In this document: one piece after another, positions 1 to 64,000 of the stretch | How the letters are laid out: every line of letters begins with the position of its first letter | Numbering within the stretch: the first letter of the stretch is position 1 | Source: Amphibalanus amphitrite | Taxonomy: Eukaryota; Arthropoda; Thecostraca; Balanomorpha; Balanidae | NCBI RefSeq assembly: GCF_019059575.1 | Contig: NW_024883110.1 | Location: 62,001 to 126,000, forward strand | Reading direction: 5' to 3' | Length of the DNA: 64,000 bases | Made by a program: the position numbers and the translations under genes | Notes under the pieces: generated by a model | Told to the model about the DNA's origin: nothing | Database searches by the model: none | Seen by the model: the letters and a program-made list of their open reading frames with translations, nothing else

Positions 1-794
1 GTCACAGTCGGTGAGGCAACACGTGGTAATCCAGTGCTGGTAATCGAAAGGTGTGTACCTACAATAATCCGAATGTCAGTTGGGTGGATCTCGCTTTATT
101 TAGACGACAGCCATGCCTCAAGACTCTCAACCATCGTTTATCAGGTACCTAAATATCGAACAAGGAAATGTAGGTTCTAGGTACAGCCCACCGCTGAAGT
201 AATGTAGGGTTTTACCAATCTCAACGGTTGGCTTTGACTGGCGATTGTTTAATGCGGAGTGATCGAAAAGAAGATGTCAATAGCTAAAGTTGCAGCTGCA
301 AGGGTGACGATACATATAAGCTACATTCAAAGTTTCATTGTAGTCTGGTTAATCGTTCCTAAGCTTCAGAAGCAGAACGTACCCATGACTGAAACCACAC
401 ATTACTTCTGCTGTGGACTGTACAATTGCATCAGTGACCGTAGGTATATCCATGCATAATATTATTTTGGGTAATAAAAGATCGCTAGAAGTTTACCGTC
501 AACATTTCATAGCGGACATTAGAGCATATTTGTCAGCATTAAAGCCAACATATATGTATGCTGCAACTATATGAACGTAACATGTGACACTAGACAATAG
601 ACATACTATGGTGATGAAAACGCCCCGGGTGTGTTTTTAACTAAATGAATCCACTACTTGCAAAAGGAACTTTTCTGATAAGGTTAAGCTTTTGCCAAAT
701 TGTCAGGGAACTCAGATTGGTTTTTCAAAAGAAAAACACAACTCTAACGAATAGTGTTTTAACTATTGACAACAAACTTTCGGTTATGACCTTA
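1..794. other. No gene seen; AT-rich intergenic DNA
   Basis: AT-rich sequence with only short chance reading frames. No splice-linked exons, RNA gene or clear repeat boundary can be recognised. The part nearest 794 may belong to the AGGTCA-rich repeat that follows, but its left end cannot be placed. Confidence 0.5.
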
Positions 795-1441
795 ACCATA
801 GACCAGGTTTTTGCTGCTGAGGTCATTTCAGGTCAAGTTAGGTCAAGGTCAATATGTGTTTGTATGTCTATGTGTGTCTGTGTGTATACTGATGTGTGCA
901 CCGATTGTTTATGTGTCTATATAACATGAAATCATGATCTGAGAAGCTTTTACCAAAAATGCAGTCAAAAAAACTCCACGAAAACTAAATTGAGCTTCCC
1001 TAAAACGCAATTATCTTAGATGACCTAGGTTGACCTTGACCCTGACCTTGACATCTGTACATTGTCGAACAACATGTTCCATGATAGGTGGGAGGTAAAA
1101 CTGGCAAAAAAGGCCGAAATCAAGGTGTCAAAAGCTCACAAGGCCATAGCCAACGCAAGATGTTGAGAATTGGTCATTTGGGTCATGACATGACCTGAAA
1201 AACAAGGTCATATCTCCAAAACCAAAAAACCACAGAAACTTGAATTTTTCAGTGGACACTGGACATCAAGAAAAGATAGAGGAGCAGCTATACGAAAAAA
1301 AATCAGGCTTCTAGCTCTAAAAATGTTGAGTGCAGAGCAGAAAGACAGAAAGGGGGTCTATGCCTGTGCCGGGGGTCTGAGCAGAGCAGAAAGCGGGTGG
1401 CAACCACCCACCCCCCACCCCCATGTGCGGGCGAGGGTTAA
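795..1441. mobile_element. TTAA-family AGGTCA-rich repeat, right part
   Basis: This segment is closely similar, in the same order, to 55512-56102. Both carry runs of AGGTCA/TGACCT hexamers, a TG-rich stretch, a C-run and the terminus GGGCGAGGGTTAA. The TTAA at 1438-1441 matches the presumed TTAA target site seen at both ends of the 55188-56102 copy. TTAA targets with a CCCT-type inner terminus are known for piggyBac-like elements, so I infer a non-autonomous piggyBac-like element. No transposase is visible. The left end is not identifiable. Confidence 0.6.
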
Positions 1442-1702
1442 GGCCAAGTAACAGTTAATTTGAATTTCAACGCGTCTCGACGGGAGAAACACAATGCTGG
1501 AAAATAATTGTCCTGCCTATCAGTTTTTTGTCAAATGTTATTAGGTACGGAAAACAGTTACTTGATAAACAAAAAGGTCAATATTGATTTTTGGTGGTTG
1601 CTGCCATCTGGATATAAAGCTGTTGAAACGCGAGGACACAAAAGTAATAAAAAAAAAACGATAAGAATCACCGTAAATTTATCTTGACGGTGTTCTCATT
1701 AT

Positions 1703-2811
1703 GTTAACCCGCGCCCTTTGGGGGGGGGGGGTTTGAATTGAACCCCTTGTGGTTTTTCGCGAATACCTATGTTTTTGGTACACCTTATCATACTCGTACA
1801 TCAATTCTACACATGTTGTGAAAATTTCAGAACAAGGTCTTTCAAGGTCAGGTCACCAGGTCACTTGAAGTGACCTCTCACTTCATAAAAAGTTTCAATG
1901 TCTATAGGTACACCGAGTGACCGATCGCTTTGAAACTTTCAGCGATTGATGAGGGTAACAGTATCTATCAAATGTATACCTCGGAATTTTGATATCGGTG
2001 ACCTAAGGTCAGGTCAATTTTGCGACCTCTCGATTATAAGTCAATGGGAGAAAATTGAAATGCGCTTCTTTTGGACGAAAGACATTATAAACACTCCTAA
2101 ACACTGAATTACAAGTGGTTTAGACACACTGAACATGAAAATGGTGTCCGTGACCCCTATTTATGCCCCTGAGGTCATCTCAGGTCACGAATGGTGTATA
2201 ACAGTTTTTCGCAAATAACGTTTGATAGAGGCATGCTAGAGCGGTGAAAACGCCTTAGATGTGCTCAGCTCGACGATACGGATCGACTGATATGCAACAT
2301 GACCCTTTCCGGTCAGGTCATGACCTTGACCTGAGGTTAAATTTTCAAGTTGACCTTTCAAGGTCAAGTTATAGTTCATTCGATGCGTCTTGACGAGAGG
2401 AACACGATGCCGGTAAAAGTAAGCTCGTACAAGGCTTGGGTCAAAAGTTATTGCAGAAAAACTGTTTCCGAAAAAAATCGGCGATTTTTGCAGTTTTTGC
2501 CCCCTGCAGGCAAAACCGTTGACGTTAGGTCAAATCTGAGAGAATACTCAGAAAGGGCGTTAATAGGGCTATCGAATGCGCTTTTACGCGGCGCTGTAGC
2601 TTTATTGGTTCCCGAGTTATGCGTTGGCTTCCTGGAAATTGTCGACATTCGACCTGAAAATCGGCGAAATTTTGCCTTCAATGACCTCTGGTGACCTGAC
2701 CTTTGACCTGACCAAAAAAGTGACCGAAGTGATTTCGTCATTATTTTTGGCGCTCTTTCGAACGCCGCCTTCCGCGTATCGATACGTGGCCCAGGAGCCG
2801 AGTTAGAAGGC
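1703..2811. mobile_element. TTAA-family AGGTCA-rich repeat, CCCGCGCCC subtype
   Basis: Begins with TTAACCCGCGCCC followed by a G-run, and is full of AGGTCA/TGACCT hexamers. An inverted relative lies at 27908-28549, including the GATACG..GGCCCA..GAGCCGAGTT segment near 2775-2805. The right boundary near 2811 is approximate. Short reading frames inside are shadows. No transposase motif is seen. Confidence 0.55.
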
Positions 2812-2854
2812 TACTCATCCAATACATACACAACACTGGGCTGATAAATGACCT

Positions 2855-3020
2855 GTAAATCTCCTCCCCTAGAGCCAAGGACAAAAAAGCCAAAAAAAGC
2901 CAAAAAGAAAGAAAGAAAAACAACAACATCCAAAACAATGAGAATCAAAACAAAAGACCCCGAATGGCAAAATGGAAAAAAAAGACAAAAAAGACAAAAA
3001 GACAAAAAAATAGCAGGGGC
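2855..3020. repeat. Purine-rich low-complexity tract
   Basis: A-rich tract built from AAAAAG, AAAGCC and AAAGAC motifs. The lysine-rich reading frames here are products of base composition. Confidence 0.7.
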
Positions 3021-3231
3021 AACCCGGCTACCCGGGAGGAGATAGCTAGGAACCCTGACCCACCCCTCACCCCACCCCTACGAGCCAACAAGACAACGTG
3101 GACTTCAAGACTCCAAGACAACGGACGGACGAACAACGAAGACGGACGACAGAACCGGGCCCAAATACAGGACGCTGTGGTGGCCCGTAAGCCACAAATA
3201 CCATACCATGGGGCTACAAAGCTATTTAGGC

Positions 3232-3262
3232 ATGTATGTATGTATGTATGCATGCATGTATG

Positions 3263-3296
<34 letters not shown>

Positions 3297-3373
3297 TGTA
3301 TGTATGTATGTATGTATGTATGTATGTATGTATGTATGTATGTATGTATGTATGTATGTATGTATGTATGTAT
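3232..3373. repeat. TGTA tetranucleotide microsatellite
   Basis: About 35 tandem TGTA/ATGT units, nearly pure after a slightly interrupted start (CATG and TATA variants near 3250-3270). The reading frames encoding Met-Tyr-Val-Cys repeats are its direct translation and not genes. Confidence 0.97.
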
Positions 3374-3579
3374 GCTTTTACATCATGCAATCGGTCCATG
3401 AACACATGGCTATTATGATTGACATGTCATATACACGGAGCATCGGGATCACTCACGCACACATTCACGCACACACACTATGTCATGGACTGCATCACTT
3501 GGTGCCCTCATCGAGACGCTCCGATCAATTGATACGCCAAGAATAAATTCCGCACAAAAAAGAGCACCCGTCCATAAGC

Positions 3580-4250
3580 CGACAGTCGCGCCCGCCCCCC
3601 CCCCCCCCACGGGCACACGTCAGGCAGCGTGGGCGCACACCTAGCGGTCCCCCTGGCCGCACCTATGGGCCACCGTGGCCGGTCCAGGGGAGAGGCAAGG
3701 CCGCCACCGGCACCAGTTGATTCCACATCCAAACAAGGCGCTGGCGGTGACCGGCGCGTGAGTCAGCCGGCCCCCTCCCTGACTCCCACCGGGCCGGCCG
3801 GCGCGTGGGTCAGCCGCTCCCGCCCGGCCGGCCGGCAGTCGCAGGATCGCGCGCCGCCACCGGCCAGTCGATACTCGCCGTGCACCTTGGAAATACGACA
3901 ACAACGCCGCGGCGGCCGTGAAACCGCCGCCACCGACGGACCGCCGACGGTCTGCTGTCGGTGCCGACAGTGCAGCGGAGACGGCCGACGGGGCGAGCAG
4001 TGGCGGTCAGGGGACGGACCAGGCCAGTCGGAGGGAGCAGCCGGCCGAGGAAACCAGAGGAGCCGGGAGTGGAACAATGTGGAGGTGGAGCAGAGCCGAC
4101 CGGCCGAGTGTGGTGTGAAGTAGCCGACCGAGCAGCCTGTGCGACAGCCAACGGCAGACCGAGAAACGGTGGAAAAGGAACAGCGGATCTGAATAAACCG
4201 ACATCAGTGGTTTCGAACATCACAGGAGTGAGCGTAAGGTGTGAACTATA
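3580..4250 (+). promoter_or_regulatory. GC/CpG-rich block upstream of kinase gene
   Basis: A 650-bp block that is much more GC- and CpG-rich than its flanks, ending 360 bp before the first kinase exon. It contains repeated CCGGCCGG and GTCAGCCG motifs and long overlapping reading frames on both strands, as expected of GC-rich DNA. Position suggests a promoter or 5' UTR region of the PSKH1-like gene. No core promoter element could be fixed, and a TATAAAG at about 4247 lacks a well spaced initiator. Confidence 0.35.
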
Positions 4251-4609
4251 AAGACTGTGGGCTCAGTGAATGTTAGCTGCCTTGACATAACGGCTCTAAC
4301 GCCAAAAAATAATCAAGGCTTGCATGCATCTTACAGTGGTTAAATAGCGACCGGTGCATTTTACTTGGCTGAACACATGGTGGAAACTTTTGCCATTGGG
4401 TAACCGTGTAAATCCATCTTCGTCGGCCTGTAACAATAGCCCTTTCAATCGGGTGATATATTCACAAAGACTTGTTACGGAAAGTTTCTCTGCTACCCGT
4501 CGGACCTACGCATTCACCTCCACCCTTTTAGGGCGAATGTGACTACCTTATACCAAAAGATAGAGTTCCTCATCTGCCGATCACACCGATCGCAATCTGC
4601 GGCTCCATC

Positions 4610-7600
4610 ATGCGCTCCAAGAACTTCTTCCTGGGCGGCCGGTTCCGCACGTTCAACCTGGGCGCGTCTCACCGCACGCGGCCGCGGTTCGACTCGGTGG
4701 CGCCCGGGGGAGGGGGTGACGCGGCCCCCGGCCAGCCGGTGACCAGCGTCACGCAGCTGCCGCCCGCCGAGCGCGTCTCGGAGCCGGGCTCGTCCCCCGC
4801 CGCCGCCGCGGGCTCGCCCGGCCGCCAGCCGCCGCTCAGCCTGGCACAGCGGCTGAAGTTGGAGCGGGCCGGTCAGCCGGCGGGCCGGTTCCGGACGCGC
4901 TACGACCCCCGGCTCCTGGCCAAGTACGACGTGAAGGCGCTGGTGGGCCGCGGCACCTACAGCCGCGTGGTGCGAGCCGAGAGCCGCCTCACGCGCCGAC
5001 CCGTCGCCATCAAAATGATCGACGTCACCGCAGGGAAGAGCTCGGCCAGGGACACGTTCGACTCAGAGCTGCGGATCCTGCGCAAACTGCGACACCCCAA
5101 CATCATACAACTGGTGGAGGTGGGTATGAAGAGAGAGATAGAGAGGAAGATAGAGGGAGAGAGAAAGGGAAAGAGAGAAGTAAAGGGAAAAGTCGCAGCC
5201 GCATCACCAGCTGCCGGTGCTATTTAGATACGTGCTATGAGCTCTGCACAAAGCTCTAAAGCTGGATAATGTGCCTTGGCACCCATTTACAGGGAGGGAT
5301 GGGTGTCGACAACGGCCAACGTCGGACCCGATATCTAAAATCGCGCTATTTCCGCGGACTCGGCGCTATCCCGGCGCTCGCCGAGGGGCGGTCCCTATAC
5401 CGCCTGCCGCCGCCACTGCCGCCCTCCATCGATCAAACCGTTCTGCCCACGCTGGCGGGCCGATCGGTTCCTGCAGCGTGACTTTGATCACCGCAGGCCA
5501 TTAGCGTAGCTTCGATCACAGGCTACTCCGGCAGTCTGGTGCATTACGATAGTCGGCAGAATGCCGATGCCACTGACGGTTGATTTGAATTGAGGGGCCA
5601 TGGGGGCGCGATTAAAATGTTAACTTTTTTCCAATAAAATGGGCGTTGGTATTGGGGAATAGAATTGTACATTGGGGACGAACCAAATAATATTAATTTT
5701 TAAGCTACAGAGACACAAACAATACGAGTAGAAACAAAGAGCTATAGGTAGTAGTGTAGCAGCTCTGTCATTAGGCTTAACTTAGCGGCACACCTATCAC
5801 AAGCTCTCCCCCCGGCCGGTCCGTGTCCCCAGGTGTTCGAGTCACCCGAGAAGCTGTACCTGGTGCTCGAGCTGGCCACCGGCGGCGACCTGTTTGACCA
5901 GATCCAGGCGCGCGGCGTGTTTTCCGAGAGGGACGGCGCGCGCGTGCTGCGTATGGTGCTGGACGGCGTGCGCTACCTGCACGGCGTCGGCGTCACGCAC
6001 CGCGACCTCAAACCCGACAACGTGCTTTACTACCACCCCGGCGCCGACTCCAAGGTAAAGAGCCGGGAGGTCCTCTGCTACTTACCACCCCGGCGCCGAC
6101 TCCAAGGTACGGAGGTCCTCTACCTACCACCCCAGCACCGAGCCCCAGCGCCGACTCCAAGGTAAAGAGGTCCTCTACTGCCACCCCGACTCCAAGGTAC
6201 GAAGTTCCTCCTCTTCTTCTACCACCTCAACTCCAAGGTAGGAGCCAGGTCTCTGCTACCTGCCACCCGGTCGCCGACTCAAAGGTACGGAGGTACTCTT
6301 CTACCACCTCGACTCCAAAGTACGAGCCAGAAGGTCCCCCACTACCTGCCAACTCGGGTGCCGACTCCAAGGTAGGATCTGCTGCCACCCCGATGCCGAT
6401 TCCGAGGTTAGGGAAGTCCTCTACTATCTACCATCCCGGCGCCGACAGCAAAGTAAGAATGTCTTCTACCTCTACTACCACCCCAACTCTAAGGTAAGGA
6501 CGTCCTCTGCCGCCCCTGCCTGTCCTTACCCGCAGCAGTGCCGGCGATTGGAAAGCGTTTACCCAACACTCCTTGTCTTAAACAGACTCTTATTCGAGTC
6601 TGACTACAGTTGAATCAGCAGGGACCATGACCGGCTAAAGGCCTGGCTACATTATGCGTTTTCTTCGTGCGTTTTTTTTGCGTGTTTGCGTGCATGGGCG
6701 TAGGAACGGCTGGAACATTGTGGGTGCATGGGTGCAGAAATCCAGCCATGGCCGGTGAAGCGGGGGGGGGGGGTAGGGAGCGACACCCGAGCGAAGGCTC
6801 GTTACAAGCTTTGAGGGGGGGGGGTGTAAAGTATAACATGTATGTCAAAAAGGTACCGACCGATAAGTGCATTTGGAAGCATTAATTCCCTCGCATGTGT
6901 AGGGGGTTCGGATGAGCCCCCCATGGTTTTTCGCAAATAACTCGCGCAAAAGCGGCCGATCGCCACGAAACTTTAAGTACCCTCGAGTTTATCAGTTTTA
7001 CACCTACTCTGAAAATTTCATGACCCTGACCCAAAAGACCTTTGACCTGTGACCTGATCCTCGAGACCATGTTCGGCCGGAATCGCGATTTGGCGTATGT
7101 CAGCTCACATTATCCGCGTGTTTCCAGTCTTTTTGTGATTGTAGACGTCCAAACATGTGAAATGATGTTCGTCCCATGCATCACGGTGGGTGTGAAGGTA
7201 ACCTGAAGGTCAGGTCAGGTCATTGACCTTTGATGACCTCGGTTCACTTTTTCGAGTATTACATGTTTCTAGGGTAGTTTTTCGAGCTGATTTCGAATTT
7301 AGCATCCATTTGAACGTTTACGAAGTAGTTTTAGTGCCTTCGTAACATGCTACGACGCCGTCAGTGGTAGTTGACACCTACTATGGATAGCCGGTAGGAC
7401 GCCTAATGGTTGACCTGACCTGACCTGACCTGACCCGATCTGGCCTAAATGCATGAAGCAATCATCTGTGATCAAAACTAACATGATACTCGTGATCAGC
7501 ACCCCGAAAAACCCGATACTAGCTTCACTTTACGCAGTTCTAGCAGGTCCGATTTTCCCGACTTTTTTAACATTGACCTGACATGGAAGGTCAACCAATA

Positions 7601-10600
7601 ACCTAGGACCTTAAAATTGGGTATTATCGGCTTCCTCTCGTCACGGGCAACACCCTCGTTTTTTCCGCGAAGCTCTAGCTCGATCAGCCCCCCCCCCCCC
7701 TCCCCCTACACATTAGAAGCTGGAAAACGCCGCTCACACGCGAGGGTTAATAATGTCAATATTGACTACTATTTATACCGCAAAAGGTAAAAGCGGCCAA
7801 CTTAGCCATTTTCGAAGATATCGGGCTAAAAATGTTGACAGTGGGTCATCGGCTCGGTATGTGTTCAATCACATTCTCCATTTCCTTTTTTTTTCTTCAG
7901 CACAAATGTAAGTTTTGAAGACCATCACAAAAGCAAATGCTTCGAAAGATGGATAGTGGGCAATATATCCAGAATTTGCCGTGCTGCATGGAAAGTAGTC
8001 TTGATGAAAAAAGGGTTTTTTGGTTCAGATTATTGTGGGTGCAGAATACATTGTCTGCACCCACTGGAGAAATATTGTGGGTGCAGCTGCACCCTTGCAC
8101 CCATGGTTCCTACGCTTATGTTTGCGTGTTTTGCGTGATATCGTTCTAGAAAAAAGAACGATATTACGTTTTTGTGATGTTTTCAGCGGTGTAACTTTCT
8201 ATATGTATGGGGGTGCAGGTGCACCCCCATCCCCTGAAAGTGCACCCCCATCACGTCAAAGTGCACCCCCATAGGCTAAGCGGCGCACCACACGCCGCCC
8301 GACACCGATAAGCTCTTGAGCAGATGGCGAGGGTGATTTCCCGGCTACATTCCGTCTCGTGACCGGCGTCGTGATGCTTGCGGGCTTGGGAAGCGTCCAG
8401 TCGTATCGTCCCCCAAAAATGGGTGAAAGGGGCACCCCGGCAAAAGCGGGACTTTCTCAGCAAAAGTGGAGCGCCCGAGGCAGAAGTAGGGAACCTCCAA
8501 CGTAGGTTGGAATCGTCAAGCATAAGACTGGCGCCCCAGCGGAGGAGAGGCGCCCCCAGTAGGAATGAGGCACCTCAAGCATGGATTCGCCCAGTAGAAG
8601 AGCTTCCTCAGTAGAACACGGGCGACTCCAGCAGAAAGAGAGGCCTCACCAGAAGAGGGGTGCCCTAGCAGAAGAAGGACACCCCAGCAGAAAGGGGGCG
8701 CCCCACCAGAAGAGGGATGCTTCCAGAAGAAGAGAGGCACTCCAATATAAATGGGGCACCTCAAGCAAAAGTTGGGCTCGTCCAGCAGTAGTGGGGCGCC
8801 CCCAGAAGAAGAGGAGCGCTCCCAGCAGAAAGGGGCGTCACACCAGAAAGGGGCGCCCTACCGGGAGAGGGATGCCTAAAAAAGAGAGGCGCCCTAATAC
8901 AAAAGGGGCACCTGGAGCAAAAGTTGGGCTCGGCCAGCAGCAGTGGGGCCGGGGGCGCCCCCAGCAGAGGTGGTGGGACGCCTTTAGCCAAAATAGGGCA
9001 TACCCGGCAAGGGAAATGTCAGACTCCAGCAGAAAAGTGAAACCCCAGCAGAGGAGGAGCGCCAATCAGAAGTAAGTCTCGCCGAGCAGAATGAGGGGTG
9101 ACCTCAGCAGGAGAGAGGGAGAGGCGACCCCAGCAGTAGAAGGGCGCCCAATGAAAAAGGTGATTCCAGCAAAAGTGGGTCTCGCCAGTCGACGAGCATA
9201 AAAAGGGCACCCCAATTCTATAAGAGGTTGGAATAAAAAAGTAAAATGCCATTCGTTATAAATTCAATTGATTGATTGATATTCGTGCAAACGAATTCAA
9301 TTTTAGTTCATAATACTCAACTTTGTTCCATTGGACTCATCTGCATCCATAGGCGTCGCCAGAGATTTTCGGTTGGGGGGGGGGGGGACAAAATCCAATT
9401 TGGTCTTTAATCATGCCTTTCTATAGTCATTACTTACACGTTTTATATGTCACTCGACGCGCCATGGCGCGCGAGGAATGCAATGGTGACGCAGTTTTTC
9501 CTCTAGCTATGAAATGTAGAAAGTATTTTTTTAGGATTTCCTGGGCAAAATCAGTTACGTCAGTTAAAAACGCATTACCCGTTACGTTAGTTTAGCAGGG
9601 TAGAGCCTATTAATGGGAAGGATACAATGGGTCTGTAGGGCCCCTCCCCCTCCCTCCCTCGGACGGGTCCGTGCAGATGATCCCAAACCTTATCCAGAAA
9701 AAAAAGAGTTGCAAATGATCCAGGGAATCGGTTCGCCCTTCTAAAAATCCATATTCTAGCATGCTCAGTTTCCGTGATGGATTTATCGGTGCCTTCGACT
9801 CGAATCCGACCCCGGCTTCCAAAACCGACTTCGACTCCGGTCAGAGCTGTCGACTCCGACCGACTCCGACCCCGACCTCGCAGCCCTGCTCAGAGGCACA
9901 CGTGGCCCCTCTATGATAAGGCCCGTGTAGGTCTTCATAGGCCTGTCGTAAGGATGGTCATCAAAGTCGAAAGGGCCCTCAGAGACTACCATGGGTCCGC
10001 CCCTTGCACACCGATGGACCCTCAGAAGCCAATATGGGGCTGTTGAGACCGGCGGAGGCCCTTAAAAGGACTGCCAAAGTGGCTCTCAAAGATTTGCGCC
10101 CGAGCCTTCAGAATCAGCGGTGGAAGATCGTAGTGGTGTTCATAAGTGCCGGCCTGAGGGCCCTCAGAGGTCAGTTTGGGTCCCTCGGAAGCTAGCGTGG
10201 GATCCCTTCTTAGAGTTCAGTGGGACTTTTTAGGAGCCTACGCACGGCCCTCGTTAGCCCTGTGGTACTTTAACGGCACTTGAACATGTCACCGACCTTT
10301 GGCCAGAGTCGGAAACGACCCCAACCCAACCCCGAATTTTTCGAGCTAGGTCTTGACACTAAAATTTCGTGTCAGCGTGCTAGACTGGTGAAACCCGAGG
10401 GTAAAATTCAGCTAACACCAGCTAAGACATGGATTGAATCGAAGTTTTGATATGTTCGAATCTGGAGTCGAAGTCCTGAATGTTTTGGCGACTCTCACTC
10501 CGACTCTGGCTGGGACTCAAGACTCCAACTGATTTTGACTTCACAGCCATTCTTCAAAACTACCCCCACTTCTTGCCGACCCCAAAATCTCATCGGATCT

Positions 10601-12591
10601 GCATCGATCTCAGGGGGTGCCCGGTTGAAGGTTGGGGGGCAAGCTGCCCCGCTTGCCCCCCCCCCCCCCGTGGCGACGCTAATGGTCTTGACACTAAAAT
10701 TTCGTGTCGGCGTAGGTACTAGACGGACCCGGTCTCTGCGCGTGGACGGAGCGCTGCTCCCGAGAGGAGGTAAGGGGGTCGCTCCCAGCTCCACAACAGT
10801 GTTGAAAACCGAGTGTAAAATTCAGCTAACACCAGCCAAGACATGGATTGAATCAAAGTTATGATACGTTCGAGCCTGGAGTCAAAGTCCTGAAAATGTT
10901 GGCGACTCTCACTCCGACTCTGGTTGGGACTCGCGACTCCAACCGATTTTGACTTTACAGCCATTCATGAAAACTACCCCCATTTTTTTTGCCGACCCCA
11001 AAATCTCATCGGATCTGCATTGATCTCAGGGGGAGCCCGGTCGGGGGTGGGGGGGTGGGGGGGGGGGCAACCTGCCCCGCTTGTCCCCCCGTGGCGACGC
11101 TAATGTATAATGTATGCACCATCTATGCACCTTGGAAGCGCCCCTATCCTCATTGAAGGTCGCCCCCATCACCAAGTGCACCCCCATCTCAAAAGCAAAA
11201 GTTACACCCCTGGATGTTTTTCACCTTAAATTTTAGTTACATAAGAGTTATATTAGCTTTTGTATATAACCAAAGTAAAAATTATATTGTTTTGTTTATA
11301 ACTTTTTTCCAAGAACGATATTACGCAAAACACGCAAACCTGCAAAAACGCACGCAGAAAACGCACAGTGTAGCCAGGCCTTAACAGCTGGTGACCTACC
11401 CTGACAGGTGCTCATCACGGACTTTGGTCTGGCGGCGGCGCGCCAGCGGGACGAGGACATCTACATGTACACGCCGTGCGGTACGCCCGAGTACATTGCG
11501 CCCGAGGTGGTCACCCGCCGGCCGTACACCTGCTCCGTGGACCTGTGGGCCGTCGGCGTCACCGCCTTCATCATGCTCAGCGGCACGTTCCCCTTCGAGA
11601 ACAACAGTCGCCTCCGACTCTACAAACTCATCATGAGAGCCAAGTTCAGCTTCGAGGGAGAGGTCAGTAGGGGCTGAGTGAGGTCACTGGTAAGTGAGTG
11701 AGTGAGTGAGTGAGCGAGTGAGTGAGTAGGTGAATGAGTGAGTGAGTGAAAAAGAGGGAAGGGGAGGGAGAGAGGAAAATAGGGAGAGAGGAAAATAGGG
11801 AGAGAGGAAAATAGGGAGAGAGGAAGGGAGGGAGGGAAGTTGTACGATTATATAAACAAAAAAACAGCCATGAATACTGCATAACGGCATCATGTCACAT
11901 TTTCCCGGCTGACAGTTCGCTCTCACTAGCCGCGCCGTGTCCGTTGAACAGGCGTGGGCGAGTGTGTCGGAGACGGCCAAGGGGTTCATCTCGTCCCTGC
12001 TCGACCCCAACCCCGTGAGCCGACTGAGCGCGGAGCGCGCGCTGCGCGAGCCCTGGTTCACCCAGCAGAGCGTGGTGCCGCACAGCCACACCGCCTTCAA
12101 GTCGCGACACCGCAACAGGCCGGTACGTCCAGCGGCTCGACGGGCTGTTAGTTTAGTTCCATAGATACTTGGTCAGCTTCTGGACAAAGTTAATTTTTAC
12201 TTCCACTTCTCAGTAGGTATGGTTCCATCGTTGACCGTAAGTCTTTTTAGGAAACTTTTTTTTTGGGGGGGGGGGAGGTAAAACATAAATCTTCATAACT
12301 GTTGGAACGTAAGAATCCCATCGTTATTATCCATTTACCAAGTGTTGGTGCCGCCAGGTTGCCAGTCCCCCGCAGCCGGGCGCGCGGGCGCCGCCGCGGG
12401 CGGCCCCAGCCGGAGCCGGGGCGGCGGGCGGGCCCCGCGTGGCGCCGCAGAGGGCCAGACGCTCCGGCAAGAAGCGAAAGGTGAAGCCGCGCGAGCTGGA
12501 CAAGCTGCAGTTTGACGCCGACGTGTTCCTCTACCAGTACGAGATGATGAGCCGGCAGGGGAAGGGAGCGCCGTCCCCCGGCGGCTGCTGA
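4610..12591 (+). CDS. PSKH1: PSKH1-like serine/threonine protein kinase
   Basis: Exons 4610-5119, 5833-6054, 11408-11662, 11952-12122 and 12358-12591; every intron is phase 0 with GT..AG ends, giving 463 aa (human PSKH1 is 424). The kinase domain starts near residue 106: glycine loop GRGTYSRV (113-120), VAIK lysine 135, HRDLKPDN (226-233), DFG (249-251) and GTPEYIAPE ending at 277, so it should be catalytically active. The stretch ELATGGDLFDQI and the motif YYHPGADSK are close to vertebrate PSKH1, a CAMK-group kinase found at Golgi, centrosome and nuclear speckles. The N-terminal 100 residues are low-complexity and lack the Met-Gly-Cys acylation start of the vertebrate protein. The start at 4610 is the first in-frame ATG of the exon, and an upstream coding exon is possible. 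The C-terminal tail is Ala/Pro-rich and then basic, with GKKRKVK resembling a nuclear localisation signal. Intron 2 (5.3 kb) is filled by transposons. Confidence 0.9.
5120..5832 (+). other. PSKH1: Kinase intron 1
   Basis: Donor GTGGGT at 5120, acceptor CCCCAG ending at 5832. The first 75 bases after the donor are a GA-rich simple repeat. The rest shows no gene. Confidence 0.85.
6029..6505 (+). repeat. Tandem copies of kinase exon-2 donor junction
   Basis: Downstream of the real exon-2 donor (GTAAAG at 6055) are about ten degenerate copies of the last 15-25 exon bases (CCACC..GCCGACTCCAAG) joined to a donor. GT starts lie near 6107, 6162, 6197, 6238, 6285, 6372, 6410 and 6495; two others, near 6319 and 6450, have lost the GG. 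Spacing is 35-55 bp. Copies decay with distance, with deletions inside the exon-derived part. Most still read AAG|GTA, so they could compete as 5' splice sites. Confidence 0.85.
6882..7750. mobile_element. Nested TTAA-family AGGTCA-rich element
   Basis: Starts TTAATTCCCTCGC and ends GCGAGGGTTAA, with a G-run just inside the left end and a C-run just inside the right. The interior carries repeated TGACCTGACC, including four consecutive copies near 7414-7435. It shares the CGCGAAGCTCT..AGCTGGAAAA end segment with the copy at 37261-38083. It is nested in the larger TAA-flanked element. Confidence 0.65.
8418..9214. repeat. Degenerate ~20-bp minisatellite
   Basis: Roughly 40 imperfect units of the form CCAGCAGAAGAGGGGCGCC, spaced about 19-22 bp, with many substitutions. 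Reading frames across it on both strands translate the repeat. It lies within kinase intron 2. Confidence 0.85.
10345..11102. repeat. Tandem pair of ~370-bp direct repeats
   Basis: Two adjacent copies each carry CTTGACACTAAAATTTCGTG, then AAATTCAGCTAACACCAGC, CTCACTCCGACTCTGG, AATCTCATCGGATCTGCAT and a terminal G/C-run with GTGGCGACGCTAATG. The second copy contains extra G-runs. The 9350-9390 fragment (GGCGTCGCCA..G-run) resembles the inverted end. The type of element is unknown. Confidence 0.75.
11656..11835 (+). repeat. GAGT microsatellite starting at kinase exon-3 donor
   Basis: The real donor GTCAGT (11663) is followed 29 bases later by CTG|GTAAGTGAGTGAG, a consensus donor that opens a run of GTGA units, then a GGGAGAGAGGAAAATA repeat of about 19 bp in 3-4 copies. 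The simple repeat thus begins inside donor-like sequence. Confidence 0.7.
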
Positions 12592-12884
12592 GAGGCCGGG
12601 GTGACGACTACCGGGGGAGCAGAGCCGACGGCCGCCGACGGCAGCGACAGAATCGGACGGTCTGATGGGTGGTGATGGTTCCATCCGAGCTATGCGGGCC
12701 GTGTCATAGCTGCGCGATCATAAAGCCATGTTGATATTGTTCAACGCGCTGCAGTGTTTGTTCGGTATTAGCCGAGAACTTATGTACATGATTTGCTCGA
12801 TATGGATAGCCGTTAGGTACCGTGTCGATGTGAATATTTGTACCTATCAGTGTGAATTTCTGTGCGAGGTGCATAACAAAATGA

Positions 12885-12942
12885 TGAATAAACAATAATA
12901 TCATTGAGCACAAAATGAACCAAATGAACAAAAGAATAAATG
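12885..12942 (+). terminator. Candidate polyadenylation signals of kinase gene
   Basis: AATAAA occurs at 12887-12892 and again at 12935-12940, about 300-350 bases after the kinase stop codon, in AT-rich sequence. Position fits the 3' end of the transcript. No cleavage evidence is available. Confidence 0.45.
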
Positions 12943-14167
12943 AGCAGCTAGCTGTAGAAAAAGCTTCTACTGTAGAAAAAGTACCAAAGCATTTAAGAAA
13001 CGTCGCTTCTCGTACGTCATTTCTCACCTTGAGCGTCAAAAGGTGACAGTTGCAGCAGTTCCGAAGGTCGAAACTGTTCAGAGCCTCCTTCAGCATCCTG
13101 GAAACAGGCTCCTCCAGTCGATCACATTGTCCGCGCTGTCATAATGCGAAGCAGCGCCAGGCAGCATGTCCATCAGCAGCACCTTGCTGACCGCGGCACC
13201 ATCCGCGGGACAAACTGGCCCGTTTGCTCTGGTAGAGCCAGTAGTCGACCATCGACGGCCGGGTCCGGGGAAATTCGGACAGCCAGCTCCGCGACACTGC
13301 ACTGGCGGCCGGACTGCGGACATCCGGCGGCACGTCAATTGTGGGACCGATTCCCTTCTTCCAGATCATGATTTTCTCCGTCAGCTAAACGTTTCCTCTC
13401 TTTGTTATGATCGCTTCGGTTCCCTACGCTTCCCTGGGGGAGGGAAGATAATGTGGGACCGATTCCCTTCTTCCATATCATGATAAAGAGAGTACACGTT
13501 CAAGCTTTGTTACAATGAAATAGCCGTCACTTTCCCCACGTGTCGGCACCGTCCACCGACCCGGCGGGTCGGCGGACCGGTCCTTCATTGTGCAACCACC
13601 CTGCATATAACGCACAGGCACTGGCGAATCAGAATCAGAACCACAGTTGCAATACAAGTCTCGGCCCGCTCAGTCGTCTCTCTCCTTCCGCGCCTCCGCG
13701 ACACAATCACGTCCCGGTCCTCTCCCAGCTGCCGGACGATGGGCAGCTCGCCGCTGCCGACTCTCAGAAGGAATGCCCGTCGCTCGGACTACCCGGGCGT
13801 CCATCATGTTCTGTCACTGCGGCTTAGTGGCTTCAGGCAGGCGTCTTCATCCGGGCTCGGCTGTCGCTCTTCACCAGGCACTGGGAGGATTTGTAGAGCG
13901 CCAGTCACCAGCCGGCAGACGGGACTGTCAGATGCCGCAGAACATCTCATCGTTGTCCCTGAGCCCTCAGGTCCTTCAGAAGTGGTCCACCGCCTCCAAT
14001 GCGCGCCGGTCGCCCGTAGACGAACTGGACACCTAGGTGGGGAATTGTGCTGGACCAGGGTGCTCGAGCTCTCCAAAGGCAAATTCCACACCGGCTTGGC
14101 TTTGGAGCCGCAGCAGACGGCCGGCGGAGGTCGTCACCACTAGGCCCTGGGGGGAGGGGGGGGGGGG
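12943..14167. other. Unassigned block with coding-like minus-strand patches
   Basis: No complete gene. On the minus strand, 13140-13385 reads open with ordinary composition (it includes MIWKKGIGPTIDVPPDV) after a TTAG acceptor-like site. A frame change near 13210 would then continue into LLMDMLPGAASHYDSAD. About 30 bases (GGGACCGATTCCCTTCTTCC and following) recur at 13342 and 13453. A second patch at 13850-14040 is broken by stops. A pseudogene or old transposon coding fragment are both possible; the family is not recognised. Confidence 0.3.
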
Positions 14168-14175
14168 GTCGGCTA

Positions 14176-14573
14176 TAGAGTTGCAAAATTTCCCTACCGC
14201 ACTACCGGCATGCCGGTAATTTTTCACTACCACAGGTTTTTTCGTGGTATCTGGCATGTCTTGCCGGTAGCATGCCGGTATTTTTGATTTTGCACAAAAA
14301 ATTATCAGCATATGATTCAAACTTTGGACACTAAGAGGCTATTGAATTGTAATAAGTTGGACAATGGGTGGTATTGGGTGGGGCGGTTACTGAAATTGCC
14401 AAAATGTGGCATCTCATGTAGGGGTAAGCCAGAATCAAGAATGCAGGTTTTTTAGTATGCCGGTAATTTGGCGGTTTTTTGCTTGGGGCGTGGTAGCATG
14501 CCGGTATCCCAGAAAATGTTTGTGGGGCGGGGCGGTGCCGGTAGCAGCCCATTGGGAAAACTTTGCAACTCTA
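14176..14573. mobile_element. hAT-type MITE, 398 bp
   Basis: Inverted termini TAGAGTTGCAAAATTTCCC and GGGAAAACTTTGCAACTCTA are flanked by a perfect 8-bp direct repeat GTCGGCTA (14168-14175 and 14574-14581). An 8-bp duplication with YAGNG termini is characteristic of hAT elements. The interior has repeated GCATGCCGGTA palindromes and no coding capacity. Confidence 0.85.
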
Positions 14574-15179
14574 GTCGGCTACGTACGGCGGATTTGCTGT
14601 GCCCGAGCACCCATAGAACGGCACAATTCTCAACCTATGCTGGACACTTGGATGGACACCTCATGCACGTGCACCACTTTTACCGTACCGAACACAGAGC
14701 CAGGGGTGTCGTTTTCCGAGAATGATTGGTAGTGCCCAAAGGCGGCGGCTGGCCATATATGACGGGGCTTACAAGGTAGGGTACCCCCAAATCTGCCTTT
14801 CTCATCGGATTTCGGCCACTTATTTTTCGCCCTGGTCATTGACAAGACTAACCGAAATCTTTAAAAAAAAAAATACAAAAAAAAACTTTGGAAATCTGGG
14901 TCCACACCGGACGCCATGCACAAAACGTGCAGTTATATAGGCAATAGTGTCGGAGGAATGCACGCCATTCTGAAAGAGGCCCACATCGACTTAAAAGGAC
15001 GGCTGTGCTGAAAGGAGACAGGAACAGCTTTGAGGGCCCAAGGCGACTAAAAAAGACGGCTGCGGGGCCAGGAACGGTTTTGAAGACCCACGCCAATTGA
15101 AGGGTTCGACAACTAACGAGGACTGGAAACACAACGATAGTTAGAAAGACCTGCTTGCCAAAATAAAAGGATGACAGTA

Positions 15180-15978
15180 CGAGGGGCGTTCAGAAAGCTA
15201 CGGGCCCGACCATGAAGGAGCAGAGAGATACAGCATCGACTCATCAGACCAAAAAGTTCATTTATTCAAATAAACACCGTTAAGACAAACACATTTCGCG
15301 CAGCGCTTCGCGAGAGCCCTCAAGGCCTCCATAACCAAGTGGGTTTTGGACCCATCCTGCACGTCCAAGACGGCTGATTTCGTCTCCCTGCTGTTAGCGA
15401 GGTTGCCGCTGCTAATTTTCTTATGTTGGGGAAGAGGTGGCAACCACTAACCAGAGTGTGCAAGGTTCGGAGAGAAAAAAGTGGATGCGACAACAACTCG
15501 AAGCTCATCGCTTCACTGTTCGTCATCCCGCCCATGTACGCAGGTGCGTGGTCGCGGATCAGGTGCACACTTTACGTCAGCTTCCCTATAGCCTCTCCTC
15601 GATGTTTATCGAATGGACGCACATCATCAATTGTGTGCCCCTGTTTTGGAAAGTTGACGAGCGGAGGGGGGTCGCATCGACCCCTCCCCCTGCCAGGCCG
15701 TGTTATGAAAAATGCCCAGGGCGAGGGTTAACGCTTGGTGCCTTTTCTGCACTACTATGAAACGAATCACTGCTCTCTTCTGGGCGTCGCCCATCCTATC
15801 CGAAATGGCGAAGTATGCTACGAATAGAAGCCCGAATCAATCACAGAAGAGACTTAATTAATGGCCACTTACTTAATTTGCGTGGACATCCCAATAACAC
15901 ATCATTTAACACACCGCCTTGCAGGCCAAAATTCCAACTCCTTCATTGTTCGGCCCGAAACTTTTTGAACGCCCCTCG
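15180..15978 (-). mobile_element. Mariner relic, about 800 bp
   Basis: Termini CGAGGGGCGTTCAGAAAGC and, inverted, CGAGGGGCGTTCAAAAAGT are flanked by TA on each side (15178-15179 and 15979-15980), as for Tc1/mariner. On the minus strand, 15568-15320 keeps recognisable remains of the C-terminal part of a mariner transposase: an HAPAYMGG segment, LLSHPLFS in the place of the usual HPPYSPDL, and CHLFPNIRKL. The family is about 1.3 kb when complete, so this copy is internally deleted and frameshifted. Confidence 0.75.
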
Positions 15979-16382
15979 TAGTTACGAGCTTCAGTTTTCG
16001 GGGTCTGATGCGGTAATGACCTGGCGTTGAACCCTGGGGAATCAGGCTGCATCACCCACTCAAATCAATATACCTATGGCCTATTCTGGAGCACCGCGGC
16101 ACCTTCCGAAGTCGGTGTAGGGCCTCCAGCGGCTGGTGTGGAGACGGATCGGGGTCTATTAGGGGCGGTCGCGTGGTATGCGGGACTCAGAGGCAGTTAT
16201 GGACCTCTATAACCAATTGCGTTTTCGAGCCTCTTAAAATCCATTAAGGACCGGAGTCCTAGACACGTGAAACCTCATTGTCAGCTACATGCACCTACTG
16301 TGGCTAGAACCTTATTGATGTACTTGCATATGTGCTTATTTAATATTTGCTTATCTGTTTATTTTGATTTTTTATCAACTGA

Positions 16383-16910
16383 TAAGTGACAAAAGATTGG
16401 TAGGGCTCAGCGAACATTGGTAGGGCCCAAATAAACATTGGTAAGGCTCGGGCCCTACCAGGCCTATCAAAACGACGCCCCTGACTATTGTGAAACTTGG
16501 TAGGTAGGTAGGTAGGTACCACATAACTTGACATTACTTGACGCACAGATAACAGTAGTACTACTGTTATCTGTGCTTGACGTAATGACATGATGTGGAA
16601 AGTGAAAATGATACCTAGGTATTGATGGAAATTTATGGACTTAGGTACGCTACAAGAAGATTTGTGGAGTAAGTCTATAGATTTTCATCAATAGTTACCA
16701 CTTACCATTGAAGTTACTTGCTATCATGTTGATTTTATACATAAGAACCTCATTCATTTTATTTGTATGACATGTTTGAATGCAATTTTCTCAATAAGTG
16801 AAGAAAAATGTTGGTAGTGCTCAACAACACATTGGTAGTGCTCAGCTGAACATTGGTAGTGCTCGGGCACTCCCAGGCCTATACAAAACGACGCCCCTGC
16901 TGACAGAGCG
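16383..16910. repeat. Diverged pair of ~110-bp repeats and a palindrome
   Basis: Two copies (about 16383-16483 and 16795-16905) share ATTGGTAG(G/T)GCTC units, repeated three times in each, and end with CAAAACGACGCCCCTG. Between them lies a perfect 32-bp palindrome at 16544-16575 with arms CACAGATAACAGTAGT. Confidence 0.7.
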
Positions 16911-16976
16911 AAAAACACAACACCACCTGTCTTCTCAGGAATCGAACTCCGAGGTCGAGCCGGGGGCTGGATCCTA

Positions 16977-17800
16977 GCCACTTCCCTATCTTGCGGATAG
17001 GGAAGTGGCTAGACCAGTCTAGACCACGCTGGTCCTCGCAAATTGTTCTCGCCTAAAAGCAAGCAGTCTGAGGCCATCTACAGCACGTGCAGAACCAGAC
17101 TTTGTCGCTTGCAAGGGTCGCTCTGCTTGCAAGCAAGGCCTCTACAGATTGTATAGATTGCAACGTTGCAACACGCAGTGTGTATCGGGTATAATGTATA
17201 TAGAACCAATATAGAACAACGCAACACGATTGCAAGTTCCCCGCCCCCGCGTTAATTAGTTGTCACACGTGCGTCACTAACGCAATATAAGCAATGACAC
17301 CATATGGGCTGCCATATAGCACGCAACTAGCAAATATACTATTTAATCCTACTAGATTGAGCTGCATCTGAAATAAATTACAGGTTGTGCAGGTGCCAGG
17401 TTGGCTTACAAAATTCATATTGATATTTTTCAATTGTTACAAATTATTTGTGATATCTATGGTTATTGTTATTTCATTTTCAATTTCAAGACAGCTAGCG
17501 GTGAAGTTCAGAAATGGGTTCTAGTAGGTATTTTAATCATGACGCCCAGGGCTACCAAATTTTGGAACCTCCTCGTAATAGATAAGCCTTGGCAGAGTTG
17601 TGAAAAAGCAAGAGTAAGGGTCAAGGTGGTCAATTTGGACCCTAATCGAATAAATTCTTTTAACTCTCATTTGCCTTTGATTGAACGATTGTCTGGCTTT
17701 CCAAGGTAGGTGCTTTGCTGTCTTTGAGTTGGTTTTATTCATGTTTGCCCTACCACTATGCCCTGTTCAGTGTTCACTGCTGCTGCACATGCACAACAAA
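16977..17800. other. No gene seen; short inverted repeat at start
   Basis: Begins with an inverted repeat (GCCACTTCCCTATC / GATAGGGAAGTGGC, 16979-17010). The remainder is AT-rich with no recognisable gene or repeat. Confidence 0.5.
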
Positions 17801-17837
17801 CTAAAACAGGGAGTGTCTAAAAAGCAGACGAGATTAG

Positions 17838-18734
17838 CAGACGAGCCCATGCTCAGTAACTACTGGACCGATTTTGATAATTCTTTCACCATTCAATAGC
17901 AGGGAACGTATATAGGTGCCGTTTTTCGTTTTTTGGCGATTGGTTCACTCTGACTGGACCAATCGGACCAAAATGGTCCAGAACCATACACCCCCGTAAA
18001 AGCAGACGAGCCCATGCTCCGAAACTACTGAACCGATTTCGATGAAACCTTCACCATTAGACGCGCCGTGGTCTGAAACGGTGCCGTTTTTGATAATTTT
18101 TTAATTGGTCCACCCTAAGTGGTCCAAATCGGTCTAAAACCCCTAAAATCTGTTGCAGACGAGCCCATGCTCCGAAACTACTGAACCGATTTCGATGAAA
18201 CCTTCACCATTAGACGTGCCGTAGTCTGAAACGGTGCCGTTTTTGATAATTTTTTTATTGGTCCACCCTAAGTGGTCCAAATCGGTCCAAAACCCCTAAA
18301 ATCTGTTGCAGACGAGCCCATGCTCCGAAACTACTAGACCGATTTCGACGAAACCTTCACCATTAGACGCACCGTGGTTTGAAACGGTGCCGTTTTTTAT
18401 AACTTTTTGATTGGTTAACCCTAAGCGGTCCAAATCGGTCCAAAACCGCTAAAATCTGTTGCAGACGAGCCCATGCTCCGAAACTACTGGACCGATTTTG
18501 ATGAAACCTTCATCATTAGACGCGCCGTGGTCTGAAACGGTGCCGTTTTTGATAATATTTTGATTGGTCCACCCTAAGTGGTCCAAATCGGTCCAAAACC
18601 GCTAAAATCTGTTGCAGACGAGCCCATGCTCCGAAACTACTGGACCGATTTCGATAAAACCTTCACCATTAGACGCGCCGTGGTCTGAAACGGTGCCGTT
18701 TTTCATAATTTTTTGATTGGTCCACCCTAAGTGG
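17838..18734 (+). repeat. Left arm: ~153-bp tandem units
   Basis: Units begin near 17838, 18002, 18155, 18308, 18461 and 18613. The first differs most (AGTAACTACTGGACC). The last is truncated by the nested insertion at 18735, which duplicated CTAAGTGG from the unit. Confidence 0.9.
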
Positions 18735-21343
18735 CAGGGCATATTTTAACATACTGACTGCGTCCCATTTTGGGACGCAGCCCCCTGCCTTTGGGACGTA
18801 GCACCCGCGAAATTTGGACTACTGCGTCCCACACTGAAATGTCACGGTTTCAGCGGAAAAGTGCAAGCAATAATAATTAGCATGCCTCGGTCTTTTAGTA
18901 TGCAATAGATGTTGCCTTTCTGATTGCTTTGTGCCCTGATTTACTATGCACCTAAGCACATACATGCGCTCTCCAGTCCTTGTGCCCTGCCCTATCCTAG
19001 GGTCGTACACCTTGTTATGTCCTGCCCTACTATACCCCTAGGATATGTGACCTGCCCAGTGCCCTGTCCTAAGGTCTTGTACCTTGCCCTGCCCTTCCTT
19101 CAGGCCCTGCGCCCTGCTCTGCATTCAGGCCATGTGACGCTCTCTGCCCTGCCCAGTGCCCTCAAACCCGATACCTTGTTGTCTTCCCGTCTTAAGGACC
19201 CGTTCGGTGCTGCTGCCGGTTCGGGGCTGGGTCCGGATTTCGGGAAAATTGTGCATATCTAGTCCTGTTCCTTGCCCTGCCCTCAGATCCAATAATACTG
19301 ATATTGATTTTAAAAAAAATCAAATGTAAGACTTTAGCTAAAGCTGGAGAAGATTATCCATCCCTGGACCTGGGCGGAACCCAGGGAGGCGAGGCGAGTT
19401 ATCACAAGCAACATAAGTGTCACCTTTAATCCCCTCCGCTCCCCCTCCCCTGTGGCACCATCCGCCGCCCACCACCCATTCATGATTCACATTCGCGTAG
19501 TCGCCGTGCTGGACCTGTCGGAGCCGAGGCGGACGTGCGAGCCTGGATGTTAGCCTGACCCGGGCGGAATCGGCGCCCGCCCTTCCGGGGATTCCCGGCC
19601 ATTGAAACCAAACCAAGGCCGTATAAGAGAGGTAACTAGAATCATCCCGCGATTTCCAATGGACCGGTCGCTAAGCATTAGCGTGACGTCACTGGTGGAG
19701 ACCGGGCGGCGCCCAGCTCCAAGCTGTACGTCGGGTACATTTGGCACCGTATAGTTGCTATTACTGAACGACGAACGTAACGACAACTAATGACTCTTAA
19801 TAACTTTTGTACTCACCTAAAGCTGATTTCGTTGCCGGTACATTGCCGACCCGAGCCCCAGGGTTGACAATCATGGGATATGGGTCGGATGGGCGACCTC
19901 GCGACGGGAGGAGGAACGATTGCAATTGTTGTGTTCCGCACCGCCGCGCCGATTGCATTCTCTATCTGCACCCAGGGGAGGGGAAGCAGGGGGCAAGTGC
20001 CCCATCGGATCAGGGGGCCTCTCGGGCCAGAGGGGCCTTGCGACGCCAATTGGCGGCTGAGGGTCCACGCCGGCATCTTTCGACTCAGAAGGGCCCCACA
20101 GGGCTCGGAAGAACACCTTATGTGCTCCGAAGAGCCACACTTCTCTCCATAAGAGCCACACACCGGCTTTTTAGTGTCCCTTGTCGGCCTTTGAGTGCCC
20201 CTTGCCGGCTTCTCAGGGCCTATTGGCGACCTCTGAGGGCTACTTGCCGGCCTCTGAGGGCCCTTACCGGCCTATCAGGGACCAGCAGCTCTAAGGGTTC
20301 CAGACACGCCTGCGATGACCCCCTAAACCAGTGGTTGAAGGCCCCCACAACGGCTCCTGCGAGGGCCCTCACCGGCGGCTGTGAATGCCCCACACCGGTG
20401 CCTAGCTGAGGGCCCAACACTGCCACCTCTGAGTGCAACCGGCACCCCTAAATGAGGTCCCGAAACCAGTGCTTCTTAAGACCATATATCGGCGGCTCTG
20501 GGGGCTCAACGCCGGAGCCGCATCGGACGGCCACTCACCGGTGACTTTTGAGGGCCCACACCGACGACTCTGAGGGCCCCACTGGCGTCTGAGTGTACCT
20601 TGCTGGTCTCTAAGGACTCCGCAGGGCTCCCGAAGGCACCGCAGACCTCTTGAGAGCCCCTTGTCGGTCTCTGAGAACCCCTGTCGGCCTGTAAAGGGTT
20701 CGAGCCAGCAGCTCTAAGGGTCCCACACCGGACTGTGACATCCCCACACTGCAGTGTCTCTGAGGGCCCACAACGGCAACTGTGAGGACCCTCACCAGCG
20801 CCTCTGAGGGCCCACAGCGGCACCTCTGGGGGCCCGCACCAATGCCTCTGAGAGCATCACACCGGTATCTGTGAGGGCCCACACCAGTGCCTCCAATGGC
20901 TTCATAACCGGCGGCCCTGAGGGCCCTACACGGGTGATTTTGAGGGGCGTACCGAAGGCACCACACAATTCCTTAGTCTCGCTGAGCTTCTATCCCAATC
21001 CCATACCGGCTTCTATCCCAATTCCGGCTCAAGTAATTATCAGCCCCCTCCCCCCTCCATGGGTCAGCAGCGCCGCGCCGGTGTCGGGGGCTGGCCCCCG
21101 ACACCGCCATCGGGGCAGCAGTCGGCCACGCGCACTCAGTGGTTAGCGCTTAGCACCGGCGGCTAGCGCACGCCCGGTGTGTTATCGGCCGTGAGCCGCT
21201 CCAAAACGGCTGCAGTAACTGGTCGATATAAGTAGTAAGCAGATGCAGAGATGCAGGTGGATAAGGTATGTGCCCTTTCCGATCGAAGCATGTGCCCTAT
21301 GCCACCTTTGGGACGCAGTAAAAAATCCTTAAAATATGCCCTG
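18735..21343. mobile_element. hAT-type non-autonomous element, 2.6 kb, nested
   Basis: Termini CAGGGCATATTTTAA and TTAAAATATGCCCTG, with GGGACGCAG motifs just inside both ends, are flanked by the 8-bp direct repeat CTAAGTGG (18727-18734 and 21344-21351). The CAGGG terminus and 8-bp duplication are hAT hallmarks. The interior holds a CCTGCCCT-rich stretch (about 18950-19290) and a GAGGGCCC..CCGGC minisatellite (about 20160-20950), with no transposase. The insertion postdates the tandem arm it splits. Confidence 0.85.
20160..20960. repeat. Degenerate GAGGGCCC/CACCGGC minisatellite
   Basis: About 25-30 imperfect units of 24-33 bp containing CTCTGAGGGCCC and CACCGG, inside the hAT-type element. 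Reading frames across it are translations of the repeat. Confidence 0.8.
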
Positions 21344-21559
21344 CTAAGTGGTCCAAATCAGTCCAAAATGCCTAAAACCCGCTTGTACTTTGTCAGAGTC
21401 TGGATAGATTTCTGCAGCACAGAGGTGCCCCAAACCCATTGTCATGCATTTTGCTTTCCAAACTAGAGCAAAAATGCATGCTTATTGGGCCTGGGGCACC
21501 TCCGCGCTGCGGAAACCAGCTCATCGGTTGACTACGTGAAAACGTATTTTTGGGCTGTA

Positions 21560-23100
21560 CTTGAACCGATTTGGACCACTTAGGGTGGACCAATCCAAAA
21601 ATTATCCAAAAGCGGCACCGTTATAGACCACACCGCGTCGAATGATGAAGGTTTCATCCAAATCGGTCCAGTAGTTTCGGAGCATGGGCTCGTCTGCAAC
21701 AGTTTTTAGGTGTTTTGGACCGATTTGGACCACTAAGGGCGAACCAATAAAAAAATTATCGAAAACGGCACCGTTTTACACCACGGCGCGTCGAATGGTG
21801 AAGGTTTCATCCAAATCGGTCCGGTAGTTTCGGAGCATGGGCTCGTCTGCAACAGTTTTTAGGGGTTTTGGACCGATTTGGACGACTAAGGGTGGACCAA
21901 TCGAAAAATTATCAAAAACGGCACCGTTTCAGACCACGGCGCGTCTAATGGTGAAGGTTTCATCGAAATCGGTCCAGTAGTTTCGGAGCATGGGCTCGTC
22001 TGCAACAGATTTTAGCGGTTTTGGACCGATTTGGACCACTTAGGGTGGACCAATCAAAAGATTATCAAAAACGGCACCGTTTCAAACCACGGTGCGTCTA
22101 ATGGTGAAGGTTTCGTCGAAATCGGTCCAGTAGTTTCGGAGCATGGGCTCGTCTGCAACAGATTTTAGGGGTTTTGGACCGATTTGGACCACTTAGGGTG
22201 GACCAATCAAAAAATTATCTACAACGGCACCGTTTCAGACTACGGCGCGTCTAATGGTGAAGGTTTCATCGAAATCGGTCCAGTAGTTTCGGAGCATGGG
22301 CTCGTCTGCAACAGATTTTAGGGGTTTTGGACCGATTTGGACCACTTAGGGTGGACCGATCAAAAAATTATTAAAAACGGCACCGTTGCAGACCACGGCG
22401 CGTCTAATGGTGAAGGTTTCATCGAAATCGGTCCAGTAGTTTCGGAGCATGGGCTCGTCTGCAACAGATTTTAGGGGTTTTGGACCGATTTGGACCACTT
22501 AGGGTGGACCAATCAAAAAATTATCAAAAACGGCACCGTTTCAGACCACGGCGCGTCTAATGTTGAAGGTTTCGTCGAAATCGGTCCAGTAGTTTCGGAG
22601 CATGGGCTCGTCTGCAACAGATTTTAGGGGTTTTGGACCGATTTGGACCACTTAGGGTGGACCAATAAAAAAATTATCAAAAACGGCACCGTTTCAGACT
22701 ACGGCGCGTCTAATGGTGAAGAATTCATCGAAATCGGTTCAGTAGTTTCGGAGCATGGGCTCGTCTGCAACAGATTTTAGGGGTTTTAGACCGATTTGGA
22801 CCACTTAGGGTGGACCAATTAAAAAATTATCAAAAACGGCACCGTTTCAGACCACGGCGCGTCTAATGGTGAAGGTTTCATCGAAATTGGTTCAGTAGTT
22901 TCGGAGCATGGGCTCGTCTGCTTTTACGGGGGTGTATGGTTCTGGACCATTTTGGTCCGATTGGTCCAGTCAGAGTGAACCAATCGCCAAAAAACGAAAA
23001 ACGGCACCTATATAAGTTCCCTGCTATTGAATGGTGAAAGAATTATCAAAATCGGTCCAGTAGTTACTGAGCATGGGCTCGTCTGCTAATCTCGTCTGCT
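21560..23100 (-). repeat. Right arm: ~153-bp tandem units, inverted
   Basis: About ten units, each marked by GGAGCATGGGCTCGTCTGC, in inverted orientation to the left arm. The outermost unit carries the same variant (GTTACTGAGCATGGGC) as the outermost left unit, so the arms mirror each other and can form a long hairpin. Confidence 0.9.
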
Positions 23101-23167
23101 TTTTAGACACTCCCCTAAAACAGGCACAGAGCATGACTTTTGAGCCTTGCAATTTTGACAGATTTCA

Positions 23168-23608
23168 GGGCCCTGTTTCACCAGTGCATGCTGCTATCAA
23201 ATTGCGCGAGCTAACGTAATGTGGTGACGCCACAGTAATGACGTTTTGTGTAATCCGTGAGCTTTTTCATAGCTACGTTTGGAACAGAGTTGCTGTGTCG
23301 TTGAATGTGTTTGATTTGATCGCACGGCCGTGAAGATGTTAGCAGCAATATTTGATGACATCACACATTTTGACGACGCCATGGTTTGTAGATGTTTCCA
23401 TGGAAACCCAATTTGACACCTGCTATTCACCACTGAAACAGGGGACGCTGGTGAAAACAGGGCGCCGGAGGGCATATTAGTCACGTGACATTTGGAACTT
23501 CTCCCGCTCCAAGGGCCTTCTATATGCCAAACATCACGTGTAAATTTCACGAACCTTGATCAAATTGCCCCAGGCGCCCTGTTTTCACCGTCGTCCGAAA
23601 CAGGGCCC
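23168..23608. mobile_element. MITE-like element upstream of SNRPA1
   Basis: Imperfect inverted ends GGGCCCTGTTTCACC and GAAACAGGGCCC, with further internal copies of CTGTTTTCACC near 23455 and 23580. No clear target duplication. It ends about 310 bp before the SNRPA1 start codon. Confidence 0.5.
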
Positions 23609-23917
23609 CGACTTCGGACCCTTGGCAGAGCTGACTGACTCTTACTCCGCAGCCCTGCCCAGCTTGGGACAGTTTCATTATCGACAGTTTTCTTGTGTAC
23701 TAGAGGTAACACTTATGCAAAGCTGGAATATACTCCACTTGCACTGCTGCTGCCTGCTATTGTGATTTGTGAATAGTGATCTGTAGCTTGTACCTATGTA
23801 TGGTGTTACAAATCTATGTTTACCTACCATTTACCACAGCACCATTCTCATTTCCCTCATGTGTTCAGTTGTAATTTTAACATCTCATTGATAGGTTTCT
23901 GCTGATCTGTGCCAACA
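23609..23917 (+). promoter_or_regulatory. SNRPA1 upstream region
   Basis: About 300 bp between the MITE and the start codon, pyrimidine-rich and presumably containing promoter and 5' UTR. TTGATAG just before GTTTCTGCTG (about 23891-23895) could be a 3' splice site of a 5' UTR intron. No TATA box or initiator can be assigned with confidence. Confidence 0.3.
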
Positions 23918-26382
23918 ATGGTGAAGCTTTCAGTGGAGCTGATTCAGCAGGCCTACCAGCACATCAACCCTGTGCGAGATCGGGAGCTCGACTTAAGGGC
24001 CTACAAGATACCCGTCATTGAAAATCTAGGTGCCACACTGGTAAGTACATCACTTTGTAACAGCCTCCATTGAGATTGAGAGCATCTTTCTCATGTTCAA
24101 AAGCTGCATATGTTTAGCTTGAAAAAGTTCATGTTTTGGGCTTTGGCTGTTACCTGTGTAGTATGTTGAAAATGTGACCTTTTTAACTCATTTTCTGGAT
24201 TTTCATCAATTACATTAGTTTTCTCCTGTGTTTTCTTTTTTGTCTTTCATTGTGATCATGTGCTTGATCAACTGATATCAACTTCTTCTCACAGGATCAG
24301 TTTGATACAATTGATTTCTCTGAGAATGAAATCAGGAAGCTAGATGGATTCCCACTTCTGAAGAGGCTTAAGTGCCTCATGATGAACAATAACAGGATAG
24401 TGTGAGTTACCAATCTGCTATTTGTATGTTTTGATGAGATGTTCTGCCATTTTTGACATTCTGACAGGTTAGATGTTCTCTGAACACTTACACCTACTTT
24501 TGGTAGAAATTATGTACTTATCAAATTACATACTTTATCTGGAATATTGTAATTATTTCATTCTTGCTGAATATCATTTTGCTTTTCAGGGTTTTCAATT
24601 CCCATACGTTTAATTGATCTTACTAATATACTGTCAGCCATGTAAGCAAACTTTTGATTGATAGTCTGTCCCAACTCCCAAGAAAAATGAGGTCACAATT
24701 TGTGCATCATCATTGCCAGATGCTTCCTTTCTCTCAAAATGGAGTTTTGTTTGGTTGACCACCAGTTTGGCTCATTATTGCACATTTTCTCCTATGTTGT
24801 CCACTATGTTGCACAGCATGCTCAGCTTCCCTTATGTTCTGCTCACCTCTCACCGTGCACAGGAGGATCGGCGAGACGCTGCACGAGCAGGTGCCGAACG
24901 TGCAGACAGTGCTGCTGACCAACAACAGCCTGCAGGAGCTGGCCGACCTGGACCCGCTCGGCAGCCTGCCGCGACTCACCACACTCAGCCTCATCGGCAA
25001 CCCGGTGGTGATGCGACAACACTACCGGCTCTACACCATCTTCCGGATGCCCCACTTGCGCGTGCTCGACTTCCGGCGCGTCAAACAACAGGTGCGCCCA
25101 CCGGCTGACACGGCTCACTCGCCGGTGCATGTGTGGTGTGTTCAGCAAGACCGTTTCGTAGACTGAGTACGCCGTTAGGGCGTGCGCACCTCGAGCATAC
25201 AGTCATTATGGATGTACGAGGTGCGTGCATGTCTCAAGGCATGCTTTTCAGCCGTGTCCAAGCATATGGTCGCTGGGTAGTTCATTTTTATATCATAAAT
25301 TGATTTTTCGTTTGGTCGTCAGAATAGCTTTTCCTTGGTGTGGTGAGACTTTAATAGTTTGGCACGTGATACTGTTTTGTTAGGAGCTACATATACTATG
25401 AGCGTTATACGCCTCTGTGGGTCTGTTTTTATTTTGGGTTCTGCCTATGACGCCACGCTGTACGCTAATTTAGCTTCTAAAAACGGCATCTTATACTACT
25501 TGGAAACACACTGCTAATAGGGTCATACCGTTTGTACCGTCTCTCGTCGTTAATTTGCACAGTCGATCGATGACTACATCTGACTGACCCTTGTGCTGGT
25601 TTCAGGAGCGGGAGCAGGCAGACGCCCTGTTCAAAAGCAAAAAGGGCAAACAGATTCAGAAGGAGATCTCCAAACGGTCAAAGACGTTTGTACCCGGAGG
25701 CGGCCTGGAGGCGGCAGTCCAGGCAAGAGGTGAGTGCTGCCCACTCTCAGCCGTATTGCCGTAATCGGTCCGGAATATTGGGATAGCGGATATTGTATAT
25801 GAAGTGGATGTGACCAAGATATTAATGCATCATGTTTTACTCTCAATCGCTTGTCCAGTGTAATATTGTTTCGTTTGTCTTTTCTTTTCTTTTGTAACCT
25901 CGTTGCTAGCACCGGGCGTTACTATTACATCGCAAAGTTTGTCTTTTGCCTGTCCACGAGCCCTATGGGACGACTGCTATCTGTCCTTTACGTCCAGTCT
26001 CTGAGCGCTGGGAGGTGACCGCTCCCGTGTCCGTGCAGGTGCCGTTCCCTCGGGTCCGTCGGCAGAGGACACGCGGCTCATTAAGGAGGCGATCGCTCGC
26101 GCCACCTCGCTGCAGGAGATCGAGCGGCTGAACCAGATCCTCCGCTCTGGCGCCGTGCCGGGCCCAGACGTCATGGAGGGCATCCGCAGCGGCCAGCCCA
26201 GTGAGTCGACCCGCCCGGCTCAGTTTTCTGACTACTGACAGTACTGTAATGTATGCTATGTCTAAAGAATGTCTTCGAGCGTCTGTCAACGTTGAGCAGT
26301 TAGTTCCGTCGCGATTTCCTTTCCCGATGAAACTAATTATTTTTGTCGTGTTGCCTTTGTTACAGTGGAGGAAGGGTTCTGA
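23918..26382 (+). CDS. SNRPA1: U2 snRNP protein A'
   Basis: Exons 23918-24040, 24295-24401, 24863-25091, 25606-25729, 26039-26200 and 26366-26382 join in frame (phases 0, 2, 0, 1, 1) to give 253 aa, against 255 in human. The start MVKLSVELI, the blocks RDRELDLR, YKIPVIENLGATLDQFD and NEIRKLDGFPLL, then HYRLY and VLDFRRVK are nearly those of vertebrate U2A'. The family binds U2 snRNA stem-loop IV together with U2B'' through leucine-rich repeats (about residues 18-140 here) in the nucleus and is a core spliceosome component. The C-terminal half (RSKTFVPGGGL, then an acidic/helical tail) also follows the family. All introns are GT..AG and short. No splice-junction repeats are seen in this gene, unlike its neighbours. 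Confidence 0.97.
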
Positions 26383-26454
26383 GCGTCTCTCACAAATTTC
26401 TGCGATGTCTGGGCGGGTGCCCGGGCCGGAGCCCCCACCGCTGGCCACTCAGCG

Positions 26455-26590
26455 ATGGTCCGGCTCATCACAGTGGGGCGGCGGGACGCTGGGTGACAGT
26501 CCCGCCCGTCGCAGTGGGGCGGCGGGACGCTGGGTGACGGTCCCGAGCGTCACAGTGGGGCGGCGGGACGCTGGGTGACGGTCCCCCTTG
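26455..26590 (+). repeat. ~42-bp tandem repeat in SNRPA1 3' region
   Basis: Three near-identical copies of CAGTGGGGCGGCGGGACGCT followed by GGGTGACGGTCCC, starting about 75 bp after the SNRPA1 stop codon and probably in the 3' UTR. No AATAAA is seen in the following 500 bases. Confidence 0.9.
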
Positions 26591-27397
26591 CCGCCGGCCG
26601 GGACCGAGGCGCTCCGATGAGCGGCCGTAACCGCCGTGTGCTCCACCTGGACCGTCGTCCTCTGATTCATCTCATCAGCGTCAGTATAATACACATGCAG
26701 ATACGTCTTGTTCGAGCCGACTTTGTGGGGAATTGTGACCGGGATCGCGGGCTCCCCGACGTTACGCAAAATATCGACACAAACCACGTAGTCGATGTTT
26801 GATCGCTGGTTGCATACCAATTATCAACCGTAGCTCGCAGTGTCTCGTAGCTGGCAACGCTGCTTGTATCAAACCAACACAAGCTGAAAAGGTTCAAGGG
26901 AAACATGCGCACGAGGTGCCTAGGGATGTATCTAGATCTATTACGTAGCTGCCATAGACATTTGAAACCAAGTGCCGTACGGAACCTGGGCTCCCACCGC
27001 GACCGCTAGATACTGAGCACTGCACCCAAGGCCGTGCAAAAGCGTACACCCATCGCACTGTGGCTGAACTATATTGTAATGATTGTTAATTAACCCTTCC
27101 TCTAAGAAATCTTATTGTAATGCTTGTCACTAACCCCTCCTCGAAGAAATCTTGCATATCGGGTGATGGCTCTGTGCCGCGCACTGGCGGATCTAGGGGG
27201 CGGATGGGGGCATCGGGGTCCCTCAGCGTCCGAAATTGACGTTTTTTTTAGAATGGAAAAAATGAAATAACCTTTAAGTATGTGTTACTTAAATCACACA
27301 TCAGTGGGTAAAAATCGAAATCCTAGGAGTTGTTTTTGACTTTAACAAATTTTTCCGGGGTATGTGTCCGTCCCCCTGGCCCCTCCGCAGCGTCTAA
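26591..27397. other. No gene seen
   Basis: Downstream flank of SNRPA1. Two related stretches carry CTAAC(C)CCTCCTC(T/G)AAGAAATCTT (about 27090 and 27130). Nothing else is recognisable. Confidence 0.5.
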
Positions 27398-29394
27398 AGC
27401 CGGGTTCACACCGGTTTTCCGGTCCGGAAAAATTCCGTCTGCCGGGCCGGCACCAAAATGTTGAAATTGTCGCTAGATGTCAAAAAAGTCGCTAGAACCG
27501 GAAAACCGGAAAGTTGAGCCAGAAATGTCATAATCATCAACCATCAAGTACGATAAGTAGGTACCAAGCAATCTCGCGAATTATTTTGAAATCGAACATA
27601 CTTGTGTGACGGCTTTACAAGTCCCTGATGCAGTTCCACCCAACCGAAAATCATCCATACTTCACTGGTAGGTATATTAGCAAGATTAATACAATTTAAC
27701 ATTTACAGCATGCGGGCTGGGTATCGACAAAAAGACACTAATAAATTTCAATCGCGCTTTGGCTGTTGGTTTAAAAACACTTGCGAACAAAGAGGAATTG
27801 AGGGCTGGGCAGGGCGCATTAGAGACGGCGAGCTTGATATTACGCTTGCTGATGTAGATGGCTGGGTCTCAAAATCGGTCATCTGACTGTCACTGAACTC
27901 TACTGCCATAACCCGCGCCCCGCTGGGGGTCCTAAATTTCCACGCCTTGCTGGTGGGGGTGTTTAACATCCCCCCTTTTAACTCGGCTCATGGGCCACGT
28001 AGCGATACGGGGAAGGCGGCGTTCGAAAGAGTGTCAAAATTAATGAGGAAATTAATTCGGTCACTTTTTTTGTCAAATCAAAGGTCAGGTCACCAGAGGT
28101 AATGGAAAGCCGAATTTCACGGATTTTCAGGTCGAATGTCGACGATTTACAACAAGCCAACGCATAACTTGGCATCAATTTTCTCCCATTGACTTATAAT
28201 GGGGGGGGGTCACAAAATTGACCTGACCTTAGGTCACCGATATCAAAATTCCGAGATAGTTATTTATTTAAATTGTGTACATATTGTTGCCCTTATCAAT
28301 CGCTGAGAGTTTCAAAGAGGTCGGTCGCTCGATGTAGCATATGGAAGACGTTGAAACTTTGTATGAGGTGAGGTCACTTGAAGTGACCTGGTGACCTGAC
28401 CTTAAGTGACCTTGGTCTACAATTTTTACATGTGCAGAAAAGATGCATGATAAGGATGTGCCAAAAACAGCCGCCGTTTTTGAGATGTTCGCGAAAAACC
28501 ACAGGGAGGGTTCAAATATCCCCCCCCCCCAGCAGGGCGCGGGATAATATCCTTGGCATTCAGTACCATCGTATTTCCTGAATCTTCTACTTGCGATTGA
28601 ATGGCAAAACTGCCTCCACCCTCCCGAGCTGCTATGTGCTTGTGTAGGAGGGCATCGAGGGTAGAGAAGTGTTGTCAGCGCGTCTTGTAGAATGTAGATT
28701 TCAGAATCTGCTCGGCTGGCTCCACTTCGTAGACGACGGAAGTTAGCAATACGTACATTGTGCTACCTGTCCTGCGGCCGGCTCCAGCGCTTGATAATCT
28801 CTTCTGCAGATACTGGCTCCGCTCCTTCTACAACCAGCGCGTCCGCAATGTTGTTCCACAAATTCGCCCTTTTCACCGCTTCCTTATAATATTTATCTTT
28901 TTTATTATAAAGTCATGGATATTTTCCAACCAATGAAATTAATTTATAATTTGAAAAGGCCATGAGTCATGTGGAATACAAAAACAGAAATGTAGCTATC
29001 ACTCCGTTTGAGATGCAAATGCCAATGCAAATGTTTTGAAATAAAAATGAAACGCCGTCAAATTTACGCTTGAATTTTATATTCTCGTGAAAAATCGCGA
29101 GACTATTAGGGCACCGTTGGTTAAATTGGTCCTGTAGCGCTGAAACATAACATTATTTCCCTCGTGCCTTAATTTCATATCACAAACGGTGGCCATCCGG
29201 CAAGGCAAAAGTTGAGATGATTTCAACTTTTTGCCGGACCGGAAAATCTGGCTCTCCGGCCTGCCGGACCGGTCAAAAGAAGTTGCCAGATTTGCCGGTT
29301 CACACCAGTTTTCAATTTTCCGGTACGGAATTGGCCATTTTTCCGGCCCGGCAGACGGAATTTTGCCGGTCCGGAATCCGGTGTGAACCCGGCA
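27398..29394. mobile_element. TIR element with GCCGGGTTCACACCGG ends
   Basis: Inverted ends of about 60 bp: GCCGGGTTCACACCGG..CCGTCTGCCGGGCCGG on the left, its inverse (CCGGTGTGAACCCGGC) on the right. TAA flanks both ends (27395-27397 and 29395-29397), which suggests a PIF/Harbinger-type non-autonomous element. A TTAA-family repeat is nested inside. A second CCGGACCGG-rich stretch at 29230-29300 resembles a subterminal copy. No transposase is visible. Confidence 0.6.
27908..28549. mobile_element. Nested AGGTCA-rich TTAA-family repeat, inverted
   Basis: Ends ATAACCCGCGCCC and GGGCGCGGGATAA, i.e. decayed TTAA sites, with C/G-runs inside. The interior matches 1703-2811 in opposite orientation, including the paired AGGTCACTT..AGTGACCT hexamers. 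Confidence 0.6.
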
Positions 29395-29397
29395 TAA

Positions 29398-30224
29398 GAC
29401 TGCCTTTCGATCCCTTAGTGATATGTGAAGGAACAGCCAACAGGTAATTGTATGGTTGAAGAAATAGCCTGGGGTCGCCGTTGAAGCCGACGTTTACGAA
29501 GAAACACATTTCTTAGTTTTACCTGGAGAGTTTATTTCGGTTAAAAAAAACTTTCTAATGACGTCATTTTTTCTTACGTCATTTCCCCAAATACAGGCGA
29601 ATGACCTAACGATTTCTCACGTCCTTGAATTTCACGCGGCGTGCGTGTTGTTTGTTGCGTTTATGGCGTTTGGGTCAATATCAATATGGCGATTGGGGTT
29701 GAAAGTGGGTCAAATGCATATTGAGAAGTACTGCCTCAACAGTGCAAGAAAGTGATTGCCGTCATTTCAATCTGGTAAGAAGTTCTGTATACCCTGTGAC
29801 CGTCGTCTCCGTGGTGGTCGGAGACTGCGCCGATCGGCACTGACACGTGCCTCATGCTCCCTCTTTTACTCACTGTTTTACTCTCGTTGGTGAGCGGCGA
29901 GCTAAATCAAGAATTGAAATGTGATGTCTGATTTGGATCTCCATTAAAAAGGTCACATTTAACAACCCATGTCAAGTCAGGGTCTCTACAATTTACTCTT
30001 TGTTGGCGTAGTGGTTTGGTGACCCTTTTATGGTCAGGTCATTGACCTTGCCACAAAGGGTAGTCGTGAAGGTCAGTGAAGGCATTTGAAACCCTTGATA
30101 ATCTGGTGTTTGTCATGCATTCATGATAGCTGGTGTTTGATTTAGTTGTTTTGTTGCTTCTATAATTGCTTCAACACTTTCCAGGTTCCCATGACCCACA
30201 GGCTGCACATTTTAGGTAGGTACA
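29398..30224. other. No gene seen
   Basis: AT-rich DNA with scattered AGGTCA hexamers near 30030-30070. No exon, RNA gene or repeat boundary is recognised. Confidence 0.45.
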
Positions 30225-31741
30225 AATTCAGTTGGGCAAACTAGGCGGTGGGAATCAAAATATGGAGGCATCAAAATATTGATTCTCTTTGACCATATAT
30301 GGGCATACGTGCAGACCATCACAGGAACGTCAATTCTTCAGCAACCGGCTATAATTTCAAGATAGCTTCTTCACAAAATGAAGAACAACGTTGAAGCTAC
30401 CCGCCAGGCACGAAACAATAGCCCTAACCTCTTTGGTTAGTTAAGGAAAGCGTCTTAAAAATAATCAAGATATTGATTCATCACGGCGGCTAATCCCGGC
30501 GAGAATCAATATTTTGATTCCGCAAACAGCTGGCTAATCATTATTTTGATTCTGAAATCAGCTGGTTTATCAATATATTGATTCTGCAAACTGACTTTCT
30601 GCAGGCGTACTTAACTCTTCAAATTGATTTATGGAATGTTTCTTGTGTGCAAATAATGCAAATTCAATAAATTCATGAAGATATTATCAGCACAGGATCG
30701 TGTAATTTTTTTTCTAGACCTTATTCCCACGGTAGACCAGGGATTTTCAGCACTCGCCCTGGCTCCCTGCTCAAAGCTGCAAGCCTTCGAGGGAATGCGT
30801 GAAGGGAGCCGTGCTGACCTTTGTATAGGGGTTGTACTGAGTCGGAGCCGGAACCGAAGCCCGACCATTTTACTCGGAGCCGGAGCCGGAGCTGGAGCCG
30901 ATTTTTTTCCTCCGGAGCCGAAGCCGTCTGACATTTTCACGGCCCCACATCCCTGCTTTGTAGTATTGATTTTGAGTAAAAAAAAAGTTAACATATCGTC
31001 TTTCACGTGTTCATGAATGTGTTTCTACGCATCTGTATCCCGTCCCATTTCTGTGGAGTACAGTAAGAGATATTTCGCCGAACGATACACTCAGCCCGTT
31101 GCACAAATTGCACAATTTGAATGAAAATATGATACACGGATGTACTTGCAGTCGCAAATAATACGATGATATTCATAACACATTTCACAACGATCCCTGC
31201 AATTGCCACACATTTGCCATCACAAAGCCCTGTCGTTGATGCTCACATCCTATGCAAAGCAATACTCACTTTTAGGACACGTCTCTTATTCAATATGGCT
31301 ACGTATTTGCAAAACATGCAGTTAATAATATTTGAAACAGACCTAACCAATAAGACATACCGTGGACAGGTAAGAAAAAACAAATAAACGTCTGGAGAAT
31401 GACCTCAACGTCTCGATGTTGCCTAATTACTGAGAGCAATTTTCGGTTTCGAACCAAATACATGAAATAAATATAAACAAAATTTGTACAGATACACTCA
31501 ATATAGGGTTTATGATTAGCACGGCTACCTAAAACATCAATCCTGTCAGGTTGAGCCACTTATGTCCACACCCAAAGCAGGTCGCTTTGGAACACCACAA
31601 GATCCCATAGTACCACCGAAAACGGTCACCAATTGGTCTACTGATCAGCATCTTCAGAACATTCTCGACCGAAAAGCTATCAGTCCTGTCTGTGTTTTGG
31701 TTCGCTTCATTTGGGCTTTGCGCACGTTTTTCTACTCCGGT

Positions 31742-31868
31742 TCTAGGGACGAGATAGCAGTCATCACGCGCTGCACCAGCTCGTTCTTTGACAGGTTGGT
31801 GACGCTGTCGTCATCCGGCAGGATAAACACGTGGCGCATTTCACCCTCGGCCCCGCCAGCCACATACA
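31742..31868 (-). pseudogene. Coding-like minus-strand fragment, family unknown
   Basis: Reads open as about 42 residues (YVAGGAEGEMRHVFILPDDD, then a segment ending in TAISSLEP), with balanced composition unlike its AT-rich surroundings. A stop codon precedes it, and neighbouring minus-strand sequence to 32165 is open in another frame. It may be part of a transposon gene or a captured exon. No family is recognised. Confidence 0.3.
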
Positions 31869-32264
31869 CACTTCCTTACGTCATATTGTTTCTCGCCACG
31901 AGATCAAAGTTCAAAAGGTCGTGATGTAGGTAGTCTCCGCCCAGCCCGAGTCAGGTACTCCACCGGTTGGTCGGGTGCGGCCAGGTCCGCGCAACGCCGC
32001 CCTACTTCGGTCGACGCTCTGGTTGACAAGGATGGCGTTGTCATACAGTTGCCTGTCGACTGAACAGCGATTCAAGACGCCATCCTTGACCCTCTGAAGC
32101 CGATCCCCGCAACGACCAGTGTTTGATCCTTGGTTGACCTGCAGCAAACAGTCAACAGAACACAATAATTAGGACATTTGTGGACAATATTAAGGAAACT
32201 ATATGTGTCATTATTCTACTTGTTCAGCAACTATTAATTTTAGAATATATTCAATAAAAAATTA

Positions 32265-32586
32265 CAGTGTCCCAAAATTGAGTTTTGTCTTGGGTGTCAG
32301 AGGGGAAAATTACCCACCAAAAAGAGGGGAGAGAGTGGAAAACTGCTGATTCGATTAGATCAAAAAGGAGTGAGAAATGACAAAAAGCATGCATTTTATT
32401 ATAGGGTGTAGAATGTTTGATGCTAACTGGGCATCCACACAACTGTCTTTCTATAGGTAAAAAATCTATGTTTTCTTGGTTGGGACTTGGGAGTGGAAAA
32501 TTGTTCTTAAAAATGGTGGTGAGAGTGGAAAATGAATTTCATTTGGATGTCGTTTCCCACCCAAATAGACAAATTTTGGGACATTG
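32265..32586. mobile_element. hAT-type MITE, 322 bp
   Basis: Termini CAGTGTCCCAAAATTG and, inverted, CAATGTCCCAAAATTTG are flanked by the perfect 8-bp direct repeat AAAAATTA (32257-32264 and 32587-32594). No coding capacity. It is nested in the larger AATT-flanked element. Confidence 0.85.
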
Positions 32587-33983
32587 AAAAATTAAAGACT
32601 TAATGTCACTTAAATTTCCACTGAACGCCACCAGTTGCGCCAACAACTGTCATCTCATGCAGTTATATAAATTCTGCCAAAAAAGTAGATCTGAGGCCAG
32701 TTGTACCAACAGAAAAATAGGTGGCTGCTGGATTTTTTTTTTGGTCTAAAAGTTACTTCACATACAGAGCATGAACGGTACAGCCCTATCCGTTTACGTG
32801 CCCATCATGTTAACGCTCCATATGTGAAGCAGTCTTTAGGCAAAAAAATTCCAGCAGGCAGCTATTTGTGTTGATAAAACTGGCTTCTAAAATTAACTTT
32901 GGCATGGACAATCCTGAAAATTAACTATCCAGCATTCCCTGGACTGACGTACATTAGACACATAATTTTCTTGAAGATCACGCATAATGTAAATATGGCT
33001 TACACCATTCAGCAACTTGCTTTTGTTACACTTACAAATTAAAGTTGTAGCAACAATTGGGTGAGTGAGACACAAGCAGAGGCTAAAACATCCAAATTAT
33101 GTAAAATACTGGACATGCACTGCCCCCATTTCATGAGTCCACCCAACAATTCTATCATGTGAGACAAAACATTAGGCTTCTTGTAACTAATTTATACCGT
33201 AACTTTTAAAGGACATCATGTTTCACTGAAATACTACACCTAAGACATCATTTGCAAAAAAATATAGCTTAAAAAGACAATAGAAGAGTGAGAAGGCGTC
33301 CCGCGCCGCTGACGTCGCTACCGCGCCATGTTCCTAAAACCATCTCTTAAAACGAGTTTTCGGTAAGAAACGTTAAGATCACATGCCTGAAATTGAAAAA
33401 CACACTTCAAAGTATCTTAAAATATGATCCATTGTTACTTACACTTCAGAAAAGGTCCCTTAAACAAAATAAAACCGGGAGCACTACGTTGCATCCAAAC
33501 ACCCACGACGCCGGCGCGAAATGGCGGGAACCGGAAATCGTGGCTAGATACAAAGAAAAAGAATATTTCTTATAAATGAATTATACAACTTAATAACGCA
33601 TTTTTTATTTTCTTTTAGACAAAATTATGAAAAAATTACAAAGGCTCGTCGTTGATGATAAACAGAGCAAGTTTTAACAGCACGTTTTTGTTGAATTATG
33701 GCGGCGAAAACTTTATGCCATTCGTAAAGGTACGCGCGACAAACGGCTGATAGCCATGCAGCGAAAAATTGAAGCGGGGAAGTTTTTTGTATTGATTTGT
33801 CGAAAAATCTCGCCGTCATGGGGGTTATTTCCGCCGTAACGGGTCGTCTGAAGGTGGGAATGTCCCAAATTGAATCAAAATATTGATTCTATGCCCATAT
33901 ATGGTCAAAGCTCCGCCCACTAGAATCAATATTTTGATGCCTCCATATTTTGATTCCCGCCGCCTAGTTTGCCCAACTGAATT

Positions 33984-34650
33984 CAGGCCTTCTTGAGAAA
34001 TAATGGAAATGATGCTGCAGGTGCTGGTCATTGCATGATGTTTGAGATTTAAGGTTAAGGTCAAAATGATATGATAGCATGGGTTACCTATGAAGTACAG
34101 AGTAACAGAACTAGAAGTACATGTTATGCTGATGAGCAGATAATTGTCATTTATGCCATATAAGTGCCATTTTGTCTTCGCTAATATTGATATTCCTGCA
34201 GTGTGATGTGCACACAATCTTCTTGTATGTGTATTTTTATATGGTGTGTATATTGTGCTGTGTAACATGTATTTCATGAAAGAACATTTAGGCTATTATA
34301 GCCATTTGGAAGAGTCAGACATTTTGTTTTTCTCACATACAATGACAATACATTGTTTCTGTATTGTCATTGTCTGTGAGAAAAACAAAGCCACTTGGTT
34401 TGATAAGCATTGTACCAAAGGATAAATTCTCAGTTGGCAAGCACCTCACTTCCTTGGCTATTTCAGAAATGCTCATCAACAAAATAGGTGTGCAGGGGCA
34501 GATCTATGAAAACTCCAAAGGGGGAGGGGTCATGAATTGAAATGTGTGCCTCTACATATACCAAAAATTAAAAACTCAATGGATTTTGGCCACTTAATTT
34601 TGGTGGTGCCCTATTTTCAGTTTTTTTTGGGGGGGGGGGGTCAGTGTCTT
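33984..34650. other. No gene; contains a long hairpin
   Basis: AT-rich DNA. At 34318-34388, arms of about 33 bp (TTTGTTTTTCTCACA..AATGACAATACA and its inverse) flank a loop of a few bases. This is a MITE-type or small-RNA-type hairpin. No gene is recognised. Confidence 0.6.
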
Positions 34651-34654
34651 CTGG

Positions 34655-35246
34655 GATGCCCCTGCTAGGCCTGTGGTGCCCTTGCTAGGTCTGTGGTGCC
34701 CCAGGCAGGTCTGTGGTGGCCCTGTCAGGACTGTGGTGCCCCTTGGCCCCTGACAGGCCTGTGGTGCCCCTGACAGGCCTGTGGTGCCCTCGCTATGGTC
34801 TGTGGTGCCCCACTCCCCAGGCAGGACTGTGATGGCCCTGTCAGGACTATGGTGCCCCTGACAGGCCTGTGGTGCCCCTGACAAGCCCAAGGTGACCCTG
34901 TCCCCTGACAGGCCCAAGGTGCCCCTGCAAGGCCAGTGGTGTCCCTGGCAGGCCTCTGGTGCCTCTGGCAGGTCTGTGGTGCTCTTGCAAGACTGATGGT
35001 GCTCTTGCAAGACTGATGGTGCTCCTGACAGGCCTAAGGTGCCCCTGACAATCATGTGGTGCCCCTGACAGGCCTGTGGTGCCCCTCTAGGCCTGTGGTG
35101 CCCCTGTAGACCTGTGGTGCCCCTGTAGACCTGTGGTGCCCCTCTAGGTCTGTCAGTGCCCCTCTAGGTCTGTCGGTGCCCCTCTAGGCCTGTGGTGTCC
35201 CTCTAGGCCTAAGGTGCCTCTGGCATGCCTGAGGTGCCTCGGGCCC
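34655..35246. repeat. ~20-bp CTGTGGTGCCCCTGACAGGC minisatellite
   Basis: About 28 imperfect units of 18-24 bp. A 153-residue minus-strand reading frame rich in GLSGAPQACQGHH is its translation. Flanking DNA shows no gene. Confidence 0.9.
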
Positions 35247-36180
35247 CAACGGGGTCATGAGTATGACCCATATCACATATGACCCCCTTGGATCTGCCAC
35301 CAATGTTGGAAATAAGACCCTTTGCTGGTCACAGTGGGGTCCAAAAGATTTTGTTCTCCTCTACAAATTTTTACTCCAGCACCTGGAATCCTCTAAATTT
35401 TCCAGCCTGTGTGATAAAAATTGCTATTATTATGCCTAAAATATGCAGAAATAGCATTGGCAATAACACAATTTATCAGCTTTTACATTTCATAGGCCAA
35501 ACATATGGTTTTACAGAGTGTTGTTATAAAAGCTGGCTTGTTCTCCGGAACGATTTTATTCTCTGGGACCAGGACCGAATACAATTCCAACATTGTCCGC
35601 CCCCCCCCCCCCCCCTAGGAAAACTGATCACATTTTTTTGTTACTGAATCATCACATTTAGCATTTAGTTTGATTTGAAAATGAGTTGAAAAATAACCAG
35701 AGGTCATCAAAGGTAAATGGCCTTGACTTGAACTGCACGCCTATCAGAATCCATGAGATAAGCATCATTTCATAATTTATATGTTTGTAATCACATGAAG
35801 TCTGGAAACACACATGTAATGGGCACTGGCGTGTGTCAAGGTGCAACTCTGGCCAGACATGAGCTCGATTGTGGGAGGGAACTCAAACAGCTCACAGGTC
35901 ACTGGTCAAAACCATCTGACTTGGCTCAGGCCCATTTAATTTTCAGGATTGGTGTTGAACTGGATAACACACAAAAGGCAAAATAGGTACCTACTGAAAG
36001 TTTTGCTATTACCCACTGATCATTACCTACGCTAGTATTTTATGAAAACTGAGTCCATACGACCCGTCCGCGATCGTTGCGGGATTTAAAGAGACCCTCC
36101 CACCTTCAAAAAAGTTGAACGAAATGGCAGAAACGTGATGTACCGTGGTTCAGACAGAGCAAAAATGAATATCTACCAGT
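35247..36180. other. No gene seen
   Basis: AT-rich sequence with a C-run at 35599-35616. Nothing recognisable as an exon or repeat family. Confidence 0.45.
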
Positions 36181-36199
36181 ATAACGCCTTTTGGGGCGA

Positions 36200-36830
36200 C
36201 TAACGGAGCGAGCGAGAGGGTGGGCCTTGCACGTGCGAAATTTCGACGGGGTACCTGCAGCTGACTTGTGCACGGCACTCTACTAACCGGTCTCTAGCGA
36301 TGTGCCAAATTTGAGCACAATCGGCCCAGCCGTTCTCGAGATCTGGAAGCGGCACCCTGCACGAGCGCACGTGCAAAATGGGTCCCAACTGACTTTTGCA
36401 CGGCACCCTACTAACCGGTCCCTAACCATGTGCCAAATTTGAGTGTCATCGGTCCAGCCGTTCTCGAGATCTGGAATCGACCCCTGCACGTGCGCACGTG
36501 CAGCAGCACCCCAACTCTGGCACATGGATATGCATTGCCTAGTGGGTGCCTACCTACATGCCAACTTTCAGCGCAATCGGCCAAGTAGTTACCGAGATAT
36601 TGCAACAATTACAAAAGTGACACCTCTTCGATTTGCACGTGGCACGTGCATAACGGGTCACCCTCATGCATCGGGAATAGTCCAATGCTTGGTAGAAGGA
36701 ATGAAGCTACCCTACAAAAATTACCGCATGTAAATCGGTCAAGTGGTTGCTGAGATATAAGCGTCTCAGAATCGTGACCACGGCCGGCCGGCCGGCCGCT
36801 CATACTCAGAAATTTCCGTTACTCTAAGGA
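36200..36830. repeat. ~125-bp direct repeats with CCAAATTTGAG..CGAGATCTGG
   Basis: Two clear copies (about 36260-36365 and 36385-36480) carry ACCGGTC(T/C)CTA, ATGTGCCAAATTTGAG and CCGTTCTCGAGATCTGGAA. A third, weaker, copy (CAACTTTCAGCGCAATCGGC) follows. Ends with GGCCGGCCGGCCGGCC near 36782. The transposon family is not assigned. Confidence 0.65.
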
Positions 36831-37260
36831 AAGACTACGCTCGCTTCGCTCGCTCCGTAACCAAATTTCACCCAAAAATATGAACCGTTTTTTAAGATAT
36901 TTGAGTCAAGTTTGTTTCCCATCGGAACAAATCAAAATAGCAAAACTGGTGCCAAAACGCGTGGTGACAGTAGACAAGCTGTTGATTTACAGCATATCCC
37001 CACAGCGTCACGAACTGAAATCCAGCTAATGCATTACCTATAGCGTCGCTAAGAATACGTCTACCCCAAAGCGCAGCAAATCCCGGACAATAAAACCGTT
37101 GGTTCTCTCCCGACCTTACCTAGCTCCTGGTAGCTCCTGGCGCTGGGCGCCACACTCCTCGTGTCTCCTCGTTCCCGGCCTTGGCGCGCGCCCGCCCGCC
37201 GGCGATTGGGGGCGGGTCGCAGGGGCGGCGTCAGGTGCGCTGTTATGGAGGGCACCGGAC

Positions 37261-38083
37261 CGCCGCGGTGGCCAGGTCAGGTTAAGGTCATTGACCTTTA
37301 GTGACCTCAGATGACTTTTTCGATTTTTACGACTTAAATGATAGGTTTTTTTTAGCTGCTTTCGAAATAACCAAGTTGAGCACCTTGAAAAGCAGTTTTG
37401 AACTACGCAACACGTTACGAAGCTGACAGTTGCTGTGGTTGTTCGCTCCTATTATGGATAGCTGACAGGACGCCTTCTAGTTGACCTGAGCCGACCCGAC
37501 CTTCCCCAGATACATGAATACATCATTTAAGATCAAACTAATTTGAAATTCTAAAACGCGACCCTGACCCCCCCCCCCCCCCATAGCTACCGCATTTCAA
37601 GAAGTTATACCATTTCCCGATTTTCCCGTCTTTTTGGTCATTTAACTGGCATGGAATGCCAACCGGTGACCTAGAACCTTAAATTTGGATTTCATAGGCT
37701 TCTTTTCGTCACGGGCAACACGTTCGTTTTTTTTCCGCGAAGCTCTTCTTCGACTAGGGCTTCGTTTCATAAAGCGATTCCGTAACTTACGCCGGTTTTT
37801 GGGCTTGTATTGCAAGCGCATGTGAAGCGATAAATTTTTTCCCCTTCTCCCTTCTGTTCTTGCTTGCAAGATGAATAAATTCAACGATTCAACAAACTAT
37901 CATCATCGCTTCACATATACTTGCAATACAAGACCAAAAACCGGCGTAAGTTACGGACTCGCTTTTTGAAACGAGGCCCAGGTGCCGGACGGCGGGGGTG
38001 GGGTGTAACGGACCCCCCCCCCCCCCCCCCCCGGCCCCCCATACGTTAGCAGCTGGAAAAACGGCAGTACGGGCGAGGGTTAA
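37261..38083. mobile_element. TTAA-family AGGTCA-rich repeat
   Basis: Right terminus GGGCGAGGGTTAA at 38071-38083. The interior matches 7200-7750 in the same order (TGACCTTTAGTGACCTC, CACGGGCAACAC, CGCGAAGCTCT, AGCTGGAAAA). The left end cannot be placed. It is interrupted by a 223-bp MITE. Confidence 0.6.
37757..37979. mobile_element. 223-bp MITE nested in TTAA-family repeat
   Basis: Inverted ends of about 58 bp: GGGCTTCGTTTCATAAAGCG..TAACTTACGCCGG on the left and its inverse, ending in GAAACGAGGCCC, on the right. Comparison with the uninterrupted relative at 7670-7720 confirms insertion into the element. Superfamily unknown. Confidence 0.7.
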
Positions 38084-38697
38084 CCTGAACGGCACCCAGG
38101 GAAGCGAGTCGAAGTGCTGATTTTCTAATGATATGTTGTTGCACGTAAATGTGTTTAATGCGGGTTCAGTCGATACTCAATTCTCCTCCCCTATTTCTTT
38201 CTTTTTTTAAAGCGTGTTATCTGTTCGCCTGACAGGAAATGTTATATTGGCGCTGCATGAAATGAAGCACAACCACACTTGAGTTTCTGAAAATCAAAGA
38301 TCCCGCTTATTCGGGTATTTGGTGTTAACTTGGCCAAAGTTCGTTGAATCGTTACATGCTATTTTCACCGTGTATTTTCCCGCTGAATACCCACTATTGT
38401 ACAGGGACACATGTCCGCGATCCACCGTCTTTTTGTTCTTCTTGATGGGTAAGGACCCACGATCCCCCGTCGCTACCCGTAAAACTGCTAGTATCGAGGC
38501 GCAATTAAACCAAAAGAGCGTAAAAGCGGCTCGCAAACCCCGGTGCGCGTTTGTGTGCGTATGGCCCGCCCGGGCGGCGGGCCTGGCGCCGCCCCTGTGA
38601 CCTCCGGTGGCCGCCGCGGCCGCGGGCTGACGCTCGTCCACTCCGACCCGGGACCGGTGCCCGAGCGGTCGCCCCGCCGCGCCCTCCGCCCGCCGCC
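38084..38697 (+). promoter_or_regulatory. CEP192-like upstream region
   Basis: The first 400 bp are AT-rich. The last 170 bp become strongly GC-rich, leading into CCGCCGCCATGG, a good start context at 38698. The frame stays open upstream to 38551, so an earlier start or 5' UTR both remain possible. No TATA box is assigned. Confidence 0.35.
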
Positions 38698-41600
38698 ATG
38701 GCCGACGCCGGCGAGCTGTGCTCCCAGCTGAGCGACCTGGCCGAGCTGAGTGAGCTGCCCGAGCTGCGCTCGGTGGCCGAGCTGTCGCCCGTCTCCGACC
38801 TGTTCCCGGACGCCGAGCTGTGCGTGGCCGAACTCTCGCCGATGGCCCACCTGCCGTCCGCAGATCTGGAGGCGGCCATCGAGCTCGACATGCTGGAGAC
38901 GACGCGCGGCCCGCTGCTCTGGACGGGCACGGCCGTCGGTGGTGGCGACTCGCGGCCGCTCAGCCTCCGCAACAACTCCGACTCCGAGACGCTGAGCATC
39001 GCGCTGGAGATCGCCGACGGCTCGGTGTTCCAGGTGGGTGGGCCTCTGGTGGGAGACCGGGAGATCGCCGACGGCTCAGTGTTCCAGGTGGGTGGGCCTC
39101 TGGTGGGAGACCGTGAGATCGCTGACGGCTCGGTGTTCCAGGTGGGTGGGCCTCTGGTGGGAGACCGGGAGATCGCCGACGGCTCGGTGTTCTAGATGGG
39201 TGGGCAGGAGGAGAGGGGAGGCCGCCGACGGCTCGGTGCTCCAAACCCCTTGTGGGAGTGTGGGAGATCTGCTCGGGCTTGAGGTGGTGTGCTGTTTGCG
39301 ATGCATGGGCAGAAGGTCCGAGCTAGATGGAGCTGGCAGGAGGTTTATCGTCAGTAAAGCAGAAATTATTGAGCGCGGTGCGAGGCGATAAGTCGCGTCG
39401 GAATATCTGTATCAATGCATGCTGCCTCAAAATGTCTCTGCTGAGAATGTGCTAGGCCCGATGGTGAAACGTGGTGGAAAGTTAAGACCGTGCGTCGATC
39501 GAGCCTCCTGCTCGAATTTCACGAGATATAAAAAATAAATAATAATGGCCTTACGCTCGCCAACTGTGCACAAATCCAGAGGTAAAGTGTTAAAACATTG
39601 ACCTATCACCGTACTATCGAGCCTCGGTCTTGCTGTGGAGCTGACTTACTGACGTTTCTGGGCCTCTCACTGGTGACTGACTGACGTGTCTCGGCCTCTC
39701 ACTGGTGAACACCGCACCTCATAGTCTATTTTACCATTGAAAGGCCAGGAAACGCCAGCATTCATCAACCAGTATGCTGATTAAAAAGGACGACCGACCG
39801 GTGCTCCAGTCAGCAGGCCCGCCCGGACCCAGGTGTGACCGCTGCCCTCCCCGCGCCCCGACAGTTCCAGGGCGACCAGCCGGGCCGGGCCCTGGAGCTG
39901 ACGCTGCCGCCGGCCACCGAGAGGCGCGTGCCGGTACTGTTCGCCCCGCCGGCCGCCGACTGTTACCGGGACTCTGTGCTGGTGCGCAAGGCCGCCCAGC
40001 CGACAGGACTCGCCGCCGTGGTGAGTGACACGCACTGCACTGTACACTTCACACGTCCTCACAGGCCGCCCAGCCGACCGGACTCGCCGCCGTGGTGAGT
40101 CTAGGCATTGGGCACTTCCCACCCACACATTTGCAAACGTTTGTTTGATAGACGGCAGATTTCCGTACATGCTGGCTGTCAATGGGTTCAGAATTGGTTA
40201 GGTACATGTTCTATCATTTCGGTCTTGTTGGTGCTCTGTGCATATGATTTGTCGCGAGAGCCGAGGATAAGGTCGGGTTGGAGATAGATTGCCGTCTTCT
40301 TGATGTAAATTGTTTGTCCGGGCTCAATTTGTCGTCGTCGTCGTCGTCAGTCCCCCCGGTCCGCCGGGCGGACCGTAGCTCTTGGGCTCTGGAGGGATCT
40401 GGCGGCCCCCACCAGGGCCGCCACCACGTCGTCCCGTCTGGTATCCTCGATAGCGGGGTGCAGCGTACCCAGGAGCCGGAAACGCCGCACCATCAAAGCA
40501 GGGCAGTGGAGCAGCAGGTGCTCAGACGTATCCGGCGCCTCGCCGCAGGCCAGGCACCAGCTCGCCCGGCAGCGCGGATCCGTGCACTGCTCGCACTGGG
40601 GCGACGGGCTACGGCCGATGCGGTGCAGGTATGCCGCCGAACCGGACCAGTGGCTCCATTTCGACCAACAACCTGTGCGCCGTGTTCTCAGATCCCGCTG
40701 TGCGGCTATGGCGGCGCCGCCAACATCCAGGTGTGTCTGAACACCCGCCAGCCGACGGCCGGCCTGACGCTGCTGCTCAACATGACGGCGCCGGACGGCT
40801 CGCTGCTGGCCGGCCTGATGGTCGCCAACCGCGGACCGCGCGCCGCCTACGTCCGCCTCTTCGTCTGCACAGGTGGGTATGGGGGAGGGGGGTGGGGGAC
40901 CGCGGCCCGCGCTCCGCCTACCTACGCCCCTTCGTCTGTACAGGTGGGTAAGGGGGAGCGGGGTAGGGGACCGCGGGCCGCGCGCCGCCTACGTCCGCCT
41001 CTTCGTCTGTACCGGTCAGTGGGGAAGGGGTGGAGGATATGGGAGCCGTGATTTAATGGGGAGAGGGGGTCGGTGGGTGCTGAGTGGACTGAGCAGTGAT
41101 TTGGGGAGAGGGGGTCGGTGGGTGCTGAGCGGGCTGCTGAGTGCACCAAGTGGCAGTGTGAGATGAGATGGCGGACTGTGGGCGCTGGATAGGCTTTTAG
41201 TGGGAAGGCGATGCTGCCTAGCTCTGTGGCCGGCACTGTGGAACTTCTTACTATGACTTACTTATCTATATTACTATTTGAGGAGGGTGCGTCTGTCCGT
41301 TACCGAGGTCCCGACTTGGTGGTGCTTTGCGTGGACTACAGGCCAGACCGTTGCACCTAGCCCGGTGAAATTTGTACAACTTATAGATCAAAGATGCGCG
41401 ACGTGCCTTTGAGGGGTCTCAGCTCGATCGGGTCGTTAGCGAGCGCGTGGCGCGTGCCCCAAAAGTGCAAATTGGCGTCATAGACTTTACATGTATAAAT
41501 CGGCGTGCGAAATCGGGCGAAAACGGCTAATTTTGGCCGACACGGGTCCGGTCCAGGTGCGATATCTTGGTGACCAGGGGTCCGATCGGCACGGGGAAAA

Positions 41601-44600
41601 CAGCATCGTGTACAGAATTGAACGGGCTATTGAATGGTGTGCAATGCAGAGGATAGCACGCGCCACGTGCACCGGAGAGGGCACTTTTATTTGAAAAGTT
41701 GCGGTTTTTGAGGGATTTTGGAATTAATTTTATTTTTAGGTGACCGTTAAATGGAGCGAGTTGAATCAACGCCTATTTGCAAGAGAAAGGTACCGCCTCT
41801 CATATAAAAATTGTGAAAAGCTGATTGATCCAAATCAAGGTGGTGCAAATCACAGGAGAAAATGGTGTTTGTCAATTTTGTGCCACTTTATTAATCACAC
41901 GGGGTTTGCTGCATAACCTGATACCTTTGGCAATTGAATATGGTACCATTGGATAGAGCATTCAATTCTGTCCAATATTCACTCTTCATTTTTGCATGAT
42001 TAGCAACAGTATCCTTAAAAATGTAAATGTTCCAAACCATTACATTGTCATTTTTAGCGAAATTCATCGATGGCCCTCAAAAGACTTCACGCCAGTTTTC
42101 GCATCATTCTAAAGTAGAACGCATGATAATACGACACGGGCACCTCGATGCGATGTATCTTTTTGTTTTCTTACAAAATGCTTGGCCGTCAAAAAGCAAT
42201 CGAACGAAATGGATATCTACCAACTAAATCGACACAGACCAACCCAATACCCACGGGTCAAAAAATCCCCCCTTCGCGTTGCGGAGCACGCGGGTAACCC
42301 TAGTGGGTGACTATGATATTGTGGGTATCGAAGGCTAAACTCTGTTGTGATCAGCCGTTTTATCGTTTGGAAAGACTGGGTCACTGCTGTTCCGTCTGAC
42401 GGGGATGCTCGCAGACGGTTCACGGGTCGCGCGTCGCTGACTGATCTATCCCCCTCGCCGCAGACTCGACGTGCCGGGAGCGCGTGCCGGACGGTGCGGC
42501 CACCGCACTGCCGGCGCGCTGTGTGGTAGCCGCCGGGGAGACCCAGCAGCTGACGGTGGCCGTGCCGCCGAGCCAGCCGGCCGCCGCCGCCGGCCTGGCC
42601 GTCTCCGTGCTCTGCGGGGACGAGGTGCTGCGCCGCGAGCTGCGCCACGCCTGGCCGACGGGCGCGCCGGCGCTGCAGCGGCCGCGCGGCTTCCTCCAGC
42701 TCACCGACTTCCAGGTCAGTGTCCCTACGACTCACTGACTTCCAGGTCAGTGTCCCGGCGGCTCGCAGATTTCCAGGTATGTTCCCTGCTGCAGCTGGGT
42801 GTGAAGGGGGCACCTCGAGTCGGGCCACAGCTTCCCACACTGCTGTTGTACGACGTATGGTGTAGGTAAGACACCCTTGACCCTAAGCGCCGTTGCGTGG
42901 CATTGATTGCGATTTCTGCGTGGTGATTGATCGACTGTTGTTCTTTAGGAAACGTTTGATGGCGAGCTGCAGGACCTGTGCTCTGACGTGCCGCTCGGCA
43001 TCCCTCCGAACAAGCTGGAGGACGTCTTCTTCAGCAACATGAGACAGACCAAGCTGCCGCTCCTGTGTGAGTACTGAGGGGCGCTCGGGCTTCTGGGTCC
43101 AGGCATGCCATGAAGCGGGGCTGGGGCTTGCGATGGGGATGCCTACCTACTGGAGATGCTAAGGCTCAAGGCTAGACTTTTTGTAAGAATGTCCCAGCTG
43201 GCAAAGATATGGAAATTGGAAACTGTATGGTAGTTTTTGCCACGTCTTGCTGTGCAGATATTACAGTTTAGCAGAAATGTTTGCCATTGATAACAGAACA
43301 TTACGAATGTAATCTGCAAATTGCAGACAGTTTTATTCTAACATTACGTACTCTGTGCATGACACCATACGAGTATAAGGCTGTTCGACGTGTAAGTTAG
43401 ATAACCCACCATGTGTAATCCGTTCCCGGTTCTGATTCCTATAAGCGCTGTGTCTGACTCGCGACTGTGTTGGTGTGCTCGCAGACCCGGAGGGGGCCGG
43501 CGGAGCGGCGGCGACGGCGGCAGTGGCCGGCCCGTCCGGCCGCGGTAACCTGCAGGAGCTGCAGCCGGCCGCTGTGCCCCGGTGAGTTACACACTCCGGG
43601 CCAGGATGGACGGGCGGTCTGAACTGCAGACGGGGAGCGCGGGTATCTGGTTCGTCACAGCTGGGGCGGGTCGACAACTGCTACAGTCGCGTAAATGTTC
43701 GGAGGTGGTCTGACTCACTTTTTTAAAGCGTAAAAGGTAATGAGTCCGGTCTTTCGCGAGGTTTCGGCTGGAATCAATAAGTCATACTTGTCTTCCAATG
43801 CAGTTTTGATGCTGGATTTTTTCTCTAATAAATCCGCTGTATTGAGCCGAGTTATGTGATTTTGTCTTATTCCTGATGACTCCCTTTGTTTGCAGCACCG
43901 TCACCGTGGGCCGAGCGGGTAGCTCCACGCCCGTCAGCCCTCAGCGAGCCGCGGTAAGTCGGTCTCAGTTCGTATAACAATAATCTGCAGAAAGCAGAGA
44001 GCTCTCAGGCGAGTCTTCTTTACAGTCTAGCAGTTTGCATTACTTTTCTTTATTATCGTGCTACTGATTGGCGCTTCACTATGATATTTCGGTTATTTTG
44101 AGCAATGATGGTGTTCCGGTGTGAGTGTGACATTTTGGCTTAAATTGCACACGTTCTCGTCTCTGCTGTGCCGTCCAGCCGTGCCGTGCCCCACCTTCGC
44201 GTGAATTGCCCATGTTCTGACGTTTGCTCCCTGCTCCCAGGCGGGTCCCAGCCTGGCTCCGGGCGGCTCCCCGCGGCGCCCGTCGGCCTCTCCGAGTCGC
44301 ACCAAGAGCAGTCCGAGGAAGCGCGGCCCGCCGCTGGCCCCGCCGCCGCCGCCGCCGCCCCCTCCGCCGCCGCCGGCCGCGGAGGACGAGGACTGGTGGC
44401 CGGACGGGCCGGGCGCCGAGCGGGTGGTGGCTACAGACAGCGGCCGGCCGCGGCTGCGCCTCTCCACCGACCACCTGCTGTTCCCGCTCACGGCGCTCGG
44501 CGTGCCTAGCGAGGCCGCCCTGCAGCTCACCAACCTGGGAGAGGACGTGCTCACCTGGAACATACTCGGCTACAGCGTGCCCTACCTGGTCAAGGTGCGC

Positions 44601-47600
44601 GCCGCGTCTCAGAACAGCAGTGGGGAGGGAGGGCTACACTAAAGGCTGGTGATTGGTGCAAGGTGTTTGTGGTTGTGGAAGCTCTATGCAGCTGTAGGTC
44701 TGCGGAGGATTTTTAAGTAATCGGTTGTTTGTTTCACATGGGAAGCTGCATGGGATTGCGGGTAGGTATGTGGATGTTGACTGGAGTTGCTTTTTCTTCG
44801 TAGACTAAATAATATTGTAAGCATAGCTTTAGACGTTAGTAATTCATGAAGTCACTGACCTTTCTGTGCGCAGGGCGCCCACCCGGACAAGATGAAGAAG
44901 TGCGGGTACGACGTGTTCAAGATCCGTCCGAAGGAGGGTGAGGTGGCGTCTGGGCAGACGGTGTCTCTGCAGGTGCGGTTCAGCCCGCCGTACCCTGGGA
45001 AGCTGACGCAGCACTTCCAGCTGCTCTGCAAGCCGGCCAAGGAGCCTGTGTAAGTGCTGGGGTGAGGAGGGCGGGGTGTGGGCGGACACTGGAAGCCGGC
45101 CGAGATGCCTGTGAGTGATGGGGTGAGGAGAGCGGGGTGTGGTCGGGCACTGGAAGCCGGCCAAGGAGCCTGTGTGAGTGATGGTACTGGGGAGAGGATG
45201 ATGGCGCGGGTGGGTCGGTGGCGGTGCCACGGGCGCCTGCCGCCTGAGCTGGCCAGAGGACCGTGAGGTGGATTGCGATCGGACGGGAAGGGCTGCGGTT
45301 GGATACTCCGGGCCCGGCCATACTCCTGGCCCTATCGGTCAGTTATGAATGGCCAGGTAAGGGTGATAAGTAGCAAGCTAACCTGTGTTCGATTCGCTCC
45401 TTAACGTTTCAAAGACGCTCTGTGGTGACCAATCATGGTCATCGGGTGTTCTATGGGTGTTCATATTTAGTCGTGCCTGTGACAGTGCTCTGTGCGAGTC
45501 TGAAGTGTTCATCTGTCCCTCAGGGGCCGCGGCAGTGTGAGGTGGTATAACTGACCTGTGTTAACCCGTCCTCAGGGGCCAGCCGATGGTGGTGTACACG
45601 GTGCCGGTACGGGTCTCGGGCCGCGGCAGTGTGAGGTGTTATAACTGACCTGTGTTAACCCGTCCTCAGGGGTCAGCCGATGGTGGTGTACACGGTGCCG
45701 GTACGGGTCTCGGGCCGCGGCAGTGTGAGGTGTTATAACTGACCTGTGTTCCCCGTCCTCAGGGGCCAGCCGATGGTGGTGTACACGGTGCCAGTACGGG
45801 TCTCGGGCCGCGGCAGTGTGAGGTGTTATAACTGACCTGTGTTAACCCGTCCTCAGGGGCCAGCCGATGGTGGTGTATACGGTGCCGGTACGGGTCTCGG
45901 GCCGCGGCAGTGTGAGGTGTTATAACTGACCAGTGTTAACCCGTCCTCAGGGGCCAGCCGATGGTGGTGTACACGGTGCCGGTACGGGTCTCGGGCCGCG
46001 GCAGTGTGAGGTGTTATAACTGTCCTGTGTTCTGTCCTCAGGGGCCAGCCGATGGTGGTGTACACGGTGCCGGTACGGGTCTCGGGCCGCGGCAGTGTGA
46101 GGTGTTATAACTGACCTGTGTTAACCCGTCCTCAGGGGCCAGCCGATGGTGGTGTACACGGTGCCGGTACGGGTCTCGGGCCGCGGCAGTGTGAGGTGTT
46201 ATAACTGACCTGTGTTAACCCGTCCTCAGGGGCCAGCCGATGGTGGTGTACACGGTGCCGGTACGGGTCTCGGGCCGCGGCAGTGTGAGGTGTTATAACT
46301 GACCTGTGTTCTGTCCTCAGGGGCCAGCCGATGGTGGTGTACACGGTGCCGGTACGGGTCTCGGGCCGCGGCAGTGTGAGGTGTTATAACTGACCTGTGT
46401 TCCGTCCTCAGGGGCCAGCCGATGGTGGTGTACACGGTGCCGGTACGGGTCTCGGGCCGCGGCAGTGTGAGGTGGTATAACTGACCTGTGTTAACCCGTC
46501 CTCAGGGGCCAGCCGATGGTGGTGTACACGGTGCCGGTACGGGTCTCGGGCCGCGGCAGTGTGAGGTGTTATAACTGACCTGTGTTAACCCGTCCTCAGG
46601 GGCCAGCCGATGGTGGTGTACACGGTGCCGGTACGGGTCTCGGGCCGCGGCAGTGTGAGGTGTTATAACTGACCTGTGTTCCGTCCTCAGGGGCCAGCCG
46701 ATGGTGGTGTACACGGTGCCGGTACGGGTCTCGGGCCGCGGCAGTGTGAGGTGTTATAACTGACCTGTGTTAACCCGTCCTCAGGGGTCAGCCGATGGTG
46801 GTGTACACGGTGCCGGTACGGGTCTCGGGCCGCGGCAGTGTGAGGTGTTATAACTGACCTGTTCCCCGTCCTCAGGGGTCAGCCGATGGTGGTGTACACG
46901 GTGCCAGTACGGGTCTCGGGCCGCGGCAGTGTGAGGTGTTATAACTGACCTGTGTTAACCCGTCCTCAGGGGCCAGCCGATGGTGGTGTACACGGTGCCG
47001 GTACGGGTCTCGGGCCGCGGCAGTGTGAGGTGTTATAACTGACCTGTGTTAACCCGTCCTCAGGGGCCAGCCGATGGTGGTGTACACGGTGCCGGTACGG
47101 GTCTCGGGCCGCGGCAGTGTGAGGTGTTATAACTGACCTGTGTTCTGTCCTCAGGGGCCAGCCGATGGTGGTGTACACGGTGCCGGTACGGGTCTCGGGC
47201 CGCGGCAGTGTGAGGTGTTATAACTGACCTGTGTTCCGTCCTCAGGGGTCAGCCGATGGTGGTGTACACGGTGCCAGTACGGGTCTCGGGCCGCGGCAGT
47301 GTGAGGTGGTATAACTGACCTGTGTTAACCCGTCCTCAGGGGCCAGCCGATGGTGGTGTACACGGTGCCGGTACGGGTCTCGGGCCGCGGCAGTGTGAGG
47401 TGTTATAACTGACCTGTGTTCCGTCCTCAGGGGCCAGCCGATGGTGGTGTACACGGTGCCGGTACGGGTCTCGGGCCGCGGCAGTGTGAGGTGTTATAAC
47501 TGACCTGTGTTCCGTCCTCAGGGGTCAGCCGATGGTGGTGTACACGGTGCCAGTACGGGTCTCGGGCCGCGGCAGTGTGAGGTGTTATAACTGACCTGTG

Positions 47601-50600
47601 TTAACCCGTCCTCAGGGGCCAGCCGATGGTGGTGTACACGGTGCCGGTACGGGTCTCGGGCCGCGGCAGTGTGAGGTGTTATAACTGACCTGTGTTAACC
47701 CGTCCTCAGGGGCCAGCCGATGGTGGTGTACACGGTGCCGGTACGGGTCTCGGGCCGCGGCAGTGTGAGGTGTTATAACTGACCTGTGTTAACCCGTCCT
47801 CAGGGGCCAGCCGATGGTGGTGTACACGGTGCCGGTACGGGTCTCGGTCCGCGGCAGTGTGAGGTGTTATAACTGACCTGTGTTCTGTCCTCAGGGGCCA
47901 GCCGATGGTGGTGTACACGGTGCCGGTACGGGTCTCGGGCCGCGGCAGTGTGAGGTGTTATAACTGACCTGTGTTAACCCGTCCTCAGGGGTCAGCCGAT
48001 GGTGGTGTACACGGTGCCGGTACGGGTCTCGGGCCGCGGCAGTGTGAGGTGTTATAACTGACCTGTTCCCCGTCCTCAGGGGTCAGCCGATGGTGGTGTA
48101 CACGGTGCCAGTACGGGTCTCGGGCCGCGGCAGTGTGAGGTGTTATAACTGACCTGTGTTAACCCGTCCTCAGGGGCCAGCCGATGGTGGTGTACACGGT
48201 GCCGGTACGGGTCTCGGGCCGCGGCAGTGTGAGGTGTTATAACTGACCTGTGTTAACCCGTCCTCAGGGGCCAGCCGATGGTGGTGTACACGGTGCCGGT
48301 ACGGGTCTCGGGCCGCGGCAGTGTGAGGTGTTATAACTGACCTGTGTTCTGTCCTCAGGGGCCAGCCGATGGTGGTGTACACGGTGCCGGTACGGGTCTC
48401 GGGCCGCGGCAGTGTGAGGTGTTATAACTGACCTGTGTTCCGTCCTCAGGGGTCAGCCGATGGTGGTGTACACGATGCCAGTACGGGTCTCGGGCCGCGG
48501 CAGTGTGAGGTGGTATAACTGACCTGTGTTAACCCGTCCTCAGGGGCCAGCCGATGGTGGTGTACACGGTGCCGGTACGGGTCTCGGGCCGCGGCAGTGT
48601 GAGGTGTTATAACTGACCTGTGTTCCGTCCCTCAGGGGTCAGCCGATGGTGGTGTACACGGTGCCGGTACGGGTCTCGGGCCGCGGCAGTGTGAGGTGTT
48701 ATAACTGACCTGTGTTAACCCGTCCTCAGGGGCCAGCCGATGGTGGTGTACACGGTGCCGGTACGGGTCTCGGGCCGCGGCAGTGTGAGGTGTTATAACT
48801 GACCTGTGTTAACCCGTCCTCAGGGGCCAGCCGATGGTGGTGTACACGGTGCCGGTACGGGTCTCGGGCCGCGGCAGTGTGAGGTGTTATAACTGACCTG
48901 TGTTAACCCGTCCTCAGGGGTCAGCCGATGGTGGTGTACACGGTGCCGGTACGGGTCTCGGGCCGCGGCAGTGTGAGGTGTTATAACTGACCTGTGTTAA
49001 CCCGTCCTCAGGGGCCAGCCGATGGTGGTGTACACGGTGCCGGTACGGGTCTCGGGCCGCGGCAGTGTGAGGTGTTATAACTGACCAGTGTTAACCCGTC
49101 CTCAGGGGCCAGCCGATGGTGGTGTACACGGTGCCGGTACGGGTCTCGGGCCGCGGCAGTGTGAGGTGTTATAACTGACCTGTGTTAACCCGTCCTCAGG
49201 GGTCAGCCGATGGTGGTGTACACGGTGCCGGTACGGGTCTCGGGCCGCGGCAGTGTGAGGTGTTATAACTGACCTGTTCCCCGTCCTCAGGGGTCAGCCG
49301 ATGGTGGTGTACACGGTGCCAGTACGGGTCTCGGGCCGCGGCAGTGTGAGGTGTTATAACTGACCTGTGTTAACCCGTCCTCAGGGGCCAGCCGATGGTG
49401 GTGTACACGGTGCCGGTACGGGTCTCGGGCCGCGGCAGTGTGAGGTGTTATAACTGACCTGTGTTAACCCGTCCTCAGGGGCCAGCCGATGGTGGTGTAC
49501 ACGGTGCCGGTACGGGTCTCGGGCCGCGGCAGTGTGAGGTGTTATAACTGACCTGTGTTCTGTCCTCAGGGGCCAGCCGATGGTGGTGTACACGGTGCCG
49601 GTACGGGTCTCGGGCCGCGGCAGTGTGAGGTGTTATAACTGACCTGTGTTCCGTCCTCAGGGGTCAGCCGATGGTGGTGTACACGGTGCCAGTACGGGTC
49701 TCGGGCCGCGGCAGTGTGAGGTGGTATAACTGACCTGTGTTAACCCGTCCTCAGGGGCCAGCCGATGGTGGTGTACACGGTGCCGGTACGGGTCTCGGGC
49801 CGCGGCAGTGTGAGGTGTTATAACTGACCTGTGTTCCGTCCTCAGGGGCCAGCCGATGGTGGTGTACACGGTGCCGGTACGGGTCTCGGGCCGCGGCAGT
49901 GTGAGGTGTTATAACTGACCTGTGTTAACCCGTCCTCAGGGGCCAGCCGATGGTGGTGTACACGGTGCCGGTACGGGTCTCGGGCCGCGGCAGTGTGAGG
50001 TGTTATAACTGACCTGTGTTAACCCGTCCTCAGGGGTCAGCCGATGGTGGTGTACACGGTGCCGGTACGGGTCTCGGGCCGCGGCAGTGTGAGGTGTTAT
50101 AACTGACCTGTGTTAACCCGTCCTCAGGGGCCAGCCGATGGTGGTGTACACGGTGCCGGTACGGGTCTCGGGCCGCGGCAGTGTGAGGTGTTATAACTGA
50201 CCAGTGTTAACCCGTCCTCAGGGGCCAGCCGATGGTGGTGTACACGGTGCCGGTACGGGTCTCGGGCCGCGGCAGTGTGAGGTGTTATAACTGACCTGTG
50301 TTCCCCGTCCTCAGGGGCCAGCCGATGGTGGTGTACACGGTGCCGGTACGGGTCTCGGGCCGCGGCAGTGTGAGGTGTTATAACTGACCAGTGTTAACCC
50401 GTCCTCAGGGGCCAGCCGATGGTGGTGTACACGGTGCCGGTACGGGTCTCGGGCCGCGGCAGTGTGAGGTGTTATAACTGACCTGTGTTAACCCGTCCTC
50501 AGGGGCCAGCCGATGGTGGTGTACACGGTGCCGGTACGGGTCTCGGGCCGCGGCAGTGTGAGGTGTTATAACTGACCTGTGTTAACCCGTCCTCAGGGGC

Positions 50601-53225
50601 CAGCCGATGGTGGTGTACACGGTGCCGGTACGGGTCTCGGGCCGCGGCAGTGTGAGGTGTTATAACTGACCTGTGTTAACCCGTCCTCAGGGGCCAGCCG
50701 ATGGTGGTGTACACGGTGCCGGTACGGGTCTCGGGCCGCGGCAGTGTGAGGTGTTATAACTGACCTGTGTTAACCCGTCCTCAGGGGCCAGCCGATGGTG
50801 GTGTACACGGTGCCGGTACGGGTCTCGGGCCGCGGCAGTGTGAGGTGTTATAACTGACCTGTGTTAACCCGTCCTCAGGGGCCAGCCGATGGTGGTGTAC
50901 ACGGTGCCAGTACGGGTCTCGGGCCGCGGCAGTGTGAGGTGGTATAACTGACCTGTGTTCCCCGTCCTCAGGGGCCAGCCGATGGTGGTGTATACGGTGC
51001 CGGTACGGGTCTCGGGCCGCGGCAGTGTGAGGTGTTATAACTGACCTGTGTTAACCCGTCCTCAGGGGCCAGCCGATGGTGGTGTACACGGTGCCGGTAC
51101 GGGTCTCGGGCCGCGGCAGTGTGAGGTGGTATAACTGACCTGTGTTAACCCGTCCTCAGGGGCCAGCCGATGGTGGTGTACACGGTGCCGGTACGGGTCT
51201 CGGGCCGCGGCAGTGTGAGGTGTTATAACTGACCTGTGTTAACCCGTCCTCAGGGGCCAGCCGATGGTGGTGTACACGGTGCCGGTACGGGTCTCGGGCC
51301 GCGGCAGTGTGAGGTGTTATAACTGACCTGTGTTAACCCGTCCTCAGGGGCCAGCCGATGGTGGTGTACACGGTGCCGGTACGGGTCTCGGGCCGCGGCA
51401 GTGTGAGGTGTTATAACTGACCTGTGTTAACCCGTCCTCAGGGGCCAGCCGATGGTGGTGTACACGGTGCCGGTACGGGTCTCGGGCCGCGGCAGTGTGA
51501 GGTGTTATAACTGTCCTGTGTTCCGTCCTCAGGGGCCAGCCGATGGTGGTGTACACGGTGCCGGTACGGGTCTCGGGCCGCGGCAGTGTGAGGTGTTATA
51601 ACTGACCTGTGTTAACCCGTCCTCAGGGGTCAGCCGATGGTGGTGTACACGGTGCCGGTACGGGTCTCGGGCCGCGGCAGTGTGAGGTGTTATAACTGAC
51701 CTGTGTTAACCCGTCCTCAGGGGCCAGCCGATGGTGGTGTACACGGTGCCGGTACGGGTCTCGGGCCGCGGCAGTGTGAGGTGTTATAACTGACCTGTGT
51801 TAACCCGTCCTCAGGGGCCAGCCGATGGTGGTGTACACGGTGCCGGTACGGGTCTCGGGCCGCGGCAGTGTGAGGTGTTATAACTGACCTGTGTTAACCC
51901 GTCCTCAGGGGCCAGCCGATGGTGGTGTACACGGTGCCGGTACGGGTCTCGGGCCGCGGCAGTGTGAGGTGTTATAACTGACCTGTGTTAACCCGTCCTC
52001 AGGGGCCAGCCGATGGTGGTGTACACGGTGCCGGTACGGGTCTCGGGCCGCGGCAGTGTGAGGTGTTATAACTGACCTGTGTTAACCCGTCCTCAGGGGC
52101 CAGCCGATGGTGGTGTACACGGTGCCAGTACGGGTCTCGGGCCGCGGCAGTGTGAGGTGGTATAACTGACCTGTGTTAACCCGTCCTCAGGGGCCAGCCG
52201 ATGGTGGTGTACACGGTGCCGGTACGGGTCTCGGGCCGCGGCAGTGTGAGGTGTTATAACTGACCTGTGTTAACCCGTCCTCAGGGGCCAGCCGATGGTG
52301 GTGTACACGGTGCCGGTACGGGTCTCGGGCCGCGGCAGTGTGAGGTGTTATAACTGACCTGTGTTAACCCGTCCTCAGGGGCCAGCCGATGGTGGTGTAC
52401 ACGGTGCCGGTACGGGTCTCGGGCCGCGGCAGTGTGAGGTGGTATAACTGACCTGTGTTAACCCGTCCTCAGGGGCCAGCCGATGGTGGTGTACACGGTG
52501 CCGGTACGGGTCTCGGGCCGCGGCAGTGTGAGGTGTTATAACTGACCTGTGTTCCGTCCTCAGGGGTCAGCCGATGGTGGTGTACACGGTGCCAGTACGG
52601 GTCTCGGGCCGCGGCAGTGTGCTCGAGGACGGGGAAGACGAGGCGGACCTGCTGACCACTCCGCTGCACGTCTCCAGCCAAAGCTTCTACTTCGACCACT
52701 GGTCCATGTGCCACAAACTGGACGTGACCAACAAAACCTGCGAGGACTTGGATGTGAGTGAAGCTGCAGCTATTTTGTTAACGGAATAACCTAACAGCTA
52801 TATTATACGTTTGCTCTAGCTGGGACATGGGATGACTGGGAGACCTATTTTTGCTGGAGAATTCATCATGCTGCTCGATTTTATCGTATCCGATAAGTGC
52901 TGTGTCGGCCGCCGCTGCCCGCTAACCCCCGCTCTCTGTTCTCTCCCCGCAGGTGGACTACCACGTGACGGGTCCGTTCAAGGTGGTCTCGGGGCCCAAC
53001 GAGCGCACGCCCACCGAGCTGACCGAGGGCCGGCTGCTGGCGCCGTCGCAGCGCTACGTGCAGATGTCCATCTACTTCTGTCCGGAGGCGGTGGGCCAGT
53101 ACACCGGCGAGCTGCGCCTCTGGCTCGGCCACGCGCCCTGGAGCCACCTGGTGCAGCTGGGTGGCAACTGCCGGCCCGGCGAGCCGGAGGCCCTGCGCGA
53201 CACACAGCTGGCCGGCGGACTGTGA
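38698..53225 (+). CDS. CEP192: CEP192/SPD-2-like centrosomal scaffold protein
   Basis: Eleven exons: 38698-39033, 39865-40020, 40692-40872, 42464-42714, 42949-43066, 43485-43581, 43896-43953, 44241-44594, 44874-45049, 52564-52753, 52953-53225. All have GT..AG ends and agree in phase (0,0,1,0,1,2,0,0,2,0), giving 729 aa. The C-terminal ~270 residues align by eye with the end of human CEP192: ASH/MSP-type beta-sandwich segments (LSTDHLLFPLTALG; VRFSPPYPGKLTQHFQLLCK; KEPV, then VYTVPVRVSG; YFDHWSMCHKLDV; PEAVGQYTGELRLWLG). The family recruits PLK4, PLK1 and gamma-tubulin complexes to centrioles. Exon 1 encodes an acidic Leu/Glu-rich N terminus (AELSDLAEL-like), exon 8 a run of 12 prolines (about residues 433-444). 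At 729 aa it is far shorter than vertebrate CEP192 and nearer nematode SPD-2 (about 820). Six exon ends carry tandem copies of their splice junction. The assignment of exons 1-7 to this gene rests on phase and strand. Confidence 0.82.
39007..39250 (+). repeat. 54-bp tandem repeat over CEP192 exon-1 donor
   Basis: Copies start at 39007, 39061, 39115 and 39169, with a partial fifth near 39218. Each holds the last 27 exon bases (GAGATCGCCGACGGCTCGGT and onward) plus GTGGGT and 21 more bases. Donors at 39034, 39088 and 39142 are intact. In the fourth copy CAG|GT has become TAG|AT, giving a stop and no donor. The unit is 18 codons, so the reading frame continues through the repeats as VGGPLVGDREIADGSVFQ. 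Confidence 0.95.
39991..40100 (+). repeat. Duplicated CEP192 exon-2 end with donor
   Basis: GCCGCCCAGCCGAC(A/C)GGACT..GTG|GTGAGT occurs at the exon end (donor 40021) and again at 40065-40100 (donor 40095). The copy is preceded by TCCTCACAG, a plausible acceptor. This delimits a possible 30-nt in-frame microexon (40065-40094, AAQPTGLAAV). Confidence 0.9.
40326..40632 (-). mobile_element. 5'-truncated non-LTR retrotransposon, 3' end
   Basis: Minus-strand open frame from about 40630 to a stop at 40349-40347 encodes the typical C-terminal end of a non-LTR retrotransposon ORF2: LHRIGRSPSPQCEQC, then a Cys/His motif ending DTSEHLLLHCP, and a final segment with VVAALVGAARSLQSP. The stop TGA merges with a (CGA)n microsatellite, which is the presumed 3' tail. 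Only about 95 residues remain, as expected after 5' truncation. It is inserted antisense in CEP192 intron 2. The clade is not resolved. Confidence 0.75.
40840..41045 (+). repeat. 71-bp triplication of CEP192 exon-3 donor junction
   Basis: CGCCGCCTACGTCCGCCTCT..CAG|GTGGGT is repeated with donors at 40873, 40944 and 41015 (the last GTCAGT), exactly 71 bp apart. Extension to a later donor shifts the frame. A second tandem pair, GGGAGAGGGGGTCGGTGGGT, follows at 41060-41130. Confidence 0.9.
41170..42463 (+). other. Rest of CEP192 intron 3
   Basis: AT-richer DNA with no recognisable gene. The segment at 41280-41690 has the style of a dispersed repeat (GTGCGATATCTTGGTGACCAG). The acceptor CCGCAG ends at 42463. 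Confidence 0.5.
42696..42785 (+). repeat. 31-bp triplication of CEP192 exon-4 donor junction
   Basis: CTCAC(C/T)GACTTCCAG|GTCAGT occurs with donors at 42715 and 42746, and a third, diverged copy has GTATGT at 42777, all 31 bp apart. Use of later donors would shift the frame and run into TGA at 42736. Confidence 0.9.
45024..45195 (+). repeat. ~62-bp triplication of CEP192 exon-9 donor junction
   Basis: GGAAGCCGGCCAAGGAGCCT-like exon end followed by GTAAGT/GTGAGT is found with donors near 45050, 45111 and 45174. Each is followed by GGGGTGAGGAG(A/G)GCGGGGTG or a shortened version. Confidence 0.88.
45531..52563 (+). repeat. 7-kb array of ~93-bp acceptor/exon-10 units
   Basis: About 75 tandem units of 91-94 bp fill the end of CEP192 intron 9. 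Each holds TCCTCAG, then GGGGCCAGCCGATGGTGGTG and onward to CGCGGCAGT, which is the first ~58 bases of exon 10. A ~35-bp intronic part (AGGTGTTATAACTGACC..) follows. The last unit is the real exon 10 at 52564, where GTGCTCGAGG replaces GTGAGGTG. Variants differ mainly at GGC/GGT, CCG/CCA, TAC/TAT, GTGTTAACCCG versus GTGTTCCG, and GTT/GGT ATAAC. The 69-70 residue minus-strand frames in the array are shadows. Confidence 0.97.
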
Positions 53226-55187
53226 GTAGACGACCGAGGCGCGCCAGCGCTGCGCCGGCGCCGAGCCGCCAGTACTGCCGGGCTGCCGCCAGCGGCCGGC
53301 GACCCCACAACGACCTCCCCGCGACCCGGGCTGCTGGCGACCCCACAGCGACCTCCCCGCGACCCGGGCGGCGGGCCGGGCCGGAGCCAACCAATCTGAT
53401 GCATTTCAACGGTTGTAACTGTAAATGTCCCTTTTGTATAGTGGTTTTTTAATCATCGGTGCGCATGCACAACAATAACTGGTTTTCCAGGGCGCGCGAG
53501 ATTTGACCTTCCAATTGCCATATCACCCTGTTCATCAAGTAGATGTTTTTGATCGCATGCCATTTTTACTGTAGCTTTTTAACGACATTTTGACATCATG
53601 TGTGGACGCCGATCTGATGTTCGCTCGCCGGTTTTCACGATTCATTGTTTCGACATAGGCTGTGTGAGAGGGTCGTTGGGGCAGCTGTTCGCTCGCGCAG
53701 CTCGCCCTGTACAGTTTTCGTCCTGGCTGTTTGGTGGCAGCGCGCTGGCGCCGCTGACTTGAACGCTGGTTTTTGTAGTGGCAGGGAATGAACCGTTCTT
53801 GACGCGATAATTTCGGCCCCCAAAATTGTGTAGTCCCTGGAGTGTTTTATGAGGCAGTGTAGTATTTGGTGGAGGTTTCGGATTCCCTGCCTCATGAATT
53901 GGAAATGCGTAGTACTTACTAGTAGTAGGAGCATTTGGACTATCTCCTTGTCTTTCGGACCTAAATTAACCCTATGGTGATGCATGAAAAATCATGATCT
54001 GATTTTAACGTCAGATCTGTTTTACCTCCCGCTCGACACAAGCTTTATGGTCCGAGTAATGTTAACTACGGCCGACCTCTGGCTTTTGAGGCTGTTAGCT
54101 GATACCGGCTGCAATTTGTTGTACAAATGGGGTCCACTGGGACGATCGGCGCCGCTCGTGTTGTATTTGTATCCTGCGGCGGCCCCGCGGCGCCGCTGGC
54201 CAGTGGTGTGGCGGCGCTGAGTGTGTGTATACGAGCTTCCCGAGGGCCCGCTGTAAAGCGCGTCTGTAGTAGTAGAGCGCGTGTGCCAGGACGAGCCCCT
54301 CCCTCTCTGTTGATATTCTATTTATTGTGCGTGACCATGCGGTGTTTTGTCCCGCCGACCATTTCGGGTATTGACTATTGAGGCAGCGGTAAATGTTTGA
54401 GGTCCCGCCCCGCCAGGCCAAGGCCCTCGATTGTTCCTGGTAGCGCGCGGAGGCTGTGACGGGGCCAGTGGTTGCCGCTCCTCTGTTGACCGGGGCTTTT
54501 TTACCGCACTGACCGCCCCCCGCGGCCGGCGCCGGCGGGCGCTCGCTGAGCGCGGTCGTCCGGCGGGGGTCCGTGTGCCGTCACAGACCCTGCAGCTCTG
54601 AGGCGGGCTGTTATATGTTCGCTGCCGGCGCCACTGTGCGCCGTGACTGCCTCGGCGCTGTGCGTTTTCTGGTGGCTGCCGCGGCGCTGTGCGTTTTCTG
54701 GTGACTGCCGTTGCGCTGTGCGTTTTCTAGCGGCTGTTTGGTGTACGCTGTACGGAGTACGCTCTGTATCTAGAGGGCGCCCGGGCCCGTGCCGCTCACT
54801 GCCAGTTCGCTGCCCCCGAGGACCGCAGGCCTGACCAGTCGGCTCGGGGGTGGCCGATCGACCCCTCCCCCATCCGCGCCCGCCTCTCAGTGAGGGCGGC
54901 GCCTCAAAGACAATCCGTGCTTTCTACTGGATCATCAACAGCGAAATATATTTTTAACGTGTTTTACACCGTCTGTATCATTCAGCAGTGTGGGAAATGA
55001 TGGCAGATTAGCCAGCTGAAGCGATGCTTGCTTTCTGGCACATACGCTATGGCGCAGCGCCGCTAGTTAGCCCGTTTTTGTACAATTCAGTTTCCTTTTT
55101 TAGCAGGTGACAGTCGCAGTGTGCTGCAACTGTGATTTCGAAGGAGGATGTCTCTGTTAATTTAACCAGTTGCTGGAACATAATTTA
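53226..55187 (+). other. CEP192 3' flank with small GC-rich repeats
   Basis: Probable 3' UTR and downstream DNA. A duplication of CGACCTCCCCGCGACCCGGG lies at 53283-53370, and three ~29-bp copies of CTGTGCGTTTTCT(G/A)G lie at 54642-54735. No canonical AATAAA was found. No further gene is recognised. Confidence 0.5.
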
Positions 55188-56102
55188 TTAACCCTCGCCC
55201 GCACATGCCATTTTCCCATCCTAGAACGCACATGGGGGGGGGGTGGTTGCCACCCCCCCCCCGAGCCATTTCGTTCCTGTTGGAGATAGAGCTTAGCAGT
55301 AAAGACCAAAAAGATTCTTTAGGAAGAGACGAATCCAATGATACCCAGTTTTACCTTTTCAGGTCAGTCATTGACCTTCCAGGTCAGGTCAAACTAAAAA
55401 ATGTTGCTGTTTTGGGTCACCGTTGGATATCAAGTGCGCTGCTTATCAAATACCGATGACGATGCTGTTTTCTGGTGCCAAGCCAGCTAGAACCTCTTTG
55501 TCACACTATCCGACCAGAATTTTGCTGCTGAGGTCATTTCAGGTCAAGTTAGGTCAAGGTCAATTATATGTGTTTGTATGTCTGTGTGTGTCTGTGTGTA
55601 TACTGATGTGTGCACCGATTGTTTTTGGGTCCATATCACATGAAATCATGATCTGAGAAGCTTTTACCAAAAATGCAGTCAAAAAACTTCACAAAAAGTA
55701 AATTCAGCTTGCCTAAAACGCAATTATCTTAGATGACCTAGGTTGACCTTGACCCTGACCTTGACCCCTGTACATCGTCGAACAACATGTTCCATGATAG
55801 GTGGGAGGTAAGACTGGCAAAAAAGGCCGAAATCAGGGTGTCAAAAGCTCACAAGGCCCATGGCAAACGCAAGATGTTGAGAATTGGCCATTTGGGTCAT
55901 GACATGACCTGAAAAACAAGGTCATATCTCCGAAACCGAAAATCACAGAAACTTGAAATTTTCAGTGGACATCAAGAAAGGATGGACGAGCAGCTATACG
56001 AAAAATCAGCCTTCTAGCTCGAAAAATGTTGAGTGCAGAGCAGAAAGACTGCCTGGGGGGGGTGGCAACCACCCCCCCCCCCCATGTGCGGGCGAGGGTT
56101 AA
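55188..56102. mobile_element. Complete TTAA-flanked AGGTCA-rich element, 915 bp
   Basis: Both ends are clear: TTAACCCTCGCCCGCACATG on the left and CATGTGCGGGCGAGGGTTAA on the right. Just inside each is a G- or C-run with TGGTTGCCACC / GGTGGCAACCACC. The TTAA targets and CCCT ends fit a non-autonomous piggyBac-like element. The interior has many AGGTCA/TGACCT hexamers and no open reading frame of note. It sits between the convergent ends of the CEP192-like and cysteine-rich genes. Confidence 0.8.
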
Positions 56103-56349
56103 ACAGTGTTCAACAGTTATTTGATGCACATTTGCACAGCCTTTGCCCTGCACCCTGTGTACGCATTGGAGCAGTGGGGTGCCGTGCACGCTCGCCCACA
56201 GAGTTGCCTCGCTCGCGCGCTGGTTTCTTAAATAGAGCTCCTACCTCAGTGACCAGCAACAAACGAACGCATACCAAAGCAAGACTAAAACGCGAGGCGA
56301 AGGGACAGTCCTGCCGTTGGCTTCTGGTACAGGCGCTCCCATTTCCCAA

Positions 56350-59300
56350 TCACAGCCGGTGCCCACGAGCCGTCCACGAGGCTGATGACCTGTGCCCTCC
56401 CCCTTCTGTGGCCCCTCGCGACTCGTCTCGCGTTCCACGGGCGGCGGCCCGGGCCCTGGCCATCCTGCCCGCTTCCTTTATGCTCGTCCAGCCGCCGTCG
56501 CTGCCGCGGGCCGCGCGGGTCAGCGATGTCAGCGCCTCTGGCGGCGGGGAGCCGAGTCTCGAGTTGTCCTGGCGGTCGCCGGGCGGCGCTCTGCGGTCGG
56601 TGACGCGGATGGTCTGGCTGCAGAGCCAGGCTGGGCCGGTACCGGGGGCGCAGCCGGCGCCGGGGGGCGCTGCTGTGGTCTCCGCGGCCGGTGTCGGAGG
56701 GGCTGCACAGTTACAGTAGGTGCAGCGCCAGTCGCGGAGGGCGAACCGGCAGCCGGCGGGACAGTCGGCCGACCAGCGGCCGCACAGTCTGGTGTCACCC
56801 CAGTCTGCCGGGGAGGGGAGGTGGTCAGACTAGTTTGGGGGGGGGCGCACAGTCTCGTGTCACCCCAGTCTGCCGGGGAGGGGAGGTGGTCAGACTAGTC
56901 TGGGGGGGCGTACAGTCCGACCAGCGGCCGCACAGCCGAGTGTCACCCCAGTCTGCCGGGGAGGGGAGGGGTCAGACTAGTCTGGGGGAGGGGTCAGACT
57001 AGTCTGGAGAGGGGGCGGAGCAGTCGGGCCAGCAACCCGCAGCGCCATGTGTCGCCCCAGTCTGCCGGAGGAGGGGGGTCACGCAGTGGTGCCATTATGG
57101 TCACGGACTTACGATCGGACAGCCTGGTGTCATCCCTGTCTACCGCAGAGGTCAATATGGCTCAATGTCATTTTTCACCGGCCCGCTCCTGGAAGTGGGG
57201 ATAGATACCGTCCGCTGTTGTCACGGCCTTCAACATGGCTAAATGTGGTCAGCAGCGCTCGCTACCCTGGGCATTATGTCCCAAATTGGAGCCGTCCCTC
57301 AGCTCGAACCTCTGATCTCACCCAGTGCGGGGTCCTCCTGGCAGTCGGTGTCCTGGCAGACCGCCTCTGACGGCCCGGAGTTCTGAGAGGGGCACGAGCA
57401 GGTGGCACAGCGCTCCCTCCAGCTGGTGCCCGGAACACACCCTGTAACGCAGCGGAACGATGGGGAACACACTGTAACACAGCGGAATAATGGGGAACAC
57501 ACTGTAACACAGCGGAACAATGGGGAACACACCCTGTAACACAACGGAACCAACAGAAACACACACTGTAACACAGCGGAGCAATGGGGAACATCCCCTC
57601 CCCCTGTAATACAATGTAACAATCTGGAGCACACTGCAACAGTGGAGCAATAGGTACACAACCTGTAACACAGGAACAAGACAAGGGGAAACACACCGCG
57701 TAACAACACGATAATCGGGAAAACGTCTTGTAGCACAGCGAATTAATGAGAACACGCCTTGTAACAGCGTAGCAATGGGAACACGCCCTGTAATAGCGAA
57801 ACAATGAGAAATACGCCCTGTAACATAGCGGAACAATTGGGGACACATCATATAACACAAAACGCAGCGAAACAATTAGAATTTAGAACACATCGTATAA
57901 CAGCGTAACAAAGGAAAACACACTGCTTAACACGGCGGAACAGGGGGGCACACCATGTAACAGCGGCACAATGGAAACCAATACGGTGGCATAAACGGGG
58001 ACCGGGACACATCGTTTAATGCAGAAGCACGATCAAGAGAACAGCACAACACAGCGGCTCAAACTGAAGCAAACCTTGCAACGAACTCGAGGTCAGGTCG
58101 GCAGGTCAGGTCCGGTGACCTAGCCTAACCTCAATAAAAGTTTTCGGAGCTACCCTGACTTTCGGACTACCATGAATTGAAGAGCTTTGAAACTTTCAAA
58201 TATTGATAGGGGTGACAGGATGTATAAAACGCATATTTGGGGTTTTCAATATCGGTTAGGTACCTATATCAAATTTAAGACAGCTCCATTCTAAGTTGAT
58301 GGGTCGAGAAAATATAACTGCGATTTTCATTAACACTCTAAAACATTTTTTACAGCTGAGCTTAATGCCGAATACTAAATCGGAAAATTGCACCCATGAT
58401 CTCACCCAGGCCCTGAGGTCATCTTAGGAAATAAAAGATAACCATTCGTTTTTTTAATACCTTTTGTTATACATTATAAGCGATTAAAGCACCGTGGATG
58501 GGTTCACCTTTACAATATGGAGCAATTGGTATACCTACCTACGACATAGCCTTTCGCGGTCAGGTCATGACCTTGACCATACATTGTATTTCTGTACACA
58601 GTTTTTATTTTAAAGGTCAGTTTGTTCTTCATTCGATGCGTCTCCACGAGAAAAACGCGATTCGATAACACCAACCTTACACACTACACCGCTTACAAAG
58701 GCTTATATGACTAAAGTTAGGTACGTTAGAAAGCATTTTCAGCAAAAGCATCAATTAGAAAATTGCCTGAAGGCCAACCCTTGAACTAACATCAAATCGG
58801 AGAATATTTCCAGAATGAACAATAGGAGAGCTACCCAATATCCATTGCGTTTTTTCCGCGATGCCCTAGCTTTAGGTATTGGTTCCTGAATTATGAGCCG
58901 ATTTGTCATAAAGTGTCGAAATAGGCGACATGAGACTGGGACCTTTGATGACCTCTGGTGACCTGACCTTTAACCGTTGACCTGATGAGCAATGAACTGG
59001 CGGGGGATAATAATACTTTGTTGTTTGTTCACTTATCACGAAAATGAAATATATACGTAGATAGAAGATATTTCCAACAGCCGCATACCTCTTTGAGCTC
59101 GTCTTTGTATTGCGAGGTGGCGTTGACCTTTCTTGTCATGAGAGAAACCAAGGTCGCCATCAGTAAGGTATTTCTCTATCACCGAGACACTCGATCAAAT
59201 GTCATTGGACGGCCGGGACCCAGATGTTCCAGCTCTCGCATCGGACGGCATCTCTGGGGCAGTGTGGCCAGGTAAACAACAATTAGGAGCGGCACTAGCC

Positions 59301-60126
59301 GGGAGCGGCGGCCCGGCGACCTTCGGTGGCTCAGTGGCCCAGCAGAGATGAGCGGGGCGGCGGCGGGGGCGGCGGGTCACTCACCTCGCCGGCGCGTCGG
59401 CACGCACAGGTGTGTGACCTTGAGCTGCGGCGTGTCTGGGTCCGAGTACATCCCCGAGGGGCACTGAACCTGAGCTGGCAGCTGCACCTCTCCCCGGCCC
59501 ACTGCAGGCACATGACGGCGTGTCAGAGGCAGGCACCATGAGCATTGACATGAATTCAGAGCTGTGAGGCTCCGGTACAAACTTCGCACGGTCGAAATAC
59601 GGGCGCTTCGCCTCAGTTGTAGCAGTAATTTGATTCATTTTAGGTTTCATTTCGCTAAATGGCATAATCTTACCTACTAACCAAAAAGGTTTGCAACAAT
59701 GACATGAAACCGGAGACGGTTGGAAGGTGCTAGGCACGTTTCGTGCGGGGTACCGTTAACACAGAAATTCAGAACCATAATCAAAACACAAATTTGCTCG
59801 AAGTTGGCCGCTGTTGAACTTTACTCATACAGTATTGTTTGTAAATGGAGTGAAGTAAGAATAAAGAATCACTCGAAGATTAATTCATAACATTATTTAA
59901 ATTCGTACATGGAAGCACAGAATATGAGTCAAAAACGATATCAAAATTACTGAACAAGTGATTTCAATTTGTTCAGGTTGCATATAGTCTGTTGCCGTGC
60001 TTTCGAAGCAGGTTGCGGGTTCTGCGGCGCCGGGCCCCCTGCCTTACCGAAGGCAGCGCAGGGAGGCGGTAACAGCATGACCACCGTCACCGCGCAGAGC
60101 GCTGCTGCTGCTGCCGCTGACACCAT
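56350..60126 (-). CDS. Secreted cysteine-rich protein, pacifastin/VWC-like
   Basis: Minus-strand exons 60126-60048, 59501-59385, 57441-57322 and 56804-56350 have GT..AG ends and are all phase 1, the usual phase of shuffled extracellular modules. They give 256 aa. Exon 1 is a signal peptide (MVSAAAAAALCAVTVVMLL, cleavage probably after PPPCAA). Exon 2 has a short two-Cys segment (QCPSGMYSDP..LCVP). Exon 3 encodes a complete small module, CVPGTSWRERCATCSC followed by VCQDTDC; the spacing C-x9-C-x2-C-x-C-x11-C-x4-C matches pacifastin or short VWC domains. Exon 4 has LCGRWSADCPAGC and RCTYCNC, an antistasin- or VWC-like pattern, then a low-complexity Ala/Arg/Gly tail to TGA at 56352-56350. Protease inhibition is a guess from fold resemblance only. 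The tail or final exon could be mis-predicted. The last two introns carry tandem acceptor repeats. Confidence 0.6.
56805..57075 (-). repeat. Tandem copies of exon-4 acceptor (cysteine-rich gene)
   Basis: Read on the minus strand, CCTCCCCGGCAG|ACTGGGGT recurs at about four sites: the real acceptor (exon begins at 56804) and near 56868, 56952 and 57061. Copies 2 and 3 carry about 27 and about 40 bases of exon 4 after the AG. Between them are CTAGTCTGACC units. Spacing is 60-110 bp. Confidence 0.88.
57432..58050 (-). repeat. ~33-bp array of exon-3 acceptor (cysteine-rich gene)
   Basis: About 18 decaying units, on the minus strand CCATTGTTCCGCTGTGTTACAG|TGTGTT-like. Each repeats the acceptor TTACAG and the first ~9 bases of exon 3 (GGTGTGTTCC). 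The copies nearest the exon are best conserved, and distant ones lose the AG or change length. Confidence 0.88.
58085..58990. mobile_element. AGGTCA-rich repeat fragment, ends not found
   Basis: Contains GAGGTCAGGTC..GGTGACCT near 58090, ATCGGTTAGG, TCATTCGATGCGTCTCCACG near 58630 and GACCTCTGGTGACCTGACCT near 58950, all shared with the TTAA-family copies at 1703-2811 and 61688-62678. TTAA termini were not recognised. Confidence 0.5.
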
Positions 60127-60480
60127 GGTGCTGACCTGACTGAGCCGCCGCGGCCACCCCGGGCCCACACTGACCGACAAAGGACCCCCCCCCCCCGGCC
60201 GGCAGTGGCGGGCCCCGTCACCCGGGTACACACGGGACAGGCAGGGGCGTGGCACAGGGTGGGGCCGGCGCTCCTGAGTACACACGGGACAGGGAGGGGC
60301 GGGGCACAGGGCGGGACCGGCGCTCGTTAGTCGGGGTCGCTGGAGGGTGATTTATCTGACACGGTCTGCCGGTCCAGCCCCGCCCATCCGCACACACCAC
60401 CCCCGGGGCGGGTTAGTGGGGGCACGGCAGATGACGGGCACCGGGCTATAACGGTGTCATGACCCGCCCGCCGGGTCACT
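60127..60480 (-). promoter_or_regulatory. GC-rich upstream region of cysteine-rich gene
   Basis: GC-rich block directly upstream of the signal-peptide exon. It contains two ~54-bp direct repeats (GTACACACGGGACAGG..GGCACAGGG at about 60223-60330) and a C-run. It is probably the promoter or 5' UTR. No core element is assigned. Confidence 0.35.
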
Positions 60481-61687
60481 GTCCCCTGCAGGGGACACGC
60501 GGGAGCGGAACAAATGGTCACAAACACGATACGGCATCTCTGCGCTTTAAATTTCATATATGGCGCATTGTAATGTTCCCATTATGTGCGGGTGGAAAGT
60601 CGCAGTTTGTTGAATAAAACCGATAAGATTAAGTCATTTTATTGCTTAGAAGCCACCGCGCTCAATTTAAAGTTAATTAGCATAATACTTCCGATATTTT
60701 CAAAGCATTGACCGTGGCTCAAGCCATCTCATTGTAATGAGAGCACATGATATGACATAACCGAGAGCGCTATGCAGCTTTTCATAGCAGTTTTAAAAGT
60801 ATGTGCAATATAAATATCGCGTTGAATGCATTTAGGATGAAGGAGCCCCCCCCCCCTCCCTTAGTAATGGGGTAAAATGGCATGTGGAATGAGAAGAGAA
60901 AAAAATATCAGTTGTGATACCTTTGTCCCGCTCGTCCCATTTCTGACCGAAGTTGACATCGAGACTCGAGAGCGAGGCATCTCTTGCTGGTCAGATAAAA
61001 TAAACACAACAAATTTTTCAGATCGCCAACCCGGCCGGGCCCGGGGGTAACTCCAACCACCGCAACCGGGGGGGGGGGGGGGTCAATAGTATCTACCCTC
61101 CCCCTGTTTTACTCCGTAAATATAGGAGCTATGGAAATAAAAAGACGCTACCAAACGAATGGCTACAGATTTCTCTATATCTTTAGAGACGTCTATGGAA
61201 AGGCCTATGCGAGACGATTCTAAAGCATCAAGATTTTTGATCTCTGAGGTCAATTTTACCGACAGAGAAATAGCCGCCTGCCAATGCGTTGGTTTACCAC
61301 TGTCTTAACTCTAGGACAATTTTTTTTGAAGTTTTTGCGAAAAACTGAAATCCCAGCTCAGGGTCGTTGACCTGACCTCTGAACTCAGGTCAACATTTTT
61401 TTTTTTGTATTTTTACTTTAGTCATATGCTACACAACCGTGCTTGAAATGTGTATTTATCTCTAAAACTATTTTTAGCAGATGTTTGAGGAATTCACGTC
61501 TGTGACGTCGAAATTTGCCGTGTAAGAGTCTAGGAAAATCGACTCTCTGACGTCATCAAGAGAGCTGGGTCCAAATTTTTTACTTCGAGAGATGTAGAAA
61601 AAGTGGAATTGATTGTGGAAAAGGTTCTGAAAGTTTGACGCTTCTTTTCCTTAGCGCTCGGGATCAATCGCAAATAGGTAATTAGCG
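60481..61687. other. No gene seen
   Basis: AT-rich intergenic DNA with a C-run at 60846-60857, a G-run at 61067-61082 and a few AGGTCA/TGACCT hexamers near 61370-61395. No gene is recognised. Confidence 0.45.
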
Positions 61688-62678
61688 TTAACCCTATTCC
61701 TGGCGGGGGGGCCTCAGGAGCCCCCCCTGAGGTTTTTTGGTTATTTCTCCCAAACGCGTTGAGCTAGGAAGCTCAAATTTTCTGACTTTTCCTAAAAGGC
61801 TTCTACGCAACATGTCTGAAAATTTTGAGTTGATCTGACCTCAGGTCAGGTCACCAGAGGCGGTTTGGTGACCCTACCTCAGAAAAGTTTGCAATCACGC
61901 CAGAGCTAGAGTTTTTGACCGATCAATTTCTTCTCTTCAGGCTTTAGTTAGGGTACCAGTATGTGCAATTTGTATATCTCGGAATTTTGATATCGGTGAC
62001 CTAAGGTCAGGTCAGTTTCGCGACCTCCCCATTATAAGTCAATGGGGGAAAAATCAACTCCCTGTTTTTACCACTAAAACGGGTCGGAATGGCCCCATAT
62101 ACCATACATGACTTCATATACGATCAACCTTCACTACCTTGAGGTCTGTTTTGCTGTTGGGCAGCTGTGAGGTCATGTGACGTCATCAAAGGTCACCAAA
62201 GGTTTTTGGCCAATAACTCCGTACAGGAACAAGATACAGACGCATAATTTGGTCTCATTGTGTTCAGCTCGTCAAGACGCATCGAATGATATACATGATG
62301 ACCTCGAGGTCACGTGACCTGAGGTCAACCTTTGACCTTGACCTTTCGAGGTCAACATATATATCATTCGATGCGGATTGACGAGAGGATCACGATGATG
62401 CCCTTAGTTTGTTCCTAGCTTGACTAATTCGAAAGTTATTCGAGAAAAACTCTCCCCATATCTAGCGCCGCCATTTTGACTTTTTCGACCCCTGTGACGT
62501 CATCTTTGACCTGACCTGAAAATGACCTGAGTAAAAATTGTAGACCTTGTCCATGCGTATCCGATGCCGTTTACCGCTTGTCGCTATCTTGCTTCGTTCT
62601 CGAGATCTCAGGGGGGGCCGAATCGGCCCCCCCCCGCCAGTTTCTTGTCCCGGCGGAGCCCGCCAGGAATAGGGTTAA
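61688..62678. mobile_element. Complete TTAA-flanked AGGTCA-rich element, 991 bp
   Basis: Perfect inverted ends TTAACCCTATTCCTGGCGGG and CCCGCCAGGAATAGGGTTAA, with G/C-runs and a CCTGAGGTT / ATCTCAGGG pair inside. The interior has many AGGTCA/TGACCT hexamers in direct and inverted pairs, such as 62300-62350. The CCTATTCCTGGCGGG terminus marks a different subfamily from the CCCTCGCC copies. No transposase. Confidence 0.85.
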
Positions 62679-63534
62679 GGTTGCTAAGTGAGTCCGGGCT
62701 AAGCTATTACGTTCGGTGTTTTGGCATTGGCTGGCCTCGACCCCTGACCCCTTCCTGGGCTCTTCTGAAAGACTTTAAACGACAAATCAGCATAATTTTA
62801 TAACGAATTTTATTGATGTGCATATAGCATTGTCCTCCGTTTCTATGCGACTGATTTTGGTGAGCCTATTATTCGGAGCTCTTCCCCACAAGGACGATGG
62901 CTTTGTTTGTATTATTCGTATTCACCTCCAGATGGATTACCAAGGTCATGGTTTGTTGCATTCAACAAACAGACCGTTAGATCAGCTGGCGCCGGCCGGT
63001 GTCGGCGCGGCCTGGTGAGAGTGACTCTGTCGATTGGGTGGGGGCTGAGGCCGCCCTCCCCAGAGTGGTGAGCGTGCCGCCGCGCCGGCACAGAGCGCTC
63101 ACTGCCCACCGTGACGGCCGGCTGGGCACGGCTCGGCACCGCGAGCACGTCACTTGTCGCCGCCGCTGCGCCACTTCACGCCTCACACTACAGACGAGAG
63201 CGTGAGGTAATGACCGGGAACACCCACACACAGCCCTGTTGACACTTTCAACTCGAAGGAGTTTTCCACTAGCGTGAAAAACGTTTGAATCCACTTTCCA
63301 AACAACTGCAACAATGCTCTTGTGTGGGATCCATGGCAGTTAGTAAGGTTGAAGAGCCAACTTCGCGCTGCGCCCGGGCAGCCAACTTTACCTTGGTATG
63401 AGAAGCCGAAGGATATTTTTGGCCACAACCCGTTATCCAAAAACTAAGAGAGCTAGTTAGACATAAAAATGTAGCTGATAGATTGCAACATGTACTTTCA
63501 GAACCAAAAAGGTCATCTTTGCCCGGTTCAATGC
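62679..63534. other. No gene seen; GC-rich patch 62985-63200
   Basis: AT-rich flanks around a GC-rich patch with open but unremarkable frames on both strands. It could be a CpG-rich regulatory block of a gene outside the window. No conserved protein motif is recognised. Confidence 0.4.
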
Positions 63535-64000
63535 TTAACCCTCGCTTCGTTGGGGAGGGGGGCAATTTGCCCCCCCCCCCTGTGGTTTTTCCTGAATAGC
63601 AAGAAAACGGAGGCGCGCAGCGCCGCCAAATTTTCAGTACCTTCCCGGGCATCAATTTGACACATTCACACAAAATTTCAAGTCATATTTCACCTTAGGT
63701 CAGGAGTTATTGAAGTCAAACTGAAGTCATGTTCGAGCAAAAATGAGCAAAAAACATGAAATATTGAAACGCTCACAAAAGTTACAGTTACTTCGCCGAT
63801 TCAACGCCATGTTTTAGGGTGAATAGGTCAAAAACGCCCCCGTTAAGCGCGAAACCTTCTGACACTCAACCCAACACAGATTACTTAAACCTTTGGGCAC
63901 CATCATGTAGCTCCTGCTCATTCTTTTTACTACGCTTTGAGACCAAGAAAAGACGCCTGCGTGTGGTATTTAAGCCCCCAAAAAGGTTTTCGCATACCCT
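63535..64000. mobile_element. TTAA-family element, left part, runs off window
   Basis: Starts TTAACCCTCGCTTCG with a G-run/C-run pair (GGGGAGGGGGGCAATTTGCC), then TGTGGTTTTTCCTGAATAGC, as in other members. It continues beyond the end of the window. Confidence 0.6.

Follow-up and report, generated by a model that had tools for sequence, protein, structure and literature searches.

Genes of the window and junction-spanning repeats

The DNA analysed here is a window of 64,000 nucleotides from Amphibalanus amphitrite (GCF_019059575.1, NW_024883110.1, positions 62,001 to 126,000 of the forward strand), and all coordinates refer to this window. Four gene models stay in frame when read through. The first, with five exons and a Pfam Pkinase match, is a kinase gene which we take to be PSKH1-like, and the second is SNRPA1 (six exons, 23918..26385, plus strand). 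CEP192 has 11 exons, with the Pfam domains Cep192 D4, D5 and D7 above the cut-off and D8 below it. The fourth, on the minus strand, is a cysteine-rich gene of four exons, for which the pacifastin-type evidence is one sub-threshold Pacifastin match.

Junctions were surveyed with a fixed detector, in which a 30-bp stretch with the junction in its middle had to find at least 20 of 30 identical bases at a lag of 12 to 250 bp; as the null, the surrounding 800 bp were shuffled under a first-order Markov model, 900 times in all. Tandem duplications spanning the junction were found at 9 of the 45 junctions of the window, compared with 0/900 in the shuffles. Positive were 6 of 23 donors (kinase exon 2; CEP192 exons 1, 2, 3, 4 and 9) and 3 of 22 acceptors (CEP192 exon 10; exons 3 and 4 of the cysteine-rich gene). 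The original prediction had listed ten such sites; nine do carry a unit that crosses the boundary, but at the tenth, kinase exon 3, the GAGT microsatellite stops short of it. SNRPA1, said to be free of these repeats, is indeed so (0/10 junctions) and provides an internal negative. In this gene, a 41-bp array of 2.9 copies lies directly past the stop codon.

The periods or lags at the nine sites are 31, 54, 61, 65, 71, 74, 94 and about 30 bp, and that of kinase exon 2 is irregular, up to 107 bp. As had been claimed, the units are unrelated in sequence, with nothing longer than 9-bp matches in common. For comparison of copy numbers, contigs were paired, their status as alleles being presumed from collinearity and identity.

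Arrays of the kinase, cysteine-rich and CEP192 genes

At the donor of kinase exon 2 (6054|6055, plus strand), the array occupies 6010..6521, with a junction score of 22/30 at lag 107. Counted by eye, the intron holds about 11 degenerate copies of the exon end plus GT; a strict 24-bp core gives four copies in the window and eight on the presumed allele. In the next intron of the gene, an AGTG/GAGT microsatellite with a 16-bp array (11693..11834, plus strand) lies near, not across, donor 11662: it starts about 30 bp into the intron, the junction scores 18/30, and it was not counted. Merged-event calling does connect this donor region with the GAGT repeat.

The two arrays of the cysteine-rich gene (minus strand) lie at acceptors. 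That of exon 3 (57442|57441; 57421..57988) has a unit of about 30 bp (score 23/30; TRF 30-bp) and nine versus six core copies between presumed alleles, and that of exon 4 (56805|56804; 56752..57157) a unit of about 65 bp (score 29/30; TRF 65-bp) and five core copies on both.

CEP192 carries six arrays, all on the plus strand. With limits drawn from the detector and the event calling, the donor of exon 1 (39033|39034) has a 54-bp unit repeated 3.7 times (38989..39322; 4 versus 11 core copies between presumed alleles), and that of exon 3 (40872|40873) a 71-bp unit repeated 2.7 times (40811..41048), with two copies versus one, the gene copy on contig C921 being single-copy. The donor of exon 2 (40020|40021; 39978..40111) scores 21/30 at a 74-bp lag and has two copies on both presumed alleles. 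A 31-bp unit is repeated 2.5 times at the donor of exon 4 (42714|42715; 42683..42791; two core copies versus one, although C921, inspected by eye, may hold a second, degenerate copy), and a 61-bp unit 2.5 times at that of exon 9 (45049|45050; 45013..45214; two versus two).

The largest array extends over 45509..52633 at the acceptor of exon 10 (52563|52564) and comprises 76 copies of a 94-bp unit, whereas the presumed allele has three. By reading, the unit consists of 36 bp of the intron 3' end and 58 bp of exon, and the working acceptor is presumably that of the last copy. Each unit has AG at its start and GTGAGG at its end, which would suit the reading that the copies are small exons, arranged in tandem and spliced into longer proteins. 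However, by reading, translation that continues in frame from exon 9 into a copy meets a TGA unless the copy is removed by splicing, and the lengths of the unit (94 bp) and of its exon-like part (55 bp) are not divisible by three. A CEP192 paralogue (C910) has two copies at the exon 10 site, with an 80-bp lag, while its presumed allele C143 holds exon 10 once, and most of the other arrays that were read out carry just about 12-60 bp of exon; we therefore regard tandem exons as very improbable. The C910 and C143 copies look like two-copy and cleanly collapsed forms of what may be one site, and CEP192 and its paralogue have this one array in common.

Insertion of one mobile repeat at splice sites was also considered and rejected. 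The units differ from one another, and the genome-wide search, which covered the 94-bp unit and the kinase exon 2 unit, returned own loci and copies only: an exon-10/11 query that includes the 94-bp unit matched CEP192 itself, the presumed allele of that locus and the paralogue pair, and the kinase unit its own locus and C921. The view that no single mobile repeat is at work was thus borne out.

An independent sample of genes

Nine gene copies were picked solely via E. coli housekeeping proteins, without sight of repeats. One copy was counted per presumed haplotype group, namely aconitase C90 (of C90/C19), CAD C606 (of C606/C1207), OGDH C163 (of C163/C690/C698), phosphorylase C611 (of C611/C485) and SDHA C670 (of C670/C524); C19, C1207, C698, C485 and C524 were used, in part, as comparison copies. 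An intronless SdhA frame on C2631 was excluded from the counts, and rows with weak protein support were removed (four introns of aconitase C90, one of C268, two of CAD and three of the OGDH paralogue C184). In OGDH C163, nine hand-read donors and seven acceptors were substituted for the 13 introns of the aligner. GFM1, found with the fusA query, was left out of every count because its alignment is poor; one well-supported acceptor of this gene scores 21, and two doubtful ones score 30.

In this sample, 15/92 donors and 6/90 acceptors are covered by junction-spanning repeats, the 15 including GLDC donor 4302, which is merely GA-rich and owes its score of 20 to that. Lags range from about 23 to 144 bp across arrays, and those read out contain mostly about 12-60 bp of exon per copy. 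The repeats thus recur in unrelated genes chosen blind to them, and the idea that the arrays have the junction itself in common, as opposed to some mobile sequence, stood up to this wider test. Between presumed alleles, copy number is unequal at 12 of the 15 arrays compared, and 5 of the 15 are single-copy on one side. Junction-spanning duplications are accordingly widespread and polymorphic in the A. amphitrite genome.

Conservation of the spare copies

The original prediction described copies as freshest next to the exon and decaying into the intron. This holds for exon 4 of the cysteine-rich gene, judged by copy identities, and for CEP192 exon 1 (rho -0.95, n = 4, p 0.051). It is not general: in the window and the other genes, the inward trend appears in two of the seven donor arrays with at least three copies, and general decay away from the exon was rejected.

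Selection might retain the copies as spare splice sites, which would buffer splice mutations or permit alternative splicing. GT is retained in 68 of 72 spare copies of donor arrays, and every copy at CEP192 exon 10 reads like a full acceptor module. Nevertheless, the GT columns are kept no better than the adjacent exon columns -10 to -1 (0.030, 95% -0.021 to 0.075), and only 5 of 25 lags are multiples of three; nothing here therefore points to the spare copies being under selection. The single-copy state on one presumed allele at 5/15 sites, and at C143, also speaks against this explanation, which had been raised in the original prediction and which we now consider most unlikely.

Are junctions preferred sites?

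Tandem repeats fill introns in general: in four sample gene copies, 8.9% of 15,828 intron positions more than 100 bp from a junction reach the detector score. GC content is 61% in repeat-covered intron, 48% in the remaining intron and 62% in exons. With merged-event calling, repeat frequency differs among 12 gene sets (permutation p 0.0004) and rises with the GC content of the intron edge (rho 0.68, p 0.015).

Donors could nonetheless be true mutational hot spots, where a transcription- or R-loop-linked replication slip would act near the intron 5' end. Donors are affected more often than acceptors in the independent sample, genes are markedly uneven, and coverage peaks 30-60 bp into introns (18.3% versus 9-11% beyond 100 bp). 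Tests of placement gave diverging answers. When coverage was preserved by rotation, 11 sample donors were observed against 7.1 expected at the loosest threshold (p 0.06; p 0.11-0.30 at stricter ones) and six window donors against 3.2 (p 0.05), with no excess at acceptors. A tolerance-limited placement test of the sample gave 13 donors against 3.8 and eight acceptors against 3.8; the two tests disagree because junction arrays are longer.

The test relied on was GC-matched array-edge density, comparing how densely arrays start within the terminal 80 bp of exons and within intron windows. At three thresholds, the pooled donor excess was 1.57 (p 0.036), 2.66 (p 5e-5) and 2.73 (p 8e-5), the Poisson p values being optimistic because the pooled genes differ strongly; it was 1.26 (p 0.23), 2.11 (p 0.005) and 1.99 (p 0.013) for independent sample donors, and 3.5-10.8 for window donors alone. 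GC matching, which leans on few high-GC intron windows, removes roughly one-third to one-half of the donor excess. Edge tests are sensitive to the threshold and to the merging of repeats into events: an earlier version gave 12 versus 4.4 for sample donors and 18 versus 5.4 pooled, the initial GC-matched version 18 versus 10.1 (p 0.016), and the final version, extended to every intron window and to SDHA, 14 versus 7.6 and 20 versus 8.8 at the same threshold. Acceptors lose their excess under GC matching, with ratios of 0.78-1.07 in all nine rows, yet three of seven acceptors of OGDH C163 and two of three of the cysteine-rich gene are positive. In a neutral simulation, longer detectability alone produced only about 1.15-1.4-fold, so that a factor of up to about 2 at donors is unexplained.

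Seeding at junctions thus receives weak support at donors, where the edge excess survives GC matching, and looks unnecessary at acceptors. The pooled 1.6-2.7-fold excess favours a donor hot spot; the 1.3-2.1-fold excess of the independent sample, non-significant at the loosest threshold, and the rotation values weigh against it, and we hold it to be a minority possibility. Seeding of repeats at donors has now become a quantitative question.

Origin of the arrays and relation to known systems

Minisatellites across exon/intron boundaries have been described as mirages in amphioxus Adh3, the globins BflGb6 and BflGb9, TnC and PGBD5 (PMC3087553, PMC3902484), where the name is traced to Nucleic Acids Res 2002 (PMC117041). 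The belief that no class of minisatellite had been described at splice sites is therefore superseded. Among open-licence papers, searches covered mirages in any taxon, for which the only relevant titles were on amphioxus, and barnacles, for which no title dealt with such repeats. Amphioxus units measure 10-72 bp in Adh3 and 150-160 bp in BflGb6, copy number is unstable between haplotypes (six versus three units), and many copies keep AG/GT (PMC3087553, PMC3902484). Likewise, in the barnacle, head-to-tail units contain the boundary, donors and acceptors are both affected, units are unrelated among genes and variable in length, and copy number varies between haplotypes, here presumed alleles. 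Unlike those of the cephalochordate, the present arrays belong to an arthropod, are known from genomic DNA alone, were tallied over many junctions and include one of 76 copies. The genome yields 150 scored matches to Chitin_bind_4, a family that marks arthropod cuticle.

The arrays are thus probably mirages, that is, tolerated minisatellite-like tandem duplications of about 20-150 bp in which the duplicated segment happens to include an exon edge. Their anatomy, recurrence in independent genes and copy-number differences between presumed alleles are direct observations; the process behind them looks mostly like ordinary duplication, not like a special machine targeting splice sites. Replication slippage or microhomology repair would make frequent short tandem duplications, chiefly in GC-rich DNA, in a highly polymorphic genome where such events may arise often. 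Those entirely within exons would be purged unless harmless to the frame, whereas those crossing an edge are proposed to survive because the spliceosome stays with whichever splice site adjoins the complete exon. The site used would be the upstream donor or the downstream acceptor, with additional copies turning into intron, and unequal exchange and conversion could later expand, homogenise or collapse the array. Splicing presumably goes on normally in this way, as reading frames open across the junctions suggest.

The accounts cited reported mirages from a handful of amphioxus genes (PMC3087553, PMC3902484), whereas roughly one-sixth of donors and one-fifteenth of acceptors of arthropod housekeeping genes carry them here. 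With single- and multi-copy forms within one assembly, mirages are a measurable, recurrent source of intron-length change and redundant splice sites. Alleles with and without an array offer natural experiments on how the spliceosome chooses among identical sites, and on whether the duplications yield new introns. Less probably, 5' splice sites might be a genuine birthplace of minisatellites in this very heterozygous arthropod, with about one-sixth of donors involved and array starts at exon ends 1.3-2.7 times as frequent as in GC-matched introns; if so, transcription- or R-loop-linked duplication at donors would continually lengthen introns and supply spare splice sites, from arthropods to lancelets.

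Other systems share features with these mirages. Internal tandem repeats reportedly alter human gene structure (PMC2812944), the likeness being that intragenic repeats change the exon/intron layout. In the Rogers model, cited in PMC3087553, introns are gained through tandem duplication of AGGT-bearing exon segments, and a potato RdRp gene is reported as a case of intron gain by tandem duplication (PMC4974935). As there, a short tandem genomic duplication yields additional splice signals; unlike in the Rogers model, existing introns grow longer. Glycogen phosphorylase C265 and C611, the only paralogues set side by side for this purpose, agree in all 12 of the intron positions that were aligned.

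Junction-Spanning Tandem Repeats in the Window

The original prediction placed tandem units across the exon-intron boundary at ten splice sites. Window junctions were set by reading frame (PSKH1-like kinase, five exons to the stop codon; CEP192, 11; SNRPA1, six; minus-strand cysteine-rich gene, four), and the detector looked for a second match (at least 20/30 bases), 12–250 bp away, to a 30-bp stretch with the junction at its centre. Exactly nine of the predicted sites passed (9/45 junctions), compared with 0/900 in first-order Markov shuffles of the local 800 bp, whereas the tenth, a GAGT site at kinase exon 3, scored 18, below the threshold of 20. Repeats are nevertheless common everywhere in the window, since the 20/30 threshold is reached by 13.6% of intron positions more than 100 bp from a junction (the 94-bp CEP192 array excluded) and by an equal share (13.6%) of intergenic ones. 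At 24/30, six of the 45 junctions (13.3%) passed, versus 5.1% of the same intron positions; the intergenic value was 9.5%.

Although the original prediction knew of no such described class of minisatellite, tandem repeats spanning exon-intron boundaries have been named 'mirages' in amphioxus, where they occur in Adh3 and globins, with haplotypes of 6 and 3 units (PMC3087553), and in TnC and PGBD5 (PMC3902484). The first of these reports suggests regular splicing of mirage genes from RT-PCR and puts forward an intron-gain model (PMC3087553). By every feature testable, the arrays studied here belong to the mirage class, with an arthropod as host and many genes affected. That the host is an arthropod is very probable: of 705 candidate matches in the assembly to Chitin_bind_4, a family that marks arthropod cuticle, 150 were scored, with every listed one above the curated cut-off, whereas the 14 control genomes had none.

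An Independent Gene Sample

In the 807.6-Mb assembly (2644 contigs, the window being C1613:62001–126000), nine gene copies were located with E. coli GcvP, AcnA, CarB, SucA, GlgP, and SdhA, their repeats being unseen at selection, and junctions were placed by a spliced protein-to-DNA aligner on fetched stretches. Junction-spanning duplications covered 6/90 acceptors and 15/92 donors; one of these donors is GA-rich rather than copied from the exon. Donor arrays were found in GLDC (23 bp × 3.8; a 41–85-bp array), aconitase (89- and 49-bp lags), CAD (one, 51-bp lag), OGDH (31 bp × 20; 98 bp × 4; a 144-bp-lag unit), phosphorylase (48 bp × 18; 95 bp × 4.8), and SDHA (40 bp × 3; 33 bp × 5.8), and acceptor arrays in OGDH (94 bp × 5.5; 40 bp × 2.8) and SDHA (lag 67). 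SDHA, which joined the sample last with the detector already fixed, has 2/8 donors and 1/8 acceptors covered. With the same detector, covered donors were absent from two of the nine copies (the OGDH paralogue on C184 and phosphorylase on C265), and covered acceptors from six.

Is the Junction Special?

When the repeat mask was rotated inside each intron at threshold 20, sample donors showed 11 covered junctions against 7.1 expected (p 0.06; 0.11–0.30 at higher thresholds), window donors 6 against 3.2 (p 0.05), and sample acceptors no excess (4 against 7.0). A second test compared array edges within the final 80 bp of exons with intron windows. Without GC matching, sample donors were enriched 1.8–4.4-fold (p 0.024 to 4e-6) and sample acceptors 1.3–1.6-fold, which was not significant. 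With GC matching, the ratios for sample donors were 1.26 (p 0.23), 2.11 (p 0.005), and 1.99 (p 0.013) at thresholds 20, 22, and 24, those for donors pooled with the window 1.57–2.73, and those for acceptors 0.78–1.07 throughout, without excess. Repeat-covered intron is GC-rich, as exons are, and in a simple neutral simulation a copy pair lying half in constrained exon stayed detectable 1.15–1.39 times as long. Given these GC-matched acceptor ratios near 1, the GC-rich repeats, and the longer detectability, no special cause, such as slippage linked to splicing or R-loops, is needed at acceptors, and little at donors, where an unexplained excess of up to about two-fold may remain beyond GC and detectability. 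By edges, donor mirages are more frequent in the window (6/22) than in the sample (14/91), as expected of a region chosen by eye.

Selection for spare splice sites had also been suggested. The spare GT is intact in 68/72 copies from 19 donor arrays, a retention no higher than that of adjacent exon bases, and unit lengths show no bias toward multiples of three (5/25). Spare sites look neither purged nor retained. Under exon definition, full-exon context would allow the true site to prevail.

Copy Number and Age of the Arrays

The CEP192/kinase locus is also present on contig C921, collinear and about 80–96% identical over CEP192 blocks; this and the other paired contigs are presumed, from sequence, to be alleles of one another. 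Junction-core counts differ between paired contigs at 12/15 arrays, for instance 76 vs 3 at CEP192 exon 10 (E10), 18 vs 2 and 5 vs 1 in phosphorylase, and 4 vs 11 at CEP192 E1. One side is single-copy at five (CEP192 E3 and E4, CAD, and the phosphorylase residue 487 donor and residue 345 acceptor), and counts are equal at CEP192 E2 and E9 and cysteine-rich E4. Within the same locus, kinase intron 2 (window 6055–11407) measures 5.35 kb, versus <1 kb on C921 (stretch L069), where exon 3 appears inside a 700-base stretch; this is a large insertion difference within the gene.

On C910, which carries a CEP192 paralogue, the E10 acceptor array has two copies with an 80-bp lag and a similar intronic core, versus a single copy on C143, which suggests that the array predates the paralogues and can collapse cleanly. 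Mirages also occur at some common junctions of the OGDH copies on C163 and C698 (blocks 70–92% identical), and all three SDHA mirages are common to C670 and C524. Together with the copy-number differences, this sharing indicates that arrays can be old yet change length fast. The glycogen phosphorylase paralogues on C265 (L071) and C611 (L072) have 12 aligned intron positions in common but hardly any mirages (strict score: three donors and one acceptor on C611, one acceptor on C265), which suggests fast per-locus turnover.

Other Repeats and Loci

Two 153-bp satellite arrays (window 18002–18734 and 21561–22921; 4.8 and 8.9 copies) lie about 3 kb apart; by eye, their consensus units look like mutual reverse complements, and they are possibly the ends of a single large element. 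GC-rich 19–22-bp minisatellites (34657–35238 and 20163–20893) lie outside the modelled genes. A 41-bp × 2.9 array (26468–26585) directly follows the SNRPA1 stop codon, away from any junction, and a 52-bp × 1.9 repeat (60226–60325) lies upstream of the cysteine-rich gene start codon. CEP192 exon 1 contains internal 18-bp tandem repeats (38726–38821) of frame-preserving length. An intronless SdhA-like match at C2631:1049–2731, with an open frame of 605 aa and 53% identity to E. coli SdhA, is possibly bacterial.
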